NCBI RefSeq assembly: GCF_041429795.1
Contig: NZ_CP163424.1
Span: forward strand, 2,854,001 to 2,918,000
DNA: 64,000 nucleotides
DNA from: Algimonas porphyrae
Lineage (GTDB): Bacteria; Pseudomonadota; Alphaproteobacteria; Caulobacterales; Maricaulaceae
Direction: 5' to 3'
Below, piece after piece: positions 1-64,000 of this stretch. The number at the start of each line of letters is the position of its first letter. Position 1 is the stretch's first letter. A model generated the notes under the pieces. That model was not told the DNA's origin. It saw only the letters and a program-made list of their open reading frames with translations, and did no database searches. The position numbers and the translations under genes are program-made.

Positions 1-263
1 TGGCTGCCAACATGATCAATGAGCCGATGCTGCTGATCCATGGAGCCAAGGACAATAATTCCGGCACCTTCCCGCAGCAGTCCGAGCGTATGTTCGCGGC
101 GATCAAAGGCACAGGCGGCACGGCGCGGCTGGTCATGCTACCCCATGAGTCCCACGGCTATCGGGGTCGCGAGTCGGTTCTGCACACGCTGGCGGAAATG
201 GTTGACTGGTTCGAAACGCATGTGAAAGCGGCCGAGGTCGCAAGCAATGCAGCGGGCGAATAA
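1..263 (+). CDS. C-terminal end of an S9-family (prolyl oligopeptidase-like) peptidase, partial
   Basis: The reading frame is already open at the left edge of the window, so only about the last 87 residues are seen. They hold two of the three catalytic elements of an alpha/beta-hydrolase peptidase: the acid turn LLIHGAKDNNSG, with the aspartate in AKD, and the histidine loop LPHESHGY near the end, followed by the usual closing helix that ends in a tryptophan-rich stretch (MVDWFETH). This arrangement is characteristic of S9 acylaminoacyl/dipeptidyl peptidases, which trim oligopeptides. The nucleophile serine lies outside the window, so the subfamily cannot be fixed. The next gene is convergent and starts 12 bases after this stop codon. 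Confidence 0.75.
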   Translation, partial: AANMINEPMLLIHGAKDNNSGTFPQQSERMFAAIKGTGGTARLVMLPHESHGYRGRESVLHTLAEMVDWFETHVKAAEVASNAAGE

Positions 264-275
264 CCGAAGCGGATA

Positions 276-887
276 TTATTCTGGCACTGCGATTGAGGCG
301 AAGAGCGAATCGATCGCAGAGGCCAGTTGAGAAGTCACATCCTGCCCGCTCCGGCGGGCATAAAGTGCGGCTTCCGCGACCAGCGCATTCAACATCGCGG
401 CGGTCAGCTTGGGATGGTCCAAGCTGACCGCACCGGCATCTTCCGCGTCTAATAACAGCCCTTCGATCCGGCTCAGGCTGATGGCGTCTTCGATGGCGCG
501 CGCGGCCTCATAGCCCAAGGCGGACGGGCCAACCTCAAAGAGTATTTTCGAAACATCGGCCGCCTGCGCTTCAGCCATCCAGGCAAGGCAGGCCGCCTTG
601 AGACGACCAAGCGGCGGATCGTTCGGGTCCAGCCCCTCGACCGCTTTTCCAATCGTCTGCCGGACTTCAGCCTCATAAAGCCCCTCGATCACTTCGACCT
701 TGCTGCGGAAATGATGGTAGAGCGCCCCCTTGCTCAGACCCGTCACTCCGAGAACGTTCTGCGTTGTCGTCGCCTCATATCCCTTGTCCAGAAATGACTG
801 ACGAAAGGCTGCAAGAAGCTGTGCGCGCGTGGTCTCGGATCGCTGCTGGCTGCGGTTCTTCGGGGTCTCTGCGGGTGGCGTCATCAT
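276..887 (-). CDS. TetR/AcrR family transcriptional regulator
   Basis: An N-terminal TetR helix-turn-helix is clear: TRAQLLAAFRQSFLDKGYEATTTQNVLGVTGLSKGALYHHF, with the typical GYEATT, SKGALYHHF signature. The rest is an alanine-rich helical ligand-binding domain with no recognisable ligand motif. The frame stays open up to 926, but that start would lie inside a perfect palindrome that is probably its own operator, so the ATG at 887 (or 884) is preferred, giving about 203 residues. The gene is divergent from an NTF2-like protein starting at 954, and the palindrome between them suggests that it represses both itself and this neighbour. Confidence 0.9.
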   Translation of the reverse strand: MMTPPAETPKNRSQQRSETTRAQLLAAFRQSFLDKGYEATTTQNVLGVTGLSKGALYHHFRSKVEVIEGLYEAEVRQTIGKAVEGLDPNDPPLGRLKAACLAWMAEAQAADVSKILFEVGPSALGYEAARAIEDAISLSRIEGLLLDAEDAGAVSLDHPKLTAAMLNALVAEAALYARRSGQDVTSQLASAIDSLFASIAVPE

Positions 888-924
888 ACGGCATCTTGAC
901 ACAGCGTCGGCGCGGACACAAAAC

Positions 925-941
925 AAACCGACGGTCGGTTT
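925..941. promoter_or_regulatory. Probable TetR operator (17-bp perfect palindrome)
   Basis: The sequence is AAACCGAC-G-GTCGGTTT, a perfect inverted repeat with a one-base centre, located between the divergent TetR gene (start 887) and the NTF2-like gene (start 954). ACCGAC/GTCGGT half-sites are a known class of TetR operator. Control by the adjacent regulator is inferred from position only. Confidence 0.7.
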
Positions 942-953
942 ATGGAGTCAAGC

Positions 954-1313
954 ATGACGCAATATATGGATAACTTGAAAAAGATGATGGCGGCGTGGAA
1001 TACGACCGACACGGGCAACCAAGCGGCGTTGGTTGAAGCCGCGCTGGAGCACAATGTCCACTTCGTCGATCCGAACCATAATATTATCGGGCGTCAGCCC
1101 TTTCTCGATATGGTGTGCTCAACGCAGGCTAAGATCCCCGGCGCAGTCTATGCCCATAAGGGGGAAATCGGATTTCAGAACAATTTCTGCCGGTATCACT
1201 GGACGATCCATCTTGACGGCAAACTCATCATGCCAGGCTTCGATGTGGTCGAGGTCAATGATGGCGGGAAAATTGTCAAAGTCATCGGATTTTTCGGCGA
1301 ACTTAATGGATGA
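954..1313 (+). CDS. NTF2-like / SnoaL-type small protein
   Basis: A 119-residue protein with the alpha+beta cone features of the NTF2/SnoaL superfamily: an initial helix (YMDNLKKMMAAWNTTD), then strands carrying VHFVDPNHNIIG and a C-terminal sheet (VVEVNDGGKIVKVIGFFGEL). The frame also has an ATG at 942, but a GGAG ribosome-binding site at 944-947 is placed for the ATG at 954 and the earlier ATG overlaps the end of the operator. No catalytic residues can be assigned; family members range from isomerases and cyclases to ligand-binding proteins. Likely controlled by the divergent TetR regulator. Confidence 0.75.
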   Translation: MTQYMDNLKKMMAAWNTTDTGNQAALVEAALEHNVHFVDPNHNIIGRQPFLDMVCSTQAKIPGAVYAHKGEIGFQNNFCRYHWTIHLDGKLIMPGFDVVEVNDGGKIVKVIGFFGELNG

Positions 1314-1319
1314 CACGCG

Positions 1320-2048
1320 CTACATCGCGTCTTTCAACGCGCGCCGACGGCCCAATTCGTCCGCACTCCCAGCCAGCCAGAACGGATTGGTCGCGCGCTC
1401 CATGGCAACGGTCGTGGGGACGGTCGGCTCGCCGCGCTCCCGCATCGCTGCGTAGCGGGCCACAGCCTGTTCGAGCGCGGGCAGCCCCCCATCCACGCTC
1501 TGCGCGAAGCGGGCATTGGAGAGCGTATATTCATGCGCGCAATAGAGCTTCGTCGCCTGCGGCAGCCCGAGTATTTTTTCGAAGCTGTCCCACATCTGCT
1601 CCGGCGTCCCTTCGAACAATTTGCCGCAACCCAGCGTGAAGAGCGTATCGCCGACGAAGCAGGCTGACGCCGCTTCCAGATAGAAGACGATATGTTCCAG
1701 CGTGTGACCCGGCGTCTCCATGACGCGCACGACATGATCGCCAAAATCGAACCGATCGCCGTCTCCCAGCCTGCTGTCGATGCCCGGAATACGCCCGTCG
1801 ATCTTGCCGGGGCCGTAAATGTGAACGCCGAAACGGTCTTTCAGCAGCATGTTTCCGCCCGTATGATCCGGGTGCCAATGGGTGTTCCAGATTTCGGTCA
1901 GCTGCCATTCCTTCAGGGAGCACTGGCGCGCAATCTCCTCGCCGTCGGGCGTGTCGATGCTGGCCGTCCGGCCTGAGACCGGATCATGGACCAGCATGCC
2001 GTAATTGTCGCTCAGGCAGGGAAAGAGATGGATATCGATAGCGGCCAT
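1320..2048 (-). CDS. gloB: Hydroxyacylglutathione hydrolase (glyoxalase II)
   Basis: Hydrolyses S-lactoylglutathione to lactate and glutathione, the second step of methylglyoxal detoxification in the cytosol. The metallo-beta-lactamase zinc motif THWHPDH is at residues 56-62, followed by TPGHTLEH, the bridging-aspartate region FVGDTLFTLGCGKLFEG, and the histidine of CAHEYT. The C-terminal glyoxalase II domain ends in the family signature PTVPTTVAMERATNPFWL, which separates it from other metallo-beta-lactamase hydrolases. Its 242 residues match the family length. It stands alone, convergent with the NTF2-like gene, 6 bases from its stop codon. Confidence 0.95.
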   Translation of the reverse strand: MAAIDIHLFPCLSDNYGMLVHDPVSGRTASIDTPDGEEIARQCSLKEWQLTEIWNTHWHPDHTGGNMLLKDRFGVHIYGPGKIDGRIPGIDSRLGDGDRFDFGDHVVRVMETPGHTLEHIVFYLEAASACFVGDTLFTLGCGKLFEGTPEQMWDSFEKILGLPQATKLYCAHEYTLSNARFAQSVDGGLPALEQAVARYAAMRERGEPTVPTTVAMERATNPFWLAGSADELGRRRALKDAM

Positions 2049-2108
2049 GATACCGCCCTAGCGCGAAGCCCGTCGTGAACCAAATCGGTTCCTCCGCGTT
2101 ATAGATAT

Positions 2109-2564
2109 ATGCTGAAACTTACGCGCCTCTCCGCCTCCTCCCTCGCCTTGCTGATCGCACTGTTTACCGGATCGGCCAATGGGCAGGACGTCACCTTCGA
2201 TGTGGACGCCAAGAACCCGGCTGTCGAAGCGGAACTCACGAAAACCGAAGAGGAGATGGCAGACTTTTTCGAAGACGCCGAAGCGGCGGAGATTGCCCCT
2301 GCAGAATTTTCGCCTGCGCCGGAACTGAGCCTGCGCGACGAAGCCGAACTGCTCGACCGGGCCGATCAGGAAGCGTCGGAATTCAACGATATCGACGCCG
2401 ACGATCTGGCCGCAATCGATCGCAAGCGCCCGACTGATGCCGAACCGCGCCTCGAGAAGCCCGGACAGGTCGAGAAGGATTTCCCCCTCACCTGCCCGCT
2501 TGGCACGGAGGCCCAAACCGACGGCACCTGCCTGGCAGGTCCGGACTATCGCATCGAGGATTGA
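2109..2564 (+). CDS. Small acidic secreted protein with C-terminal CPxGTxAQxDxTC motif
   Basis: 151 residues. An N-terminal signal peptide (LSASSLALLIALFTGSANG, cleaved near QD) is followed by a very acidic, Asp/Glu/Ala-rich middle and a compact C-terminus with two cysteines, TCPLGTEAQTDGTCL. Those cysteines would probably form a disulfide in the periplasm. I do not recognise the family. The same C-terminal motif occurs in the secreted protein at 5952-6395, although the acidic middles differ. It is a single gene between gloB and cysS, which are both on the other strand. Confidence 0.7.
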   Translation: MLKLTRLSASSLALLIALFTGSANGQDVTFDVDAKNPAVEAELTKTEEEMADFFEDAEAAEIAPAEFSPAPELSLRDEAELLDRADQEASEFNDIDADDLAAIDRKRPTDAEPRLEKPGQVEKDFPLTCPLGTEAQTDGTCLAGPDYRIED

Positions 2565-2633
2565 ACCTCGCGCTAGACAAGGTCCAAAGTCTTTACCCCG
2601 TCTTCCCGCTCACCCTGGCTTGGATCGTAAAGC

Positions 2634-4112
2634 CTAGACCTTCCGCCAAGTCGTGCCATCGGGGCTGTCTTCGAAGATGATGCCCCGGGCTGTGCCTTCG
2701 TCACGAATGCGGTCGGCCTCGGCCCAGTCCTTGGCCTGACGGGCCGCATGTCGGGCGGCTGCCAAGGTGTCGAACTCGGTGGTCTCGTCGGCGGAGGCGT
2801 TGCCGCGGAACCAGTCTTCAGGGTCGCGTTGAAGGAGACCGAGACTTCTTAGTGAAGCGAAACCCATTTCAAGCGCATAGACCATTTCGTGTTCAGGATC
2901 GGAAAGATCTCCATATCGAGACGCTAAATCACCAAAGTCAAAGTTGATGCCAGATATATCATTTCCAGCAAAAGCTATGTGGTGTGAGGTCTTTAGGTCA
3001 TTTGTGAGCGAACCGAAAAAAGTGGGTTGGAAGGTAGATTTCTCCAAATAGGGGAACGCATCCTGGAGCTTCCGATACCACCCATCCAACTGCGCCTTGC
3101 TCTCCCGCAGCAAGTCCTCACTCCAAATCAACTCATTCCGATAATGCGCTTTCAACAGGGCCAACCGGATCACTTCCCCATCCCATTCCTTCAGTAGGTC
3201 GTGCACCAGAACCACATTCCCCAGCGACTTGGACATCTTGTCCTTGCCCATGTTGAGGAATTCATTGTGGACCCAGTAGCGGGCGAACGTCTCTTCGTTG
3301 GCTGTCTCTGACTGCGCGATCTCGTTTTCATGGTGCGGGAATTTCAGGTCGATGCCGCCGCAATGGATGTCGATGGTTTCGCCGAGTGTTTCCTTGGCCA
3401 TGGCGGAGCATTCGATATGCCAGCCGGGGCGGCCCGGCGTAGTGGCGAAGAGCTGGTTGCCGTAATGGCGCCAATTCATGGCATAGGTCGATGAACTCTC
3501 CTGCTGGCTCCAGCCGGGTTCGCCGTCCTTCGCCGGCTTCCACAGGACAAAGTCCGCAGCGTTGCGTTTGGCGGTGACGACGTCGACCCGCGCACCGGCC
3601 TGATTATCGTCCAGACTGCGGCCCGACAGTTTGCCGTAATCGTCGTCCTTGGTGACGTCGAAATAGAGATAACCATCGGCCTCGTAGGCGACGTCCTTGT
3701 CCATCAGCGTGACAATGATGTCCGCCATCTGCTGGATGTGTTCCGTCGCCTTGGGCTGCACCGTCGGCATCAGGCAGTTCAGCGCGGCGAGGTCTTCGTT
3801 GTAGATGCGGGCATATTTCTCCGTGATCTCGGAAATCGGGACGCCCTGCTCCTGGGCAGATGCAATGATCTTGTCATCCACATCGGTCAGGTTGCGGGCG
3901 TATCGGACATGGTCCTCGCCATAGATATGGCGCAGCACGCGGAACAGTACGTCGGCGACGACGGCGGCGCGCGCATTGCCGATATGGGCGTAGGAATAGA
4001 CGGTGGGGCCGCAATTATACATCGTCACGCGCGTCGGATCCTGTGGCACGAATGTCCGCACCTCACGCGTGAGCGAGTCATACAGCTTCAGAGGATGCTC
4101 TTGGTCTTCCAT
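2634..4112 (-). CDS. cysS: Cysteinyl-tRNA synthetase
   Basis: Class I synthetase that charges tRNA-Cys. The zinc cysteine lies in [10 protein letters not shown] (C34), the HIGH motif appears as YAHIGNAR (about 42-49), zinc ligands are in HIECSAMAK and [15 protein letters not shown], and KMSKS is present as [10 protein letters not shown] near residue 290. The frame is open to 4265, but the conserved start is [13 protein letters not shown] at 4112, giving 492 residues, and the extra N-terminus would overlap the divergent gene. The helical domain after the KMSKS region (about residues 350-415, DNA 2860-3060) is unusually AT-rich, and the conserved DDLNTP-like segment reads NDLKTS. Confidence 0.95.
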
Positions 4113-4138
4113 AGGAGCGCTCCCTATATAGTCGGGCG

Positions 4139-4846
4139 ATGGCTTGGAACCCTTATGATGATAATCGTCCCGTTGACGGCTGGTCCGATGCGGAGCCGGA
4201 GCCGGCCCGGCCCCGTCGGCGATCGCCGATCGCCCTGCTGGTCGTGCTTGTTCTGGCGGCGACATTCGTCTGGCAGGCCCTCAGCACGCCCATCGATCCG
4301 GATGCCCGCCTGCATCTGGTGATCGACGATGAGATTGCCTATGCGCATGGCCGCACGGATGCCGAGAGCTTTGCAGACATCAGACGCCAGCTGGACAGCA
4401 ATCCGCAGCTGGAAAAGATCGTCCTGCGCCATGTGCCCGGAACATCGCATCTGAAAGAAAATGTCAGGATCGCCCGCATGATCCGGGCGCGCGGGTTGAA
4501 CACCCATCTGGACAGCCGGAGCTTCATTGCGTCAGGCGGGGTCGACCTGTTTCTGGCCGGAGTCGAACGCACAATGACATGCGGGGCGCAGATCGGCGTA
4601 CACAGCTGGCAGGACGAAAATGGCGATAGCCCGGCCTCGCTCGGCTTCGATCCGCTCGAAGACGGCATGCGCGCTTTCCATGCCGAGATCGGAATCGATC
4701 AGGATTTCTACCATTTTGCCCGTGACGCGGCCCCGCACAAATCGCTCTACTTCCTCACCCGTGAGGATCTGGAACGGTTCGGCATTCTGACGGACGGCCC
4801 GTGCAAAGGTGTGGACTGGCTCGGCTTCCTGCCGGGACGGCAATAG
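4139..4846 (+). CDS. Membrane-anchored ClpP/crotonase-fold-like periplasmic protein (copy 1)
   Basis: 235 residues. After a polar N-terminus there is one transmembrane anchor (PIALLVVLVLAATFVWQAL, about residues 31-49), so the rest should be periplasmic. The body fits the ClpP-like periplasmic protein group (COG3904-like): a lead beta strand, a VLRHVPGTSHLKENVRIARMIRARG helix, then IASGGVDLFLAGVERT and CGAQIGVHSW, where the Ser and His could be a catalytic pair. It is followed 10 bases later by a clear paralogue at 4857-5459. Proteolysis is not proven, because the acid of a triad cannot be assigned. It is divergent from cysS. Confidence 0.65.
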   Translation: MAWNPYDDNRPVDGWSDAEPEPARPRRRSPIALLVVLVLAATFVWQALSTPIDPDARLHLVIDDEIAYAHGRTDAESFADIRRQLDSNPQLEKIVLRHVPGTSHLKENVRIARMIRARGLNTHLDSRSFIASGGVDLFLAGVERTMTCGAQIGVHSWQDENGDSPASLGFDPLEDGMRAFHAEIGIDQDFYHFARDAAPHKSLYFLTREDLERFGILTDGPCKGVDWLGFLPGRQ

Positions 4847-4856
4847 GAAAGCGACG

Positions 4857-5459
4857 ATGCGCTGGGACCTGATCGGACTGACCGTAGCCGGGCTTGTCCT
4901 GCTGATCGCGGTCCTGTCGCGAGAACCCGAGCCGGACCTGCTCCGTTTCGAGGTCGACGGCACCCGCGCCTATGGCTACGGGTTTACAGACGGTCGCACC
5001 GAACGCGTCATCGCCAGGCTCAGTCGCGATCACCCGCAGGTCGACACGCTGGTCTTTGTCGACATGCCGGGCACGGCGGATCTGATGGCTAACTACCGGC
5101 TAGGTCACGCCATTCGCAAGGCTGGTTACGCAACGGAATTGCTGCCATCCTCCCGGATTGCGTCGGGCGCCGTCTATCTGTTCCTGGCGGGAATGCCCCG
5201 CCGCGTCGCCTGCGGGGCCCAGATCGGCGTTCACGCCTGGGGCTATGGCGGAGATAGCGGGATCGGCGCACAGGATGCGATCTGGGACACGAACCGGTCC
5301 TATATGCGGGGCTATCTGATCGATATGAGCGTCGACCCCGACTTCTATGATTTCAGCACGCGTGCGGCTGACAGTGACGAGATTCACTGGATGAGTGTCG
5401 TGGAGATCAATCGCTGGGGCCTGACGAGCCAGCCTCTTTCCTGCGATCAATCGAAATAG
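4857..5459 (+). CDS. Membrane-anchored ClpP/crotonase-fold-like periplasmic protein (copy 2)
   Basis: 200 residues, starting with a transmembrane anchor (LIGLTVAGLVLLIAVLS). It is a tandem paralogue of the preceding gene: VFVDMPGTADLMANYRLGHAIRKAG, RIASGAVYLFLAGMPRRVACGAQIGVHAWG and a closing INRWGLTSQPLSCDQ line up element by element with copy 1 (VLRHVPGTSHL, FIASGGVDLFLAGVER, CGAQIGVHSW, LERFGILTDGPC). The start chosen is the ATG 10 bases after the stop of copy 1, with a GAAAG ribosome-binding site. The pair probably forms an operon and may form a hetero-oligomer; function unknown. Its 3' end overlaps the convergent next gene by 13 bases. Confidence 0.65.
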   Translation: MRWDLIGLTVAGLVLLIAVLSREPEPDLLRFEVDGTRAYGYGFTDGRTERVIARLSRDHPQVDTLVFVDMPGTADLMANYRLGHAIRKAGYATELLPSSRIASGAVYLFLAGMPRRVACGAQIGVHAWGYGGDSGIGAQDAIWDTNRSYMRGYLIDMSVDPDFYDFSTRAADSDEIHWMSVVEINRWGLTSQPLSCDQSK

Positions 5460-5866
5460 CTGTCCGTATATCCCATCTCGCTTTCGATACGGCGGCGGCG
5501 TTCATCTCGCCCCTCGGGAATGACGGGCGGTGGATTGCGGGTCTGATAGACAATCAGGGTAATGATCTGACCGACAACGAAGCTGAAAACAAACCACACA
5601 GTGGCGCTCGCCAGAAAGTGGTTGCCGATCCGCTCGAGAACAAAAAGCAGGAATTGCCAGAGCGACATATGCATTGAGCCAGCAGCGGAACTGCTAGGCA
5701 TGACCACCGTGATAAACAGGATCGTCAGGGCGGCGCTGCCATTGATAAACATTATCGCGACCAGCCAGTCACGCCGGACATAGACGAACCATCCAGCCGC
5801 CAATCCAAAGCCTGTTCCTGTCAGAAACGCAAGCATGAGAGAGCCGTAGCCGATCCGGATTGCCAT
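5447..5866 (-). CDS. Four-helix integral membrane protein, unknown function
   Basis: About 139 residues with hydrophobic segments at GYGSLMLAFLTGTGFGLAAGWFVYV, WLVAIMFINGSAALTILFITVVM, LWQFLLFVLERIGNHFLASATVWFVF and VVGQIITLIVY, ending in an Arg-rich cytoplasmic tail (GRDERRRRIESEMGY). The frame is open to 5896, but those codons lie within the terminator hairpin of the upstream gene, so the ATG at 5866 (AAGGG just upstream) is preferred. No family recognised. Confidence 0.6.
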   Translation of the reverse strand: MAIRIGYGSLMLAFLTGTGFGLAAGWFVYVRRDWLVAIMFINGSAALTILFITVVMPSSSAAGSMHMSLWQFLLFVLERIGNHFLASATVWFVFSFVVGQIITLIVYQTRNPPPVIPEGRDERRRRIESEMGYTDSYFD

Positions 5867-5879
5867 GCCCTTAATCCAA

Positions 5880-5909
5880 TAAAAAACCCCTGACACAATG
5901 TGTCAGGGG
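5880..5909 (-). terminator. Rho-independent terminator of the secreted-protein gene 5952-6395
   Basis: A perfect 10-bp stem, CCCCTGACAC/GTGTCAGGGG (5887-5896 and 5900-5909), with a 3-base loop. Read on the minus strand it is followed by a run of six T. It lies 43 bases after the stop of the minus-strand secreted protein. Confidence 0.9.
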
Positions 5910-5951
5910 CTCCACTCCTCCCCTTGGAAGAGGTTGAGCGATAAATATCGA

Positions 5952-6395
5952 CTAGTCGATCAGATCAGGCTTATATTCGCCTGTGATCAGACAGGTCATA
6001 TCGATCTGTGCCGTCGTACCGGCGGGGCAGGTCACGGTTGTCAGTGTTCCGGCTGTGCCTGGGACCACGATCGCATTGTCGGCGACCATGCCGTCATCAT
6101 CGGCGGCCCGGAAAGCGTCTTCTTCAATCGTGTAGTCTTCCACAATGATTTCGCCATCATCCTGGATGCTGGGTTCACCATCGGCCTGCAGAATTTCACC
6201 GACTGTATCATTGACCTTGGACGGGTGCATCTCGGTTGCGCCCATCACTTCGGTTTCAGTCTCGCTGACAATAATGACGGCTTCGGACTTGGCTTCATAA
6301 TCCTTGTCCTGTTTCATCGGCTTGTCGCCCGCAAACGCAGGGGCTGCCAAAGCGATTGCAGCAGCGCTGGCCAGTGTTGTTTTCAAAAAAGTCAT
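5952..6395 (-). CDS. Small acidic secreted protein with C-terminal CPxGTxAQxDxTC motif
   Basis: 147 residues: signal peptide (MTFLKTTLASAAAIALAAPAFA, cleaved before GD), a highly acidic central region rich in Asp, Glu and Val, then TCPAGTTAQIDMTCL and a short acidic tail. The C-terminal two-cysteine motif is the same as in the protein at 2109-2564. It has its own terminator, so it is monocistronic. A strongly AT-rich leader precedes the ATG at 6395. Family not recognised; presumably periplasmic or extracellular. Confidence 0.75.
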   Translation of the reverse strand: MTFLKTTLASAAAIALAAPAFAGDKPMKQDKDYEAKSEAVIIVSETETEVMGATEMHPSKVNDTVGEILQADGEPSIQDDGEIIVEDYTIEEDAFRAADDDGMVADNAIVVPGTAGTLTTVTCPAGTTAQIDMTCLITGEYKPDLID

Positions 6396-6622
6396 ATTAT
6401 CCTCTCAAAATTGTTTTCATTTTAAAAAGCTACATATTTCAATGCTCTGTAGGGCATCAACATGTGTCGCTTCCTTGCCCTATCAACGGGGTCGTTCGGG
6501 TTTACGTTCCAAGAAAGACTATGACAGTTCGGCAATCCAGTGCCTCGGCAAACGGCATCGCATGGCAGATGCGCGGCATTTGACCCTTACGCTGCCTGTC
6601 TGCGCGCCCTATATGGCGGCCC

Positions 6623-7225
6623 ATGAACAAGCCGGATCTGAAACCCGTTCCCCGCACCGAACGCCCCTCTCCCGAAGTCGCCATGGAGGCTGTGCGCACT
6701 CTGATCGCTTGGGCGGGCGACGATCCAGACCGCGAAGGTCTGCGCGATACACCGGGCCGCGTGATCAATGCATACCGCGAATGGTTCCGAGGATATGATC
6801 TGGATCCAGCAACCGAGTTGTCCCGTACCTTCGAGGACGTGTCAGGCTATGACGATATGGTTGTCCTGCGCGACATCGATGTTGAGAGCCACTGCGAACA
6901 CCATATCGCGCCGTTTCTGGGCAAGGCTTGGGTCGCCTATATGCCGACTGACAAAGTCGTCGGCATCAGCAAGCTGGTCAAAGTCGTCGAAATTTTCGCC
7001 AAGCGCCTGCAGACGCAAGAGACGATGACGGCACAGATCGCCGAAGCCATCGAAGAGGCTTTGAAACCCCGTGGTGTTGCCGTGATGATCGATGCTGAGC
7101 ACCAGTGTATGAGCACGCGCGGCGTGCATCACCCACACGTTTCCACCATCACCACGCAGTTCACGGGTGAGTTCAAGACCAATCCTGCCCTGCAGGACCG
7201 CTTCCTGCGGGTCATCGGCAAGTAA
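6623..7225 (+). CDS. folE: GTP cyclohydrolase I
   Basis: Converts GTP to 7,8-dihydroneopterin triphosphate, the first step of folate and pterin synthesis. The zinc-binding cysteines and histidine are visible in [11 protein letters not shown] (C91, H94) and [10 protein letters not shown] (C162); the type-IA signature [21 protein letters not shown] and a C-terminal hydrophobic tail are intact. 200 residues is the normal family length. The start is the ATG at 6623. No folate genes lie beside it. Confidence 0.97.
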
Positions 7226-7237
7226 CGGTCACATATG

Positions 7238-7263
7238 AAAAAGGCCGCTCGAAAGAGCAGCCT
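7238..7263 (-). terminator. Terminator-like hairpin on the minus strand
   Basis: On the minus strand an 8-bp stem (GGCTGCTC/GAGCGGCC, one G-T wobble) with a TTTC loop is followed by five T. The plus-strand version has a mismatch and no T run, so it does not serve folE. It implies a leftward transcript from 7264-7480, where only a broken small ORF can be found. Confidence 0.6.
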
Positions 7264-7265
7264 CA

Positions 7266-7471
7266 TCATTTACGGTCGGCAGTAAGCTTTCTGACGATCG
7301 GAGTTTCGCAAGCAGGCTCGGCGCAATTTGGCCAACCTCCCTCGCAATCCTCCGGATGTCCGGTGTGGCGGTCGAAAGGCGTGTTGCCCGTAAGCGCAGC
7401 GCATTGGCCCTCGCAAGTGGCGCCGGATGATTCCGGCTAGTCTGACCCGACAATCCCCACATGTCAGGCAT
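7266..7471 (-). pseudogene. Possible decayed or frameshifted small Cys-rich gene
   Basis: On the minus strand, the frame that is open from 7436 to 7266 reads through CEGQCAALTGNTPFDRHTG, PEDCEGGWPNCAEPACETP and IVRKLTADRK and then stops just before the terminator hairpin. Its five cysteines and Trp/Pro composition look like a genuine small protein rather than a chance frame, but it has a TAG immediately upstream and no start codon. A plausible start (ATG 7471, preceded by GGATGA) lies in another frame, so a single frameshift would join them. It could be a sequencing indel, a decayed gene or chance. The rest of the 7226-7633 gap holds only the terminator and the promoter region of the next gene. 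Confidence 0.35.
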
Positions 7472-7633
7472 GTCTCATCCATGAGACGATTCGGTAAAGT
7501 TTGGTTAACGGGCGTTAGGACTTTCGCAAAATTCTTTCCAGACGCCCTCTCTTTCACCTCACCGATGCGTGTTGCAGCGTGATTGGTATTTCAGGACGGA
7601 TCGGTCCATTTCAATCTCCAAGAGGAGATTATC

Positions 7634-8065
7634 ATGAGACATTCAACATTTTTTGCCGCCTTCATCATGCTCAGCGCTTCACACACAGCTGCCTTTGCAC
7701 AATCAGGCCCAGCAACGCTGCCCCCGATGGCGGACAGCGAACCCGCGCCTCTGCTGCGCATCCTGCCCGTTCCAGCAGCAAGTTTTGACGATACGGTCAT
7801 TCAGATCGGAGCGGTCAGTGAGATTGCGACACGTGCCGCTATGCCCAATGTCCGCGTGTTCGAGAATTTTGACGACCGTTCCGAACTCACACGCGCAGAC
7901 AAGGCTGCAATCGAGGCGGAAATCGCGTTCCGCTTTGGCAAGACACCGCGCATCACCTCCCCCGAGACAGGGCTTCAGTTTGCGCCGGACCTGACGATGG
8001 TCCTCAAACCGCTCCAATCAGCTGGAAAACTCAGGAATACTGACAGCGCCTTATTTGATCAGTAG
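7634..8065 (+). CDS. Small secreted protein, unknown function
   Basis: 143 residues, starting at an ATG with a very good ribosome-binding site (AGAGGAG, 7621-7627); the longer TTG start at 7583 is not needed. A signal peptide (FFAAFIMLSASHTAAFAQ) precedes a mature domain with alternating strands and a charged helix (ELTRADKAAIEAEIAFRFG). No motif was recognised. It lies in the same direction as purD, 67 bases upstream, but nothing links their functions. Confidence 0.65.
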   Translation: MRHSTFFAAFIMLSASHTAAFAQSGPATLPPMADSEPAPLLRILPVPAASFDDTVIQIGAVSEIATRAAMPNVRVFENFDDRSELTRADKAAIEAEIAFRFGKTPRITSPETGLQFAPDLTMVLKPLQSAGKLRNTDSALFDQ

Positions 8066-8132
8066 ACATTTTTCAGTGATCATCACCATGCAAACAGTGG
8101 TCTGATCGTGTCTCGCCCGCTATGGCGCGCGC

Positions 8133-9407
8133 ATGAATGTGCTTCTTATTGGATCGGGCGGTCGCGAACATGCGTTGGCCTGGAAACTCGTCCAGAGCCC
8201 CTTGGTCAAGGATCTGACGGTCGCTCCCGGCAATGCAGGGATCGCGGAGATCGCCAACATTGTCGATATCAAAGCCGACGATATTGTCGGGATCCTCGCC
8301 CTCGTCCAGCGCGGCGATTATGACTTCGTCATCGTGGGCCCGGAACAACCCCTGGCCATGGGCCTTGTCGACGCGCTGCAATCCAATGGTGTCCGTGTGT
8401 TCGGCCCAAGCAAGGCTGCCGCGCAACTGGAAAGCTCCAAAGCCTTCACCAAGGCACTCTGTGATCGCTACGATATTCCCACGGCGCGTTACGGTGTCTT
8501 TGGCCATGTCGATGAGGCCAAGGCCTATCTGACAAAGATGGACGCGCCCTATGTGCTGAAAGCGGACGGGCTGGCAGCGGGTAAAGGCGTCGTCATCCCC
8601 GAGACCCTGACTGAAGCCGAAGCGGAACTGGAGGCGTTTTTCTCCGGCAAGTTCGGCAACGCCAGCCAGACCGTCGTGATCGAGGAATTTTTACGCGGAC
8701 AGGAAGTGAGCGTCTTCGCGCTCTGTGACGGAAAGACCGCCATACCCCTGATCGGCGCACAGGATCACAAGCGCGCCCATGATGGCGACACCGGCCCGAA
8801 TACGGGCGGCATGGGGGCCTATAGTCCTGCGCCTGCCTTTACGGACGCAATGCTGGAACAAACGATGGAGCGTATAATCGCGCCGACCCTGCACGGTATG
8901 GCCAAGGACGGCCATCCCTTTACCGGCGTTCTGTTTGCGGGCTTGATGCTCACCGATGAAGGGCCGAAACTGATCGAATATAATGTCCGCTTCGGCGATC
9001 CTGAATGCCAGGTCGTTATGCGCCGACTGCAATCCGACCTGATGGAACTCTTGCTGGCTGCCGCCGACGGCACACTGGATCAGGCCGATCCGCCCAGCTG
9101 GTTCACGGATCCGGTTGTCAATGTCGTACTGGCGGCCAAAGGCTATCCCGGATCCTATGAGAAAGGCTCCGTGATCGAAGGGGTCAAGACAGCCAATGCG
9201 CGAGACGGCGTCGTCGTCTTTCATGCTGGCACGCGACGAGGGCGCAACTGCGGCAAGCTCAAGGCGAATGGTGGCCGCGTCCTCAACATCACTGCATCGG
9301 GAACGACGCTGAGAGACGCTGTGGATCTGGCCTATGCGGTGATCGATCAGGATATTGACTGGCCAGACGGCTTCTGTCGCCGGGACATCGCCTACCGCGC
9401 ACTCTAA
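8133..9407 (+). CDS. purD: Phosphoribosylamine-glycine ligase (GARS)
   Basis: ATP-grasp enzyme that joins phosphoribosylamine and glycine in purine synthesis. The N-terminal fold MNVLLIGSGGREHALAWKL, the GPEQPLAMGLVDAL segment, the ATP-grasp region APYVLKADGLAAGKGVVIP, the signature HKRAHDGDTGPNTGGMGAYSP and the metal loop EYNVRFGDPECQ are all present. 424 residues is normal length. Its TAA shares four bases (CTAA) with the stop of the convergent cupin gene. Confidence 0.97.
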   Translation: MNVLLIGSGGREHALAWKLVQSPLVKDLTVAPGNAGIAEIANIVDIKADDIVGILALVQRGDYDFVIVGPEQPLAMGLVDALQSNGVRVFGPSKAAAQLESSKAFTKALCDRYDIPTARYGVFGHVDEAKAYLTKMDAPYVLKADGLAAGKGVVIPETLTEAEAELEAFFSGKFGNASQTVVIEEFLRGQEVSVFALCDGKTAIPLIGAQDHKRAHDGDTGPNTGGMGAYSPAPAFTDAMLEQTMERIIAPTLHGMAKDGHPFTGVLFAGLMLTDEGPKLIEYNVRFGDPECQVVMRRLQSDLMELLLAAADGTLDQADPPSWFTDPVVNVVLAAKGYPGSYEKGSVIEGVKTANARDGVVVFHAGTRRGRNCGKLKANGGRVLNITASGTTLRDAVDLAYAVIDQDIDWPDGFCRRDIAYRAL

Positions 9408-10408
9408 CGGCTGTTTTGCGACATGAGCTGGGTGAAATGGCTCCAGATCGCCTGCGCCCGTTCCGGCGTAATGGGACCCAGCACGCCTCTGATTTTATCC
9501 GGAAGATGATCCATCGGCGCCCCATCGGTCTGGAATATGAAATAGTCGAACATGGCTCGCCATGCCATGCGCTCCGGCTCCGGCAATTGCCTCAGCGACA
9601 GTAGGGACAAGACCAGCGCTTCCATCGGTGATCGCGACAGCTCCGGATGGTCGTTCCACCAATAGTTCACCAGTACATTCAGCGTACCTTCCGCGCGGAC
9701 ATGGTGCCACCAGAGCGGCGGAATATAGAGGCCGTCACCGGGCGATAATGTTGCTGTCAGGGCGGCTTTCTGCGCGTCGGCAAAGCGCGGGAATCGCTCT
9801 GGGTCCGGGTCACCGAGATCGACCATGCTCATCTGCGGACCCGCAATCGTGTGCTCGATCGGGCCGGGATAGAGGTTCTTCGTCTGATCAGGCGCGTAAA
9901 GCGTGAAGGTCCGTTTCCCGGAAACAACGCAGGCGATGTTATGACTCTGGTCGTAATGGGTCGAAATGCGGCTGGCGCCTCCGATCCATATCCGCCCCGC
10001 CACACCATTGGGGACAAGCGGCATGGAAAAGTCACCCATATGACCGGGCAAAGCCTCGGCCAGCGGAGTCGAGCCCATATAAGCGTCGATATCATCGCCA
10101 GGGTCAGTCAGAACATCGATCAGACGGTCGAGCGGCACACGTCCTCTGTCGAAATTGAAACCTGTCAGCGTTTCATCGTAAAAATAGCGGCCATTCGTGC
10201 CGGGGCGTCCCTGAACGACATTGACGGCTGTCGGCCCGGACCCGCTTTTTAGATAGCACGCCAGGGTCTGAATATCGTCACTCTTGGCGACTGCTGTCCA
10301 ATCCTTGGCAACATCGCGCAAAATGGCGGGACGGCCGGACGCCATGATCTGCGCTCTGAACGCCTCCCGGTCCGTTACGTTATAATCTGCAATCGTTTCG
10401 CCGCTCAT
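9404..10408 (-). CDS. JmjC/cupin-like (Cupin_8) oxygenase-type protein
   Basis: 334 residues from the ATG at 10408, which has GGGAG upstream; the frame is open to 10444. The Cupin_8 core is clear: the iron-binding HxD in STHYDQSHNIACVVSGKRTFTLYAPDQT, the LYPGPIE loop, GDGLYIPPLWWHHVRA with the distal histidine, and the double-stranded beta-helix closing segment VLVNYWW. Family members are Fe(II)/2-oxoglutarate-dependent hydroxylases of proteins or small molecules. The substrate is unknown. Monocistronic. Confidence 0.85.
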   Translation of the reverse strand: MSGETIADYNVTDREAFRAQIMASGRPAILRDVAKDWTAVAKSDDIQTLACYLKSGSGPTAVNVVQGRPGTNGRYFYDETLTGFNFDRGRVPLDRLIDVLTDPGDDIDAYMGSTPLAEALPGHMGDFSMPLVPNGVAGRIWIGGASRISTHYDQSHNIACVVSGKRTFTLYAPDQTKNLYPGPIEHTIAGPQMSMVDLGDPDPERFPRFADAQKAALTATLSPGDGLYIPPLWWHHVRAEGTLNVLVNYWWNDHPELSRSPMEALVLSLLSLRQLPEPERMAWRAMFDYFIFQTDGAPMDHLPDKIRGVLGPITPERAQAIWSHFTQLMSQNSR

Positions 10409-10559
10409 ACTGCTCCCATCGCCTGCCCGGCGCTCACTGTGCAAGATTTAAGATTGTGCCGATTTTGAGCCTTCGACATTCACAGAGCGATTTGGGACTT
10501 TTGACTCGCCCAGTCCTGCCAGTCTGTTATGTCGAGCCCGACAATAGGGGAGAGACCGA

Positions 10560-11858
10560 ATGAAACATCTATTACTGGCCGCCACCGCGCTTCTGACTTT
10601 ACCCGTCATGGCACAAGCCAATCATCATGGTGAGGCGAAGACGACATTGATCCATGCCGGCACGCTGATTGCGGTGCCGGGGGAAACGCCCCTGAAGAAC
10701 CAGACGATTGTGGTTCAGGACGGCAAGGTACAGCGTATCGTTGCAGGTTTCATGACCGATCCCGATGCCAAAACCATCGACGCCAAAAATATGACGGTCT
10801 TGCCGGGTCTGATCGACAGCCATGTGCACCTTCGCGGTGACCGCGCCACGGGCCGACCGGACGATGTCGTCCGCCTGGAAGCCGGCGATGTCGCCCTGCA
10901 GGCTGCGGCGCACGCGAAAACGACCTTGATGGCTGGCTTCACAGCTGTGCAGGATGTCGGCGGACCCAAAGAGATTTTCGCCCTGCGTCGCGCCATCAAT
11001 AAAGGCCTTGTGCCAGGGCCGCACATTCGTGCCGCAGGGTCGGCCATCGCTGCCACTGGCGGGCATGGCGATTTCCACGGCTTCAAGGACGATATTCTGG
11101 ACATGTATCAGTCGGAAACCATCTGCGACGGCCCAGCAGACTGCCGCCGCGCCGTGCGACAGGCTGTGAAGAACGGTGCCGATGTCATCAAGATCACCGC
11201 AACCGGCGGTGTCCTGTCCGACACCAATGCCGGGACGGGACAGCAACTGCTGGATGACGAGCTGGAAGCGATCGTCGAAACCGCCGCCACCATGGGCCGC
11301 AAGGTGACGGCCCATGCCCATGACAAGGACGGGATCGATGCGGCCCTGCGTGCGGGTATCGACTCGATCGAACACGGCTCATTCATGGACCGCGAGACCA
11401 GCCGCCTGTTCCGCCAGAACGATGCCGTGCTAGTTCCGACGGTTCTGGCCGGGATGACCGTGGCCGAATGGGCCGCCGATCCCGACACGTTCCTGACCCC
11501 TAATCAGGTCAAGAAAGCGCGCGCCGTCGGTCCTGCCATGCAGGACATGGCCCGCCTCGCCTATGAAAATGGGGTGACGATCGCTTTCGGGACGGATTCA
11601 GGCGTGTCGGCGCATGGCGACAATGCCAAGGAATTCCAGTATATGGTGGCCGCCGGGATGAGCCCGATGGAAGCCATTCGCAGCGCCACAGTCGTTGCAG
11701 CAGACCATATTCAGATGGGCGACATGATCGGCACGTTGGAACCGGGCAAGCAGGCCGATATCATCGCGGTCGATGAAGACCCGCTGGCCGATGTGGCCGC
11801 ACTGATGGATGTGGATTTCGTGATGAAGGGCGGCGTCGTCTACAAACACGACCGCTAA
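10560..11858 (+). CDS. Secreted amidohydrolase (imidazolonepropionase/Xaa-Pro dipeptidase-like)
   Basis: 432 residues with an N-terminal signal peptide (LLLAATALLTLPVMAQA). The binuclear metal site of the amidohydrolase superfamily is complete: HxH in DSHVHLRGD, the bridging lysine in GADVIKITATGG, histidines in VTAHAHD and SIEHGSF, and the aspartate in AFGTDSGV. The C-terminal SATVVAADHIQMGDMIGTLEPGKQADIIAV is the usual composite-domain closure. Periplasmic relatives cleave Xaa-Pro or cyclic dipeptides and lactones, so a peptidase-like role is likely but not certain. Monocistronic with a strong inverted repeat after the stop. Confidence 0.88.
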   Translation: MKHLLLAATALLTLPVMAQANHHGEAKTTLIHAGTLIAVPGETPLKNQTIVVQDGKVQRIVAGFMTDPDAKTIDAKNMTVLPGLIDSHVHLRGDRATGRPDDVVRLEAGDVALQAAAHAKTTLMAGFTAVQDVGGPKEIFALRRAINKGLVPGPHIRAAGSAIAATGGHGDFHGFKDDILDMYQSETICDGPADCRRAVRQAVKNGADVIKITATGGVLSDTNAGTGQQLLDDELEAIVETAATMGRKVTAHAHDKDGIDAALRAGIDSIEHGSFMDRETSRLFRQNDAVLVPTVLAGMTVAEWAADPDTFLTPNQVKKARAVGPAMQDMARLAYENGVTIAFGTDSGVSAHGDNAKEFQYMVAAGMSPMEAIRSATVVAADHIQMGDMIGTLEPGKQADIIAVDEDPLADVAALMDVDFVMKGGVVYKHDR

Positions 11859-11867
11859 GTCCGACAG

Positions 11868-11905
11868 ACAGTGAATGTCAGGCCCTATGGCCTGACATTC
11901 ACTGT
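11868..11905. terminator. Long perfect inverted repeat between convergent genes, probable bidirectional terminator
   Basis: Two 17-base arms (11868-11884 and 11889-11905) pair perfectly around a 4-base CTAT loop. It lies between the convergent amidohydrolase gene and coq9. There is no T run on either side, so termination would not be classical intrinsic. Confidence 0.65.
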
Positions 11906-11907
11906 CT

Positions 11908-12612
11908 TCATGTGCCGCCGCGGCGGATACGGCGTTTCTGGCGCCGCGTCGGCAGCCCGCCTGCCGCCCCGCCATAACGCATGCGCCCCAGCACTTCAGC
12001 CGGGTTCGGCATGTTCCGTGTCACACGCTGGACCTGCGCCTTTGCTTTTTCGAACTGCATGACATTCTCGATCCGGCGATCCAAAAAGGCGCGCGCGTCC
12101 GGCTTGTCGGGCAATCCGTCCGATAGCCAGACCGGGGCCGTCGAACTGAGGACGGCAGACAGAACCGCCCGTTTCGAATAAAAATTGCCATCGGTCGATG
12201 TGTCGCCAATCGCACGCCAGATCATGTCAGCTGCAGCCCAGGTGATTTTGGCCCCGGTCGCGATGCCGTCCGGCAGAGATAGGCGCGCCTGAGCCCGACG
12301 CGCTGCCTCTTCATGCCGCCCGATCTCAGAGAGACGGATAATGACGGCCTGCGTCACGCGCTCGCGTATTTTCAGAGACGCCAGATCGAAGGCTTCGATC
12401 CTATCGCGTGCCGCGGCGTCCATCTGTTCGGACCAGTGTGCAATGATACTGATGACGCCATCCGGAAAATACAGCGTCTCTGCGCCCTGTGGAAGCCCGG
12501 CGCGCTCGGCGGCCTTGGCCAGCATGACATCCGTCCAGCCATCAAAGGCCGCATCGCGAAGCGCTGCCTGCAGGATCGCTGCCTTTGCCTGATCGGGTGT
12601 CATATCCGGCAT
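11908..12612 (-). CDS. coq9: COQ9 family ubiquinone biosynthesis protein
   Basis: 234 residues from the ATG at 12612, 7 bases after the stop of the ABC permease gene; the longer frame would overlap that gene. The protein resembles a TetR-fold COQ9: an N-terminal helical domain with DAAFDGWTDVMLAKAAERAGL, the segment LYFPDGVISIIAHWSEQMD, the typical ADMIWRAIGDTSTDGNFYSKRAVLSAVLSSTAPVWLSD region and a C-terminal VQRVTRNMPNPAEVLGRMRYG. COQ9 binds lipid and helps Coq7 hydroxylation in ubiquinone synthesis. The very basic tail (RRQKRRIRRGG) is species-specific. Confidence 0.9.
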   Translation of the reverse strand: MPDMTPDQAKAAILQAALRDAAFDGWTDVMLAKAAERAGLPQGAETLYFPDGVISIIAHWSEQMDAAARDRIEAFDLASLKIRERVTQAVIIRLSEIGRHEEAARRAQARLSLPDGIATGAKITWAAADMIWRAIGDTSTDGNFYSKRAVLSAVLSSTAPVWLSDGLPDKPDARAFLDRRIENVMQFEKAKAQVQRVTRNMPNPAEVLGRMRYGGAAGGLPTRRQKRRIRRGGT

Positions 12613-12619
12613 ATGGAGA

Positions 12620-14113
12620 TCAGGCCGACTTGCGCAAAACGACGCGGTTAAACCAGTTCTTGATGGCGCCGACACCCGATCCTGACAGAACGCCAAAACG
12701 GAAGATACGCGCGCAGATCCACATCGTGCCAACAACGCAGATCGCCAGCAGGGTGATCGACAGCAAAACCTGCCAGAGCGGCGGATCGCTGGCGAGCCGG
12801 ATCATCATGGCGAATGGGGAGGTCAGGGGGAAGATCGACGCAAAGGTCACAATCGGACTATCCGGCGCATTGAAACCGAACATGATCACACCGATCCCCA
12901 TGAACATCATCAGCATGATTGGCAGAGACAGGGTCTGTGCGTCCTGCATGGACTGGGCGAGCGCCCCCAGCGCAATCAGGATGGCGGCATAGAAGACGTA
13001 GCCCAGCACCAGGAAGATCAGGGAAATCAGGATCGTCGATACCGGAAAGGCTTCCCGGATGGCCGCAACCTGTTCCGGATTGCCGAAGATCAGGAAGCCG
13101 ATCAGACCACCCAGAACCAGTATGATATAGGGGGCTAGCGACGCCAGGGTCAGCATCGCAGCGCCCAGCATCTTGCCCAGCATGATTTCGGAAAAGCGCG
13201 TACTGGCCAGCATCATTTCCAGCAGCTTGTTCATCTTCTCTTCGATCATCGAGGTCAGCAACATGAACGCGCCCGCAAAGATTGTCATCAGCAAGAAAAA
13301 TGCGAGTCCGATACTGGCAAAGAAAGGCAGGCGGTCGAGCATGGACACGGCAACCGCATCATCCTCGGTCGTCCCGCTCAGCTCGGCCGGATCGAACACA
13401 TCGACCCGCGTCCGTCCCCGCATCGCTTCGTCATACCCTTCGGCGGACAGGCCGCCCGCTTCCAGATAGTTGCGCTTGGTGATGTCGCGGAAATAACGGT
13501 TGATCAGACGTTCGGCGGGTGCGTTGTTGAAATTCTTCGACCAGTATTGCGGGTCAGGATTGTCAGCCGTGCCCCGGATGATGATCGCGCCGTTCAATTT
13601 CGGGGTCTTGTCACCAACGGATAATCGCCGGTCGCCATCCAGATAGGGGGCGAGCTCGGACAGGGTTGATGCCGGGGGGTCTATGAAAATGAGGGAGGCC
13701 GTCGGCAATTCCATCGAATCGGCGACGCCCGGATAGCGGGTCTGCAATGTCGCGAAACCGGCATCGGCCCCTTCAGCATCGACTTGCGCCCGGAAGGCCT
13801 CACGCTCAGCCTCCGGCAGTAAAGTCGCAAGCGCTTTGACGGCTTCGGCTTTCTGCTCCGCCTGCTCAGCCGCGTAGAAAGACTTGATCGCCTCCCCATG
13901 CACACCGGTCTGATCAATCACCGTTTCGTAACGTGGGGGCGAAAAATCGAAGTCCGAATTGCTGAACATGAAGCCCAGACCCATGCCGATAATCGGGAAC
14001 AGGAAGGACAGCCAGAACCCCCAGGTTTTCACATAACCCATGAAGTCGCGCATCGCGATCAACCAGATACGGGAGAATTTCGGCAGGCCCGGACGTGCGT
14101 TCGCGGCCATCAT
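12620..14113 (-). CDS. ABC-2 type transporter permease (NatB/YhaP-like)
   Basis: 497 residues. One transmembrane helix at about 31-50 (WGFWLSFLFPIIGMGLGFMF), a periplasmic domain of about 200 residues, and then a block of five to six helices starting at ASIGLAFFLLMTIFAGAFML. This is the NatB/ABC-2 exporter layout. It overlaps the ATPase gene by 4 bases and is followed directly by coq9, so the three form one operon. Substrate unknown; NatAB relatives export sodium or lipophilic compounds. Confidence 0.88.
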   Translation of the reverse strand: MMAANARPGLPKFSRIWLIAMRDFMGYVKTWGFWLSFLFPIIGMGLGFMFSNSDFDFSPPRYETVIDQTGVHGEAIKSFYAAEQAEQKAEAVKALATLLPEAEREAFRAQVDAEGADAGFATLQTRYPGVADSMELPTASLIFIDPPASTLSELAPYLDGDRRLSVGDKTPKLNGAIIIRGTADNPDPQYWSKNFNNAPAERLINRYFRDITKRNYLEAGGLSAEGYDEAMRGRTRVDVFDPAELSGTTEDDAVAVSMLDRLPFFASIGLAFFLLMTIFAGAFMLLTSMIEEKMNKLLEMMLASTRFSEIMLGKMLGAAMLTLASLAPYIILVLGGLIGFLIFGNPEQVAAIREAFPVSTILISLIFLVLGYVFYAAILIALGALAQSMQDAQTLSLPIMLMMFMGIGVIMFGFNAPDSPIVTFASIFPLTSPFAMMIRLASDPPLWQVLLSITLLAICVVGTMWICARIFRFGVLSGSGVGAIKNWFNRVVLRKSA

Positions 14114-15078
14114 GTCGCGGCCTCCTCTTCCAGATCGGCGCGAGCATCAGCCTCCAGATCGGCCCGCACATCCTCACCAACCAGTGCCACAAAGGCTTCG
14201 TGCAAGGTGGCGCGGGTCGGCTCGAATCGGGTCAATCGCACACCCGCCTCGACACAGCGTTCGAGAATATCCGGCGTCTGCGCCGTGCGCGTCAGAAGCA
14301 GGTTCAAGGCACCATCATCGCGCCGCTCTACATCTTTGGCAAACGGCGTCACGACATCGGACAGACCTGTATTCTCCGAGGCTATAATTACGCGTCGCGG
14401 GGCATGATCAAGCGCCGCCGCGACAGAACCGTCAAACACTTTCTGACCCCGGGCCATCAGAATGATCCGGTCACAGAGACGTTCGGCATGCTCCATCACA
14501 TGGGTCGAAAACAGGATGGTGCGCCCCCGGCTCGCAATCTCCCGGACCATACTCTCCAGCACTTGCTGATTGACCGGGTCCAAGCCTGAAAAAGGTTCGT
14601 CCAATATGTAGAATTCTGGGTCGTGGGCGATAGCCGATAGCAACTGGACCTTCTGCGCCATGCCTTTGGACATGTCCTTGTTCTTTTTGCGCTTGGCGTC
14701 GCCCAGCCCGTAACGGTCCAGCAGCGTATCAGCAGTTTCAAACGCAGCGCGCTTCTTCATCCCGTTCAGACGCCCCATATGAGCGATCGCTTCTCGCGCC
14801 GTCTGTTTCTTGTAGAGGCCGCGTTCTTCGGGGAGAAATCCGACACGTCCGAAGGCGGCTTCTCCGGGCGCACCGCCAAACAGGGAGACGGATCCCTGAT
14901 CCGGCTTCACATAGCCCAGCGCCATACGCAGGCTCGTGGTCTTCCCAGCCCCGTTGGGCCCCAGAAAGCCCACAATTTCTCCGGGGCGGACATCGAAGCT
15001 CACATCCGTGACGGCCGGCATGCCGCCAAACGATTTCGAAACATTATCAAGGTGTAGAATTGGGTCTGAAACCGTCAT
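14110..15078 (-). CDS. ABC transporter ATP-binding protein (NatA-like)
   Basis: 322 residues. Walker A GPNGAGKTTS (about 39-48), a signature motif in the degenerate form MSKGMAQKVQ, Walker B FYILDEPF and the switch FSTHVMEHAERL are all visible. The C-terminus carries a regulatory extension with a repeated acidic stretch (DVRADLEADARADLEEEAAT). It pairs with the permease at 12620-14113 through a 4-base overlap. First gene of the operon. Confidence 0.93.
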   Translation of the reverse strand: MTVSDPILHLDNVSKSFGGMPAVTDVSFDVRPGEIVGFLGPNGAGKTTSLRMALGYVKPDQGSVSLFGGAPGEAAFGRVGFLPEERGLYKKQTAREAIAHMGRLNGMKKRAAFETADTLLDRYGLGDAKRKKNKDMSKGMAQKVQLLSAIAHDPEFYILDEPFSGLDPVNQQVLESMVREIASRGRTILFSTHVMEHAERLCDRIILMARGQKVFDGSVAAALDHAPRRVIIASENTGLSDVVTPFAKDVERRDDGALNLLLTRTAQTPDILERCVEAGVRLTRFEPTRATLHEAFVALVGEDVRADLEADARADLEEEAAT

Positions 15079-15193
15079 TGTCGTGCCTTGGCCGACCGCC
15101 CTGTTGGATTCAAGTGAATTGGTTAGGCTATGCCATCTTGTCGCCCTGATCGCAGTCTATAAGGCTGTGCGTTGACGATCATGAGGACCGATC

Positions 15194-15679
15194 ATGGCCT
15201 TGAAACATCTTGCGGCAATTCTATTGGGCCTTGGCATGAGCTGCCAGGCTGTACAGTGTCTGGCCCAAACTCAGGCCCAATCTCTGGCCCAATCTCTGGC
15301 TCAGACTCAAGATCGATCTCAGACGCTGGATCTTCCGAGCCGCTTCGAATCACTCGACGCCAGTGCCGACGGCGAAATCAGCTTTGCCGAGTTTTCTGAC
15401 TTTACCGACGCGCTGGCGCTCTCCCGGACATTGGCCGCGCAGCACTTCACGCGGCTCAGCGGCGGCGATGCGGTCATCACAGCTCAGGAATGGTTTCTAG
15501 CAACGCAGGTCAAAGAAAGCCGCAGCTGGACACGCGGCTATACGCTTGACCCGATCGATAGTGAGCTGACAGACGTCGAGCCTGCCGACATTCGCGCCTA
15601 TGACAACATTCCGGACGAGCCCGTCATAACGCCTTTGACGGACAACGGCGAACCGCCGGACGAGGACGAAGCGGGCTAG
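15194..15679 (+). CDS. Secreted EF-hand-like protein
   Basis: 161 residues with a signal peptide (HLAAILLGLGMSCQAVQCLA). A low-complexity Gln/Ser/Ala/Leu stretch follows, made by short DNA repeats (two perfect 12-base GCCCAATCTCTG units at 15275-15298). One canonical EF-hand calcium loop, DASADGEISFAEF, is present (D, S, D, E at the coordinating positions). A weaker second hand around LSGGDAVITAQEW is degenerate. The C-terminus is acidic and Pro-rich. The start has a GAGGA site upstream. It overlaps the convergent next gene by 4 bases. Function unknown. Confidence 0.65.
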   Translation: MALKHLAAILLGLGMSCQAVQCLAQTQAQSLAQSLAQTQDRSQTLDLPSRFESLDASADGEISFAEFSDFTDALALSRTLAAQHFTRLSGGDAVITAQEWFLATQVKESRSWTRGYTLDPIDSELTDVEPADIRAYDNIPDEPVITPLTDNGEPPDEDEAG

Positions 15680-16275
15680 TCCCCGTTCCGCACGACACGC
15701 AGAAACGGCCTGCCGACAGGGGGGCGCACAGAGTGCTCATCGCGTTCGGGGATGAAGGGTTCTGGACGCGTCGCATCCGGCTGCATCTCGGAGGTCTCGA
15801 AAGTCTCATCCAGCTGGCGAACGCGCGGCTTAAACGTCCGACCTTTTGTCTTGAAGGATGAGCGGGGTTTGAAGGACGTCCGGCTGGGTCGCTCCAAACG
15901 ATCCGCATCATTGCCGTCTACATCATCGCCATCTGCATCGCGGCGCGCTCTCAGGTCCTTCACCTTGCGGTTCATGCTGGCGACGACGCGTTTTTGCGCG
16001 AATGACAACGCATCGCCCGGTCGTCCCTTTTCGCAATCGTGGAAGGCAGAGCCGAACTGATCCAGACGTTCGGATACGCTATCGGAGAATTCGGACTCGA
16101 AGTCGGTGATCTCACCCGTTTCGCTCAGCGTGCGCTGCAAACGCTCCAATTTGCGCTTTGCGTTTCGTGCCGAACGCTTGCGGGCCTTGCGTTCTTTTTC
16201 ACGCTGCTTTTCCAACCCAGCATCGCGTGCAGCCTGTTCAGTCTGCCATTGCTGCTTGTCGAAATCAGACGTCAT
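15676..16275 (-). CDS. Hypothetical charged, probably coiled-coil protein
   Basis: 199 residues from the ATG at 16275 (the frame continues to 16311). The N-terminal half is a Lys/Arg/Glu-rich helix (REKERKARKRSARNAKRKLERLQRTL) likely to form a coiled coil; the C-terminal half is disordered and Pro/Arg/Thr-rich with an RPPVGRPFLRVVRNG end. No family recognised. It follows gapR 63 bases downstream in the same direction and may be co-transcribed with it. Confidence 0.5.
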   Translation of the reverse strand: MTSDFDKQQWQTEQAARDAGLEKQREKERKARKRSARNAKRKLERLQRTLSETGEITDFESEFSDSVSERLDQFGSAFHDCEKGRPGDALSFAQKRVVASMNRKVKDLRARRDADGDDVDGNDADRLERPSRTSFKPRSSFKTKGRTFKPRVRQLDETFETSEMQPDATRPEPFIPERDEHSVRPPVGRPFLRVVRNGD

Positions 16276-16338
16276 TCTGGAACATATAGCGAACAAAGAT
16301 ACTCGCTGCAAATGCTGAGTAGGTCCCTCCGGGACGGA

Positions 16339-16611
16339 TCAGTCGTCGAGGGCTCCCATATAGAGATCAAGCAGCGCTTCCTGTTCGGCCCGTTCGTTAA
16401 TGTCCTGTTTGCGCAAGCTTACCAGCTTTCGCATGACCTTCGTATCAAACCCGAACGCTTTGACCTCAGAATAGACCTCGCGAATATCCGTTGTCAGCTC
16501 GGCCTTTTCAGCTTCAAGACGTTCGATACGGGCGATGAACTGACGCAATTTTTCGCGCGTCGCATCACCCATCTGTTCTTGGCGGTCGGCTTCACTCATC
16601 ATGGCGGACAA
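16339..16611 (-). CDS. gapR: GapR family nucleoid-associated protein (DUF2312)
   Basis: 90 residues, matching the family length. The protein is the hallmark alphaproteobacterial DUF2312: an N-terminal coiled-coil helix (LRQFIARIERLEAEKAELTTDIREVYSEVKAFGFDTKVMRKL) and the closing DINERAEQEALLDLYMGAL. GapR in Caulobacter binds overtwisted AT-rich DNA and helps replication and chromosome organisation. The start at 16611 (MSAMMSEADRQ) could also be one of the next two Met codons. Confidence 0.93.
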   Translation of the reverse strand: MSAMMSEADRQEQMGDATREKLRQFIARIERLEAEKAELTTDIREVYSEVKAFGFDTKVMRKLVSLRKQDINERAEQEALLDLYMGALDD

Positions 16612-16755
16612 TCCTGTTTGTGCGATCAGCGCATTTCCTAGCGGGGCAACGGGATCGCGACAGTTGGAAAACGCAGCTTTTCTGTGGATGAGGTCGGTTT
16701 TTCGCAGCCCTTGCCCCGGGAGTTCCGTATATAGGGCTCAACAAAGGAACACTTC

Positions 16756-16959
16756 ATGTCGACAATCTTGTTCATCCTTGCCGGTCTGGCCATGCTCTAT
16801 GTGGTCTACACGCTCGTTATCGGGGCCTCCAACATGGCTAAGACGAATGAGGGCTCGCGCGAGAAATCCAATAGCTGGATGTGGAAACGCGTTGGCGGCC
16901 AGGCCTTGGCGCTCGGTCTCCTTCTGCTTGCCTTCTGGGTTCGCAAGAACGGCGGTTGA
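16756..16959 (+). CDS. HIG1-domain twin-transmembrane protein
   Basis: 67 residues with two transmembrane helices (ILFILAGLAMLYVVYTLVIGASNM and GQALALGLLLLAFWV) joined by a polar loop ending in NSWMWKRVGGQ. This is the bacterial HIG1 (hypoxia-induced protein) layout. Mitochondrial homologues associate with respiratory complexes. It lies 6 bases upstream of the cobalamin adenosyltransferase gene, a pairing common in alphaproteobacteria. Confidence 0.85.
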   Translation: MSTILFILAGLAMLYVVYTLVIGASNMAKTNEGSREKSNSWMWKRVGGQALALGLLLLAFWVRKNGG

Positions 16960-16965
16960 TCACAC

Positions 16966-17553
16966 ATGGTCAAGCTCAACAAGATCTACACGCGCACGGG
17001 TGACGATGGTTCGACTGGCCTTGTCGATGGCACGCGCCTGTCAAAGGACAGCGACCGGGTCGCCGCCTATGGCGATGTGGACGAAACCAACGCCGTGCTG
17101 GGCCTTGCCCGGCTCGAATTGACCCATATGGGTCTGGACCGGATGCTGGGACGCATTCAGAACGAACTGTTCGATCTTGGCGCCGATCTCGCGACACCTT
17201 TGCCGGCGGAAGGCGATCCGGACTCGGAATATGCACTGCGTATCGTCGCCACCCAGGTGGAACGGCTTGAAACCGATCTCGACGCGCTGAATGATGAGAT
17301 GAACGCCCTGACCAGCTTTATTCTGCCGGGCGGGTCACCGCCTGCAGCCTATCTGCATCAGGCCCGCACAGTCGCTCGCCGGGCCGAACGCAGTATGGTT
17401 CGTCTGGCGGAGCACACCGCGGTCAATCCGCAAGCCATGGCTTACATCAACCGTCTGTCGGATTTTCTGTTCGTGGCGGCGCGGTGGTGCAACGAACAGG
17501 GCGCGGGCGATATCCTATGGGTGCCCGGAGCCACGCGCCAACCATCCGCCTGA
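16966..17553 (+). CDS. ATP:cob(I)alamin adenosyltransferase, PduO type
   Basis: 195 residues. Adenosylates cob(I)alamin to make coenzyme B12. The N-terminal ATP-binding motif KIYTRTGDDGSTGLVDG, the YGDVDETNAVLG segment, FILPGGSPPAAYLHQARTVARRAER and NRLSDFLFVAARWCN are the diagnostic PduO-type blocks. It is in an operon with the HIG1 protein, with no cobalamin synthesis genes nearby, so a salvage role is plausible. Confidence 0.95.
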   Translation: MVKLNKIYTRTGDDGSTGLVDGTRLSKDSDRVAAYGDVDETNAVLGLARLELTHMGLDRMLGRIQNELFDLGADLATPLPAEGDPDSEYALRIVATQVERLETDLDALNDEMNALTSFILPGGSPPAAYLHQARTVARRAERSMVRLAEHTAVNPQAMAYINRLSDFLFVAARWCNEQGAGDILWVPGATRQPSA

Positions 17554-17555
17554 CG

Positions 17556-18194
17556 CTAGCGACCGCGGGTGAGATATTGCCGCGTCCGGGCGGCTATTTC
17601 AGTCGGCGTGCTGCGATTGGTAAAGAAGTCGACAAACTGTCCGTCACGACCCAGCAGAAACACCAGGTCCTGATGATCGACCGTATAACCCATCGCCGAT
17701 TCATCCATATCGACCTTCTGGGCATAGACCTTATAGGCCGTTTTTATAGTCTCGATCTGGTCGACGGTGCCGGTAAAACCGCGCAGACCGTCCGGAAATC
17801 CGTTATTGCCGATATAGGTCGCCATTTGCTCCGGCGTGTCGCGCTCCGGGTCCACACTGACGAGAACATATTGCACATCATTGCCATAATCGCCCATGCG
17901 CTCCTGCGCAGCGCCGAGCTTCTGCAAGGCCGTCGGACACACATCCGGGCAATAGGTGAAGCCAAAATAAAGCAGCGTGGGCGTGCCTTCGAAAGCCGCT
18001 TCGGTAACGACAGCGCCTGTATCATCGACGAGGGTAAACGGACCACCGAGCTCCGCAGTACCTGAACTGACCGTTCTGGACCCTGCCTGCCCGGCTTCTC
18101 CGGAAGTGGCATTCGGTCCGCAGGACGCAAGAAGTGTGGCCGTCAAGGCTGACAGAGCAAAGGTCGCAAGACGATTTCGGGAGGCAAATGGCAT
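17556..18194 (-). CDS. SCO1/SenC family copper-binding lipoprotein
   Basis: About 212 residues from the ATG at 18194. A lipobox LLASC (Cys about residue 25) makes it a lipoprotein. The thioredoxin-like fold carries the copper motif TYCPDVCP and a distal histidine in YTVDHQDLVFLL, which define SCO proteins that deliver copper to cytochrome c oxidase. It is divergent from regB, the same association as senC-regB-regA in other alphaproteobacteria, where redox sensing and oxidase assembly are linked. Confidence 0.92.
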   Translation of the reverse strand: MPFASRNRLATFALSALTATLLASCGPNATSGEAGQAGSRTVSSGTAELGGPFTLVDDTGAVVTEAAFEGTPTLLYFGFTYCPDVCPTALQKLGAAQERMGDYGNDVQYVLVSVDPERDTPEQMATYIGNNGFPDGLRGFTGTVDQIETIKTAYKVYAQKVDMDESAMGYTVDHQDLVFLLGRDGQFVDFFTNRSTPTEIAARTRQYLTRGR

Positions 18195-18271
18195 GGATTG
18201 TCTCACTAGAGATGTGTTCGTCGCGTATATAGGTTTATCCGGCGGTCAGACCAGAGGGGAAGCGCGGCCTA

Positions 18272-19597
18272 ATGAACGCATCTGACCCTATTTCGCACCG
18301 CTTACTGGACCCTGACCAGCCCGTTTCCGCTTTGCCGCAACGTCAGCTGACCGGGTCTCTACGTCGATATACGCTCATTTTGCTGCGCTGGGCTGCCATT
18401 ATCGGTCAGGCCATCACCCTGCTGCTGGTCTCGCAGTGGCTAGGCTTCGATGTCCCTCTCGTGGGGTCTGCGATCGTGATCGGAGTCGCGCTTCTTGTAA
18501 ATATTGCGATCAGCCTGACGCTTCCTCTCGACCGCCGCGTGTCGGACGCCGAAGCGATCGCGCAGCTCGGTTTCGATATCGCCCAGCTGGCCCTGCTGCT
18601 TTACCTGAATGGCGGGATCGAAAATCCGTTCGCGATCCTGTTTCTCGCACCTGTAGTCACGTCGGCCACGACTTTGTCGAAGCGGGTGCTGGCAACAGTT
18701 GCCGGGCTGGCCCTGATATCTGCAACCTGCCTGATGCTCTGGCACGAACCTATTCCGTGGATTCCTGGCGTTCTGTTCGAACTACCCCGCGTTTATGAAT
18801 TTGGCCTGCTGGCCGGGATCGTCGTCGGCACGAGTTTCACCTCACTCTACGCATGGCGTGCGACGCTCGAGAGCCGCACCATGAGCGCGGCCCTGTCGGC
18901 GACCGAACAGCGCCTTGCACAGGAACAGAAACTGTCAGCGCTGGGAAGCCTGGCCGCGGCGGCAGCGCATGAACTGGGCACGCCGCTGGCCACGATCACC
19001 GTGACCGCCAAAGAAATGACCCGCGAACTTCCAGAAGGCCCTCTGTCCGAAGACGCTGCGTTGGTACTCAGCCAGGCGCAACGCTGCCGGGCTATCCTCG
19101 AGCAGCTAGCTCTGCGGGGCGACACACCTGACCTCATTCACGAAACACTCAGTCTTGAAGACCTGCTGGAAGAAGCCGCCGAAGGCTACATCGATCGTGA
19201 CCGTGACTTGATCGTGGAAAGCCATCAGGATGATGGTCGCCTGCCCATCATGATCCGGCGCAGACCCGAACTGCTATACGCCCTGAAGAACTTCACGGAA
19301 AACGCCGTCGATTTTGCCGCGAGCCGCGTCGAGCTGACGGCCCGGGCGTCGCGCAAAACCGTCTCGATCACGATCGATGATGACGGGCCCGGGTTTGACC
19401 CGCTGATCCGGGGTCGACTTGGTCAGCCCTATGTCACCACGCGCTCTCGCGGGCGCAGCGCCGGCGGATTGGGTTTGGGGGTTTTTATCGCCTCGACCCT
19501 TGTCGAACGGACCGGTGGGCAGGTCGCATTTGAACGGTCTCCGCTGAATGGGGCGCGCATCCGCTGCGTCTGGTCGACCGAAGCCCTGTCCGTCTGA
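18272..19597 (+). CDS. regB: RegB/PrrB/ActS family redox sensor histidine kinase
   Basis: 441 residues: six transmembrane helices in the first 190 residues, with the ubiquinone-site motif LNGGIENPF (about 112-120), then an H-box SLAAAAAHELGTPLATI with the phosphorylated His at about 233, a cysteine in QAQRCRAIL that corresponds in position to the redox-active cysteine of RegB, and the N and G boxes (NFTENAVDFA, DDDGPGF, GGLGLGVFIA). RegB senses the redox state and phosphorylates RegA. The response regulator gene follows 109 bases downstream. Confidence 0.93.
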   Translation: MNASDPISHRLLDPDQPVSALPQRQLTGSLRRYTLILLRWAAIIGQAITLLLVSQWLGFDVPLVGSAIVIGVALLVNIAISLTLPLDRRVSDAEAIAQLGFDIAQLALLLYLNGGIENPFAILFLAPVVTSATTLSKRVLATVAGLALISATCLMLWHEPIPWIPGVLFELPRVYEFGLLAGIVVGTSFTSLYAWRATLESRTMSAALSATEQRLAQEQKLSALGSLAAAAAHELGTPLATITVTAKEMTRELPEGPLSEDAALVLSQAQRCRAILEQLALRGDTPDLIHETLSLEDLLEEAAEGYIDRDRDLIVESHQDDGRLPIMIRRRPELLYALKNFTENAVDFAASRVELTARASRKTVSITIDDDGPGFDPLIRGRLGQPYVTTRSRGRSAGGLGLGVFIASTLVERTGGQVAFERSPLNGARIRCVWSTEALSV

Positions 19598-19706
19598 CAC
19601 AGACTGCAACTCGCCTCATCACATTGGTGACAAGCTGCACAAACTGAGCCTCTTGCCAAGCCAAGCCAGCGCCCGATCCGTAACAGGATCAGAGAGAGGT
19701 TTGGCC

Positions 19707-20252
19707 ATGAGCGAATATACGCTGCCCGATGACACATCACTGATGATTCTGGACGATGACGCGCCCTTCAGGACCCGTCTGGGCCGTGCGTTGGAGCAAC
19801 GTGGCTTTGATGTCAGGACTTGCGAAACCGTGTTTGAAGCCAAGCATGAAGTTCGCAATAACCCACCTGCCTTCGCCGTCCTCGACATGAGACTGCAAGA
19901 TGGAAACGGGATGGATGTGATCGACCAGCTGCATGATGCCCGGCCTGGTTCCAAGATGGTCATGCTGACCGGCTACGGCAATCTGGCGACGGCCGTGGCC
20001 GCCGTCAAACGTGGCGCGGTCGACTATCTCGCCAAACCGGCGGATGCAGACGATGTCTGCAAGGCGCTTCTATCCGAGCCCGGCAAGGCACCAGAGCCCC
20101 CGGAAAACCCCATGAGTGCGGACCGAGTGCGCTGGGAGCATATTCAGCGAGTCTACGAACTCTGCGGGAAAAATGTTTCCGAAACGGCGCGACGTTTGAA
20201 CATGCACCGCCGAACACTGCAGCGAATTCTGGCGAAGCGCGCGCCCCGCTAG
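19707..20252 (+). CDS. regA: RegA/PrrA/ActR family response regulator
   Basis: 181 residues from the ATG at 19707, preceded by GAGAGAGG; the frame continues upstream to 19548 but that overlaps regB. The receiver domain has acidic residues LDDD, the phospho-aspartate in AVLDMRLQDG, a conserved Thr in MLTGYG and Lys in LAKPAD. The C-terminus is the characteristic RegA Fis-type HTH: NVSETARRLNMHRRTLQRILAKR. Regulates respiration, carbon and nitrogen metabolism in response to RegB. Confidence 0.95.
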   Translation: MSEYTLPDDTSLMILDDDAPFRTRLGRALEQRGFDVRTCETVFEAKHEVRNNPPAFAVLDMRLQDGNGMDVIDQLHDARPGSKMVMLTGYGNLATAVAAVKRGAVDYLAKPADADDVCKALLSEPGKAPEPPENPMSADRVRWEHIQRVYELCGKNVSETARRLNMHRRTLQRILAKRAPR

Positions 20253-20305
20253 CTTCGAAAACCGCCGGCACGTTCGCTGTGTTTCCTGTATCTCCGCGCA
20301 TGAAA

Positions 20306-20334
20306 AAGCCCCCGTGCCTGATGGCCGGGGGCTT
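20306..20334. terminator. Bidirectional intrinsic terminator between regA and the fasciclin gene
   Basis: 9-bp stem AAGCCCCCG/CGGGGGCTT (20306-20314 and 20326-20334). A T-rich tract (TTTCTTGTT) follows on the plus strand and an A run precedes it (five T on the minus strand), so it can serve both convergent genes. Confidence 0.9.
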
Positions 20335-20351
20335 TCTTGTTCGTGTCTCGC

Positions 20352-20915
20352 TTACTTCGGCAGCAGAACCGACGTCACAACGTGGACAGTCCCGTTGGAT
20401 GTCGTCACATCCGCCATGGCGACTTTACCCTTGCCGCCCATTTCGTCCTTCACGTAGACATTGCCGTCCTTGACATAGGCCTTCAGCGTCGCGCCTGAGA
20501 GGGTGGTCAGTTTCGCCTTGCCGCCATTGGCTTCTGCCATTTCGATGATCGACGCAGCGTCGAACGATCCAGCAACAACATGGCTGGTCAGGACCTTGGA
20601 CAGCTTCGCCTTGTTCTCCGGTTTCAGGAGCGTGTCGACCGTGCCGGCCGGCAGGGCACCGAACGCATCATTGGTTGGGGCAAACACTGTGAATGGGCCG
20701 TCGCCAGACAGTGCATCAACCAGATCCGCCGCCTTCACGGCTGCGACAAGCGTCGACAGATCATCGACCGAAACAGCGGTCTCGACAATGTTCGGACCCG
20801 TTTCCATCGCGCCCATGACGGCGGTGTCTTTTTTCTTGTGATCACCCGCCAGAGCAGGTGCGGCGAATGCAGATGTTGCCAGGAGGGCGGCGGCGATGAG
20901 GGGTTTGATAGTCAT
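20352..20915 (-). CDS. Secreted fasciclin (FAS1) domain protein
   Basis: 187 residues: signal peptide (LIAAALLATSAFAAPALAG), a short Lys-rich linker, and one complete FAS1 domain with conserved blocks TLVAAVKAADLVDAL, PFTVFAPTNDAFGALP, the HVVAG segment and VTTSNGTVHVVTSVLLP. FAS1 proteins mediate adhesion and matrix contact. Monocistronic. Confidence 0.93.
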   Translation of the reverse strand: MTIKPLIAAALLATSAFAAPALAGDHKKKDTAVMGAMETGPNIVETAVSVDDLSTLVAAVKAADLVDALSGDGPFTVFAPTNDAFGALPAGTVDTLLKPENKAKLSKVLTSHVVAGSFDAASIIEMAEANGGKAKLTTLSGATLKAYVKDGNVYVKDEMGGKGKVAMADVTTSNGTVHVVTSVLLPK

Positions 20916-21123
20916 GGGGAAGCTCTCTTTGTGTTTCGATCAGTACAACGGCCGATGATGCGACCTGGACCTGATACGGCCCGCCCCGGACCACGGACGC
21001 CCAGATGACGCGTGTGTGATAAGCCTGACAAATCCGTCATGCAGAATGCGCCTCGGACGGGTGGGCCCGAGGCGAAAGCCCATTGTGACAACAGGAGACT
21101 GGAAAGCGTGCACGGGCTCTGCC

Positions 21124-22242
21124 ATGGGCACGCCAATGTCTATTGCAACTCCCATAGCCGAAGGCACGCGGCTGAACCATGTTCAGGCCTTGCGGGGTCT
21201 GGCAGCCCTACTGGTTCTGCTGGCCCATATGGCGCAGGTTGAGATCCGTGGTACGGATCGCACGATCCTGCCCGAAAGCTTCGATTGGGGCATGATGGGC
21301 GTCGACCTGTTCTTCGTAATCAGCGGCTTCATCATGGTTTTCGTAACCAGGAACTGGCGGGAGAATCACTTGCACGACCGGTTGGCCCGTGTCGGCGAAT
21401 TCCTCTTTGCCCGCGTCACCCGGATCTACCCGCTGTACTGGATTGTGACGCTGGCGCTCTTTATGGTCTGGATGCTGCGCCCTGACATGGTATTTTCCAG
21501 CTCACCCAATGAACCGCAGATTTTCAACACAGTGTTCCTAGTCCCGGCCTATGCTTATCCATTGCTCGAAGTCGGGTGGACACTGGTCTATGAGATGGGC
21601 TTCTACCTTCTGTTCGGCCTGTTACTGCTCGCCCCTGCGCGGTGGCGACCATGGGGCCTTCTGGCTTGGGCTGCCATCACGCTGACCGGCAATCTGTCCG
21701 GCTGGCAGACTGGATCCGCCATCGCCTTTCATGCTTTCAACCCGCTGGTATTCGAATTCCTGGCCGGTGCCGCCACCGGGCTGATCTTTTTGCGTATCAA
21801 GGGGGACCGCATATATGGTGCGATATTGCTCGCAATCGGACTGGCCGGGCTCTTCATGTGGTTCTTCTCCGCCGTACCGTTTCAGGATGGGTGGCCCCGT
21901 GTCCTGTGCCTGACGCTGCCGTCTTGCGCCGTGCTACTCGGCGCGGCCTGGATGGACCGCGCTGGCCTGCGCGCCCCCCGCTTCATGGTTCATCTAGGCG
22001 ACTGGAGCTACGCGCTCTATCTGACGCATCTGCTGACGCTCGTGCTCGTCGCACGGCTGTGGCGTAAAGCCGGTCTGGAAGACGTTCCGTCTATCGTCCT
22101 GCTGGTCGTTATGGGTGTGGCCGCCATTCTTGTCGCGGCCCTCACTTACAGACTGATCGAACGCCCCCTGCTCACTCTGGCGAAAGCCTCGCGCAAACGC
22201 CTGTTCAAGGAACGCCCGTCAGCAGCACCGGCCGCTAGATGA
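21124..22242 (+). CDS. Integral membrane acyltransferase (Acyltransferase_3 family)
   Basis: About 372 residues. The family signature is at the N-terminus: VQALRGLAALLVLLAHMAQ (Arg and His of the active site), MMGVDLFFVISGFIMVF, and FARVTRIYPLYWIV. About ten transmembrane helices follow, ending in TYRLIERPLLTLAK. These enzymes O-acetylate cell-surface sugars such as LPS or exopolysaccharide. The start is uncertain between ATG 21124 and 21136; neither has a strong ribosome-binding site. The 3' end overlaps nadA by 8 bases, convergently. Confidence 0.9.
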   Translation: MGTPMSIATPIAEGTRLNHVQALRGLAALLVLLAHMAQVEIRGTDRTILPESFDWGMMGVDLFFVISGFIMVFVTRNWRENHLHDRLARVGEFLFARVTRIYPLYWIVTLALFMVWMLRPDMVFSSSPNEPQIFNTVFLVPAYAYPLLEVGWTLVYEMGFYLLFGLLLLAPARWRPWGLLAWAAITLTGNLSGWQTGSAIAFHAFNPLVFEFLAGAATGLIFLRIKGDRIYGAILLAIGLAGLFMWFFSAVPFQDGWPRVLCLTLPSCAVLLGAAWMDRAGLRAPRFMVHLGDWSYALYLTHLLTLVLVARLWRKAGLEDVPSIVLLVVMGVAAILVAALTYRLIERPLLTLAKASRKRLFKERPSAAPAAR

Positions 22243-23410
22243 CCTGGATATCCTTGATCGGGCTGTCCGGATCGAAATAGCCTTTTTCCTTAGGAAAACT
22301 GACATTGATCATGCGCATGACAGCCTCATAGGCCTGAGCTCGCATCGGTTCAGGGACCAGCACCTCGTTCGTTTCGTCACGCAAACATTCATACAGGTTT
22401 TCCAGCGTGATCCGCTTCATATGTGGGCAGAGATTGCAGGGCCGGACAAAATCGACGGTCGGATTGGCCATGGCGACATTGTCGGACATGGAGCATTCCG
22501 TTAGCAAGATCACCTTCGCCGGATTACGGTCGCCGACATAATCGCTCATCGCTTTAGTCGATCCCGTAAAATCGGACTCTGCCACCACTTCTGGCGGACA
22601 TTCCGGGTGGGCCAGCACGACGACGCCCGGATTGGCGGCGCGCATGTCGCGCACATCTTCCGCAGAAAAGCGCGCATGGACCTCGCAGCGACCATGCCAG
22701 GCGATGATCTCGATTCCGGTCTGGCGCGCGACATTCTTGGCGAGAAATTCGTCAGGCAGCATGATGACTTTGTCCACGCCCCATTCTGCGGCGATATGTT
22801 CCACGATCGCCACGGCATTGGACGAAGTGCAGCAAATGTCGCTCTCCGCCTTCACGTCGGCGGAGGTATTGACATAGGTGACAACCGGCAGGCCCGGATA
22901 GCGCTGTTTGATCAGGCGCACATCCTCACCCGTGATCGAGCTGGCCAGTGAGCAGCCCGCCCGCATTGAGGGTATGAAAACCCGTTTGTCAGGGCAGAGT
23001 ATCTTGGAGGTTTCGGCCATGAAATGCACGCCGCCCTGAATGATCATGTCGGCTTCGGTCTTGGTCGCTTCGATTGCCAGACCCAGCGAGTCGCCGCGAT
23101 AATCGCCGACCAGCGCGAAGATGTCCGGCGTCATGTAATTGTGCGCCAGGACGACCGCGTTCTTCTGTGTCTTCAGCGTATTGATCGCATGAACGAGCGG
23201 CGCATAGGCGGGCCACTCGAACTCAGGAATAAAATCGCTAACCTGTTCATAAAGATGGTCGGTCGCGGCTTTGACCTCATCCGTATAGGGCAGGTCTTTC
23301 GGGTAGCCATCCAGATCTTTTCCCGGAACGGCACAGACACCGTTCGGCACTTCGAGCGTCTGCCCGATCCAGTTGCCGTGTTCCCAGTTCAGGAGCTCTT
23401 TGCCCATCAT
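22235..23410 (-). CDS. nadA: Quinolinate synthase
   Basis: 391 residues from the ATG at 23410, which follows an AAGGGA ribosome-binding site; the frame is open to 23461. Condenses iminoaspartate with dihydroxyacetone phosphate for NAD synthesis. The three [4Fe-4S] cysteines are in MRAGCSLASS, DICCTSSNA and RPCNLCPHM; VVLAHNYMTPDI, DSLGLA and VHFMAETSKILCPDK are the conserved substrate blocks. nadB/nadC are not adjacent. Confidence 0.95.
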   Translation of the reverse strand: MMGKELLNWEHGNWIGQTLEVPNGVCAVPGKDLDGYPKDLPYTDEVKAATDHLYEQVSDFIPEFEWPAYAPLVHAINTLKTQKNAVVLAHNYMTPDIFALVGDYRGDSLGLAIEATKTEADMIIQGGVHFMAETSKILCPDKRVFIPSMRAGCSLASSITGEDVRLIKQRYPGLPVVTYVNTSADVKAESDICCTSSNAVAIVEHIAAEWGVDKVIMLPDEFLAKNVARQTGIEIIAWHGRCEVHARFSAEDVRDMRAANPGVVVLAHPECPPEVVAESDFTGSTKAMSDYVGDRNPAKVILLTECSMSDNVAMANPTVDFVRPCNLCPHMKRITLENLYECLRDETNEVLVPEPMRAQAYEAVMRMINVSFPKEKGYFDPDSPIKDIQVI

Positions 23411-23447
23411 CCATCCCTTATATGGTTCGGACCTGATATAGGGCGCG

Positions 23448-23738
23448 TTAGGCGAAGACAAAAGGGATAGCGAGCGTTGACCCCCCGATCAAAGCGCCGA
23501 ATGCAATCGCATAGTTGGAGATTTTTGCGGCCGGACGGGGAACGCGGCGATCCATGATCCGACCGATAAATCCGAAAATGATTGCCATGGCTGCGCCTGC
23601 CAGTGCCCAGAACGGGACGGCCACAGTCGCAAACCCCTGCGCATCGCTGGCATCCATGCGCAGCATGTAAAGCTGAACCATGGATGTCAGGCCCGCAGCC
23701 AGGCCGAAAATCGCAATCACATTGATAAGTAGTCGCAT
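23448..23738 (-). CDS. Small three-helix membrane protein
   Basis: 97 residues from the ATG at 23738, spaced correctly after an AAAGG site (the in-frame ATG at 23744 is too close to it). Hydrophobic segments are LLINVIAIFGLAAGLTSMVQL, VAVPFWALAGAAMAIIFGFIG and ISNYAIAFGALIGGSTLAIPFVF. No family recognised. It lies just upstream of nadA in the same direction. Confidence 0.55.
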   Translation of the reverse strand: MRLLINVIAIFGLAAGLTSMVQLYMLRMDASDAQGFATVAVPFWALAGAAMAIIFGFIGRIMDRRVPRPAAKISNYAIAFGALIGGSTLAIPFVFA

Positions 23739-23891
23739 CGTCATCCTTTCGACACACTGTTTCGAACATCAATGCGGCTCAAGCAGCATCAAGTCTCAAC
23801 TGTGGTGAACATTGCGACGCGCGGCGTCAAGCCGCTGCCAAATCAGCGCAGTACGGTAGCGCAGACCGTTGCGCAGGGCTAAAGCGCCGTC

Positions 23892-24413
23892 ATGATCAAG
23901 ACTGCCCTCTATCAGCTATTCGTCCCCTCGGGACGAACGAACCGCCGGACGTTCTGGATCACGCTGGCGGCTTTTGCCGGTCTCGTCAGCCTTTTCAAAT
24001 GGGGGCTGTTCCAGCACGACACGTCTGGCACCTTCTATTTCTGGGGCTTTCTTGTCTGGATCATCATGCTGTTTTGCGGCCTGTTTGCGATTTACGGCAA
24101 GCGTTTGAAGGATTTCGGGCGGTCCGTGCTGCCGATCGTCGGTCTTTTGACCGCGATTATCATCGTTCTGATCGTCATCATGCTGACCAATGGCGGGGCT
24201 GAATATTTCGAAGCCTATTCGCAGTATGACCGCAAGGCGACAATCGACCCGGAAGTCAGACAGGCGATCAATGAGCGTTATGAAGCCCGCATGTCCGGCG
24301 CAGCCCCGCTCGTAACCTATTCACTCAGCGCCATGTTGATCGCCTTCACGGCCTGGGTTGGGCTGACCAAAGGCGATCCGCAAGCCAACCGATATGGATC
24401 GCCACCAATCTGA
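23892..24413 (+). CDS. DUF805-like membrane protein (copy 1)
   Basis: 173 residues. The N-terminal FVPSGRTNRRTFWITLAAF and the GKRLKDFGRSVLPI motif after helix 2 are the DUF805 hallmarks, with four transmembrane helices and a 45-residue acidic insertion before the last one. The C-terminal GDPQANRYGSPP is typical. Role unknown. It is followed 69 bases later by a second DUF805 gene. Confidence 0.8.
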   Translation: MIKTALYQLFVPSGRTNRRTFWITLAAFAGLVSLFKWGLFQHDTSGTFYFWGFLVWIIMLFCGLFAIYGKRLKDFGRSVLPIVGLLTAIIIVLIVIMLTNGGAEYFEAYSQYDRKATIDPEVRQAINERYEARMSGAAPLVTYSLSAMLIAFTAWVGLTKGDPQANRYGSPPI

Positions 24414-24482
24414 GTCCGATTTTGCTTGCAAACTGCCAAGAATTTGCCACTCTTTGCCGACTAACGATAAAGGGAGTGTTTC

Positions 24483-24989
24483 ATGGGTAATCTTCTGTTT
24501 TCACCAAGCGGCCGGATCGGGCCCAGCGCCTATATGAAGGGCATGATCGTGCTGGCGGTCATCAGTGCCATCATCAGTCTGATACCGATGTTCAGTCCGA
24601 GTCTCGGCATGATTCTGGGGTTTGTCTCGCTGATCCTGATCATTCCGTTCATCTTTCTGGGCATCAAGCGCAGTCATGATGCTGGCAAATCAGGATGGAT
24701 GGTGCTGACACATATCCTTCTTTACATTGGCGTCGCCGTTGCACTGGGCTTCCTGTTGCAGGCCATCGGCATGGGGCCGTCTGCTGAAGCTGAAGCCGCC
24801 ATCGAAGCTGCCAGCGAAAGCGCCGATCTCGGCGAAGTTATGCGTCTTTCAGGGGAACTGGCTCAAGATCAGGCTTTACCGTCTGCTGTCGCCAGCCTTG
24901 TCGGAACATTGGTGAGCGCGTTCTTGGTCAACATGTTCAATAAGCAGGATCCGGGCGACAACCAGTATGGTCCCGTCCCTGCTGCCTGA
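24483..24989 (+). CDS. DUF805-like membrane protein (copy 2)
   Basis: 168 residues: FSPSGRIGPSAYMKGM, four helices, GIKRSHDAGKSGWMVL (the DUF805 R-x-H-D-x-G-x-S-G-W motif) and a C-terminal DPGDNQYGPVP. It differs from its neighbour in sequence but has the same architecture, including an acidic insertion (AEAEAAIEAASESADLGE) before the final helix. A terminator lies 22 bases after the stop, so the two genes probably end one transcript. Confidence 0.85.
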   Translation: MGNLLFSPSGRIGPSAYMKGMIVLAVISAIISLIPMFSPSLGMILGFVSLILIIPFIFLGIKRSHDAGKSGWMVLTHILLYIGVAVALGFLLQAIGMGPSAEAEAAIEAASESADLGEVMRLSGELAQDQALPSAVASLVGTLVSAFLVNMFNKQDPGDNQYGPVPAA

Positions 24990-25011
24990 GAGCAGTAACA
25001 TGCACCGTTTC

Positions 25012-25037
25012 AAGCCCGCCGCCAGGCGGGCTTTTTT
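25012..25037 (+). terminator. Intrinsic terminator of the DUF805 pair
   Basis: 9-bp perfect stem AAGCCCGCC/GGCGGGCTT (25012-25020, 25025-25033) with a GCCA loop, followed by a run of T on the plus strand. Confidence 0.93.
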
Positions 25038-25726
25038 CATGCTGTAAAGGTCGGGCCAAACAGCGTTTCAAAATTGCGCTTCAATGCTGCATCCACATTG
25101 GCCATCGATGCCGTCACACCGAGCGCTTTCAGCGACGTCACGCCATGCGCGCTAATTCCGCAAGGGACGATCCCGCCAAAGTGGGATAGATCCGGATCGA
25201 CATTGATCGACAGACCGTGAAAACTGACCCAACGGCGGATACGGATACCGATCGCAGCAATCTTGGCTTCCGTGCCGTCATCCATATCGACCCAGACCCC
25301 CACTCGGCCTTCACGCCGTCCGCCCGAAACGCCAAACTCCGACAGCGTATTGATCACCAACTGTTCGACGCCGGATACAAAGCAGCGAACGTCACGCCCG
25401 CGCTCACGCAGATCCAGCATCAGATAGCCGACGCGCTGCCCCGGACCATGATAGGTGTACTGCCCGCCGCGCCCGGCCTTGAAGACAGGAAAACGGTCCG
25501 GCTGAACCAGATCGCCCGACTTCGCACTGGTTCCGGCCGTATAGAGCGGGGGATGTTCGAGCAGCCAGACCTGCTCTGTGGCCACGTGATCTGCAATCGC
25601 CGCTGCGCGGGCCTCCATTTGCGACAGGGCGTGCGGATAGGCGACAGGCTGTGTGGCCTTGTGCCAATCGACCCGTTGATCGCTTCGCAGGGCTTCGAGC
25701 CCGCAGCCTGAGCCCGTTGAAGTCAT
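25037..25726 (-). CDS. lipB: Octanoyl-[ACP]:protein N-octanoyltransferase
   Basis: 229 residues. Transfers octanoate from acyl carrier protein to lipoyl domains. Family motifs are [17 protein letters not shown], the lysine in [10 protein letters not shown], and the catalytic cysteine in [16 protein letters not shown]. It is preceded 9 bases upstream by a lipoprotein gene in the same direction, suggesting an operon without an obvious functional link. Confidence 0.95.
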
Positions 25727-25735
25727 ACGCCCGGA

Positions 25736-26194
25736 CTAGCCGAAATCGCGCAGCGACTCGCGCAAGACATCCGCCGCTTCCGGATGATCCCGGTAAATGC
25801 GCGTCAGTTGATCGACGATAGCTTCCTGTGTCTGCGCGATTTCCGGTGCCCGGCTCGCCAAGGCGGCCATATCCGCAAACCCCAGATTTCCGGCATTTTC
25901 GACCTTGTCGAACATGCGCTGATAGTTCTCGACGATAGCCTTGACTTGCGGCTCGATCTTATCCGCGCTGTCCGAGTCCGTCACGCCCTCCAGAAGCTCG
26001 GCGAGGAACTTCCCATCGGCGATGACCTGATCGGCCATATCCGGGATCGACATGTCGGCGACAGCCGCATCCGTGAGGGAGCCACCGCTATCCGCATCTC
26101 GGACCGAACGGTCCGGGTTATCGGATCCGGAACCGCAAGCGGACAGAACGCTGACGGACAGGGCGGTCAACAGGGCAGTGACAAAGGCTTTCAT
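25736..26194 (-). CDS. Hypothetical helical lipoprotein
   Basis: 152 residues from the ATG at 26194. The frame extends to 26452, but that extension is antisense to the tRNA-Leu gene and is not coding. The lipobox SVLSAC puts the lipidated cysteine at about residue 19. The mature part is acidic with long amphipathic helices (KIEPQVKAIVENYQRMFDKVENAGN) and no recognised domain. Likely in the same transcript as lipB. Confidence 0.6.
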   Translation of the reverse strand: MKAFVTALLTALSVSVLSACGSGSDNPDRSVRDADSGGSLTDAAVADMSIPDMADQVIADGKFLAELLEGVTDSDSADKIEPQVKAIVENYQRMFDKVENAGNLGFADMAALASRAPEIAQTQEAIVDQLTRIYRDHPEAADVLRESLRDFG

Positions 26195-26348
26195 GAAAGG
26201 CACATATGGTCCGCCCGGCAGACGGGCAAGGCCCGTCATGCGAAAGAGACGGATCACGCCCCAGTGCCCTGCAGACAATTCGACTTGGACCGTAAAACCC
26301 GCTTGCAAGACAGCCCTCTGCCTCGTTATAGGCCCGCCACCTTGATGT

Positions 26349-26435
26349 GCGGCCGTGGCGGAATTGGTAGACGCGCAGCGTTGAGGTCGCTGTGGGGTAA
26401 AACCCGTGGAAGTTCGAGTCTTCTCGGCCGCACCA
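26349..26435 (+). tRNA. tRNA-Leu (GAG anticodon), island integration site
   Basis: 87 bases including CCA. Acceptor stem GCGGCCG/CGGCCGC, discriminator A, encoded CCA; anticodon stem CAGCG/CGCTG with loop TTGAGGT gives anticodon GAG; a long variable arm and the T-loop GTTCGAGTC are present, as expected for a class II tRNA. The last 18 bases and 9 following bases are repeated perfectly at 59797-59823. Confidence 0.97.
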
Positions 26436-26444
26436 TTTTCCTTT
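26418..26444. repeat. attL core (27-bp direct repeat, tRNA-Leu 3' end)
   Basis: Begins GTCTTCTCGGCCGCACCA and continues 9 bases past the CCA. Identical to 59797-59823. The sequence 5' of it differs from the other copy, which fixes the outer edge of the core at GTCTTC. Confidence 0.92.
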
Positions 26445-26526
26445 GATGTCATTGGGCTAAGACCCTGAAATTGCTGAAAGAACCTGCATCGCCCTGTAGG
26501 TTCCTGCAGTTTCTCCCGGTTTTTGG

Positions 26527-26558
26527 CCTACAAACTGGCCTACAAAGGAACCTACAAA
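26527..26558. repeat. Probable arm-type integrase binding sites, left end
   Basis: Three CCTACAAA boxes at 26527, 26539 and 26551, spaced exactly 12 bases, just inside attL and immediately before the integrase gene. Matching boxes occur at the right end (59709-59741) and in the internal end copy (34721-34753). Confidence 0.7.
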
Positions 26559-27112
26559 TGGGTGTGATGAGAGCCCTAAATCAGCATCTCAAACGACGAG
26601 GAAACCGCTGGTTTTATGTTCGGCGAGTGCCGAAGGCTTACGCTCACTTCGATAAGCGCGGCACAGTCTATAAGTCTCTCAAAACAGAAAGCCTCGAATT
26701 GGCCCGGGCACGCCGGGACGCACTCGTCGAAGCCGACGACCAATACTGGCGCAGCGTGATGGCCAGCGCATCGAATGATACAGCCCTCGCCTTGCGGGCA
26801 TACAAATCGGCGCAACGCCGCGCCATGGCGAAAGGCTTCGTTTACACACCGGTACAGGATCTGGCCGACATGGCAACTTTGGCCGAGATCATCGATCGCC
26901 TCAAAGCCATCCCCACCGATCCCGTGCCGGACAAGAAGGCGGCGGATGCGGTCCTTTGTCTGGTTGACCGCCCCTCCGTGAAGATCAGTCAAGCCATGGA
27001 CATCTATGTCGAGGAGATCGCCGTCAGCGAGTTGCTCGGAAAATCTGACGAGCAAAAGAAATCTTGGCTCAAGGTCAAGAAACGCGCTCTCGCCAACTTC
27101 ATTAAGATCTGA
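26558..27112 (+). pseudogene. Tyrosine recombinase (integrase) N-terminal fragment, truncated by IS
   Basis: About 184 residues from the ATG at 26558 (26567 also possible). The N-terminal block NQHLKRRGNRWFYVRRVPKAYAHFD, followed by YKSLKTESLELARARRDALVEADDQYW, matches the start of tRNA-targeting phage/ICE integrases, with the beginning of the SAM-like core-binding region near the end (KKSWLKVKKRALANFIK). The catalytic domain with R-H-R-Y is missing: the frame stops at the edge of the IS3-family element. Position next to attL is the standard one for an ICE integrase. Non-functional as it stands. Confidence 0.88.
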
Positions 27113-27138
27113 GCTGACCCCTGTAGGTGATCCACCCG

Positions 27139-28011
27139 CTAAGTTAGAGCTTGGCGGTTATGGTCGCCCTGTTGGGCGGACCGGAACGCAGTGTAGGGGA
27201 GCCCAACAGGGCGAGGCAAGACTGTTTTCGGCGCCGGTGGTTGATAGCCCAGCGAGCTGTGTGGTCTGACGGTGTTGTAGTGCTGCCGCCAGCGTTCGAT
27301 CAGGATCTGTGCCTCCTTCAGGCTGTAGAAGATTTCTCCGTTCAGGAGTTCATCTCTCAGCTTCCCATTGAAGCTTTCATTATATCCGTTTTCCCAGGGT
27401 GACCCGGGTTCAATGTAGAGTGTCTTCACGCCTATACGGCCCAACCAGTCTCTGACAGCCTGAGCCGTGAACTCACTGCCATTGTCGGATCGGATGTGTC
27501 CCGGTGGACCCCTCTGAGTGAACAGATCAGTCAGCACAGCCAGAACGTCGTCGTGCTTCAGACTGCGCTGAACGTGGATCGCGAGGCATTCTCGCGTGTG
27601 CTCGTCGATTACGGTTAGCATCCGGAAGGCTGTGCCATCGTGGGTCCGATCCGCGACGAAGTCGTACGACCAGACATGGTCCTTGTACTGAGGCCTGAGC
27701 CGGATACAGGAGCCATCGTTAAACCATAAACGCCCACGCTTAGGCTGTTTCTGTGGAACTTTAAGCCCTTCACGTCGCCAGATGCGTGCCACCCGCTTCG
27801 TATTCACCGTCCAGCCTTCACGGCGCAGCAGCGCCGTGATCCGGCGATAGCCATACCGGCCATACTGCTCTGCCAAGCGGATAATGTCCGCGGTGAGCGC
27901 TGCCTCATCCTCTCTTGGGCGAGGCAGCTTTCTTTGAGTGGAGCGGTGCTGGCCAAGAACCTTACAGGCCCGGCGCTCAGAGACTTTGAGCGCTGCCTGC
28001 ACATGATCCAC
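27139..28011 (-). CDS. IS3-family transposase OrfB (DDE)
   Basis: 290 residues. An HTH_21-like N-terminus ([35 protein letters not shown]) is followed by the rve integrase core with the DDE residues in [18 protein letters not shown] and [16 protein letters not shown]. The reading frame probably extends upstream as a -1 frameshift fusion with orfA, ending 24 bases before it, as is usual in IS3. It appears intact. Confidence 0.93.
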
Positions 28012-28034
28012 GGCCAGCCGACGACGTGAAGGGC

Positions 28035-28313
28035 TTAATACTTTCCCTCAACAGCCTCCTTGAGAATCATCGCATCGAGTGTGAGATCTGAGACCGCCTT
28101 CCTCAGCCGCATGTTCTCCTTCTCCAATGCTTTTAATCGACGCGCCTGATCGACCTTCAGACCCCCATACTCGCGTCGCCATCGATAGTAGGTCTGCTCC
28201 GCAATGCCGAGCGATCGACAGATCGCCTTGGTCTCCTCGCCTGCCGCGAGCCGGACATCGGCCTCACGCAGCTTTGCGATGATCTGTTCAGGTGTGTAGC
28301 GTTTCCTCGCCAT
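28035..28313 (-). CDS. IS3-family transposase OrfA (helix-turn-helix)
   Basis: 92 residues from [20 protein letters not shown]. Helix-turn-helix [27 protein letters not shown], followed by a leucine-zipper-like helix ([19 protein letters not shown]) and the typical end [11 protein letters not shown]. The frame is open to 28343, but the Met at 28313 is the conserved start. Confidence 0.93.
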
Positions 28314-28387
28314 ATCGTGCTCCTTCAAGCGCAAAATAGCCAAAAACTCTAACTCTCAAAATGAACCACTTTTTGGGGGGCAGGCCA

Positions 28388-28576
28388 GAAGCCCCGCCCC
28401 TCTTTGTCATCGGCCATGACGGCAACAGCCAATTCGTCAATTACCGCATCAAGGGCGCTTACCATGTTGTCGATCGGCTCTTTGGCGCGGCCGAATTGCG
28501 GCTTGGCGAGGAAGATCAGCAGATCGTTCGGATCAATCGCATCACGCCCAACAGGGCGATCCGATCAAGCCTCTAG
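28388..28576 (+). pseudogene. TrbG/VirB9 C-terminal fragment, truncated by IS
   Basis: About 62 codons directly after the IS: EAPPLFVIGHDGNSQFVNYR, then YHVVDRLFGAAELRLG and QQIVRINRI. This is the C-terminal beta-sandwich of TrbG/VirB9, the outer-membrane-associated part of a conjugative type IV secretion system. The N-terminal three quarters are missing. It ends 10 bases before trbI, the normal gene order. Confidence 0.85.
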
Positions 28577-28585
28577 GAGCGGATC

Positions 28586-29824
28586 ATGAGCGACACACTC
28601 GAACTCAGAGGCAAACCCAAATCCGTGCGGCGGTTCAGTCGCCAAGCGCTGATCGGGCTGATCACGATCACCAGCCTCATTCTCGTCGGCGCCACCGCCA
28701 TGGCGCTGCGCTCACCCGAGCGAGACAATCAAGCGGCGCCGCAGGAACTCTACAACACGACGATGAAGGCGTTGCCTGACGGACTGTCCGCCATGCCGAC
28801 GTCCTATAGTGACATTGAACGGATTACGCCCATCCTCGGACCGCCTTTGCCGGGCGATCTGGGCGCGGGCATGGTCGGCCGTGAGCGCGCGCCTGTCCCG
28901 CAGGACAACCCCTTTCGATACCAGCCCGGGTCGCGTTCCTATCCCTCGCGGCACACCCCGAACGCTCATCCCTCAGCAGATGAAATCCTGTCGGAGTCAG
29001 CCCGCACTTCAGACTTGTTTTTCATCAGCCATGATGGCCAGTCAGATTTACGATCTGGCCAAGACCGATACGCTCAAGTCAGGTCGTTCTCAGATCAAAC
29101 TAGAGCTGGAACCGACGCGCCGATCGTATTTGACGCGGGCTCTGATGGTCTGAAGACGGCGACCGACGATCTCAATCCGCAGACCCGCAAGGAGGCGTTT
29201 CTTGGAGCCGAGATAGACGCTGAGATTTATAATCCACATCGGATCCAATCGCCTGTCTCACCGTTTCAGGTGATGGCAGGCACGATCATTCCCGCTAGTC
29301 TCATCACCGGCCTGAAATCGGATTTACCGGGCCAAGTGATCGCGCAGGTGACGGAACATGTCTATGACACGCCGACCGGCCAGCATTTGCTCATTCCCCA
29401 AGGCTCAAAACTCATTGGCCGTTACGATAGCGTCATTGCCTACGGCCAGTCTCGCGCCTTGGTCGTTTGGTCACGCATCATCATGCCGGACGGCACGTCG
29501 GTGACGATTGAAAATCTGCCCGCAGTCGATATGGCCGGATATGCGGGTCTGGAGGACTCGGTCGATCGTCATGGCTGGCGATTGTTCAAAGCGGCCATTC
29601 TGTCATCCATTCTGTCGGTCTCCTCGGAAATCGGGCGCGACCGCGACGATGATATTCTCAACGCGATGCGAGACGGCGGTCAGCAAACCATCAATCAGGC
29701 CGGCCAGCAGATCGTGACGCAGCAGCTACAAGTCCAGCCGACTCTGAAAATCAGGCCCGGCTGGCGACTTCGCATCATCGTCAACAAGGACATTGTCCTG
29801 CAACCCTATGGAGGCGCCCCATGA
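28586..29824 (+). CDS. trbI: TrbI/VirB10 conjugal transfer protein
   Basis: 412 residues. A single inner-membrane helix (LIGLITITSLILVGATAMAL, about 24-43), a Pro-rich periplasmic linker, and the conserved C-terminal barrel domain: VMAGTIIPASLITGLKSDLPG, LLIPQGSKLIGRYDS, RALVVWSRIIMPDG and a final RPGWRLRIIVNKDIVLQPY. It spans both membranes in the mating channel. It overlaps the DUF2274 gene by 4 bases. Appears intact, but its partners are missing from this window. Confidence 0.95.
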   Translation: MSDTLELRGKPKSVRRFSRQALIGLITITSLILVGATAMALRSPERDNQAAPQELYNTTMKALPDGLSAMPTSYSDIERITPILGPPLPGDLGAGMVGRERAPVPQDNPFRYQPGSRSYPSRHTPNAHPSADEILSESARTSDLFFISHDGQSDLRSGQDRYAQVRSFSDQTRAGTDAPIVFDAGSDGLKTATDDLNPQTRKEAFLGAEIDAEIYNPHRIQSPVSPFQVMAGTIIPASLITGLKSDLPGQVIAQVTEHVYDTPTGQHLLIPQGSKLIGRYDSVIAYGQSRALVVWSRIIMPDGTSVTIENLPAVDMAGYAGLEDSVDRHGWRLFKAAILSSILSVSSEIGRDRDDDILNAMRDGGQQTINQAGQQIVTQQLQVQPTLKIRPGWRLRIIVNKDIVLQPYGGAP

Positions 29825-30048
29825 ACGCGCTCAAGATCGGTAAATTGCCAGACACGACTCCCGTCAAACTCTCCTTATCCATCCCGCCGAACCTGCAAGC
29901 CGACCTAGAGGATTACGCGGCGGTGTACGCAGACGCCTATGGAGAAAAAGCCAAGGTGACGGACCTCATCCCGTCCATGCTGGCCGGTTTCATGGCGTCA
30001 GATTCCAACTTCAAGAAGGCGCGCAAAGCGCTCGCCGAGAGCCAATAG
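29821..30048 (+). CDS. DUF2274 family protein
   Basis: 75 residues, IGKLPDTTPVKLSLSIPPNLQADLEDYAAVYADAYGE. This ribbon-helix-helix-like small protein regularly sits directly after trbI in integrative conjugative elements, with the same 4-base overlap seen here. Role unknown. Confidence 0.85.
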   Translation: MNALKIGKLPDTTPVKLSLSIPPNLQADLEDYAAVYADAYGEKAKVTDLIPSMLAGFMASDSNFKKARKALAESQ

Positions 30049-30061
30049 AAAGGACTATCTC

Positions 30062-30364
30062 ATGGCAACCATCGGTCAGTTCCGTCCCGTGAAGGACGGT
30101 TATGAAGGGACGATTTCGACGCTATCCATGGCCCGAAAAGTGAGGTTTGTCGCCAACGCCAAGAAGAAGAGCGACGATAGTCCAGACTTCTTCGTCAAAA
30201 CGGGGCGATGCGACCTTGGCGCGGCCTGGCGCGAAGAAGCGAAGGATACAGGCCAGTCTTATCTCTCCGTTCGCTTGGACGACCCGAGCTTCAGCGAACC
30301 TATCCAGGCCGCCTTGTTCGACAAGGATGGCAAGGCCGAGCTCGTCTGGTCTCGCTACAAGTGA
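30062..30364 (+). CDS. DUF736 family protein
   Basis: 100 residues; MATIGQFRPVKDGYEGTIST begins the family, and a beta-rich body ends in IQAALFDKDGKAELVWSR. DUF736 proteins are common cargo of conjugative islands and plasmids. Function unknown. It lies 13 bases after DUF2274. Confidence 0.9.
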   Translation: MATIGQFRPVKDGYEGTISTLSMARKVRFVANAKKKSDDSPDFFVKTGRCDLGAAWREEAKDTGQSYLSVRLDDPSFSEPIQAALFDKDGKAELVWSRYK

Positions 30365-30387
30365 GAGACTGAATAGCGAGTGTTACG

Positions 30388-30567
30388 TTGGCACCTTCTG
30401 AGATCACGGAACAAGATATAGAAGACGGGCTCAACGTGCTCGCCTGGCTCATCAATCGCTATGGTGATGCTGCTTGGCCCCTCTTTGAACGGCTTGAGCG
30501 GGAGCTGGACAGTCGTCAGCAGAGGCAATCACGCATTCAATCGCGACTGACCGATAAGTTTGGTTGA
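30388..30567 (+). CDS. Small ICE-associated protein
   Basis: 59 residues starting at a TTG: LAPSEITEQDIEDGLNVLAW, then LINRYGDAAWPLFERLEREL. The pattern of an alpha-helical protein with GLNVLAWLINRYGD and WPLFERLE resembles small proteins that often follow DUF736 in integrative elements. No ATG or GTG is available after the in-frame TGA at 30370, so TTG at 30388 is the likely start. Function unknown. Confidence 0.6.
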   Translation: MAPSEITEQDIEDGLNVLAWLINRYGDAAWPLFERLERELDSRQQRQSRIQSRLTDKFG

Positions 30568-30656
30568 AGATTGAACATGATATTCACTAGCCTGGAAAAC
30601 TTCGATCCGTACGCTACACTATCATCGGCACACACCGTCCCAGGTAGTTTCTAAGT

Positions 30657-30699
30657 GCCATATTTGTCACCTATCGCTATGCTAGGTGACAAATATGGC
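30657..30699. repeat. 17-bp perfect inverted repeat with 9-base spacer
   Basis: Arms GCCATATTTGTCACCTA (30657-30673) and its exact complement (30683-30699). No T run follows, so it is not an ordinary terminator. An operator of a lost regulator or a single-strand origin-type hairpin are possible. Confidence 0.6.
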
Positions 30700-30854
30700 C
30701 ATGAAGATAGTCCTCTCGATGCGCAATGCTAGCTCGAACGACTCGGTGAACTGGAGCAGGTCAAGGCGTTTCTTTATACAGGGATGATGACATAGGATTA
30801 TGCTTGCCTAAGACGACTTACCCAAACAGATTGATAAGCAGCGCCAATTAAGAC

Positions 30855-30911
30855 TTGACAAGTGTTATACCATGCCCTATCTCCCGTCCTTAGGACGGGA
30901 GATAGGGCATG
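30855..30911 (+). promoter_or_regulatory. AbiEi promoter with 19-bp perfect inverted-repeat operator
   Basis: A consensus -35 TTGACA (30855-30860), a 17-base spacer and a weak -10 TATCTC (30878-30883). The -10 lies inside a perfect 19-base inverted repeat (30871-30889, 30893-30911; spacer TTA). AbiEi antitoxins are known to repress their own promoter through inverted repeats, so autorepression is likely. Confidence 0.7.
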
Positions 30912-30922
30912 AAGGAAGTTCT

Positions 30923-31804
30923 TTGTCCAAAGCATTAAACGCCCTCAGTGAAAAGCTCGACGCTCTGAAACGTCCCGTTATCACTGCGATTGACGTTTAT
31001 ACCGCTATAGATGTGTTGCATCAACCTGAGAACCGAGATGGCCTCTACCTCAGAACGGACGTAGCCACGACAAAAAAGTATGAAACCCTAGCCGCAGGAC
31101 TGAACAGCGTTCCTGGGTTTCTTGCGACACCCCGACCGGGTGTATGGCGTATGACGCGTTATTCAACCTCAAGTGCAGATGAGATGATTTGTCTGGCCGA
31201 CCCGTTCACCTATGTGTCTCATTTGTCAGCAATGCGCATTTGGCAGCTGACAAATAGAGTCCCTAACAAGGTGAGCTTTTCACGCCTTCATAGGACACTG
31301 ATAAAACCGACCTTACAGCGAAATTGGCCCGACCAATGGCCTCAACCCATACTGCCCGCCCAGCCGGAAACACTCGGTCGATTTGGAGACGTTAACCTCA
31401 CGCCATCAATAACGATTGCAGAAACGAAACACCCGGCGTCAACGGTGGAACTCGGCGGCAGCCATGTACGCGTCACCTCTCAAGCCGCCACTTTCCTCGA
31501 TATGCTTGCCAGTCCCGCACGTTGTGGAGGGATGGCTCACATCCTGGAGATTTTCGACACACTATTTCTCGAACGTCCCGGACCTATCAGAGAAACATTC
31601 ATCACGCTTGTCGATACAATTGGATCGCCGATTGTTAAGGTACGAGCGGGACATATCCTGACAGAGCGCCTCGGGCTAAAAGACCCGCAAGTTGAGAGTT
31701 GGACACAGTTCGCAGCCCGGGGCGGAAGCCGGAAGCTCGATCCCGAACGACCTTATGCATCGGTCTTCTCTGAACGATGGATGCTATCTCTAAATGTCGA
31801 ATAA
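30923..31804 (+). CDS. AbiEi-family antitoxin (type IV toxin-antitoxin), larger form
   Basis: 293 residues if started at TTG 30923, which follows GAAGGAAG; the upstream ATG at 30872 lies within the operator palindrome. The N-terminal region is predicted helical. The C-terminal region contains AbiEi-like blocks: DPFTYVSHLSAMRIWQLTNRVP, VTSQAATFLDMLASPARCGGM and AHILEIFDTLF. It overlaps the AbiEii toxin gene by 11 bases, the standard translationally coupled order. The antitoxin counteracts the nucleotidyltransferase toxin and represses the operon. Confidence 0.8.
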   Translation: MSKALNALSEKLDALKRPVITAIDVYTAIDVLHQPENRDGLYLRTDVATTKKYETLAAGLNSVPGFLATPRPGVWRMTRYSTSSADEMICLADPFTYVSHLSAMRIWQLTNRVPNKVSFSRLHRTLIKPTLQRNWPDQWPQPILPAQPETLGRFGDVNLTPSITIAETKHPASTVELGGSHVRVTSQAATFLDMLASPARCGGMAHILEIFDTLFLERPGPIRETFITLVDTIGSPIVKVRAGHILTERLGLKDPQVESWTQFAARGGSRKLDPERPYASVFSERWMLSLNVE

Positions 31805-32708
31805 CCCGTCCTTCACAACTGTCGATCTGCCTCGCATCAGAGTCGATGTTAGGGACTGGATCCTTGCGGCTCCGAATGCGGATGCCCGTCAGTTGCGGCA
31901 GGCTGTCGATATTACTTTGAACGCAATTGCCAGCCTGGACGACCTGGCCCAAAACTGCTCGCTGAAGGGCGGCATACTCATGGGGCTTGCCTATGGCAGC
32001 CCGCGTCTTACCGCTGACATTGATCTGTCCATCGGGCACCGACCCAACCCAAAGGATCCGGAGAAGTTCCGCGAACTCCTTGATGGTAACTTTGATTGGA
32101 TCGCGATGGAACGGGGTCATCCGGATATGGCCCTGAAAGTTGGAACCATCCGCAGGTTGCCACGACGTAAATTTGACGAAGCGGACTTCCCAGGCCTTGG
32201 GATCAAAATTCTCTATGCACATAAACGCAACAGTGGACAGATGGCTCGGCTAGACGCGGGGCAAGGCGGCCCTGCTCTATCTATGGACATATCCTTCAAC
32301 GAACCCGCAAAAACGCTCCAAATCTTATCGCTGACAGAAGAAGCCTCTATTCTGGCTTATGGCCTCGCCGAGCTGATTGCAGAAAAACTACGCGCCTTAC
32401 TTCAACAAGTCCCGCGGCGACGGGAACGACGACAAGACCCCTATGATATCTGGCATCTAACGCAGACCCAGAAGCTATCAGAGGCTGATCGCGCTCTCAT
32501 ACTAGACAGGCTAATCACAAAGAGCCGATCGCGCGGCATTGATCCTCAGCCCGACAGCTTGTCCAATCCCGAAGTTCGTCGACGCGCATCAGCAAACTGG
32601 ACATCATTGCAACTTGAATTGGAAGCCGGCGCTCTGCCACCATTTACAATATGCTGGAACGCGACAGAGGCATTATACAAAGCCCTGCCGTGGCCGCAAT
32701 CGCAGTAA
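31794..32708 (+). CDS. AbiEii-family nucleotidyltransferase toxin
   Basis: 304 residues. The nucleotidyltransferase motif is LKGGILMGLAYGSPRLTADIDLSI (GG plus D-x-D), followed by conserved lysine and arginine in LIAEKLRALLQQ and the D-x-YD motif in RRQDPYDIWHL. AbiEii toxins add nucleotides to tRNA or related targets and cause bacteriostasis or abortive infection. It follows the antitoxin in an operon and appears complete. Confidence 0.9.
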   Translation: MSNNPSFTTVDLPRIRVDVRDWILAAPNADARQLRQAVDITLNAIASLDDLAQNCSLKGGILMGLAYGSPRLTADIDLSIGHRPNPKDPEKFRELLDGNFDWIAMERGHPDMALKVGTIRRLPRRKFDEADFPGLGIKILYAHKRNSGQMARLDAGQGGPALSMDISFNEPAKTLQILSLTEEASILAYGLAELIAEKLRALLQQVPRRRERRQDPYDIWHLTQTQKLSEADRALILDRLITKSRSRGIDPQPDSLSNPEVRRRASANWTSLQLELEAGALPPFTICWNATEALYKALPWPQSQ

Positions 32709-32738
32709 GGTAAGGCGAAAGAAGACATTGCGAGGAGC

Positions 32739-33356
32739 TTAGCCATCGAATGTTAGAGCCTCCAAATAAGGCATCAGCTTTTTCCAGGCTCCATTGCGTT
32801 TCGCGACTTCAGCCAGCGTTCCCGGGAGTATTTTTCGGCTCTCAAGCGCGTTGCGAAGGCTTTCAATAGCAACGGATTTGTCGACGAGCTTAGGATTCCT
32901 GAAAGCGTCAGCCAGGCATTTCTCAAGCGTATATATTGGCACATTTACACCTGATATTTTTACACTCGTTTTGTCCTGTGAGAGATAGGGCTCGCGAAAC
33001 CGTACAAATCTCAGAGGCGGATAACTCATGCGGGAGGCACGGTCTTTGGGTCCAATCGCGATCCAGACTTTCCGTGGGAGTTGGTCTGTGACCTCATAAT
33101 ATGCCAGTGCCGACACAAGACATATTGTAGCTTTGGGAATACGTTTTACCACCTCAACGAATGAGGTGCTCGCATCGATATCAGCATCAGGTAGTTGATA
33201 CAGGCCTCGAGAGACGCGCTTGACCAGTCCCTTCGAGACGGCGCGCGATAGTGTAGATGGTGTGATGCCATAGCGAACCAGCTCATTCGACCGTGCCATG
33301 CTATGGGTCATCAGGAATGCGATGAGCTTGTCTGTTTGTGTCTGTGTTTCGGTCAT
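32739..33356 (-). CDS. AbiEi-like antitoxin without a cognate toxin
   Basis: 205 residues. An N-terminal winged HTH (DKLIAFLMTHSMARSNELVRYGITPSTLSRAVSKGLVKRVSRGLYQ) is followed by the AbiEi core (SFVEVVKRIPKATICLVSALAYYEVTDQLPRKVWIAI) and IYTLEKCLADAFRNPKL. It is convergent with the AbiEii gene (30 bases apart), and no toxin gene follows it. It could be a second antitoxin, a spare repressor, or half of a broken system. Confidence 0.85.
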   Translation of the reverse strand: MTETQTQTDKLIAFLMTHSMARSNELVRYGITPSTLSRAVSKGLVKRVSRGLYQLPDADIDASTSFVEVVKRIPKATICLVSALAYYEVTDQLPRKVWIAIGPKDRASRMSYPPLRFVRFREPYLSQDKTSVKISGVNVPIYTLEKCLADAFRNPKLVDKSVAIESLRNALESRKILPGTLAEVAKRNGAWKKLMPYLEALTFDG

Positions 33357-33364
33357 GGTTCGTT

Positions 33365-33395
33365 ATGTCGGACTATAAAGAATTTTGTCCGACAT
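33365..33395 (-). promoter_or_regulatory. Probable operator of the AbiEi-like gene
   Basis: Inverted repeat ATGTCGGAC/GTCCGACAT (33365-33373, 33387-33395) ends 9 bases upstream of the ATG at 33356; a -10-like TATAGT on the minus strand lies across it (33372-33377). It differs from the operator of the other AbiEi gene, so the two regulators should bind different DNA. Confidence 0.6.
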
Positions 33396-33595
33396 TTCAT
33401 ACCATATTTTTGCTGGAACAGCTAATCAAAAAGCTGGTGCGAGAGGCAAGGACGCTGGTCAGAAATGTGCCGAAAGTTACAATGAACAGTTTGGAGGCAT
33501 GCCTTGAAGAACTAAGGGACGACGGCCATACATTTGAACATGAAGCAGCGACGTTGGCATTGTCAATTTGATATGATCGTCCGGCAGTTGGCAGA

Positions 33596-34621
33596 TTGTA
33601 TACTAGAACGTTCGCGAATTGTTGGGTGAAACATCCAGTTATTATAGAAGGCTTTGACACAGTCAGCCTGTATCAAGCCTCACTCGGCAGCGGGAAAAAG
33701 TATGTCGGGCAACCGGGTCACTGTCGGTTTTGCGGTTGCAACGATGATCGTGCGTTCAAGCAAAAGGCACACCTAATTCCGGAAGCCTTGGGAAATAAGT
33801 GGCTATTTTCCCGGGACGAATGTGACCACTGCAATTCACTCTTTAGCCTGTACGACCAAGCCCTCGCTGATGCTGTCGGAGCTATCCTGACGTTGGGAGC
33901 GACCAAAGGTAAAGGTAATCGTGTTCGTCAGACTGGTAGAAGTCAGGGGAATGCTCGCATCCGGCATCGTCGGGATAGTTTGGGAAAGCGCTCCTTGAGC
34001 GTGAGCGGGCGACTTCCAGACAACGACAAACCTATCCGTATCGAGCTGTTTACCGGCACGATGGTTCTTGAAACACGACTTCCTCCGACGCCCTATAGAC
34101 CCCGCCACGCCTACAAAGCCCTTTGCAAGATGGGTTTGGCACTCGTCCCAAAAGATGAGCTAAAGCATTTCCAGAAACTGAGGAAGTGGTTGCAGGATCC
34201 GGCGGATACGCTCGAGTTTCCAGTTCTTCCCGTCACGATAACGTTCGCAATGATCGGCAACGCCCCGCAAATTGCAACCGCAATACTTTTGCGTCGGAGG
34301 CGTTCAAACGACCCGAGACCCTACATGTTCTTCATGTTATCGATTGGCTCCCATTGTTTCCTGATCGATCTCATGCCGGACGCATTGGACAATCATATTC
34401 CGCCGGTCTTTCGACCTTATTCAGAGCTGTCATACCAAGCGATCATAAATGGAGATGATGGCGACGAAATCGTTATCCAGTACAAGAACCCAGCCTATCT
34501 GAACTGGGCTTCGCCTCAAAAGCGACCCCAACCCTTCGAAGCTCTTGAAACCTATATTCAGCGCGACTTTCAGACAGTGGAGTTCAAACTCAGGCTGAGG
34601 TTCGATGAAGCGCTAATCTAG
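33596..34621 (+). CDS. HNH_5-type nuclease-like protein
   Basis: Up to 341 residues from TTG 33596; GTG 33626 is also possible. The N-terminal zinc-ribbon/HNH part is clear: HCRFCGCNDDRAFKQKAHLIPEALGN, with the CxxC pair and the AHxIPE segment, then DECDHCNSLFS with a second CxxC. About 250 residues of unknown fold follow. Such HNH proteins are frequent in phage-defence regions, and this one lies beside an AbiE system. Nuclease activity is inferred from the motif; the target is unknown. Confidence 0.7.
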   Translation: MYTRTFANCWVKHPVIIEGFDTVSLYQASLGSGKKYVGQPGHCRFCGCNDDRAFKQKAHLIPEALGNKWLFSRDECDHCNSLFSLYDQALADAVGAILTLGATKGKGNRVRQTGRSQGNARIRHRRDSLGKRSLSVSGRLPDNDKPIRIELFTGTMVLETRLPPTPYRPRHAYKALCKMGLALVPKDELKHFQKLRKWLQDPADTLEFPVLPVTITFAMIGNAPQIATAILLRRRRSNDPRPYMFFMLSIGSHCFLIDLMPDALDNHIPPVFRPYSELSYQAIINGDDGDEIVIQYKNPAYLNWASPQKRPQPFEALETYIQRDFQTVEFKLRLRFDEALI

Positions 34622-34718
34622 AAAATTTTGTTGAGGAAGATGTGCACCTATCCGGACTGACCGAAGTGCGGTATAGGTTTAACTGAAGGAACGAAACAAA
34701 TCGTTTCCAAGGCTAATT

Positions 34719-34826
34719 GACCTACAAATTGCCTACATTTTGACCTACAAATTTCGTTGACGAATATTCTAAGTCATTGTATGTAAAGCCAATTAAAGGA
34801 TCATGCTGGTCTTCAGCGGCGCACCA
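34719..34826. repeat. Internal second copy of the island right end with degenerate att core
   Basis: From 34719 to 34814 it closely matches 59707-59802: three CCTACA boxes (34721, 34732, 34744), TTTCGTTGAC, CTAAGTCATTGTAT, and TCATGCTGGTCTTC. After GTCTTC it reads AGCGGCGCACCA where the true att core has TCGGCCGCACCA. The copy therefore looks like the right end of an element joined at a secondary, tRNA-like site. Confidence 0.8.
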
Positions 34827-35123
34827 GATGATAAAGGCGATCAGACCGACTGATGCAGAAACCCGTGCGCGCCGCGCAATCGCAGCTGCAACGGCCATAT
34901 AAGCGCCAAGCGCCAAAAATACATGGACATAGTTGACCCAAAGACGCACCATATATGCGGGTTCTGCGTGAAGAGCTATGATGCCTTCGAAGCCGTCACC
35001 TAGCTGATAAGTGCGAGGCAAATACCACAATAAAAACGTTGTAATTGCTGAAACCATTCCAGCTATGCCAGCAAGAATAAGTGCAGAACGAGGCAGATTA
35101 TGTTCGCTTAGTTCCTTGTTCAT
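34722..35123 (-). pseudogene. Membrane protein truncated by the internal element end
   Basis: 133 codons from the ATG at 35123. Helical segments ALILAGIAGMVSAITTFLLWYL, YMVRLWVNYVHVFLALGAYMAVAAAIA and ASVGLIAFIIWCA are followed by AED; from there on the codons come from the element end (34719-34814), so the original C-terminus is lost. The att-like core falls exactly in the AED codons. No family recognised. Confidence 0.65.
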
Positions 35124-35136
35124 GGCTCTTGCCTTA

Positions 35137-35787
35137 CTATCCTACAATCGTCGCTTCCGTTTTTTCTCTGACCTCGTCCTGTGTGACCCCGGGGGCGAGT
35201 TCGACGACTTTGAGGTCACCACCGTCCGTGTCGACATCGAACACGCCGAGATCGGTGATGATCCGATCGACCACGCCAAGCCCGGTCAGCGGCAGGGTAC
35301 AGGCTTTCAGCAGCTTCGGCTCGCCGCGCTTATTGGTGTGATCCGTGATCACCACCACCCGGCCCACACCGGCAACCAGATCCATCGCGCCGCCCATGCC
35401 CTTGACCAGCTTCCCCGGGATCATCCAGTTGGCGAGATCGCCATTCTCGGCCACTTCCATCGCGCCCAAGATCGCCATGGCGATCTTGCCACCCCGGATC
35501 ATGCCAAAGCTGGTCGCGCTGTCGAAGAAGGCCGTGTGCGGCAGTTCCGTGATCGTTTGCTTGCCCGCATTGATCAGGTCCGCATCTTCCTCGCCAGCAA
35601 CCGGGAACGGCCCCATGCCGAGCATGCCGTTCTCACTCTGCAGCGTCACGCTCATCCCGTCTGGAATATGGTTCGCCACCAGTGTCGGGATGCCAATACC
35701 GAGATTGACATACATGCCGTCTTCAAGCTCCTGCGCCGCACGGGCGGCCATCTGGTTGCGGTCCCAGCCTGTCTTGACTTCAGACAT
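35137..35787 (-). CDS. scoB: 3-oxoacid CoA-transferase subunit B
   Basis: 216 residues. [31 protein letters not shown] and the catalytic glutamate in [13 protein letters not shown] are characteristic; [21 protein letters not shown] and [20 protein letters not shown] are further family blocks. With subunit A, transfers CoA between succinyl-CoA and acetoacetate or similar 3-oxoacids. It overlaps subunit A by one base. In this cluster it would activate or clear beta-keto acids, such as the acetoacetate a BKACE enzyme can release. Confidence 0.95.
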
Positions 35788-36488
35788 TATACGGCCTCCC
35801 GCACGGTTCGCTGTTCGATCCGTTTTTCATGTTCGCCCTGGATCAGGCGGTGCACATAGATGCCTGGCAGGTGGATCACATCGGCGTCCAGCTCACCCGG
35901 CTCGACGATCTCTTCCACTTCCATCACGCAGACCTTGCCGCAGGTCGCCGCTGGCAGATTGAAGTTGCGGGCCGTCTTGCGGAAGATCGCATTCCCCGTC
36001 CGGTCCGCCTTCCAAGCTTTCACGATTGCGAGGTCTGCCACGATCCCGCGTTCCAGAATATAGTCCTCGCCGTCGAAGCTCTTGACCTCCTTGCCTTCGG
36101 CAATGACCGTCCCGACGCCTGTCTTGGTATAGAAGCCCGGTATGCCGGCTCCGCCCGCGCGCATGCGTTCGGCCAGCGTACCTTGCGGGTTGAACTCCAG
36201 CTCCAGCTCACCCGACAGATATTGGCGCATGAACTCGGCATTCTCGCCGACATAGGACGATGCCATCTTCTTGATCTGACGCGTCTGCAGCAGCAGACCC
36301 AGGCCGAACTCGTCCACGCCCGCATTGTTGGAGTAAACGGTCAGGTCGGTCGTTCCGGCATCCCGGATCGCCGCAATGGACAACTCCGGTATGCCGCACA
36401 GGCCAAAACCACCCGCCGCAATCACCATCCCGTCAAACAGCAAACCGTCCAACGCCGAAGATGCATCCGTATAAACCTTGTCGCGCAT
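35787..36488 (-). CDS. scoA: 3-oxoacid CoA-transferase subunit A
   Basis: 233 residues. The glycine-rich CoA-binding segment is [22 protein letters not shown], followed by [15 protein letters not shown] and [17 protein letters not shown], all typical of the alpha subunit. It is first in the two-gene operon with subunit B. No copy of the cluster palindrome is seen upstream, so this operon may escape the common regulator. Confidence 0.95.
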
Positions 36489-36556
36489 CTATTATCGCAA
36501 CACTCTAAAATCGTATAACTTGTTTAGACTATTAATATTGGGCACCAGAATGACGA

Positions 36557-38374
36557 TCATAGATCGTCCAAAACATCTTTGACTATATCTGTGTTTTCAG
36601 GATCAATCATACGACACGGCTGGTTAGGTCTGTCATTGCAAGCTATTGGCTCCGGCGTACCAGAGAGGACGCTTTGGAAAGGCACTCTAAGAGTAGACGG
36701 TTTTTCGCCACCTGTGATGACTGTTACTGCCCCTGCATAGGGCACAGATGCCAGGTCCCACCCCATATGCGCCGTTGCAACCCAAACCGGGATCAGGTCA
36801 AGGCGCAGTCGTGATCCTGCAACCATCCGATGAGCGATCGGGGGAAACGCCATTTCGAACGTATAGGCTTGTCCAGGCTCAAGCGGGATGGACTGTCGAT
36901 GCGGATGGATCAAACGCCCTTCACGCATTGTCGCCGCTTGGTCGACTTCTCGGTGAGATGCTCGCAAGCCAGTCCGCAGCAGAAAGCTGACATTACCATT
37001 AGCCCGTTCTTCGGACAGAATGGCAATCAAATCTGCATCAACAGTGGACACGCTCGCTCGCAGATCAAACCGGATTTCGCCTACCAGTTCCCGGTCTTCA
37101 TCAACCGGTTCAGAAATAAATGTTACACCATGATCAGCGACTGCCTCGAAGGTCTGCCACGCCGCGTCGTAACGCGTCGAAACCTCAGCGACAGGCTTAT
37201 CGAATCCTTCTGGCAGATCCGAAATTTCGTAAGTGAACCGACCCTTATCGGGGTCATCCTCTGTCAGCCTTCCATCCGCATTAAGCGCCAGCGTCATGAC
37301 GTCCATATTTTTGGGTGGCCATGTTTGATAATCCCTAACATATCCAGGCTCTACATCCTTGTTCGTGTCGAAATAGATCCGCACCGCAGACAGTTTATCG
37401 ACACCATTAGGATCACCTTTGAGCCAATGGTCGAACCACCGAACCAGTTCATCCTTGACCGCCGGCATGCGAGACATGCCATGCCCTCCATTTGTGAGAA
37501 GCAGACGCGACGACACTGTCATGTCATCCAGCATCCAGGCTCCGATGGCTGGTGTGTAGCGATCATAGGTGGACAGCATCATCAGCGTCGGAACGTCGAT
37601 ATCGGCCGCTAGGTGATCGGTTGATTGACGTTGATATTGTGGACCATCATGGTGAAAGGACAGCATCTGCAAGGACCGAAAGGCCGATGACAAAGTATGG
37701 TCTTCGCGATTGACCTGACAGACCGCATCCATGTTCTCCATGACACGAATGTCCTGCATAGGCTGACCGAAGAGCGACCAACCCAAAGGCGACAGGTAGG
37801 TCGGGATACCGCCCATATGGGTCATGCCGGTATAAATGTTCGCATTGAAGGTTTGCGGCGCAATGGCGGCTAGCGAGGGCGGTTTCGTTGCAGCGACATG
37901 CCACGCGGCAATCCCACGTGCTGACGGACCGCCCATGCCGACCTTCGGCAAGCTCCAGGGCTGATCCGCAATCCACTCGATCAACTCATACCCATCTCGG
38001 GCGAAGCGATCCGAACCCAGATCGAGTGTACCGACGGAACACCCCGTCCCACGCCAATCACCGACCACGACGGCATAACCCGCCTCTAACAAGCGCGGCG
38101 CGGGCCGGAAGAAAGGCGACGCAACCGAGTCTCCATAGGGCGAGAAGATAAGAACGGTCGGATATGGGCCAGCGCCATGCATGCCCGGATCCGGCTTCAG
38201 CAAGGTCGCAGAGAGAGTTATGTCATCGGACATGGGCACATAATTGTGCATCTCGACGCTGACGCCCTTTGGACTCGCCTGCATCTGCGCCATGCTCGGA
38301 GATACCAGACACAAGGACATCAGGCTGAGAACAGCAGCCTTGAACAGTGCAGTGACCTTCAGCAGGCTTATCAT
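36557..38374 (-). CDS. Secreted CocE/NonD (S15-like) serine hydrolase
   Basis: 605 residues with a signal peptide (AAVLSLMSLCLVSPSMA). Typical features are SPYGDSVASPFF, VVVGDWRGTGCS, the nucleophile elbow GMGGPSARG (Ser151, with Ala-Arg in place of the usual Tyr-Gly), the acid region MLSTYDRYTP and the histidine in LLTNGGHGM. A C-terminal jelly-roll domain (RLRLDLIPVW) completes the S15 layout. The family cleaves acylated or Xaa-Pro peptides and esters such as cocaine. Likely periplasmic, and the first hydrolase to meet an imported compound. Confidence 0.88.
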   Translation of the reverse strand: MISLLKVTALFKAAVLSLMSLCLVSPSMAQMQASPKGVSVEMHNYVPMSDDITLSATLLKPDPGMHGAGPYPTVLIFSPYGDSVASPFFRPAPRLLEAGYAVVVGDWRGTGCSVGTLDLGSDRFARDGYELIEWIADQPWSLPKVGMGGPSARGIAAWHVAATKPPSLAAIAPQTFNANIYTGMTHMGGIPTYLSPLGWSLFGQPMQDIRVMENMDAVCQVNREDHTLSSAFRSLQMLSFHHDGPQYQRQSTDHLAADIDVPTLMMLSTYDRYTPAIGAWMLDDMTVSSRLLLTNGGHGMSRMPAVKDELVRWFDHWLKGDPNGVDKLSAVRIYFDTNKDVEPGYVRDYQTWPPKNMDVMTLALNADGRLTEDDPDKGRFTYEISDLPEGFDKPVAEVSTRYDAAWQTFEAVADHGVTFISEPVDEDRELVGEIRFDLRASVSTVDADLIAILSEERANGNVSFLLRTGLRASHREVDQAATMREGRLIHPHRQSIPLEPGQAYTFEMAFPPIAHRMVAGSRLRLDLIPVWVATAHMGWDLASVPYAGAVTVITGGEKPSTLRVPFQSVLSGTPEPIACNDRPNQPCRMIDPENTDIVKDVLDDL

Positions 38375-38481
38375 GGCTATGCTTCTTTTCTCAGGATCAA
38401 ACGCTTCCGGCCGATTGTAGGATGGGTGATGCAGGCCAGTTCACGACAGGCCCGCAATTCTGTCTGAGATCATCAGTTTGC

Positions 38482-40839
38482 TCACCAATTGACGCTGAGG
38501 CTCGCGCCAAAGCTCTGCGGGTTGCCGACTGTCGAGAAAATAGTGCTACGATTCTGTGTCAGATATTCTTCATCGAAGAGGTTGTTGACGAATCCGGCAA
38601 TCGTGAACTGATCCGTGCGATAGCCGACACGAGCGTTGACTACGACATAGGAGTCCAGCCGGTTCGTTGCACGCTCGAACTGAAAACGGTCATCGACGAA
38701 AATGCCATTCCCTGAAACAAACAGTCCATTGTCGAAGTCATAGGACCCACGAATCGACCCTGTCCATTTCGGTGCCAAAGCAAACGGATTGCCAGAGAAA
38801 TCATTATTGCCGGTATTGAACTCGTCAAACTCCGTATCATTATAGCCGATGGATGCAGCCAGATTCAGATTGTCCGTTGGACGGGCAATGATCTCGACTT
38901 CAGCTCCCAGCACGGTACTTTCACCGGCATTAACCGTCTTCCCGGAAAATGGATCCGAGAGGTCTTCCTGAAAACCGACCTGCTGGTCTTTCCAGTCAAT
39001 ATAATAGGCGTTCGCGTTGACGATCAGCCGATTGTCGAGCCAGGATGTCCGCAGCGCTGTTTCGTAGTTCCACGTAAACTCCGGATCATAGGGAAACATG
39101 ATTCCCGTGCTGGCTTGGAAAGAAATACCACCGGTGCGATAGCCACGCTGAACTGTGAAAGCCAAGCTGGCATTGGGATTGAAGTCGTAAGTCAGTCCCG
39201 CTTTAGGCAAAAAGACTGTGTCGTTCCCATCCGCGGACTGATCTGCAGTGCTGCCGAGACGGGGCAGGAGCGCGCTGGAAATGGCTCCGATATAGTTCTG
39301 TTCCACGGCGCCCAGAACCTGTGGCACGGCCGCAGCCGGGAATCCTGGAATGGATGACAAGGCCCCTTCAAGATCGGTCAAGTAAGACTGGACATCACTA
39401 GCCTTCAGCCGTCCGAACGCACCGAAGCGTTCATAGTCATAGGCCTGGTAATCCAGTCGGCCCCCAAGCGACAATGTCCACTGATCTGCTACTCTGTAAT
39501 CGAAGTCAGCAAAGAGCGCGTAGTTGTCATTTACATATGTGTTCATGTCCCCGAATTGAATTTCGATCGCTTCGGGTGTCGCACTATTGAGTAACGGAAC
39601 GACCGCAGAGGGCAGTCCAAGAGCCGGGTTACTATAGATGGCCGCCTCGGCTGACGGAATACCCAGACCGGGATTGCCGTCTCGCGTCAGAAAAATGTCG
39701 CCAAGTTCACCGAAGTTTTCCAGTTCGAAATCAGATGTAAACAGGAAAGCCCCGGTAACACCGGTCAGGCGATCACTCTCCAGATTGAATCGTAATTCCT
39801 GAGACCAAGTTTTTTCGCGCCTATCCCGGAATGCATCTTCGAACAGGATCGGACCGTTGTCACCGTCCTTTTGTCCAAAGAGTTCGGCATCGCTGTAACC
39901 GGTCAGCGATGTCACAGACCATTGGTCGTTCAGTTCATAATTCAGCTCGAGAATGGCCTGCTTTGTTTCCCGGTCGTCGAAGACGGGCGTATTGTTCCAC
40001 CCTTCCCGCAGGAATGGATCTGGATCCGGAACACCAAACCGATTGTCGGCATCATAGACCCCACCAAAACCCTCTTCGGATTCAACGTAGTTGAGCGTGA
40101 GCTTGGCTGTGAAAGGAGCATTCGGAGCTTCGTATAGCAACTTGCCGCGAAGGCTCAGAGCCTCGACAAAATCCTGATTGTCGATATTCAGGAAGGGGTT
40201 CGTAATGTCACCATCTTCTTCAAAATACTCGACCGAGAGGCGGGCCGACAGCGTATCTGTCAATCCGCCGCCCAAGGCCGCCGCATATTGTCGGCGACCA
40301 TATTCGGCAAACTCGACCCGAGCCGCGCCTTCAGTCTCTTGCGAGGGATCCTTGGTCTTTACGACAATTGCGCCTGACAATGTGTTGCGACCCAGAACTG
40401 TTGATTGTGGCCCACGGAAGACTTCGATCTGCTCGACATCCCAGGCCCGCGTTGGTCCCCCTTGTGTTTGGAACGGGGGGAGGATGACCCCGTCCACATA
40501 GATGGACGACAACGGCGCATTGTTCACCAGACCGGCATCGACCGTCTGCGTGAATGTGACGTTGGCGCCCCGTATGGAATAGCCTCGACCCTCCTGGGTC
40601 GTGTTGACTCCGGCAACAAGTTCCAAGGCATCGGCCACTGACAAGACGTTGTTCTGATCGAGGACGTCGCCCGTAAACACAGCGACACTGGCATTCACAT
40701 CCTGCAAATCGCGATCGATCTTCTGACCCGTGACGATGATGACGTCCTCGTCGGAACGATCCTGCGCCTGCGCTGTCAGAGCGAATGATAAAGCCAAAAC
40801 AGATGCGCCGAGCAATCGGCTCGAAAAAGATGACGTCAT
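38482..40839 (-). CDS. TonB-dependent outer-membrane receptor (cluster)
   Basis: 785 residues: signal peptide (GASVLALSFALTAQA), TonB box near EDVIIVTGQ, a plug domain (FTGDVLDQNNVLSVADALELVAGVN, then YSIRGANV) and a 22-strand barrel ending in GASLSVNW with an aromatic terminal residue. Takes up large or scarce substrates using the proton gradient through TonB. Its promoter carries the cluster operator, so it is probably the importer of the regulon's substrate. Confidence 0.93.
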   Translation of the reverse strand: MTSSFSSRLLGASVLALSFALTAQAQDRSDEDVIIVTGQKIDRDLQDVNASVAVFTGDVLDQNNVLSVADALELVAGVNTTQEGRGYSIRGANVTFTQTVDAGLVNNAPLSSIYVDGVILPPFQTQGGPTRAWDVEQIEVFRGPQSTVLGRNTLSGAIVVKTKDPSQETEGAARVEFAEYGRRQYAAALGGGLTDTLSARLSVEYFEEDGDITNPFLNIDNQDFVEALSLRGKLLYEAPNAPFTAKLTLNYVESEEGFGGVYDADNRFGVPDPDPFLREGWNNTPVFDDRETKQAILELNYELNDQWSVTSLTGYSDAELFGQKDGDNGPILFEDAFRDRREKTWSQELRFNLESDRLTGVTGAFLFTSDFELENFGELGDIFLTRDGNPGLGIPSAEAAIYSNPALGLPSAVVPLLNSATPEAIEIQFGDMNTYVNDNYALFADFDYRVADQWTLSLGGRLDYQAYDYERFGAFGRLKASDVQSYLTDLEGALSSIPGFPAAAVPQVLGAVEQNYIGAISSALLPRLGSTADQSADGNDTVFLPKAGLTYDFNPNASLAFTVQRGYRTGGISFQASTGIMFPYDPEFTWNYETALRTSWLDNRLIVNANAYYIDWKDQQVGFQEDLSDPFSGKTVNAGESTVLGAEVEIIARPTDNLNLAASIGYNDTEFDEFNTGNNDFSGNPFALAPKWTGSIRGSYDFDNGLFVSGNGIFVDDRFQFERATNRLDSYVVVNARVGYRTDQFTIAGFVNNLFDEEYLTQNRSTIFSTVGNPQSFGASLSVNW

Positions 40840-40863
40840 AGTTCAATCCCCCAAAGTCATTTT

Positions 40864-40896
40864 TAGAATAGTATTCTATTTTTATACCGATGTCAA
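40864..40896 (-). promoter_or_regulatory. TonB receptor promoter with cluster operator
   Basis: On the minus strand a consensus -35 TTGACA (40896-40891), a 17-base spacer and -10 TACTAT (40873-40868). The operator copy TAGAAT-AGT-ATTCTA (40864-40878) covers the -10, which is ideal for repression. Confidence 0.85.
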
Positions 40897-40950
40897 AACT
40901 ATCCGTCTGAGCGCATCCCGAAGGTCGATCACGCCGCCTACCGACAGGAC

Positions 40951-42048
40951 TTAATCTGGATAGTTAAGGGTAACGACCCGGCCACTTTTCTGGCTCTCGT
41001 AAACACCTAGAACAGCGTCCAAAGCGGCTAAGCCGTCATCAAGACCGGCTGCCCAACCGGGCTGAGCCTCGCCCCTTATTGCACGGCCGAATTCCTCGGC
41101 CTGAAGACGAAAATGATTTGGATTCGGCAAGGGATCGACGGGTACTTGTCGCAGTCCATCCGCGTCGGCGTGATAGAGACGGTTAGCATAGGGATAAATC
41201 CGAAGCGCCCCATCCGATCCGTGAATCGTGAGTATGCATGGGTACGCATCATAACTGCCTGCGCTCACGAAGCCGTCCACGTTCCAGCCCGCCCCTTCCG
41301 TAAAGACGCCACTACCGGGCAGAGACAGACCGAACGTCCCTTCATCATAAGACAGGCTGACTAAGGCCCCTCTCTCCAGAGTCATCAGCACGGATTCCGC
41401 CAAAGGATGATCTCCGGAAATGTTTCCGCGACCAAAAACGCTGGTGGGGGCAAGCCCTGTGATCCAGCTGATCGCATCGATCAGGTGAACCCCGTGATCG
41501 ACAAGCCCCATGGGCGTTCCACCCGGTCCGCCTTCCGGATAATGAACAGGAGACAGGCTTTCGACAGCCTCGGCTCCCTGTCCCCCAATCAGACTTTCTG
41601 AGCAACATCGGATGACGCCAAGCGCCCCCGATTGCACGATCTCGCGGGCTTCCCGGATTGCTGGCAAAAAACGGTAGGACGCACCGAACTGGAAAGCCCT
41701 GCCCGTCTGCAAAACGATATTTCGGATCGCTTCGGCATCGGAGCGGCTCGCCGCGAGCGGCTTCTCGCACAGGACCGGGAGCCCTGCATTCATGGCGACC
41801 TTGATCACGGGCAAGTGGAATTGAGGCGGGGTCAGGACCAGAATGCCGTCCAGCGCTTCATTCGCGATCATCGATGTCACATCCGAATATGGCTTCAGCC
41901 CGTAATCTGCGGCGGATTTGGATGCCCTGTCCGAATTGATATCCGCCCCTGCCGCCAAGACAAGTCGGTCACTCGCAGCAATGCCGCGCATATGTTCCTG
42001 AGCGACTCCGCCAAGCCCGACCAAACCAAGCCGCATCCGTTTCGACAT
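40951..42048 (-). CDS. Gfo/Idh/MocA family oxidoreductase
   Basis: 365 residues from the ATG at 42048, 4 bases after the stop of the BKACE gene; the frame continues to 42294. The Rossmann start RLGLVGLGGVAQEHMRGIA, the D-x-N pocket (AGADINSDRA), LVLTPPQFHLPVIKVAMNAGLPVLCEKPLA with the family's EKP signature, and GLVDHGVHLIDAISW are present. NAD(P)-dependent dehydrogenase; relatives act on sugars, inositols and hydroxy compounds. Co-transcribed with BKACE. Confidence 0.92.
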   Translation of the reverse strand: MSKRMRLGLVGLGGVAQEHMRGIAASDRLVLAAGADINSDRASKSAADYGLKPYSDVTSMIANEALDGILVLTPPQFHLPVIKVAMNAGLPVLCEKPLAASRSDAEAIRNIVLQTGRAFQFGASYRFLPAIREAREIVQSGALGVIRCCSESLIGGQGAEAVESLSPVHYPEGGPGGTPMGLVDHGVHLIDAISWITGLAPTSVFGRGNISGDHPLAESVLMTLERGALVSLSYDEGTFGLSLPGSGVFTEGAGWNVDGFVSAGSYDAYPCILTIHGSDGALRIYPYANRLYHADADGLRQVPVDPLPNPNHFRLQAEEFGRAIRGEAQPGWAAGLDDGLAALDAVLGVYESQKSGRVVTLNYPD

Positions 42049-42052
42049 CGGA

Positions 42053-42967
42053 TTAGTTCCGACGCGTCGGCAGGCCCAGAATGCTCCGTGCCTGATCAAC
42101 TGTCGCAACCGGTCGACCCAGTATGTCGAGCAAATCTGCAGCGCGAGAGACCAATTGGCCATTCGTCGCAAACTCACCCTTGCGAAGATAAAGATTGTCT
42201 TCGAGTCCGACCCGGACATTCCCGCCCAGAAGCGCTGATTGCGCCACAACAGGGAACTGGTTCCGCCCGGTTCCCAGTGCGCCCCAGACGGCATTGTCAG
42301 GCAAGAGTCCGCGCAGATAGCTCATCGTCTCAGTGTTGGCCGGTGCATTATATTTGATGCCCAGGACAAACTGGAACAGTGGATCGCCATCGAACAGGCC
42401 TTCATCCAGAAGCTTTTGCGCCAGCACGATATCTCCGGCCTCGAACACTTCGATTTCAGGTTTGACGCCGAGTTCCTGGAACCGTTTCGCCATCTTCCGG
42501 AGCGTATCCGGCGTATTCAGATAGACGACGTCACGCCCGCTCGCGACCTGGTTGGATGTGGTGACATCAAGCGAACACATGTCCGGCCGACAGGCTTCGA
42601 TATGCTGATAGCGAACTTCCGCCGAGGCCACATCCGTCCCGGGACCCGCACGGCTCTCATCTTCGGGATCCGGATAAAACATGGCCAGACCGCCACATGT
42701 CAGATTGATGATCACGTCGGTTCCGGATTGCCGGATACGGTCCGTGATCTCCTCGAACAACGCGACATCCGTATTGCCCTCCCCCGTTTCGGGATCGCGC
42801 GTATGGATATGAACGATCGCGGCTCCCGCTTGGGCGGCCTCGATGGATGCGTCTGCAATCTCCTTCGGGGTTACGGGAAAAGCCGGGTGATTTCGATTGA
42901 ACGCCTCCCCGCCCGTCACTGCACAGGTGATGATGGCAGGGTCAGCGACAGATTCGACGATTGGCAT
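42053..42967 (-). CDS. Beta-keto acid cleavage enzyme (BKACE, DUF849)
   Basis: 304 residues from the ATG at 42967 with GGAG upstream. Zinc-dependent TIM barrel related to 3-keto-5-aminohexanoate cleavage protein: AIITCAVTGGEAFNR, the metal pair in AAIVHIHTRDPETG (HxH), then DVIINLTCGG and GALGTGRNQFPVV. Family members condense a beta-keto acid with acetyl-CoA to give acetoacetate and a new acyl-CoA. Operon with the Gfo/Idh gene. Confidence 0.93.
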   Translation of the reverse strand: MPIVESVADPAIITCAVTGGEAFNRNHPAFPVTPKEIADASIEAAQAGAAIVHIHTRDPETGEGNTDVALFEEITDRIRQSGTDVIINLTCGGLAMFYPDPEDESRAGPGTDVASAEVRYQHIEACRPDMCSLDVTTSNQVASGRDVVYLNTPDTLRKMAKRFQELGVKPEIEVFEAGDIVLAQKLLDEGLFDGDPLFQFVLGIKYNAPANTETMSYLRGLLPDNAVWGALGTGRNQFPVVAQSALLGGNVRVGLEDNLYLRKGEFATNGQLVSRAADLLDILGRPVATVDQARSILGLPTRRN

Positions 42968-42980
42968 GAAATGCTCCATT

Positions 42981-42997
42981 ATAGAATGTAATTCTAT
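42981..42997 (-). promoter_or_regulatory. Cluster operator upstream of BKACE
   Basis: ATAGAAT-GTA-ATTCTAT, 14 bases upstream of the BKACE start. A TTGACA hexamer lies upstream on the minus strand (43023-43018); the exact -10 is uncertain, and TATAAT at 42983-42978 overlaps the site. Confidence 0.85.
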
Positions 42998-43095
42998 TTT
43001 GTCCGTCTGATTCGATCTGTCAATAGAGATTGATGGGTGAACACTCAGCTCAGAGCCGGAACCGGAACCGATTACGGGTGACCATCAATGCCTTC

Positions 43096-43124
43096 TTGCA
43101 AATAGAATTTGATTCTATTACGTT
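43096..43124 (+). promoter_or_regulatory. Cluster operator and promoter of the M81 operon
   Basis: AATAGAAT-TTG-ATTCTATT (43101-43119) lies between a -35-like TTGCAA (43096-43101) and a -10-like TACGTT (43119-43124), spacing 17, for the operon starting at 43154. Confidence 0.85.
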
Positions 43125-43153
43125 AACGGCAAGTTGGAAAAGACATCCCCTTT

Positions 43154-44707
43154 ATGACGCTACGCATCGCCATCGCCGGAATACTTCTGGAAGCTAACCG
43201 CTTCGCCCCGGTTACAGCCCGGGCAGACTTCGACGCTTACCTCATGCAAAGGGGTGAGAGCCTCGGCGCTTTTGCACAGTTGATGGGACTTGCAAGCGCC
43301 GCAAATGATGAACTCGACATCGAGTTCGTCCCAATTCTAGTCGCGGGCGCTGAATCCGGTGGCCCACTCGATCATGCGGATTACCTCGAACTGGTCGCTG
43401 AAATCGAGACAGGCTTACGTGATAACGGACCGCTCGATGGTGTTTTCCTGTTTGCACACGGGGCCGGCCTGACAACTGAACTCGACGATCTCGATGGAGA
43501 CTATTTCGGCCGGGTGCGGGCTGTCGTTGGGCCGGACGTGCCTATTGTGGCGGAGCTCGACCTGCATGCCAACTTGTCCGATGCCATGGTTGAACATGCG
43601 GATTTGCTTGTCGGATATCGCACTAACCCGCATGTCGATGTAGCCGACAGGGCGAAGGAATGCATTGTTTCGCTCTGTCGCCTGATTGCAGGCGAACGCA
43701 TCGAGGTCGCCTATCAACGCCTGCCGCTTATCACCTCTCAGATTGCCCAACTCACTGGCCCCGGAACACCCTATCAAGCCGTCATTGATCACGGCGAAGC
43801 CCTGCGCGCGAAGCGTGCCGCACTCGCAAACGTTACGCTGCTGTCCGGGTTTTCCTTTGCCGACACCGCCTATAACGGGTTCGCGGTCTATGTTGCGGCA
43901 TGGGGCGACTCTGATCTCGCCATTTCCACATGTGATGCTCTTGCACGGGACCTCTGGGTCAGACGATCGGATTTCGCGGTCGATCCGATGACCGTAGAGG
44001 ACGCTGTCCGTCACGAAAAAAGCGCTCAGGCCGGCAACCTTCCTGGCCCTCGCATCTATGCCGACGTCGCGGACAATCCCGGCGGCGGTGGCCGCGGTAA
44101 TACGATTCATCTCCTCAAAGGATTTCTGGACGCCGGTCTGCCGGGCGTCATCGCCGGAGTCTATTATGACCCTGCCCTCGTTGCGGACGCCAACCGTCAG
44201 GGTGAAGGCGCGCACTTTCAGGCTCGCTTCAACAGTGCAGAGCCCAGCCCCCTTTCCGGCACACTGGATTGCCCTGCCATTGTGGAACGCCTTTTCATTG
44301 GCGATTTCATCAACGGACCGGGAGTCCAGGCCGGAGAGCGCGTGAAGCTGGGTGAATGCTGTCTGCTATCGCTTGGCGAAGGTCACGTAAAAGTGGTCGT
44401 CGTCAGTTATCGCAATCAGGTTTTCAATCCGGGATTCTTCACCTGTGCCGGACTGGACCCGACACGTGCGAAGGCCATCATCGTGAAATCGCGGGGTCAT
44501 TTCCGAGCCGGGTTCGCAGAGCTTGCCGGGCCTGAAGAGATATTCGAAGTCGATGCACCTGGACTTTGCACGGCAGATATTGCGTCGGTAGAGTGGTCCA
44601 ACCTGCCAAGCCCGACCTATCCGATGGACATTGACACATCATGGTCGTCCAATGTGATCCTGAAACCCTCACCGAGCGGATCCAATTTGGCAGGAGATGC
44701 CGCATGA
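43154..44707 (+). CDS. M81 family metallopeptidase (MlrC-like)
   Basis: 517 residues. Matches the M81 family: N-terminal RIAIAGILLEANRFAPV, FLFAHGAGLTTELDDLDGDYFGRVRAVVG, the zinc segment VPIVAELDLHANLSDAM (D-x-H) with VGYRTNPHVD (second His), and YADVADNPGGGGRGNT. Known members (microcystinase MlrC) cleave linear peptides next to unusual amino acids. First gene of a four-gene operon whose junctions overlap by 4, 4 and 1 bases; no signal peptide, so probably cytoplasmic. Confidence 0.9.
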   Translation: MTLRIAIAGILLEANRFAPVTARADFDAYLMQRGESLGAFAQLMGLASAANDELDIEFVPILVAGAESGGPLDHADYLELVAEIETGLRDNGPLDGVFLFAHGAGLTTELDDLDGDYFGRVRAVVGPDVPIVAELDLHANLSDAMVEHADLLVGYRTNPHVDVADRAKECIVSLCRLIAGERIEVAYQRLPLITSQIAQLTGPGTPYQAVIDHGEALRAKRAALANVTLLSGFSFADTAYNGFAVYVAAWGDSDLAISTCDALARDLWVRRSDFAVDPMTVEDAVRHEKSAQAGNLPGPRIYADVADNPGGGGRGNTIHLLKGFLDAGLPGVIAGVYYDPALVADANRQGEGAHFQARFNSAEPSPLSGTLDCPAIVERLFIGDFINGPGVQAGERVKLGECCLLSLGEGHVKVVVVSYRNQVFNPGFFTCAGLDPTRAKAIIVKSRGHFRAGFAELAGPEEIFEVDAPGLCTADIASVEWSNLPSPTYPMDIDTSWSSNVILKPSPSGSNLAGDAA

Positions 44708-45960
44708 CCTTATTCAAGCGGCCCGACCTTTTCCGGGCGAATAGTCTCGCAACGGTGGCCTTGGTAACCATCGCCTCTGCACTGAGTGCCTGTACGACTG
44801 TGACGGACAGGCCAGCCCAGGCCGAAACAACACTGGATTTAACAGAATTCGAAAGGATCTTCGCAACGGCACAGACCGACGCGGATGCGCCCGGTGCATC
44901 GATTGCCATTTCAGTTGACGGCGTCACGGTCTGGTCTGACGCATTTGGTCTCGCCAGTGTCGAACTCGACGTCGCAGCGCGGCCAGATACACGCTTTCGG
45001 ATCGGAAGCACGTCCAAGCCGATGACCGTCACGGTACTGGCCCGTATGGTGGAGCGCGGCGAAGTCGCATGGGACGACACGATCGGCCAGTATTTGCCAA
45101 ACCTTCCCGAAGCGCTCAAGACAATCACCCTCGCCGAACTCGCGTCAAACCGGTCAGGCATACGCCACTATCGGGACAGAGAGTTCCGCGATGGGGAGCG
45201 AGTCTGGTGGCAACATTTTCCAAGTACCGAAAGCAGTCTGAGCCTGTTCAAGGATGATCCGCTCGTCAGCACACCCGGCGACACCTTTCACTACTCCACT
45301 TATGGCTGGACACTTCTGGCGGCGGTTCTGGAAGCTGCGGCTGGACAGGATTTTCCGACCCTGTTGCATAAGGACGTCTTTGGCCCGCTGAGGATGACGG
45401 ACACGCAAATCGATCATGCCTTTCTGTTCGTGCCCAACCGCACTCAATTCTACTGGCGAGCCCCAACGGGCCAGCTGACCAATGCGCCGTTTACGGAAAA
45501 CTCCTACAAATGGGCCGGCGGCGGGATCGTTTCGACATCGGACGACCTGCTTCGCTTTGCCAATGGATGGCTGGACGGCACGATTGTTCCGCCAGACTTG
45601 CGAGAGGTCATGTGGACGAACCAGACTGTCCGAGACGGGACCGAGACTGTTTACGGGCTGGGCTGGTTTGTCGGTTATGACGACGTGATTAGTCGGTTCT
45701 CAGACTCGGGTGAGACAGTTCCGGTCGGGTTACGCGGGTTATCCGACGCTGGGATCCATGTGATCGAGCACCGTGGCGGACAGATTGGCGGTTCGACCGT
45801 ACTCTGGATTTTTCCCGATTTTGACATTGTCGTGACGGGAAGCTGGAACATGACGGGTGAAGGCCGAAAACTTTACGCTGCCACACTGCAGATCGCCTGC
45901 CAGACGATTGCGGCGCAGGCCGATGCACCGGAAATCCGCTGCTCAGGTCATTCAGAGTGA
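44704..45960 (+). CDS. Beta-lactamase-fold serine hydrolase lipoprotein (MlrB-like)
   Basis: 418 residues from the ATG at 44704, overlapping the M81 stop by 4 bases. A lipobox ALSAC makes it a lipoprotein facing the periplasm. The class C beta-lactamase/DD-peptidase fold has S-x-x-K as GSTSKPMT (Ser about 102), a Y-x-x motif as HYSTYGW, and the third motif as EHRGGQIGG. The family includes D-aminopeptidases, esterases and MlrB. Its position right after an M81 gene recalls microcystin clusters. Confidence 0.88.
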   Translation: MTLFKRPDLFRANSLATVALVTIASALSACTTVTDRPAQAETTLDLTEFERIFATAQTDADAPGASIAISVDGVTVWSDAFGLASVELDVAARPDTRFRIGSTSKPMTVTVLARMVERGEVAWDDTIGQYLPNLPEALKTITLAELASNRSGIRHYRDREFRDGERVWWQHFPSTESSLSLFKDDPLVSTPGDTFHYSTYGWTLLAAVLEAAAGQDFPTLLHKDVFGPLRMTDTQIDHAFLFVPNRTQFYWRAPTGQLTNAPFTENSYKWAGGGIVSTSDDLLRFANGWLDGTIVPPDLREVMWTNQTVRDGTETVYGLGWFVGYDDVISRFSDSGETVPVGLRGLSDAGIHVIEHRGGQIGGSTVLWIFPDFDIVVTGSWNMTGEGRKLYAATLQIACQTIAAQADAPEIRCSGHSE

Positions 45961-47330
45961 ACCTCAACGCTCAGCAAAACGACAGACTGAACTGGATCAA
46001 GATCGCAGTCATCGGCGTCATGTGCATGGCGCAGACCTTTCCCTACTATCTGGTCAATTCGACGGTCCCGACCCTGTTCCGCGCCGAAGGTCTGGCGCTG
46101 GAAGACTTCTGGGCCTTTTCCATCATGACGATTCCCGCCTGGGCGAAATTTCTCTGGGCGCCCTTTGTGGATCGCTATGGCTGGGTGGCCTTCGGTCGCC
46201 GAAAATCGTGGATTCTGACCTGTACACTTCTAGGTGTCGCATCGCTCTGGATTCTGATCTTCACTCCGCCATCGACCGAAACCCTGGCTGTCGTGATCGC
46301 TATCCTCTTTGTCCATCTGTTGATCATGTCCACGCAGGATATTGCGGTGGATGCCTACACACTCGAAAATCTGACCGAGCATGAACGCGGGGCCGGCTCA
46401 GCCTTCAAGGTTTTTGCCGAAGCGGTCGGCGAAGCGCTGGCATTGGGGGGACTGATGTATATCTACACGCGAGTCGTCTTTCCGGGAACGTCGAGCGGCT
46501 GGACATCCATGATCCTGGCCGCTGGTTGCGCTCTGATCCTCTTCACGCTTCCTGTATTGATCCGACGTGAACCTCCCATGGCCCCGGAGCTGGAATCGCG
46601 GAGAGCGTCCGGAGACCGACCCCGCCTATCGAAATTCTTCGTCCGTCCCGACACGCCCCCGATCATCGCCCTGTTGCTGGTCGGAGGGTTCATCAATTTC
46701 ATGCTGCCGCCTCTGATCGGACCCCTGCTGGTCGACAAGGGATTTTCCTTGCTGGACGTCGGCATCATTCTCGGAACGGTCACGCCTGTCGCGGCTCCGC
46801 TCGGCGCCATTTCGGGCGGTGCGCTGATCACCCGGATTGGATTGAGAACGTCGCTGATGGTTCTGAGTTCCGCCAGCGCGATCGTCGCGGTCTTGGTGGT
46901 TGGAGCCGTCGCGAGCGGCCTCGACGTTCCTGCTTGGTTCATGCCGATTTCGGAAACAATTGCGGGCCAGTTTCAAAGCTGGAACAATGGTACAAGGGTG
47001 ATCTATGCAATCGCCGTTTTCATTCCCGTCGTCTGGATGATCGCGATGACACATATGGTCTTTACCGTGTCCCGCATGGGCTGGGCGTCTCGGACACAGG
47101 CGGGAACGGACTTCACACTGCATGGTGCATTCTACAATATCGGTCGCACATTGGCCGTCGCCATCAGCCCTTTCATCGCCGCATTCTTCGGCTGGGCCGT
47201 CTTTACCGCCGTTCTCGGTTTCCTGCTGACTGGACTGGCTCTCGCCTACTGGATCATCTTGCCGGGGCTGGAACGCGTGTGCGATCGCCGCCGGATCAGC
47301 GAAGGTGAACTTTTACTCGAACCGAGCTGA
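45957..47330 (+). CDS. MFS transporter, AmpG/PAT-like
   Basis: 457 residues, GTG start overlapping the previous stop by 4 bases. About 12 transmembrane helices. AmpG-like features: FSIMTIPAWAKFLWAPFVDRYG, GRRKSWIL, QDIAVDAYTLENLTEHERGAGSAF. AmpG-type carriers import peptidoglycan-derived glycopeptides and other peptides across the inner membrane. In this operon it most simply imports hydrolysis products for the cytoplasmic enzymes. Confidence 0.88.
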   Translation: MNLNAQQNDRLNWIKIAVIGVMCMAQTFPYYLVNSTVPTLFRAEGLALEDFWAFSIMTIPAWAKFLWAPFVDRYGWVAFGRRKSWILTCTLLGVASLWILIFTPPSTETLAVVIAILFVHLLIMSTQDIAVDAYTLENLTEHERGAGSAFKVFAEAVGEALALGGLMYIYTRVVFPGTSSGWTSMILAAGCALILFTLPVLIRREPPMAPELESRRASGDRPRLSKFFVRPDTPPIIALLLVGGFINFMLPPLIGPLLVDKGFSLLDVGIILGTVTPVAAPLGAISGGALITRIGLRTSLMVLSSASAIVAVLVVGAVASGLDVPAWFMPISETIAGQFQSWNNGTRVIYAIAVFIPVVWMIAMTHMVFTVSRMGWASRTQAGTDFTLHGAFYNIGRTLAVAISPFIAAFFGWAVFTAVLGFLLTGLALAYWIILPGLERVCDRRRISEGELLLEPS

Positions 47331-48487
47331 TGGACATGACGACGCCTTTTTCGGACCTCACAACACCTGCCCTATTACTGCAACGCGACCGACTGGTTCG
47401 GAATGCACATGATGCGTTGGCCCGCGCCCACCATCTAGGCGTGATGTTGAGGCCGCATTTCAAAACGGCCAAATCTGTTGAAGTGGCACAGCTCATGCTC
47501 GGTCAGAATATGGACCGGATGGCTGTCTCGACCCTGCCTGAAATCACCATGCTCTTTGCGGCCGGCATTCGCAACATCCGCTACACCTCGCCCTTTGACC
47601 CTACCAAGTTGAATGGCTTGCAGGATATGTTGCGCGCCGGACTTGAACTGGAAATCCTGGTCGATGACCGCAGCGCCATCGAAGCGATCTCGAACCAGGC
47701 AGACCGTCTGCGCGTCTCGGTCGGCTTGATCGTGGAAGTCGACGTTGATGGGTATCGCGCGGGCCTTCCGGCACAGGGCGATGTCCTGAGTTCCATCGCG
47801 AAATCAATCACCGATGCGCCGGGCATATCCTTCGTCGGCCTCTACAGCTTTGCCGGGCAGACTTACCGGCTTGCCGACCGCAAGGACCGCCAAGCCCTGA
47901 TCGAACGTCATCGCGCAACGCTGGTGTCTTTTGCGAGCGCTCTCGAGAAACAGGGTTTGCCTTGTGCGACGCTGGGTATCGGATCTTCACCGGTTCTGGC
48001 GGACGCAGTTCACCTGGACGGGCTGACGGAAGTCTGCGCCGGCGTTTACTGTTTTCAGGATCTGACACAGGCGGGCATCGGAGCCGCACAGATCGACGAT
48101 CTTGCGGTAAGCGTCTTGGCAACTGTCACTCAACGCAAATCCGACGACGGACGCATCTTTATCGACGCCGGCGGGCTGGCTCTGTCGCAGGACCGCAGCA
48201 CGCGCGGACAGTCGGTCGATCAGGGTTATGGTCTGGTCTGTGATGCGTTGACGGGCAGGCCCGTGGGAGACGGTGACATCATCGTGGCTCGCACCAGTCA
48301 GGAACACGGTGTTCTGATGCGACGTGATGGCCGCTCAGCACCCGCAGAACTATTCCCTATCGGGCGGCGCGTCAGGATTCTGCCAAACCATGTTTGCATG
48401 ATGGCGGCCGCCTATCCTGCCTATACCGTCATTGATGGCGACAAGAGCGCTGAGAGATGGGAACGGGCTACAGGTTGGACCCTCTAA
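47330..48487 (+). CDS. D-threonine aldolase / D-serine dehydratase-like PLP enzyme
   Basis: 385 residues. Fold-type III PLP enzyme: TPALLLQRDRLVRNAHDALARAH, the PLP lysine in LRPHFKTAKSVEVA (about residue 44), and a C-terminal DSD domain with metal ligands in ILPNHVCMMAAAYP. Such enzymes cleave D-3-hydroxy amino acids to glycine plus aldehyde, or dehydrate D-serine. The start overlaps the MFS stop by one base, ending the operon. Substrate not fixed, but D- or beta-hydroxy amino acids are expected. Confidence 0.9.
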   Translation: MDMTTPFSDLTTPALLLQRDRLVRNAHDALARAHHLGVMLRPHFKTAKSVEVAQLMLGQNMDRMAVSTLPEITMLFAAGIRNIRYTSPFDPTKLNGLQDMLRAGLELEILVDDRSAIEAISNQADRLRVSVGLIVEVDVDGYRAGLPAQGDVLSSIAKSITDAPGISFVGLYSFAGQTYRLADRKDRQALIERHRATLVSFASALEKQGLPCATLGIGSSPVLADAVHLDGLTEVCAGVYCFQDLTQAGIGAAQIDDLAVSVLATVTQRKSDDGRIFIDAGGLALSQDRSTRGQSVDQGYGLVCDALTGRPVGDGDIIVARTSQEHGVLMRRDGRSAPAELFPIGRRVRILPNHVCMMAAAYPAYTVIDGDKSAERWERATGWTL

Positions 48488-49077
48488 CCCGCCGCATCGG
48501 AAACCGGCAGCGGCAGCGTTTTCAACATTTCCGAAATCGACTTGAACGCAGGGTTTTTGGCGGTTCCGAGACATTCAAACATCGCCATTTCGGTCGTGAT
48601 TGGAACGACACCCTGATTTCCGAGGCGTCGCATCGCGATAGAGCGGTCCGGCATGCGGCGCGAACTGATCGCCGACCAGACGCAGAAAACCTCATAGCCG
48701 AGTACGACCGCATCCAGAGCCGTCTGTAGAACGCAGACATGCGCCTCGCATCCCGCAAGAACAAGCTGATCGCGGCCAGCCTCACGGGCTGTTGCAAGGT
48801 GATCGCGCATGGCACCATCCGCTAGTACCGAGAAATCCGTCTTGGACATCACTCTCGCCGCATTTGCCTCGACCAGCGATGGCACGTTGAGCGCGCTGAC
48901 CGTCGAACCGAGACCTGATGGATATTGCTCGCTGATCAGAATGGGCACATCCAGTTTACGAGCTGCACCTGTCAGCGCCGCACAGTGCGCAATCATCCGA
49001 TCAGATTGCGACAAGGCCGGGATGAGCCGGTCCTGAACATCGATAATGATAAGATGCGCGCGAGCTGGATCAATCAT
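48484..49077 (-). CDS. Isochorismatase-like cysteine hydrolase
   Basis: 197 residues from the ATG at 49077, preceded by AAGGTAAAG. The catalytic triad is visible: Asp in LIIIDVQDRL, Lys in MSKTDFSV, and Cys in AGCEAHVCVLQTALDA. The family hydrolyses vinyl ethers, amides and N-carbamoyl groups (nicotinamidase, N-carbamoylsarcosine amidase). It overlaps the convergent PLP-enzyme gene by 4 bases, and an operator copy lies upstream, shared with the divergent OCD gene. Confidence 0.9.
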   Translation of the reverse strand: MIDPARAHLIIIDVQDRLIPALSQSDRMIAHCAALTGAARKLDVPILISEQYPSGLGSTVSALNVPSLVEANAARVMSKTDFSVLADGAMRDHLATAREAGRDQLVLAGCEAHVCVLQTALDAVVLGYEVFCVWSAISSRRMPDRSIAMRRLGNQGVVPITTEMAMFECLGTAKNPAFKSISEMLKTLPLPVSDAAG

Positions 49078-49102
49078 GGCTTTACCTTGAGGCAATTGGG
49101 TA

Positions 49103-49125
49103 ATAATAGAATTTAATTCTATTAT
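49103..49125. promoter_or_regulatory. Cluster operator between isochorismatase-like and OCD genes
   Basis: The longest central copy: AATAATAGAAT-TTA-ATTCTATTATC, with 10-base perfect arms around a 3-base centre. It lies 17 bases upstream of the OCD start and 26 upstream of the divergent hydrolase start, so it can control both. Confidence 0.9.
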
Positions 49126-49141
49126 CTACGGAAGCTTTCCC

Positions 49142-50110
49142 ATGTCCATGCCTGACTCGCCGATTCTGATCATCGATGAAACCATGGCGCGCCAAGCCGT
49201 GTCCCGAGCCGATGCCTTTCTAGCCGTGAAGAACACGTTCGCTGCAATGGCCGCAGGTCAGGCCCGCAACTTCCCGGTGACACGGGAAGCCTTGGAGGAC
49301 CAAGCCGCCTTGTTCGGTTTCAAATCCGGTTATGATGCGGCGAATGGCAGTCTGGGGCTGAAAGCCGGCGGCTATTGGTCGAAAAACTCGCATCAAGGCC
49401 TGGACAATCACCAGAGCAGCGTCCTTCTCTTCGAACCGAAGACCGGACGTCTCGAAGCTGTTGTGTCCGGTAACTATCTGACGGCTACACGAACAGCGGC
49501 GGCCAGCGCAGTCTCTATCGATCTGCTGGCGCGCGAGGACTCGAAAACACTTTCCATCGTGGGCTCCGGCAAACAGGCGGAGTCGCAAATCCAGGCAGCC
49601 TTGGACATTCGAGACTTCCAGATCATCCACATCGCCAACCGCACGCGGGAGAAAGCCGAGCGACTAGCCGACACATTGCGCGAAACCGGTTTGGAGATTT
49701 TCGTCAGCTCGATCGAGCAAGCCTGCCGACAGGCGGATGTGCTGATTACGATCGTATCTGCCTTCGAGCCCGTCGTTCAGACCGACTGGATAAAGATGGG
49801 CACACATATCGCCGCCATGGGGACGGACACAGTTGGAAAACAGGAGCTCGATCCAGCTCTGTTCGGCCAAGCGCGTATCTATGCTGACGAAATCCCGCAG
49901 TCGGCGCATCTGGGTGAGGCCCAACACGCGGTTCAGCAAGGCATCCTGTCATCCGAGCAGATCACAGCGATCGGCGAAGCCATCAATGATCCTTCGAAAG
50001 GACGACAGACAGAGTCCGAGATCACCCTCTTCGATGGAACGGGCGTGGGTCTACAGGATCTGGCTGTCGCGCGACTGGCTGTCGCCCACACTCGCCGGAC
50101 GGCAAGCTAG
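49142..50110 (+). CDS. Ornithine cyclodeaminase/mu-crystallin family protein
   Basis: 322 residues. Rossmann-type NAD-binding core with the motif TLSIVGSGKQAESQIQAAL, preceded by GLKAGGYWSKNS and VSGNYLTATRTAAASAVSIDLLA. Family members include ornithine cyclodeaminase, ketimine reductases and L-alanine/opine dehydrogenases. In this cluster an imine/amino acid reductase or dehydrogenase role is plausible. Start: ATG 49142 with GGAAG upstream. Followed by a porin gene 3 bases after the stop. Confidence 0.88.
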   Translation: MSMPDSPILIIDETMARQAVSRADAFLAVKNTFAAMAAGQARNFPVTREALEDQAALFGFKSGYDAANGSLGLKAGGYWSKNSHQGLDNHQSSVLLFEPKTGRLEAVVSGNYLTATRTAAASAVSIDLLAREDSKTLSIVGSGKQAESQIQAALDIRDFQIIHIANRTREKAERLADTLRETGLEIFVSSIEQACRQADVLITIVSAFEPVVQTDWIKMGTHIAAMGTDTVGKQELDPALFGQARIYADEIPQSAHLGEAQHAVQQGILSSEQITAIGEAINDPSKGRQTESEITLFDGTGVGLQDLAVARLAVAHTRRTAS

Positions 50111-50113
50111 TTC

Positions 50114-51217
50114 ATGCCGGGACGGCCTGTCCCGATAGATTTGCGGTCTCTGCTTACGAGCCTCGCGGTCATCCTTTCATCTGCGTTGCCGGCGGCTGCG
50201 GACCCATTGAGTGTGAACACGCTGTTCCAGCTTGATGGTTACCACGGCGACAATCCGTCAGACGCGCCGCGTACAGACATCCGCCGAGCTCGGATCGGCG
50301 TTTCGTCTCGTCTCACCAATTCATTCACGGCAACCGCAGGATTTGAGTATGGCAGCGGGGAAATCGTTTGGGAAAATGCATTTCTGGCCTGGACACCTCA
50401 ACCGCATCTGTCCCTGTTCGCAGGACATATTGAAGCGCCCCTTTCATTCGAAGACGAGACGAGCGATTCCGCCGCGACTTTTCTGGAACGTGCCTCTCTG
50501 AATAGTCTGACCTTTGGTCGATCACTCGGATTTGGTGCGCGCTGGGCCGATGATTACATCCGCTTCGAAACATCCGTGACAGGAGAGCCCGGTACGAACT
50601 CAGCCTTTGGCGATGACAAAGCACTACGTCTGGCCGTGCGGACTGACATTTTCGACATGAATGGCGATAGCGGGTGGTTTCTCGGCGCCTCCTACGGTCA
50701 TGAGGAGAGGGGTCTCGCCCAGCCCGTCATCAGCGCTCTGGGTGCAGAACTCGCACCCCTTGAGAGCCGCGCCGTACCAGCGGGACTTTATTTCGATCAG
50801 AGCCGTTACCGAGGCGTGGAAGCCTTTGTACAGACGGGCCCGGTGTCGATTTCGGGCGAATATGCAGCACGCAATTTCAATATGAATGGCACCATGTCTG
50901 CGCGTCAGGATGCTGCCTACATCAAGATCGCCTGGTTCCTGACGGGGGAAATGCACCAACGCGATATGATGGAAGGCCGTCTGATCGGCATCACACCGCT
51001 TAGCCGTTTTGGGGCAGTCGAGGCCGCAGCGCGCATAAGCCAATCGCACCTACGTGTCCCGGTCCTCGAAACGCGGACAAGCTATACGTTGGGCCTGAAC
51101 TGGTATCTCGGACGCCGGGATCGCCTCATGCTCAATCTCGTGCATGACGCCCCCGATTATGGCCCCTCCGAGACGTCGATCGGTCTGCGATGGCAGATGG
51201 CGATCACCCTATTCTAG
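50114..51217 (+). CDS. Phosphate-selective porin-like outer-membrane protein
   Basis: 367 residues: signal peptide (LLTSLAVILSSALPAAA), then amphipathic strands such as RTDIRRARIGVSSRLTNSFTATAGFEY and VWENAFLAWTPQPHLSLFAGHIEAPLSFE, a layout typical of Porin_O_P proteins. It ends in MAITLF with a C-terminal Phe, a BAM signal. It probably widens uptake of cluster substrates; selectivity unknown. Second gene of the OCD operon. Confidence 0.8.
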   Translation: MPGRPVPIDLRSLLTSLAVILSSALPAAADPLSVNTLFQLDGYHGDNPSDAPRTDIRRARIGVSSRLTNSFTATAGFEYGSGEIVWENAFLAWTPQPHLSLFAGHIEAPLSFEDETSDSAATFLERASLNSLTFGRSLGFGARWADDYIRFETSVTGEPGTNSAFGDDKALRLAVRTDIFDMNGDSGWFLGASYGHEERGLAQPVISALGAELAPLESRAVPAGLYFDQSRYRGVEAFVQTGPVSISGEYAARNFNMNGTMSARQDAAYIKIAWFLTGEMHQRDMMEGRLIGITPLSRFGAVEAAARISQSHLRVPVLETRTSYTLGLNWYLGRRDRLMLNLVHDAPDYGPSETSIGLRWQMAITLF

Positions 51218-51254
51218 CTTCGTTATCACCCACCCGTCCCTGAAAGGATATTCC

Positions 51255-51950
51255 ATGCAACAGACCCGTTTAACACTCTCTATCCTGAGTTTGATGATGT
51301 TACCTTTGGCGACAACGGCACTGGCAACAGATCCAGGTTCAACCGACGAAGTCTCAACGAACATACCCATTCAATTGTCGCCCGTGGCGTCACAGAATTA
51401 TCTTCGCTACCTCAGCTGGCCTGAGACCGGCTATGTCGCAGCCTCGGCAGACGGACGCGTTATCAAGAACAGTTTCTGCGCCCAGACACATGCATGCGGT
51501 CAGGACGCCGAAACCGTCGCCCTGTCTGGCTGCAAAGCCAAATCCGGGGCTGCGGCCTGCACCATCATCTACACGCCGGCAGGCCAGACCCACGCGATCC
51601 GGCTGCATCCGCAGGCGGCATTTCTGAATGCTGGATACAGACCCATGCGGTATGAACTGGAACGCGGCACACAGCTTTCTTCTGGCTGGATGGCCTGGCG
51701 CGGTACACATAATGGCGCGCCCCATGACTATGAGATCGTCCTAGATAGTGCCGATGGTCAGGGTCGGTGCATTGGCACGTCCAAACGTATCACCAAGGCA
51801 GACAACTGGGCCTACGACATGACCTGCTCGACCGGACCGGATTTTGAAATTTCGACCCAATATGATCACGACACATCAATCGAAAGTGGGATCGGTCTCG
51901 ACGAGGCAGGCCAGGCCATCCACCTGTCTCTGTTCAAGCTGCAGGATTAA
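51255..51950 (+). CDS. Secreted protein of unknown function with four cysteines
   Basis: 231 residues from the ATG at 51255, which has AAAGGA upstream; the frame continues to 51144 inside the porin gene. Signal peptide (LTLSILSLMMLPLATTALA). The mature part has CAQTHACGQDAETVALSGCKAKSGAAAC, in which pairs of cysteines could form disulfides, then a beta-rich region. No family recognised. The PLATTALATDPGS start suggests a periplasmic protein. End of the OCD operon. Confidence 0.65.
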   Translation: MQQTRLTLSILSLMMLPLATTALATDPGSTDEVSTNIPIQLSPVASQNYLRYLSWPETGYVAASADGRVIKNSFCAQTHACGQDAETVALSGCKAKSGAAACTIIYTPAGQTHAIRLHPQAAFLNAGYRPMRYELERGTQLSSGWMAWRGTHNGAPHDYEIVLDSADGQGRCIGTSKRITKADNWAYDMTCSTGPDFEISTQYDHDTSIESGIGLDEAGQAIHLSLFKLQD

Positions 51951-51961
51951 AACAGCACGTC

Positions 51962-52684
51962 CTAAACAGGTGGGAGTCGTACCGGACGTTGCAGCATTTC
52001 GGTTGAGTTCACGATCCGCTTGACGCTGCGACGTTGCTCCGGCGTGAGCTTGCCTGCATCCGGGCCGCCTGCGGCCCTGTACCAGCTCCTGGCCAGCCGA
52101 ATGGCGAGATCAAGAGGCTTTTCACCTCGGATCAGCTTGTCACTCGTCATTAAGCGAGACTGGCTGATCAACAGACCGTCCATGCCGTTGAACAGGAGTT
52201 CGGCGAGGATGATGTCATCCTCGTCTGGCGCCTCACGGCCGTTATTGGCCGCGATGAGCTTCGCAAATCCTTTGACCAGTTTGCTTTGCCGCGGCAGCCA
52301 GGATGCTGACACGCTATCCGGATTGATGTTGAAGTACCATTGCAGCAACTGCGTGTGGCCGCGGCGATTGATGTATTGCTGAACGGACCGCCAAGCGAGC
52401 AAAAAGGCTGAAGAGAACAGGTCTTCGTCTCCAATATTATCGAAATAGGCGAAGAACTGTTCAATATCCTCTTCCGCAATCGCGGTCATCAGACCGTCTT
52501 TGCTCTTGAAATGGAAGTAGATCGATCCGACCGTAATCTCGGTCTCTTCCACCACATCTTCAATTGAAATCGTGTCGAAATCCCGGACAGCCAAGAGGTT
52601 GCGGACACCTTCCTTAACGCGTCTGCGCGTCCTTTCCCCCTTGGTTATCTTTACCGGTTTGTCCTGGGTCTGAGGAGCACTCAT
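51962..52684 (-). CDS. TetR family regulator, probable regulator of the catabolic cluster
   Basis: 240 residues. N-terminal HTH: RVKEGVRNLLAVRDFDTISIEDVVEETEITVGSIYFHFKSKDGL, a clear TetR signature, then an all-helical ligand domain. It is the only transcription factor in the catabolic part, so the six palindromes with AATAGAAT half-sites are probably its targets. Its own promoter has no such copy. Ligand unknown. Confidence 0.9.
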   Translation of the reverse strand: MSAPQTQDKPVKITKGERTRRRVKEGVRNLLAVRDFDTISIEDVVEETEITVGSIYFHFKSKDGLMTAIAEEDIEQFFAYFDNIGDEDLFSSAFLLAWRSVQQYINRRGHTQLLQWYFNINPDSVSASWLPRQSKLVKGFAKLIAANNGREAPDEDDIILAELLFNGMDGLLISQSRLMTSDKLIRGEKPLDLAIRLARSWYRAAGGPDAGKLTPEQRRSVKRIVNSTEMLQRPVRLPPV

Positions 52685-52821
52685 CAGATCACCAATGTAT
52701 GGAAGAAGCTGAAAACAACGATCATATATATACGCCTGCTAGTGAGGCCGCTCACATATGGGAACTCCCTTGATGAGGCAAGACGAGGCGACTCTGCCTG
52801 CCCAATGATGCGTCCAATTGC

Positions 52822-54840
52822 CTAGAAACGACCCGGTATTTCCAAGCCTAGGAAACCTAACAGTATTGTCGAATAAATCACGACAACCGCAAGACAGACG
52901 AAAACACCCAGATATACCACGGATATGCCGGGTCGTTCGCCCCCCCCACTGAGAATACGGCGCAAAGACAGAGCCGCCGTCAAGATCAAACCAAGAGCGC
53001 AAATCCAGGCCAGATTACCGAGAACACCCCACATCATCATCACCCAGTCTGCTTCCAGCAGGATACGTTGGGTCTGTATTTCCAGAACGAGCAGGGGCCA
53101 TAGAAAAACCGAAAGGCCGAAGGCTCCTGCCGCGGTCGCCAATGCGCGGACCGGAAAACGCGCGAAGGCAACATTGCGGCTTAGAAATGCCAGCCCGGCT
53201 GTCATCAGCAGTAGGAAGGACGCAAAAATATGCAGTTCCTGCCGTACGGATGGCGATTGCAAACCCTCTGTTCGGTCCCAAACAGAGGGGTAATCATCAA
53301 CGAAACTGACGATCTTCCCGTCAACTTCCTTGAAGGCAGCAGTCCGGCTGCCATCAGGTGTCATGAAAATGTTCGGTCCGACGGGCTTGAACCCTTTGCG
53401 ACCACGGATGGTCAACGAGCTGTCGTCGGCGACCCTCACTTTGGCTTCGCCCTCATAACCAAAAATCTGCACAAATGTGGAATGGGCTCTCTGACGGTTC
53501 CAATAAGTGCCTTCGAAACGTTTAAGTGCTTCGGCTTTAACATCCGTGTTGGCTGTAGGAGCGAACTCTCTCGGTCCTAGATAAAAGCTGGCAATTGTAT
53601 ATGCCATGCGAAAGGGCAACCAAGCGCTGCCGACACCGTCCTGATTGAAGACCTTCCAGAATTGGTCCTTCCGGTCATAATAGGGTACGTCACCAACTTC
53701 CGTGACGAAAACACCCAGATCTTCGTCTGGCACCAAAAGCATGAAGGTTCGGAATGTCTGCACATTCCCGGAATGGCTCAGCGTCTTATGCCCGCTATAA
53801 TCACCTACCCAGATCACAAAGCCAAATTTAGGGATGTTTGGAGCATTATAGTTAGATGCCATGGCCGTGTGCATCAGAGTGTAAGTCTCTGGCTGCAATA
53901 ACTGCCGAGAAAATTCCGTCTCGCCCCGCTCAAGGTGCGCGCGCATGAATTTCGTCATGTCTTCAGCTGTCGAGTAAATCCCGCCTGAAGGAATGAAATA
54001 AGGGTGTTTCGGGAAGTAGGGAATCGTCTCCCAGGACCCGTCCTGTCTCAGGATAGCCGGTTTGGCCAAACCATCCGGTGGCGCGACACCGTCCTGCAAG
54101 TCCAATCCCGAATTCGTCATTCCGAGCGGCTGCATGATATTCTGTTCGACATAGTCGCCAAATGTCATTCCGCTCACGTCTTCAACGATTGCGCCCAACG
54201 TGGATACGCCGAAGTTGGAATAGACGCTTTCCTGTCCAGGCGGGCTGATCGGACGCGGCAGGAAGGATCGTATTTCATCGCCATCGACAGGCATGTCGTA
54301 ATTCCGGGTTGTGAATGTGTGGACATCGAAGCTTTCCAGTCCACCCCGATGTGTGAGCAGGTCCGAGACCGTGATCGCCCGATTATAGGCGGTCGGCAGT
54401 TGAAACCGGGTCAAGTAGCGATTGGCCGGCGCATTCAGATCGACAAGTCCTTCATCGACGAGCTGCGCCAGAGCCGTCGCGGTAAACCACTTGCTGACCG
54501 AACCCAGACGGAATTGCGTCTGCCTCGGATCGATCGGGCTGCCGCCAGTCGGCGCGTCCATTCCGTAGCCGGACAGGCTGACGAGTTCCCCGTCCTTCAT
54601 GACGGCAATCGAGGCACCGACATAAGGCGCGGCCCCCTTATCCTGGTTCGCCAGATCATCGATCAGCGATTGAACCTCTCCATAGTTGTTCAGATCAAGT
54701 GATTGCGGCTTTGGTTTCGTCACGCTCGAAAAAGCCGTCAGCATGATAATGATTATCATCGCCAGAAGCGCCAATCCCATAATGATGAGTGCCTGAAGCG
54801 GTTTCCGGATAGTGCGTCCATCTTGTTCTGAGTGCGCCAT
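52822..54840 (-). CDS. Beta-lactamase-fold serine hydrolase with C-terminal membrane domain
   Basis: 672 residues from the ATG at 54840, preceded by GGGGGAT. An N-terminal helix (LIIMGLALLAMIIIIMLTAF) anchors it; the periplasmic domain has S-x-x-K as GSVSK (Ser114, Lys117), Y-x-N as VYSNFG (Tyr205) and a H-x-G as LSHSGN. Four transmembrane helices close the protein (LHIFASFLLLMTAGLAFL onwards). CubicO-type enzymes with this layout include D-aminopeptidases and esterases. Divergent from the acyl-CoA ligase across an operator. Confidence 0.88.
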   Translation of the reverse strand: MAHSEQDGRTIRKPLQALIIMGLALLAMIIIIMLTAFSSVTKPKPQSLDLNNYGEVQSLIDDLANQDKGAAPYVGASIAVMKDGELVSLSGYGMDAPTGGSPIDPRQTQFRLGSVSKWFTATALAQLVDEGLVDLNAPANRYLTRFQLPTAYNRAITVSDLLTHRGGLESFDVHTFTTRNYDMPVDGDEIRSFLPRPISPPGQESVYSNFGVSTLGAIVEDVSGMTFGDYVEQNIMQPLGMTNSGLDLQDGVAPPDGLAKPAILRQDGSWETIPYFPKHPYFIPSGGIYSTAEDMTKFMRAHLERGETEFSRQLLQPETYTLMHTAMASNYNAPNIPKFGFVIWVGDYSGHKTLSHSGNVQTFRTFMLLVPDEDLGVFVTEVGDVPYYDRKDQFWKVFNQDGVGSAWLPFRMAYTIASFYLGPREFAPTANTDVKAEALKRFEGTYWNRQRAHSTFVQIFGYEGEAKVRVADDSSLTIRGRKGFKPVGPNIFMTPDGSRTAAFKEVDGKIVSFVDDYPSVWDRTEGLQSPSVRQELHIFASFLLLMTAGLAFLSRNVAFARFPVRALATAAGAFGLSVFLWPLLVLEIQTQRILLEADWVMMMWGVLGNLAWICALGLILTAALSLRRILSGGGERPGISVVYLGVFVCLAVVVIYSTILLGFLGLEIPGRF

Positions 54841-54872
54841 ATATCCCCCGATGATCCGCAAGCAAAAGAAAC

Positions 54873-54887
54873 TAGAATACAATTCTA
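54873..54887. promoter_or_regulatory. Cluster operator between serine hydrolase and acyl-CoA ligase genes
   Basis: TAGAAT-ACA-ATTCTA with the same 3-base centre as the other copies, between the divergent genes (starts 54840 and 54934 or 54892). Confidence 0.85.
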
Positions 54888-54933
54888 TTACATGCTAACG
54901 AACTCTGCGTCAATGATGGGAGGAACGGTCAGC

Positions 54934-56430
54934 GTGGTAGAGGGTTTTACAAGTCTAACCGATCGCATTGACGATTTTGCAAAAGCGCGGCCGGGCACTC
55001 CAGCCCTGATCGGCCCTGAGGAAATGCTCAGCTGGCGAGACTTGCAAAAACGGATGGATGGATGGGCGCATTCACTCTCTGAAGACCCACCCCCTGAAAC
55101 GGTTGCGCTGCTCAGTACGAACACGCTGGACGGCCTGTGTGCCATGCTCGGGATTTTGAAGGTGGGGGCTTATGTCACGCTTCTGCCGTATCATGCCAGC
55201 GATGCCACAATTGAGGTTCTGCTATCCGATAGTGGTGCCACAGTTCTGGTGGGCGATTCAGATCGGCTGCAGGCCCTAGGCCACCTCCACGACGTCAAGA
55301 CTCACAGTCTGGGAGAAACGATCTCGGCCATGAAAGCCGAGCCCTTTGAGTCCAATCCGGTGATCAACGCCAACACGCTCTTCAACTGCGCCTATAGTTC
55401 CGGAACTACCTCCAAGCCGAAGGGCATTCTGCAAAGCCATGGGTTGCGCAACTCGCAAATTCTGTCGGGCGGGATAATGGGAATGGGACCCGGCCGGGTC
55501 TCTATTCTGTCCACGCCGCTGGACTCCGATACGACGATTGTCGGCCTCGTTGGCGCGTTAGGCAACGGATCGACCGTGATATTGATGGAGCGGTTTTCTG
55601 CGGACGGTTTTTGCGAGTTGGTCGAAATGCACGGCGTAACTCATACGCTGATGGTTCCCGTGCAATATGAACGGATTCTGGCGTCCAACTCGTTCGACAA
55701 CACAGACCTCTCATCGTTACAATTGTCACTTTGCACCGGCGCTCCTCTGAGCGTTGCGACCAAAATCGATCTGATGGACCGCTGGCCGGGAGCCTTTATC
55801 GAAGTCTACGGCTTAACGGAAGGCGGCGCCACCACGCTCCTCTCGCTGCGCGACAATCCCGAAAAGCTTTCCACGGTTGGCCGGCCTTTTCCAGGCACGG
55901 ATATGCGCATCATTGGTGATGATGACGCGGAACTGCCGGTTGGAGAGATAGGAGAAATTGTCGGACGCGATGCCAACATGATGGTCGGATATACGGATGC
56001 GGATGCTCAGAGCGCCATTGTCTGGACATCTCCGGACGGCCTCGATTTCATCCGCACAGGGGATCTGGGGGCCTTTGACAAGGACGGCTTTCTGACAATC
56101 TGCGGACGCAAGAAGGACATGCTGATTTCAGGCGGTTACAATATCTACCCGCCTGACCTCGAGACTGCCTTGAGCCAGCACCCAGCCATATTCGAATGCG
56201 CCGTTATTGGCCGCCCGGACCAGCGCTGGGGCGAGGTGCCGGTCGCTTATGCGGGTTTGCGCTCAAATTGCGATCCGAGCCTTTTGAAACAATGGGTCAA
56301 CGAGAGGCTCGGCAAAACACAACGCATTGCGGATGTCCGGATCATCAACTCCTTGCCGCGGAATGCTGGCGGCAAAGTCGACAAGAATGCACTCAGAATC
56401 ATGGAAGAAGGAAAGCTCTCAGATGGCTGA
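54934..56430 (+). CDS. AMP-forming acyl-CoA synthetase
   Basis: About 498 residues. The ANL motifs are complete: P-loop CAYSSGTTSKPKG, YGLTEGG, DLGAFDKDGFLTICGRKKDML hinge, and the catalytic lysine in GGKVDKNAL. The GTG at 54934 has the best ribosome-binding site (GGGAGGA, 8 bases upstream); ATG codons at 54892, 54913 and 54916 are alternatives, the first closely following the operator. Activates a carboxylic acid released by the hydrolases. Overlaps the MaoC gene by 8 bases. Confidence 0.93.
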   Translation: MVEGFTSLTDRIDDFAKARPGTPALIGPEEMLSWRDLQKRMDGWAHSLSEDPPPETVALLSTNTLDGLCAMLGILKVGAYVTLLPYHASDATIEVLLSDSGATVLVGDSDRLQALGHLHDVKTHSLGETISAMKAEPFESNPVINANTLFNCAYSSGTTSKPKGILQSHGLRNSQILSGGIMGMGPGRVSILSTPLDSDTTIVGLVGALGNGSTVILMERFSADGFCELVEMHGVTHTLMVPVQYERILASNSFDNTDLSSLQLSLCTGAPLSVATKIDLMDRWPGAFIEVYGLTEGGATTLLSLRDNPEKLSTVGRPFPGTDMRIIGDDDAELPVGEIGEIVGRDANMMVGYTDADAQSAIVWTSPDGLDFIRTGDLGAFDKDGFLTICGRKKDMLISGGYNIYPPDLETALSQHPAIFECAVIGRPDQRWGEVPVAYAGLRSNCDPSLLKQWVNERLGKTQRIADVRIINSLPRNAGGKVDKNALRIMEEGKLSDG

Positions 56431-56902
56431 AACCAAGCTGGAAACACTACAGGCGCTCGTCGGAACCACGTTCTCTCCAAGCGACTGGATCTTGGTCGAT
56501 CAAGATATGATCACCAATTTCGGAAACCTGACACTCGACCCGGATCCTTACCACCAGAGCCCGGACTGGGCCGCCAAGCATAGCCCGTTCGGCGCACCAA
56601 TTGCTTACGGATTCTTGACCGTCAGCCTGCTCAGCCATTTGCAGCGGTCCGCTTTTGTGAACTCCATGGCGACTGAGAACTCTTCCATTGGCGAGATCGG
56701 CATGCCGCTCAACTACGGATTTGATCGATTGCGGATGATCCAGCCTGTGAGAGCCGGACAGAGTATTCGTGGCGTTTTCAGCTTGAAGTCAGTGACTGAA
56801 AAGCCTGGCCGCGGCGTCCTCATGACCGTCTCCAGCACAGTGGAAATTCAAAAAGAGGACCGCCCAGCCATGATCGCGGATTGGCTGTTCATCGTCCCGT
56901 AG
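56423..56902 (+). CDS. MaoC-like (R)-hydratase domain protein
   Basis: 159 residues. Single hot-dog domain with the hydratase motif region DPDPYHQSPDWAAKHSPFGAPIAYGFL (Asp and His of the active site, with AYG in place of the usual AHG), and a C-terminal strand VLMTVSSTVEIQ. Hydrates enoyl-CoA, so it follows the acyl-CoA ligase in a beta-oxidation-like route. Overlaps the ligase by 8 bases. Confidence 0.9.
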   Translation: MAETKLETLQALVGTTFSPSDWILVDQDMITNFGNLTLDPDPYHQSPDWAAKHSPFGAPIAYGFLTVSLLSHLQRSAFVNSMATENSSIGEIGMPLNYGFDRLRMIQPVRAGQSIRGVFSLKSVTEKPGRGVLMTVSSTVEIQKEDRPAMIADWLFIVP

Positions 56903-56959
56903 AGACCCTTCTCTGCAACCCGCATCTTATTGACGGGATCGTTACAGACCGAGAACCGG

Positions 56960-58120
56960 ATGTTGAAACCGACCTTACTCACTACAGGCTTACTATGGTC
57001 CTTACTGGCTCCACAGACATGTCTAGCCAATGAAAACGGCTTCCTGTCCTACACGGCCGACCTTCTCGCCAATGTCGATGGCGGAATTGAAACCGGATAT
57101 CGATATGTCGACCTATTCCATGGTGGATATGCTGTAGAGCTATCGCCTGCACTGCTTCTCCATGCCAGCGCGATATACGCTAATGGAGGGAACTTCACGA
57201 CCGATCTGGTCGGCGATGATCAGACGATCGGCAATATCGAGTCCGGCACACCGCTTGCCCGATTATATGAGGCCTGGGCGGAAATCGGCAGTGAAAAAGT
57301 ATCCCTGAAAATTGGTCTTTACGATGTCGGTAGCGAATTTGACGCGCTCGAGTTTTCGAGTCTCTTTCTAAACGGAACGTATGGGACCGGTTTCGACCTT
57401 GTGCAAGCTGGGCGTACCGGCCCTTCGATCTATCCGTTTCTGTCTTTTGGCGCCCGTGCCGCCTTCCGGCACGACGGCACTGCCCTTCGCGTGGCCGTAC
57501 TGGACGGAGCGGCTGGTGACCCAGATGACTCGGACGATTTCGGTGTCGATTTAAACGCTGAAGACGGCATGTTCATCATCGGTGAAATAGAACGTTATGC
57601 CGATAACTGGCGTGTCTTTGCCGGAGCCTGGAGCTTCACGGGAGACTTCGAGAAAATTGCGCAAACACCGCAAGCCCCACCTGACTTCGGTTCCAATAGT
57701 GGCTTCTATGTACGGGGCGAATATAGTTGGACACTTAGAGACGGGCGGTCCCTTTCTACCTTTGCGCGGGTTGGCCTCGCAGATAGACAAGTCAATGTTT
57801 ATGAGACCTTTCTCAGCACCGGCATGGTGCTAGACGCGCCATTTTCCCATCATCGCCCCAATGATCAAATGGGACTTGCCGTTGCAAGGGCCGGGTTAGG
57901 AGAGCCTGAACGCGCGGCGCGAGCGATTGCGACCGGCTTTAACGGCCTGGCCAGTTCCGCAACGGCCGAAACGAACATCGAACTGACTTACGCTTTCGCC
58001 TTATCCGACAACTTCGTTCTACAGCCCGATATTCAATATACTATCGATCCGGGAGCCACAGATAACATTGATAATGCTCTGGTATTCGGCTTCAGAATAG
58101 GCGCCGATTTTCCATTTTAG
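56960..58120 (+). CDS. OprB-like carbohydrate-selective porin
   Basis: 386 residues from ATG 56960: signal peptide (LLTTGLLWSLLAPQTCLA), GYRYVDLFHGG, the characteristic ARLYEAWAEIGSEKVSLKIGLYDVGSEFD, YGTGFDLVQAGRTGPSIYPFLSFGARAAF and a final GADFPF with a terminal Phe. These are OprB-family features. It follows MaoC by 57 bases, with a possible promoter TTGACG in between. A second outer-membrane channel for the cluster. Its 3' end overlaps the PepSY gene by 29 bases, convergently. Confidence 0.85.
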   Translation: MLKPTLLTTGLLWSLLAPQTCLANENGFLSYTADLLANVDGGIETGYRYVDLFHGGYAVELSPALLLHASAIYANGGNFTTDLVGDDQTIGNIESGTPLARLYEAWAEIGSEKVSLKIGLYDVGSEFDALEFSSLFLNGTYGTGFDLVQAGRTGPSIYPFLSFGARAAFRHDGTALRVAVLDGAAGDPDDSDDFGVDLNAEDGMFIIGEIERYADNWRVFAGAWSFTGDFEKIAQTPQAPPDFGSNSGFYVRGEYSWTLRDGRSLSTFARVGLADRQVNVYETFLSTGMVLDAPFSHHRPNDQMGLAVARAGLGEPERAARAIATGFNGLASSATAETNIELTYAFALSDNFVLQPDIQYTIDPGATDNIDNALVFGFRIGADFPF

Positions 58121-59492
58121 CCTGCCAAGTTAGTCGGCCAAGGTAAGCTGTTTTATACCGTAGTGCCAGACACAGAAGGCCCAAGCCTGTAAGACCGAAT
58201 GCAAGGTTGGCTGGCCAAACTATGCGGAGGCCGGGATGGAGAAGCATCTCGGCTGCGGTCGCTCCTACAATCAGCGTCGCTAGCGAAATGAGCGCAAGCC
58301 GGCGTGAACACCATGCCACACCTCCCGTAACGGCGCTCATGAAGAGAAAAAGCCACGGATAGGCCCCCTCGCTCAAAGAGGCTTCCATCAGAAAAGGAGC
58401 CAGAACCAGAAGCGAAACCATTGCAGCGGGAGTGGCGATCAAGAATGCAAGCGCAAAGCGTCGTCCCCTATCCGGCCAATATCGCTCAAAGCTCATCACA
58501 GCTCCCAATGCGCACAGACAGGCGAGCAACAGGCCGACCCCGAGGGTCGGCAGCTTTGTTATGAAGCCATAGGATTGACCATAATGTAGCGGGGCGGAGG
58601 CTACAGCCATACGTGTCAACATATCCCCACCGCCACCATACACACTGATGCGTTTTCCAAGCACTATATCGTAGACGATTTCGATATCCCGACGCAGGGG
58701 GCCTGCCTTCTCTCTATATTCGACGATGGCCAGTACCGACGTATCTGAGTCCGGTTTGACCCGGACAGATCGTACAATTCCAGGGCCAACTAATTCGGAG
58801 GCATCTCGCAGTGCTGCATCGAGGCCAGGGCTCATGAATTCTGGCGCTTGCAAACTGGAGTGCGATACAGGCGCTGACGCCGATAATGCCTCGCGAACCT
58901 GTTCGAGCACCATAATCGTACCGGTACCAATCACGAATATGGCCGGAAGAAACACAATGCGACCAAGACGGCGATGCAGATCCCATCTTCGATATTTTGC
59001 AGGTCGTTTCTTGCTGTCACGCCGAACCCTGGACCAAACCTTGGGCAGCAAACTCCCGACAATTAGCAGCAGGACCGCTAGCAAACCGATCAATCCCAGT
59101 AATATCCGCCCAAGATCACCGGACAGCCCCAAATCAGTATGCAGATTTCTGATATAACGAACCGGCCCAACAGTCGGGTAGGACGGAAGCAATCGTCCTG
59201 AAGGGGAGACATATTGCGCTTCACCGTCACCAACCCTGACGGTCCATACAGGTCGGTCCGTGCGAGGTGGAATGAAAAGAGCCTCTTCTTTGTCATCACC
59301 CATCATGACCGACAGCAAAACTGACGCCGTTACCGGCTGAACATAGTCAACTCTGTGGGTTGGTCGTTCCCATACATATAAGTCATCTTCGAATACCGAT
59401 GCCACACCAGCGCAAACAACAAAAAACAGAATTAGGGATAACCATCCGCCTAAGACGACATGAAAGGTTCGAAGCCGATGCTTGAATGACAT
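58092..59492 (-). CDS. PepSY-associated transmembrane protein
   Basis: 466 residues from the ATG at 59492 (59504 alternative). The first helix, FHVVLGGWLSLILFFVVCAGVASVFED, the block NLHTDLGLSGDLGRILLGLIGLLAVLLLIVGSLLP, and DLHRRLGRIVFLPAIFVIGTGTIMV are the PepSY-TM hallmarks, with further helices at the C-terminus. Such proteins often accompany TonB receptors and may reduce or process their ligand. Its promoter carries the cluster operator. Confidence 0.9.
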   Translation of the reverse strand: MSFKHRLRTFHVVLGGWLSLILFFVVCAGVASVFEDDLYVWERPTHRVDYVQPVTASVLLSVMMGDDKEEALFIPPRTDRPVWTVRVGDGEAQYVSPSGRLLPSYPTVGPVRYIRNLHTDLGLSGDLGRILLGLIGLLAVLLLIVGSLLPKVWSRVRRDSKKRPAKYRRWDLHRRLGRIVFLPAIFVIGTGTIMVLEQVREALSASAPVSHSSLQAPEFMSPGLDAALRDASELVGPGIVRSVRVKPDSDTSVLAIVEYREKAGPLRRDIEIVYDIVLGKRISVYGGGGDMLTRMAVASAPLHYGQSYGFITKLPTLGVGLLLACLCALGAVMSFERYWPDRGRRFALAFLIATPAAMVSLLVLAPFLMEASLSEGAYPWLFLFMSAVTGGVAWCSRRLALISLATLIVGATAAEMLLHPGLRIVWPANLAFGLTGLGLLCLALRYKTAYLGRLTWQAKMENRRLF

Positions 59493-59500
59493 ACGTGCCC

Positions 59501-59553
59501 TCACTCATAATAGAATACAGTTCTATTATGAGTGAGGCTTTCTAAGCTTGCAA
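59501..59553 (-). promoter_or_regulatory. PepSY promoter with extended cluster operator
   Basis: Arms TCACTCATAATAGAA/TTCTATTATGAGTGA (59501-59515 and 59521-59535), 15 bases perfect with a 5-base centre. On the minus strand TTGCAA (59553-59548), 17 bases, then CATAAT (59530-59525): the operator covers the -10. Confidence 0.88.
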
Positions 59554-59706
59554 TCGATATAGCCCAAAGAAACGCGCCTCTTGGCCCGAAAAGTGTCTCC
59601 CTTTGAGAGATGCTCTTTTAGATTATTGAGGCTCCTGGCATGGATCGTCCGCGTTCAGCATTAGGATCAGACCACGTCACGTCAGTATCGGTCAGGATAC
59701 GATTAT
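59536..59706. other. Short non-coding stretch before the island right end
   Basis: Contains no convincing gene or repeat besides the promoter elements at its left edge. It ends where the right-end repeat begins. Confidence 0.5.
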
Positions 59707-59796
59707 GACCTACAAATTGCCCACATTTTGACCTACAAATTTCGTTGACTGACCCCCTAAGTCATTGTATCTAAAAGAAATCAAGGGTTCATGCTG
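59707..59796. repeat. Island right end with arm-type boxes
   Basis: CCTACAAATT (59709), CCCACATTTT (59720) and CCTACAAATT (59732) lie in a row, followed by TTTCGTTGAC and CTAAGTCATTGTAT, then the att core. Nearly the same block is found at 34719-34814. Confidence 0.8.
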
Positions 59797-59823
59797 GTCT
59801 TCTCGGCCGCACCATTTTCCTTT
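59797..59823. repeat. attR core (27-bp direct repeat of tRNA-Leu 3' end)
   Basis: GTCTTCTCGGCCGCACCA plus 9 more bases identical to 26418-26444. It is preceded by the element end (CATGCTG), not by tRNA sequence, so no tRNA gene is rebuilt here. Confidence 0.92.
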
Positions 59824-59884
59824 TTTCGATCGAATATCACGCTGTCATTCGCACGCTGATCTGATGGTCTGAGTCTCCTCCAGA

Positions 59885-59910
59885 CAAAAACCCGCCCTGA
59901 TGGGTGGGTT
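59885..59910 (-). terminator. Intrinsic terminator of the backbone TonB receptor
   Basis: On the minus strand AACCCACC/GGCGGGTT pairs with one mismatch and is followed by TTTTTG; 22 bases after the receptor stop. Confidence 0.8.
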
Positions 59911-59931
59911 CGATGAGGCTTTGTATGCGTG

Positions 59932-62559
59932 TTAGAAGCGGCGTTTCAGGCTGGCTGAGAAGGTGGTTCCGATATCGTAGCCATCAATAACGATTTCCGT
60001 GCCGCCGGCTTCCTGCGTGGCTTTATAGTCATCGTCCAGAATGTTCTGGACCTTGAAGCCGAATTCGTAATCGCCGCCCCCCATGTCAAACGGCACATTG
60101 ACGACAAGGTCGAGGCTGAGCGGAAGCTGCTCGATCACAGCCGGGGCGCGGTCCGATAGCGACTCGACGACGCGGATGCGATCGCTGCTATAGTTCAGCA
60201 GCAGGAAGGCATCCCAGCCCGCATCCACATTCTTGACCCCGATCTGAACATTTGCGAGGTGATCAGACTGCCCCTGGAGGCGACGGCCATCCGTGTAGAG
60301 ACCGGCGGCATTGACCACATTCGGCGCCGAAATCTGCGAAAGATTGGCAGCGGAATTGGACAGGATATTCACAGTTCCGTCAGCGGACACAGAGCTATCG
60401 ACATAGGTATAGTTCGACCGGACCACAAAATCCTGCCCGCCCATGAGGTTTTCGAACAAAGGAATATTTGCCGGAATGGCGAAAGTCTTTTCGAACTCCA
60501 ACTCAAGACCGAACACTTCGGCGCTCGGCGCGTTGAGGAAGCTGGTCGTGATGTTGCCGTCGGCTTCATCGAAGACGAATTCCTCGATCGGGTTTGTCAG
60601 ATCCTTGTAGAATCCACCGATCGTGATGAACTGGTTGGCACCGAAATAATATTCCAGACGACCGTCCAGGTTAATCGCTTCGGAGTTTTGCAGGAACGGA
60701 TTGCCGATAAAGATGTCTTCGGTTTCCGTATTGCGAAACTCGCTCGGAGTTAGTTCACGGAATTGCGGCCGGTTGATGGTCTTGGATGCGGCCAAGCGCA
60801 TCTGCCAGTCACCGAATGTGTAAGTCAGCGTCGCCGCCGGAAGCGCGTAGCTGTCTTCCAGATCGTCAAAGCGGAATTCCTGAGTTGAAAATGGCGTCTG
60901 ACGAACGAGGGTGGTCTGTGTAGAATCCTCATAACGGAAACCGGCGGACACGCGCAGATCCCGCGTAATTTCGCTTTCCAGCGAGGCGTAACCCGCCATC
61001 ACTTCCAGACCCGTATCGGAGACACGCGGGAAGCCGACCGAGCCCGCCGAACTGATCGTCGTGAAATTGGCATCGAAAAGCGTGTCAGAGAATAGCTGAT
61101 CGATCCGCGCGGTCCGGAACAGGAGAAGGTCTGCTCGGTTGGAGGCCTGACCGGGTTCGTAGAAATAGCTGATTTCTTCGGTGTCCCGGCTCTTGTCGAG
61201 ATAGGCCCCGCCCAGCTTCAGCGTCACTTCGCGGTCCGTCAGATCGAAGGGGATTTCGAAATCAAGCCCGGCATCGATTGTTTCATCGTCCAGCTGCGAG
61301 AAGTTCGTCCGGTTATTGCTCTGTCCGAAGCGGGCTACTTCGAAAACGAACCCGTCTGCGTCGCCGGGTTCGTCAATATAGCCGACGAAGCGCTCATATG
61401 GCGCTTCCCGACCGGCTTGGGCGTACATGGCGCGCCAGCTGATCTGCGCGTCGTTGAAGCCCGAGAGGAAGTGCTCGCCGAAAACCTGACCGAGATAGAC
61501 TTCGCGCTCGAACCACTCAGTGAAATCGTTCCGCACCGGGTCACCATCGCGATTCAGACCGGCGACGACACGCGCTTCGGCAGAGGATTGACGGGTCATC
61601 AGACCGACGACTTCGACCGTATTGTCAGGATCAAATTCCACGCCGACCGTTAGAAGGCCGTTCAGGGCGATCGAATTCTCGGTCGAGGTCCGGACAAACT
61701 GGTTGCGCACTTCGAGCGTATCGTTCGCCCCGATCACCGCGGTATTGTCGGTTGCGCGCCGCGTCTCCCAACTATTGTCATAACCAAGAGTTGCGAGAAC
61801 ACCGATGGATTGCCCGCCGTCAAGATCGTAGCGATCCCCCGCTGAAACCCGGAAACCCCCATTGAAGGGAATATTGTCTTCATTATCGACAATCAGCGTC
61901 GAGAAGCTTTCCAGATTGGCGGTCGGAATGCCGGCAGCGTCGAGGGCCGGCAAGTCGCGCAGACCGTCGTCAAAACCCAGCCAGTCCGTGTCAGACCCGC
62001 CATAGAGGAAGCCTTTGCGCAGGCTGGTTTCCGTATTAGCAGAGGCTGACACGGTCAATTCGAGGAACCGCTCATCAGGCAGCGCCTTGGTGCTGAGCGC
62101 AATGGCCGCACCGCCAAATTCCCCCGAAAATTCCGGATCGAATGTCTTGCTGACGACGGCGTCTGACAAGACCGATGTCGGAAACAGATCGAGTGGTGCG
62201 ACACGCCGCAAGGGCTCGGGCGACGGCAGGGGCGAGCCGTTCAGCGTCGCGTTGGCGTAGCGTTCGTTAAGACCGCGCGCGATCACGAACTTGCCGCGGT
62301 TCAGTGACAGACCCGTCACGCGCGTCAATGCCGAGGCGATATCGCCGGCCCCGATTTGGGCGAAGACTTCCTCGTCCAGGACGGAGGTGATTTCCGATGT
62401 GATGCGTTTTTCGTTCGGGATGAAGACACCGGTCGCAATGACTTCGTCACTGGTCGGCGTCGGGTCGGCGGCGGCATCCTGCGCCGTCGCCAGTTCCGGC
62501 ACACTCAGCGCGGAGCCCAGCAGAAGCAGAGCCAGAAATTTGTTTTGAGCTTTCGTCAC
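59932..62559 (-). CDS. TonB-dependent receptor (backbone)
   Basis: 875 residues: signal peptide (FLALLLLGSALSVPELATA), plug domain (SEITSVLDEEVFAQIGAGDIASALTRVTGLSLNRGKFVIARGLN) and a long barrel ending in TTFSASLKRRF with a C-terminal Phe. It has its own terminator and lies outside the island, 109 bases right of attR. The downstream partner in direction of transcription is the island, so it is unrelated to it. Gene order with the beta-helical surface protein upstream suggests a pair. Confidence 0.93.
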   Translation of the reverse strand: MTKAQNKFLALLLLGSALSVPELATAQDAAADPTPTSDEVIATGVFIPNEKRITSEITSVLDEEVFAQIGAGDIASALTRVTGLSLNRGKFVIARGLNERYANATLNGSPLPSPEPLRRVAPLDLFPTSVLSDAVVSKTFDPEFSGEFGGAAIALSTKALPDERFLELTVSASANTETSLRKGFLYGGSDTDWLGFDDGLRDLPALDAAGIPTANLESFSTLIVDNEDNIPFNGGFRVSAGDRYDLDGGQSIGVLATLGYDNSWETRRATDNTAVIGANDTLEVRNQFVRTSTENSIALNGLLTVGVEFDPDNTVEVVGLMTRQSSAEARVVAGLNRDGDPVRNDFTEWFEREVYLGQVFGEHFLSGFNDAQISWRAMYAQAGREAPYERFVGYIDEPGDADGFVFEVARFGQSNNRTNFSQLDDETIDAGLDFEIPFDLTDREVTLKLGGAYLDKSRDTEEISYFYEPGQASNRADLLLFRTARIDQLFSDTLFDANFTTISSAGSVGFPRVSDTGLEVMAGYASLESEITRDLRVSAGFRYEDSTQTTLVRQTPFSTQEFRFDDLEDSYALPAATLTYTFGDWQMRLAASKTINRPQFRELTPSEFRNTETEDIFIGNPFLQNSEAINLDGRLEYYFGANQFITIGGFYKDLTNPIEEFVFDEADGNITTSFLNAPSAEVFGLELEFEKTFAIPANIPLFENLMGGQDFVVRSNYTYVDSSVSADGTVNILSNSAANLSQISAPNVVNAAGLYTDGRRLQGQSDHLANVQIGVKNVDAGWDAFLLLNYSSDRIRVVESLSDRAPAVIEQLPLSLDLVVNVPFDMGGGDYEFGFKVQNILDDDYKATQEAGGTEIVIDGYDIGTTFSASLKRRF

Positions 62560-62700
62560 GGCGATGATCCGTCCCTGTCAAATTTTATGCCGACCCATCG
62601 GGTCGGCTGCGTCATTCACGAATTGGCTGGCGACACGCAGAGGACGCCAGCCCGACATTTGCGAAACACGATCCGTCGTCCCGCAAATGTCCTGAAGGGC

Positions 62701-64000
62701 TTATTGGTCGACCAGCAGGGTCCAGCCCTGATACCAGTCGTCATTCGCATCCTCGACGGCACCGATATAGTCGACGACGTCAAAGAAGCTGTCGACAGCA
62801 TTGACGTTTGTCGCTGTGACGGCGGCCTCTGCCGTACCCGGTGCGTAACGATCTCCGCCAACCGGACGGGCTGCGAAGTCGGTCACATTGCCACCTAGCT
62901 GATTGTTCGAGCCATTGGCCAGAGCGGCCAGCTGCGGGGCGGTTGTGTCACCGTCACTGCGCAGATCCTCGGCATTGCCCGAAATCAGCATGGAGTTCAG
63001 CGCGATATTACCCGTCGTCGCCTGTGTGATCGTTGCAGCATTGTCGATATCAAAGCCGGCTTCGTCGAAATTGGTGATGATGCCATTATAGAGATCGCCC
63101 GCCGTACCTTCGCGCAGCAGGACACCAATATCGGTACCGGTTCCGCCGACGAATGTCAGGTTTGACAAGGTTGGGTTGGAACGCGGCGTGACATCGTTGT
63201 TGCCGGAACGGTTATCGGCCTCGATACCCTGATCGCCGATACCGTCAGCCTGATCGATGATGACATATTGGACTTTTCCGTCCCAGCCATCCGTCCAGTC
63301 GAGCGAGTCATCACCGATACCTGTCAGGACGAGGTGCTTGACATTGACCGAACCACCGAAAAACTCGACACCGTCATCCACATTGTTGTGAACCTGAACG
63401 AAGTCGACCTGCGTGCCCGAGCCGACTCCCTGGAAGGCAATGCCGTTCAGCTCGTCGTCATTATTGATCAGATTACCGGCAAAAGAGACGCGCGTGTAGA
63501 ACAGGTTGCCGGAATTATCATCGGCTGTCCCGCCACCATAGAGACCGGAAGAGCCTTCGCCGGAGCGTTCGCAGCCAGTCGTGCCCGGCGTCACTGTGCC
63601 GTCGATACAGCGGTTGATGGGCCCACGGCCATTGATCACCAGACCGCCCCATTTGCCCCGGTCATTGGCCAGATCGGCGGTTCCGAACACTTCGGCACGC
63701 GACGTCATGACGACAGGAGCCGTGGCCGTCCCGTTGGCGCGGATCTGGCTACCGCGCGAGATGACGAGGTAATCCTCGCCCTGAGCGCCGTAGAGGGTCG
63801 TCCCCGCATCGATCGTCAGGATCGCCGTATCGGCACCTGCAGCCGGAGCCGCCGGATCAGAGCCTGCATCGATCCCGATGAAGACGGCCCCTTGCAGTTC
63901 ATAGGCGAAATTATTGTTCAGCCGGACATTGTCCGTGATCGTCCCGGACAGGGAGCAGATCGACTTACCGCCGACCACGTCACCTGTGCTGAGCGTGCCC
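62701..64000 (-). CDS. Secreted beta-helix-like surface protein, 5' end outside the window
   Basis: At least 433 residues; the frame is open to the right edge (upstream codons read TLSTGDVVGGKSICSLSG), so the true start is not seen. Repetitive Gly/Asn/Asp-rich strands (GKWGGLVINGRGPINRCID, DDELNGIAFQGVGSGTQVDFVQVHNNVDDGVEFFGGSVNVKHLVLTG) resemble a parallel beta-helix found in outer-surface proteins of Caulobacterales and relatives, often paired with TonB receptors as here. It ends 141 bases upstream of the receptor start. Confidence 0.8.
   Translation of the reverse strand, partial: GTLSTGDVVGGKSICSLSGTITDNVRLNNNFAYELQGAVFIGIDAGSDPAAPAAGADTAILTIDAGTTLYGAQGEDYLVISRGSQIRANGTATAPVVMTSRAEVFGTADLANDRGKWGGLVINGRGPINRCIDGTVTPGTTGCERSGEGSSGLYGGGTADDNSGNLFYTRVSFAGNLINNDDELNGIAFQGVGSGTQVDFVQVHNNVDDGVEFFGGSVNVKHLVLTGIGDDSLDWTDGWDGKVQYVIIDQADGIGDQGIEADNRSGNNDVTPRSNPTLSNLTFVGGTGTDIGVLLREGTAGDLYNGIITNFDEAGFDIDNAATITQATTGNIALNSMLISGNAEDLRSDGDTTAPQLAALANGSNNQLGGNVTDFAARPVGGDRYAPGTAEAAVTATNVNAVDSFFDVVDYIGAVEDANDDWYQGWTLLVDQ

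Follow-up and report, generated by a model that had tools for sequence, protein, structure and literature searches.

EdcR, a TetR-like protein, represses the estradiol (edc) cluster of Caenibius tardaugens; its operator is TnnCnnTACnAnTnGTAnnGnnA and its inducers are estradiol and estrone (PMC8700777). In mycobacteria, KstR is a TetR-type repressor of lipid and cholesterol genes. Its palindrome, TAGAAC(N2)GTTCTA, partly overlaps a -10 box and is found in the promoter region of KstR itself as well as before further genes of the regulon (PMC1995591).

Here we describe a palindrome that stands at the promoters of a nutrient-use gene cluster of about 20 kb, within a window (the whole stretch of DNA analysed) of 64 kb. 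The half-site TAGAA is common to the KstR palindrome and to all six sites of our cluster. The halves are one base further apart here (TAGAA-n5-TTCTA, as against n4 in KstR), and the inner bases are mostly T/A, with T in the left half and A or G in the right, where KstR has C/G (PMC1995591). With both spacing and inner bases differing from TAGAAC(N2)GTTCTA in the six sites, we rejected membership of the KstR regulon.

Six palindromes in a nutrient-use cluster

The six copies lie between positions 40863 and 59526, and none has more than one mismatch (Table 1). The core TAGAA-n5-TTCTA is unvarying in all of them, and the 7-base arms of the fuller form, ATAGAAT-n3-ATTCTAT, are perfect in three. 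Outside the core the similarity ends shortly and the flanks vary, except at site 6 with its longer palindrome. A previous sequence-only reading had reported six copies with conserved arms and centre and differing flanks, and in this it was right. It had placed two of them, at 49103 and 59501, 3 and 9 bases off; its 40864, 43101 and 54873 are each one base from the exact starts, owing to the choice of first letter.

Table 1. Palindromic sites, regulator and genes of the cluster
Feature	Position	Strand	Remarks
CoA-transferase pair	35137..36488	minus	possibly in TonB receptor's operon
S15 family hydrolase	36557..38374	minus	possibly in receptor's operon; G751 homologue 45%, with own site
TonB-dependent receptor	38482..40839	minus	first gene behind site 1
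Site 1, TTAGAATAGTATTCTAT	40863..40879		1 mismatch; before TonB receptor (minus); contains -10 of TTGACA-17-TACTAT
Gfo/Idh/MocA oxidoreductase	40951..42051	minus	
BKACE (beta-keto acid cleavage enzyme family)	42053..42979	minus	
Site 2, ATAGAATGTAATTCTAT	42981..42997		0 mismatches; before BKACE-Gfo/Idh (minus); touches -10 of TTGACA-16-CAAAAT, or between CGGACA and TATAAT
Site 3, ATAGAATTTGATTCTAT	43102..43118		0 mismatches; before M81 operon (plus); may fill TTGCAA/TACGTT spacer; weak promoter match
M81 metallopeptidase-family protein	43154..44707	plus	distantly MlrC-like
S12 hydrolase	44641..45960	plus	
MFS transporter	45957..47330	plus	
Alanine-racemase-N / D-serine dehydratase-type PLP enzyme	47330..48487	plus	
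Isochorismatase-like hydrolase	48484..49095	minus	
Site 4, ATAGAATTTAATTCTAT	49106..49122		0 mismatches; between divergent isochorismatase-like and OCD-like genes; touches -10 of TGGACA-16-GATAAT (minus)
Ornithine cyclodeaminase family (OCD), BhcD-like reductase	49142..50110	plus	
Porin O/P-like	50114..51217	plus	behind OCD
TetR-family regulator (P0001)	51962..52684	minus	PF00440; proposed reader of the six sites
S12 (beta-lactamase fold) hydrolase	52822..54882	minus	likely start ATG near 54840
Site 5, CTAGAATACAATTCTAT	54872..54888		1 mismatch; between divergent S12 hydrolase (TetR gene downstream) and acyl-CoA ligase; weak promoter candidates
Acyl-CoA ligase (AMP-binding)	54832..56430	plus	G751 homologue 52%, with site
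MaoC-like hydratase	56327..56902	plus	G751 homologue 54%, behind ligase
OprB porin	56930..58120	plus	
PepSY-associated TM protein	58092..59504	minus	
Site 6, ATAGAATACAGTTCTAT	59510..59526		1 mismatch; before PepSY gene; touches -10 of TTGCAA-17-CATAAT (minus); within longer palindrome 59499-59537

Searching the window with ATAGAATNNNATTCTAT at up to three mismatches returned seven matches, the six sites and one overlapping shadow at 54877, against 1.1 expected, and none of 100 shuffles reached seven. We also counted palindromes without regard to the motif, requiring exact arms of 5 bases (spacers 0-12) or 6 bases, and compared the counts with 40 Markov simulations. TAGAA-n5 was the biggest 5-base family, with six members (the biggest simulated family had five in 3 of 40 runs and fewer in 37), and TAGAAT-n3 the biggest 6-base family, with five members against two at most in the simulations. 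A matrix built from the six sites gave them scores of 24.8-29.1, and the two best-scoring other places of the window (14.4 and 11.2) both overlap true sites.

The own genome (3.17 Mb) holds seven sites at up to two mismatches, where the reversed-pattern control gives two. Six of the seven fall in the cluster, inside 18.7 kb (P 2.9e-13), so that the expectation of sites mainly at this cluster was borne out with one further copy outside. That copy, at genome position 3080453, is flanked by a divergent pair of ORFs; judging from its translation, one of them resembles an ECF sigma factor. On the strength of shuffles, simulations and the genome count we rejected chance or composition as the origin of the palindromes. 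Mobile-element genes lie near the cluster, and its G+C is 0.561, compared with 0.585 in the first 28 kb of the window.

Sites 1, 2, 4 and 6 overlap the -10 boxes of sigma70-like promoter matches (9-10 of 12 bases) that face cluster genes. Between 40700 and 59800, 7 of 19 promoter-like matches overlap a site, among them four of the six best; two of these seven point away from cluster genes, and two share site 2, so that the probability calculated for this overlap is a rough one. The geometry looks repressor-like, as previously read, at these four sites and is weak at sites 3 (7/12) and 5 (8/12). The description of all six as intergenic depends on taking the likely start codons in place of the longest ORFs. 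Site 2 ends one base from the ATG of the longest BKACE ORF, for which a later ATG with a preceding GGAG exists; site 5 extends over the start codon of the longest ORF on the minus strand (TTG, 54882) and falls within the longest one on the plus strand (GTG, 54832).

The TetR protein of the cluster and its relative in a distant genome

The TetR protein combines an N-terminal TetR_N helix-turn-helix (PF00440, E 3.2e-09, 36.9 bits, cut-off 24) with an all-helical fold and a C-terminal ligand/dimer domain, which places it in the TetR family. TetR is the sole regulator family matched among the 22 cluster ORFs (34722-62559; two without a Pfam match), in agreement with the sequence-only reading. The gene lies 137 bases downstream of the S12 hydrolase at 52822..54882, on the same strand, and has no palindrome directly before it.

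Relatives are few. Beyond the protein itself none was found in 137 genomes of the family (1e-10), 385 of the class (1e-15) or plasmids (1e-5). A search of 299 genomes of the order gave one clear relative, 49% identical (E 1e-65), in a Parvularcula MAG with 6% contamination (G751); a third genome (G569) matches at 28% (E 2.7e-13) and has no motif match. When genome contigs were searched with the single protein nothing except self was returned, and an alignment of the two sequences found the G751 contig CALFRH010000325.1 and one 28% fragment. The two TetRs are identical at 38 of 53 positions at residues 14-66 and at 75 of 171 thereafter.

These two TetR holders are also the motif-richest of the 299 genomes: the own genome (G000) and G751 have seven matches each with a control of 0, and the next has four, a coincidence of 2.2e-5 if genomes were interchangeable. 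The TetR contig of G751, picked by protein search alone, carries three sites within 18.8 kb, with P 8.6e-7 when reckoned from the control rate and 4.6e-5 on a random scatter of all 19 G751 sites. One lies between TetR and a 56% M81 homologue, one before a 41% PLP-enzyme homologue, and one before an S12 hydrolase 28% identical to that of the window. Others in G751 precede the ligase-MaoC and S15 homologues, and further ones precede TonB receptors related at family level only. Overall, 4 of the 19 stand before clear cluster-gene homologues (TetR/M81, PLP enzyme, acyl-CoA ligase-MaoC, S15). Eight front genes absent from the cluster (M20 peptidase, TerB-DnaJ, a family-less ORF, malate synthase, DUF1800, a second TetR-type gene, an integrase, and a transposase 353 bases away), three are inside predicted ORFs, and about five would be chance sites by the control.

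In G751 no site at up to three mismatches accompanies the OCD homologue (45%) or either of the two BKACE homologues (58%), and an S12b-like gene shows only a 4-mismatch resemblance. The bare core TAGAA-n5-TTCTA occurs eight times in G751, as often as its control, so the signal there needs the fuller motif. The sites seem to follow genes, since in G751 the PLP enzyme and S15 each have a separate site, and here both appear operon-internal. A relative with several homologous enzymes and no TetR match has no site. Nor does any of 20 M81-anchored regions of about 20 kb from other alphaproteobacteria, a subset of many M81 matches, at up to three mismatches; five of these 20 contain PLP-enzyme or OCD homologues.

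A putative local regulon and its alternatives

TetR, palindrome and several target genes recur together in distant G751, which supports the earlier assignment of the sites to the TetR protein. A small repressor-controlled gene set looks real, because the palindrome reappears in a distant relative next to a regulator of this kind and to counterparts of several cluster genes. We consider it highly probable that the cluster's TetR protein is a repressor with the six palindromes as its operators, in a local regulon through which an amide- or peptide-like substrate would be taken up and degraded. In the mechanism we infer, a repressor dimer would bind on or beside the promoters and shut off the cluster. 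Its putative operons would encode uptake proteins (TonB receptor, porins, MFS), hydrolases (M81, two S12, S15, isochorismatase-like) and enzymes of later steps (PLP enzyme, OCD, BKACE, CoA ligase, MaoC). A pathway intermediate, possibly a CoA thioester from the ligase at 54832, would act as inducer and release the repressor. Site 5 probably controls the S12-TetR transcript, which would make the repressor at least partly autoregulated.

It is improbable that a different regulator encoded elsewhere, of IclR, GntR, MarR or another TetR type, reads the palindrome while the cluster TetR regulates something else. AT-rich palindromes are also used by other families, for example by the IclR-type regulators cited in work on PheR, itself an IclR regulator (PMC13273656); one of the G751 sites precedes another TetR-type gene, and none lies immediately before the cluster's own TetR gene. 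However, no other regulator family was matched in the 22 ORFs of the cluster, TetR presence and the highest motif counts coincide across the 299 genomes, a G751 site lies directly between TetR and M81, and the relative with several homologous enzymes and no TetR match is devoid of sites. That the TetR protein is an activator or dual-acting, instead of a simple repressor, seems quite improbable to us. A protein bound at sites 1, 2, 4 and 6 should exclude polymerase from the -10 boxes that they contain or touch. Some TetR relatives do activate, however: there is a weak match to the DhaS activator model (24 of 129 bits), and the fold neighbours include a LuxR-DNA 'activation' structure. Sites 3 and 5 also have weak promoter matches, as activated promoters can.

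Rather than operators, the repeats might be copies of a mobile sequence or a product of composition or chance, in line with the nearby mobile-element genes and the higher A+T than in the first 28 kb of the window. This is barely credible: flanks differ and, except at site 6, conservation ends shortly past the core, shuffles and simulations fail to reproduce the set, and the palindrome recurs in another family before genes 41-56% identical, so that G751 largely contradicts it. A more far-reaching extension of the operator reading is rather unlikely. It holds that a new TetR lineage, very rare among the genomes searched, controls a transferable regulon by which an unusual peptide, non-ribosomal or containing D-amino acids, is used completely. 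The operators would travel with the genes as gene order is reshuffled between families, and a CoA thioester or amino-acid intermediate of the pathway would be the inducer. The enzymes named for peptide use are the M81 and S12 hydrolases, the PLP enzyme, the reductase and the CoA-dependent steps.

A common operator suggests which loosely annotated enzymes (M81, BKACE, S12, OCD-like) belong together within the cluster, and predicts that one compound induces all units. TetR and its proposed 17-bp operator offer a handle for finding that compound. The two genomes also provide a case of operators recurring before homologous genes despite changed gene order. The operator set is apparently undescribed: none of the papers listed for its motif halves together with TetR evidently treats it, and we found none pairing M81, TetR, operon and TonB receptor. 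The palindrome string itself occurs in the literature within one construct sequence.

Comparison with described pathways and repressors

Two described pathways share parts with the cluster, and we rejected membership of either. For the beta-hydroxyaspartate cycle, the OCD-like protein scores 410 of 500 bits on the NCBIfam model of BhcD and the PLP protein 96.8 of 690 on that of BhcC, both below the curated cut-offs; the regulator of that cycle is of IclR type. The adjoining M81, S12 and MFS genes resemble MlrC, MlrB and MlrD of the microcystin degradation (mlr) set. M81 matches the MlrC structure 7ylq (E 1.2e-39) and scores 144.7 bits on the MlrC model against a cut-off of 999. No cluster ORF matched the MlrA-like family in general family scans.

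Among repressors, KstR (5fmp) is the first Foldseek match of the moderate-confidence TetR model (E 2.7e-4), with KstR chains 14-17% identical. KstR is not named among 28 PDB sequences at E <= 1e-3 (KstR2 appears at 0.01) or among the best 50 VIA-align matches listed, neither of which excludes kinship. The likeness to EdcR lies in the arrangement: a TetR gene within a catabolic cluster, palindromes over -10 boxes at several promoters, and an operator kept in a second genus along with the DNA-binding domain (PMC8700777). EdcR has four promoter regions, two with a weaker copy, as against six sites here (PMC8700777). As a type of regulation, the proposed regulon would be an ordinary one, comparable to those of EdcR and KstR.

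Six palindromic sites and their genes

Our motif search of the window recovered six copies of the palindrome between 40863 and 59526, which confirms, with small corrections, the six copies reported at the cluster by the sequence-only reading. Its claim of conserved arms and centre holds for the core, TAGAA-n5-TTCTA, which is invariant and in most sites carries an A/T-rich extension (consensus approximately ataaTAGAAt-n3-aTTCTAttat), but only three of the six copies have perfect 7-base arms. A census made without using the motif returned this same family as the largest palindrome family of the window. Scored with a matrix built from the six sites, these reach 24.8-29.1 and everything else in the window at most 14.4, the next two places being shadows of true sites. 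Sites had been expected only or mainly at this cluster, and across the 3,169,281-bp genome a search at up to two mismatches adds one match (genome 3080453), between divergent ORFs of which one is ECF sigma factor-like as judged from translation; as a further site it is unproven. The exact core occurs at seven places (control, 3), namely the six in the cluster and 2613489, which is not the place added by the two-mismatch search.

Sites and other features (window coordinates unless a stretch is named; gene families from Pfam and NCBIfam matches, genes running left to right)
Feature	Position	Strand	Genes or content
Site 1	40863	minus	CoA-transferase pair, S15 hydrolase, TonB receptor; site upstream
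Site 2	42981	minus	Gfo/Idh, BKACE
Site 3	43102	plus	M81, S12, MFS, PLP enzyme
Site 4	49106	both	isochorismatase-like (minus) and OCD-like, porin (plus) flank site
Site 5	54872	both	S12 then TetR (minus) and acyl-CoA ligase, MaoC, OprB (plus) flank site
Site 6	59510	minus	PepSY
TetR gene	51962-52684	minus
Long palindrome	59499-59537		17-base arms, 5-base centre
Genes beside cluster	27139-33356		transposase-type integrase (rve), TrbI conjugation protein, AbiEii/AbiEi pair
M81-S12-MFS row	43154-47330
Porin O/P-like ORF	50114-51217
Overlapping ORF	51144-51950		no Pfam match
Enzyme group in G107	L094 774-16874		M81, S12, PLP-enzyme, OCD-like, TonB homologues
Split TonB receptor in G751	L073 6200-8359		two ORFs, plug and barrel
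Two-mismatch site in G751	L079 327-343		41 bases 5' of malate synthase G gene

TetR is the sole regulator family among 22 scanned ORFs (34722-62559; two without a Pfam match), as had been claimed. Its gene lies behind S12 across a 137-base gap with no terminator-like match on the same strand and nothing resembling a site with fewer than six mismatches, which would make the promoter at site 5 the simplest source of TetR transcription.

Site 6 is embedded in a much longer perfect palindrome directly 5' of the PepSY start, an extension absent from sites 1-5; were it transcribed, the RNA could fold across the Shine-Dalgarno region. The integrase, TrbI and AbiE genes near the cluster suggest a mobile or integrated element. 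The M81-S12-MFS row resembles, at the family level only, the MlrC/MlrB/MlrD trio of microcystin degraders, and the two overlapping ORFs at 50114-51950 are possibly one interrupted porin gene.

Promoter geometry and the TetR protein

Between 40700 and 59800 there are 19 promoter-like matches, versus 9.6 in shuffles. Six of the 19 agree with the consensus at 10 of 12 bases, and four of these six are among the seven matches that overlap a site; any chance figure for these overlaps is rough, because two of the seven (at sites 3 and 6) point away from the adjoining cluster gene and two share site 2. The -10 overlap proposed at 40864 and 59501 is complete at site 1, which contains a -10, and slight at site 6, which touches one by two bases, as do sites 2 and 4; for site 2 there is a second promoter match, whose two boxes enclose it. 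At 43101, where a position between -35 and -10 had been claimed, site 3 does fit between TTGCAA and TACGTT, but this is a poor promoter match (7/12), and the candidates on both sides of site 5 reach only 8/12. The geometry is repressor-like at sites 1, 2, 4 and 6 and weak at sites 3 and 5. Judged on predicted promoter matches, the layout would be that of a polymerase-blocking repressor.

The structure model of TetR is all-helical, of moderate confidence (mean pLDDT 68), and its fold neighbours are TetR-type structures. Several of their titles name CoA or acyl-CoA ligands (KstR, DesT, PvrA, FadR), a weak hint that the inducer may be of this type.

Co-occurrence of motif and TetR

We sought TetR relatives by protein search, leaving the motif unused. 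Searches of 137 family genomes at 1e-10 and of 385 class genomes at 1e-15 gave no further match; 299 genomes of the order yielded two at 1e-12: one in an uncultured Parvularcula MAG (G751, CALFRH01; 49% identity, E 1e-65) and one in G569 (28%, E 2.7e-13). The other 61 searched genomes of G751's family lack the protein at 1e-15. At up to one mismatch the motif has any match in 28 of the 299 genomes; A. porphyrae and G751 have the most (7 each, control 0), three genomes follow with 4, and G569 shows no match. The two clear TetR holders are also the two motif-richest genomes, a coincidence with probability 2.2e-5 for interchangeable genomes, which related genomes are not quite. Their TetR proteins are more alike in the DNA-binding part (38 of 53 residues) than in the remainder (75 of 171), as expected if the operator was kept.

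At up to two mismatches G751 has 19 sites (control 5), all of which we inspected. Four lie 5' of clear cluster-gene homologues: the TetR/M81 pair (49%, 56% identity), the PLP enzyme (41%), acyl-CoA ligase then MaoC (52%, 54%) and S15 (45%). At four others the neighbour is related at family level only: an S12 hydrolase (28%), a TonB receptor in two cases (25-29%; one of them broken into two ORFs) and a TonB-like ORF (33%) that, read from its longest start, just includes the site. For eight sites the gene that follows was not seen in the window cluster: M20 peptidase, TerB-DnaJ, an ORF with no family assigned, malate synthase, DUF1800, a second TetR-type gene, an integrase, and a transposase at a distance of 353 bases. 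The remaining three fall within predicted ORFs. As the PLP enzyme and S15 appear operon-internal in the window, without sites of their own, sites seem to have stayed with their genes through rearrangement. No site at up to three mismatches accompanies the G751 homologues of OCD (45%) or BKACE (two, 58%), and the bare core shows no enrichment in that genome (8 versus control 8).

The small probability of four of eight units having sites in G751 is a guide only, because the count mixes units found via sites with units sought separately and the MFS, Gfo/Idh, isochorismatase and PepSY homologues lay outside the genome-wide search. A fairer figure comes from the single contig that the protein search alone had picked out, which carries three sites: P is 8.6e-7 taking the control rate and 4.6e-5 for a random spread of all 19 sites. 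The split in the receptor gene is due to a frameshift or else to an assembly error. The malate synthase G site may fit a glyoxylate-releasing pathway, and may equally be a chance site.

G107, from the window's own family, groups homologues of several cluster genes (26-45% identity); the family-genome search gave no TetR match there, and the 19 kb examined contain no site at up to three mismatches. A gene set of this kind can therefore occur without TetR. On the basis of this one genome, the motif would appear to go with TetR rather than with the enzymes. Our sequence comparisons support reading the six sites as putative operators of a TetR-repressor regulon.

Relation to known systems

The regulon had been called undescribed, and the literature searched, which mostly excludes subscription papers, yielded no description of operator or regulon. 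Operator and TetR together offer a direct assay for finding the substrate. The closest known system by design is EdcR (PMC8700777), and KstR has the same half-site, TAGAA, but a spacing one base shorter (PMC1995591).
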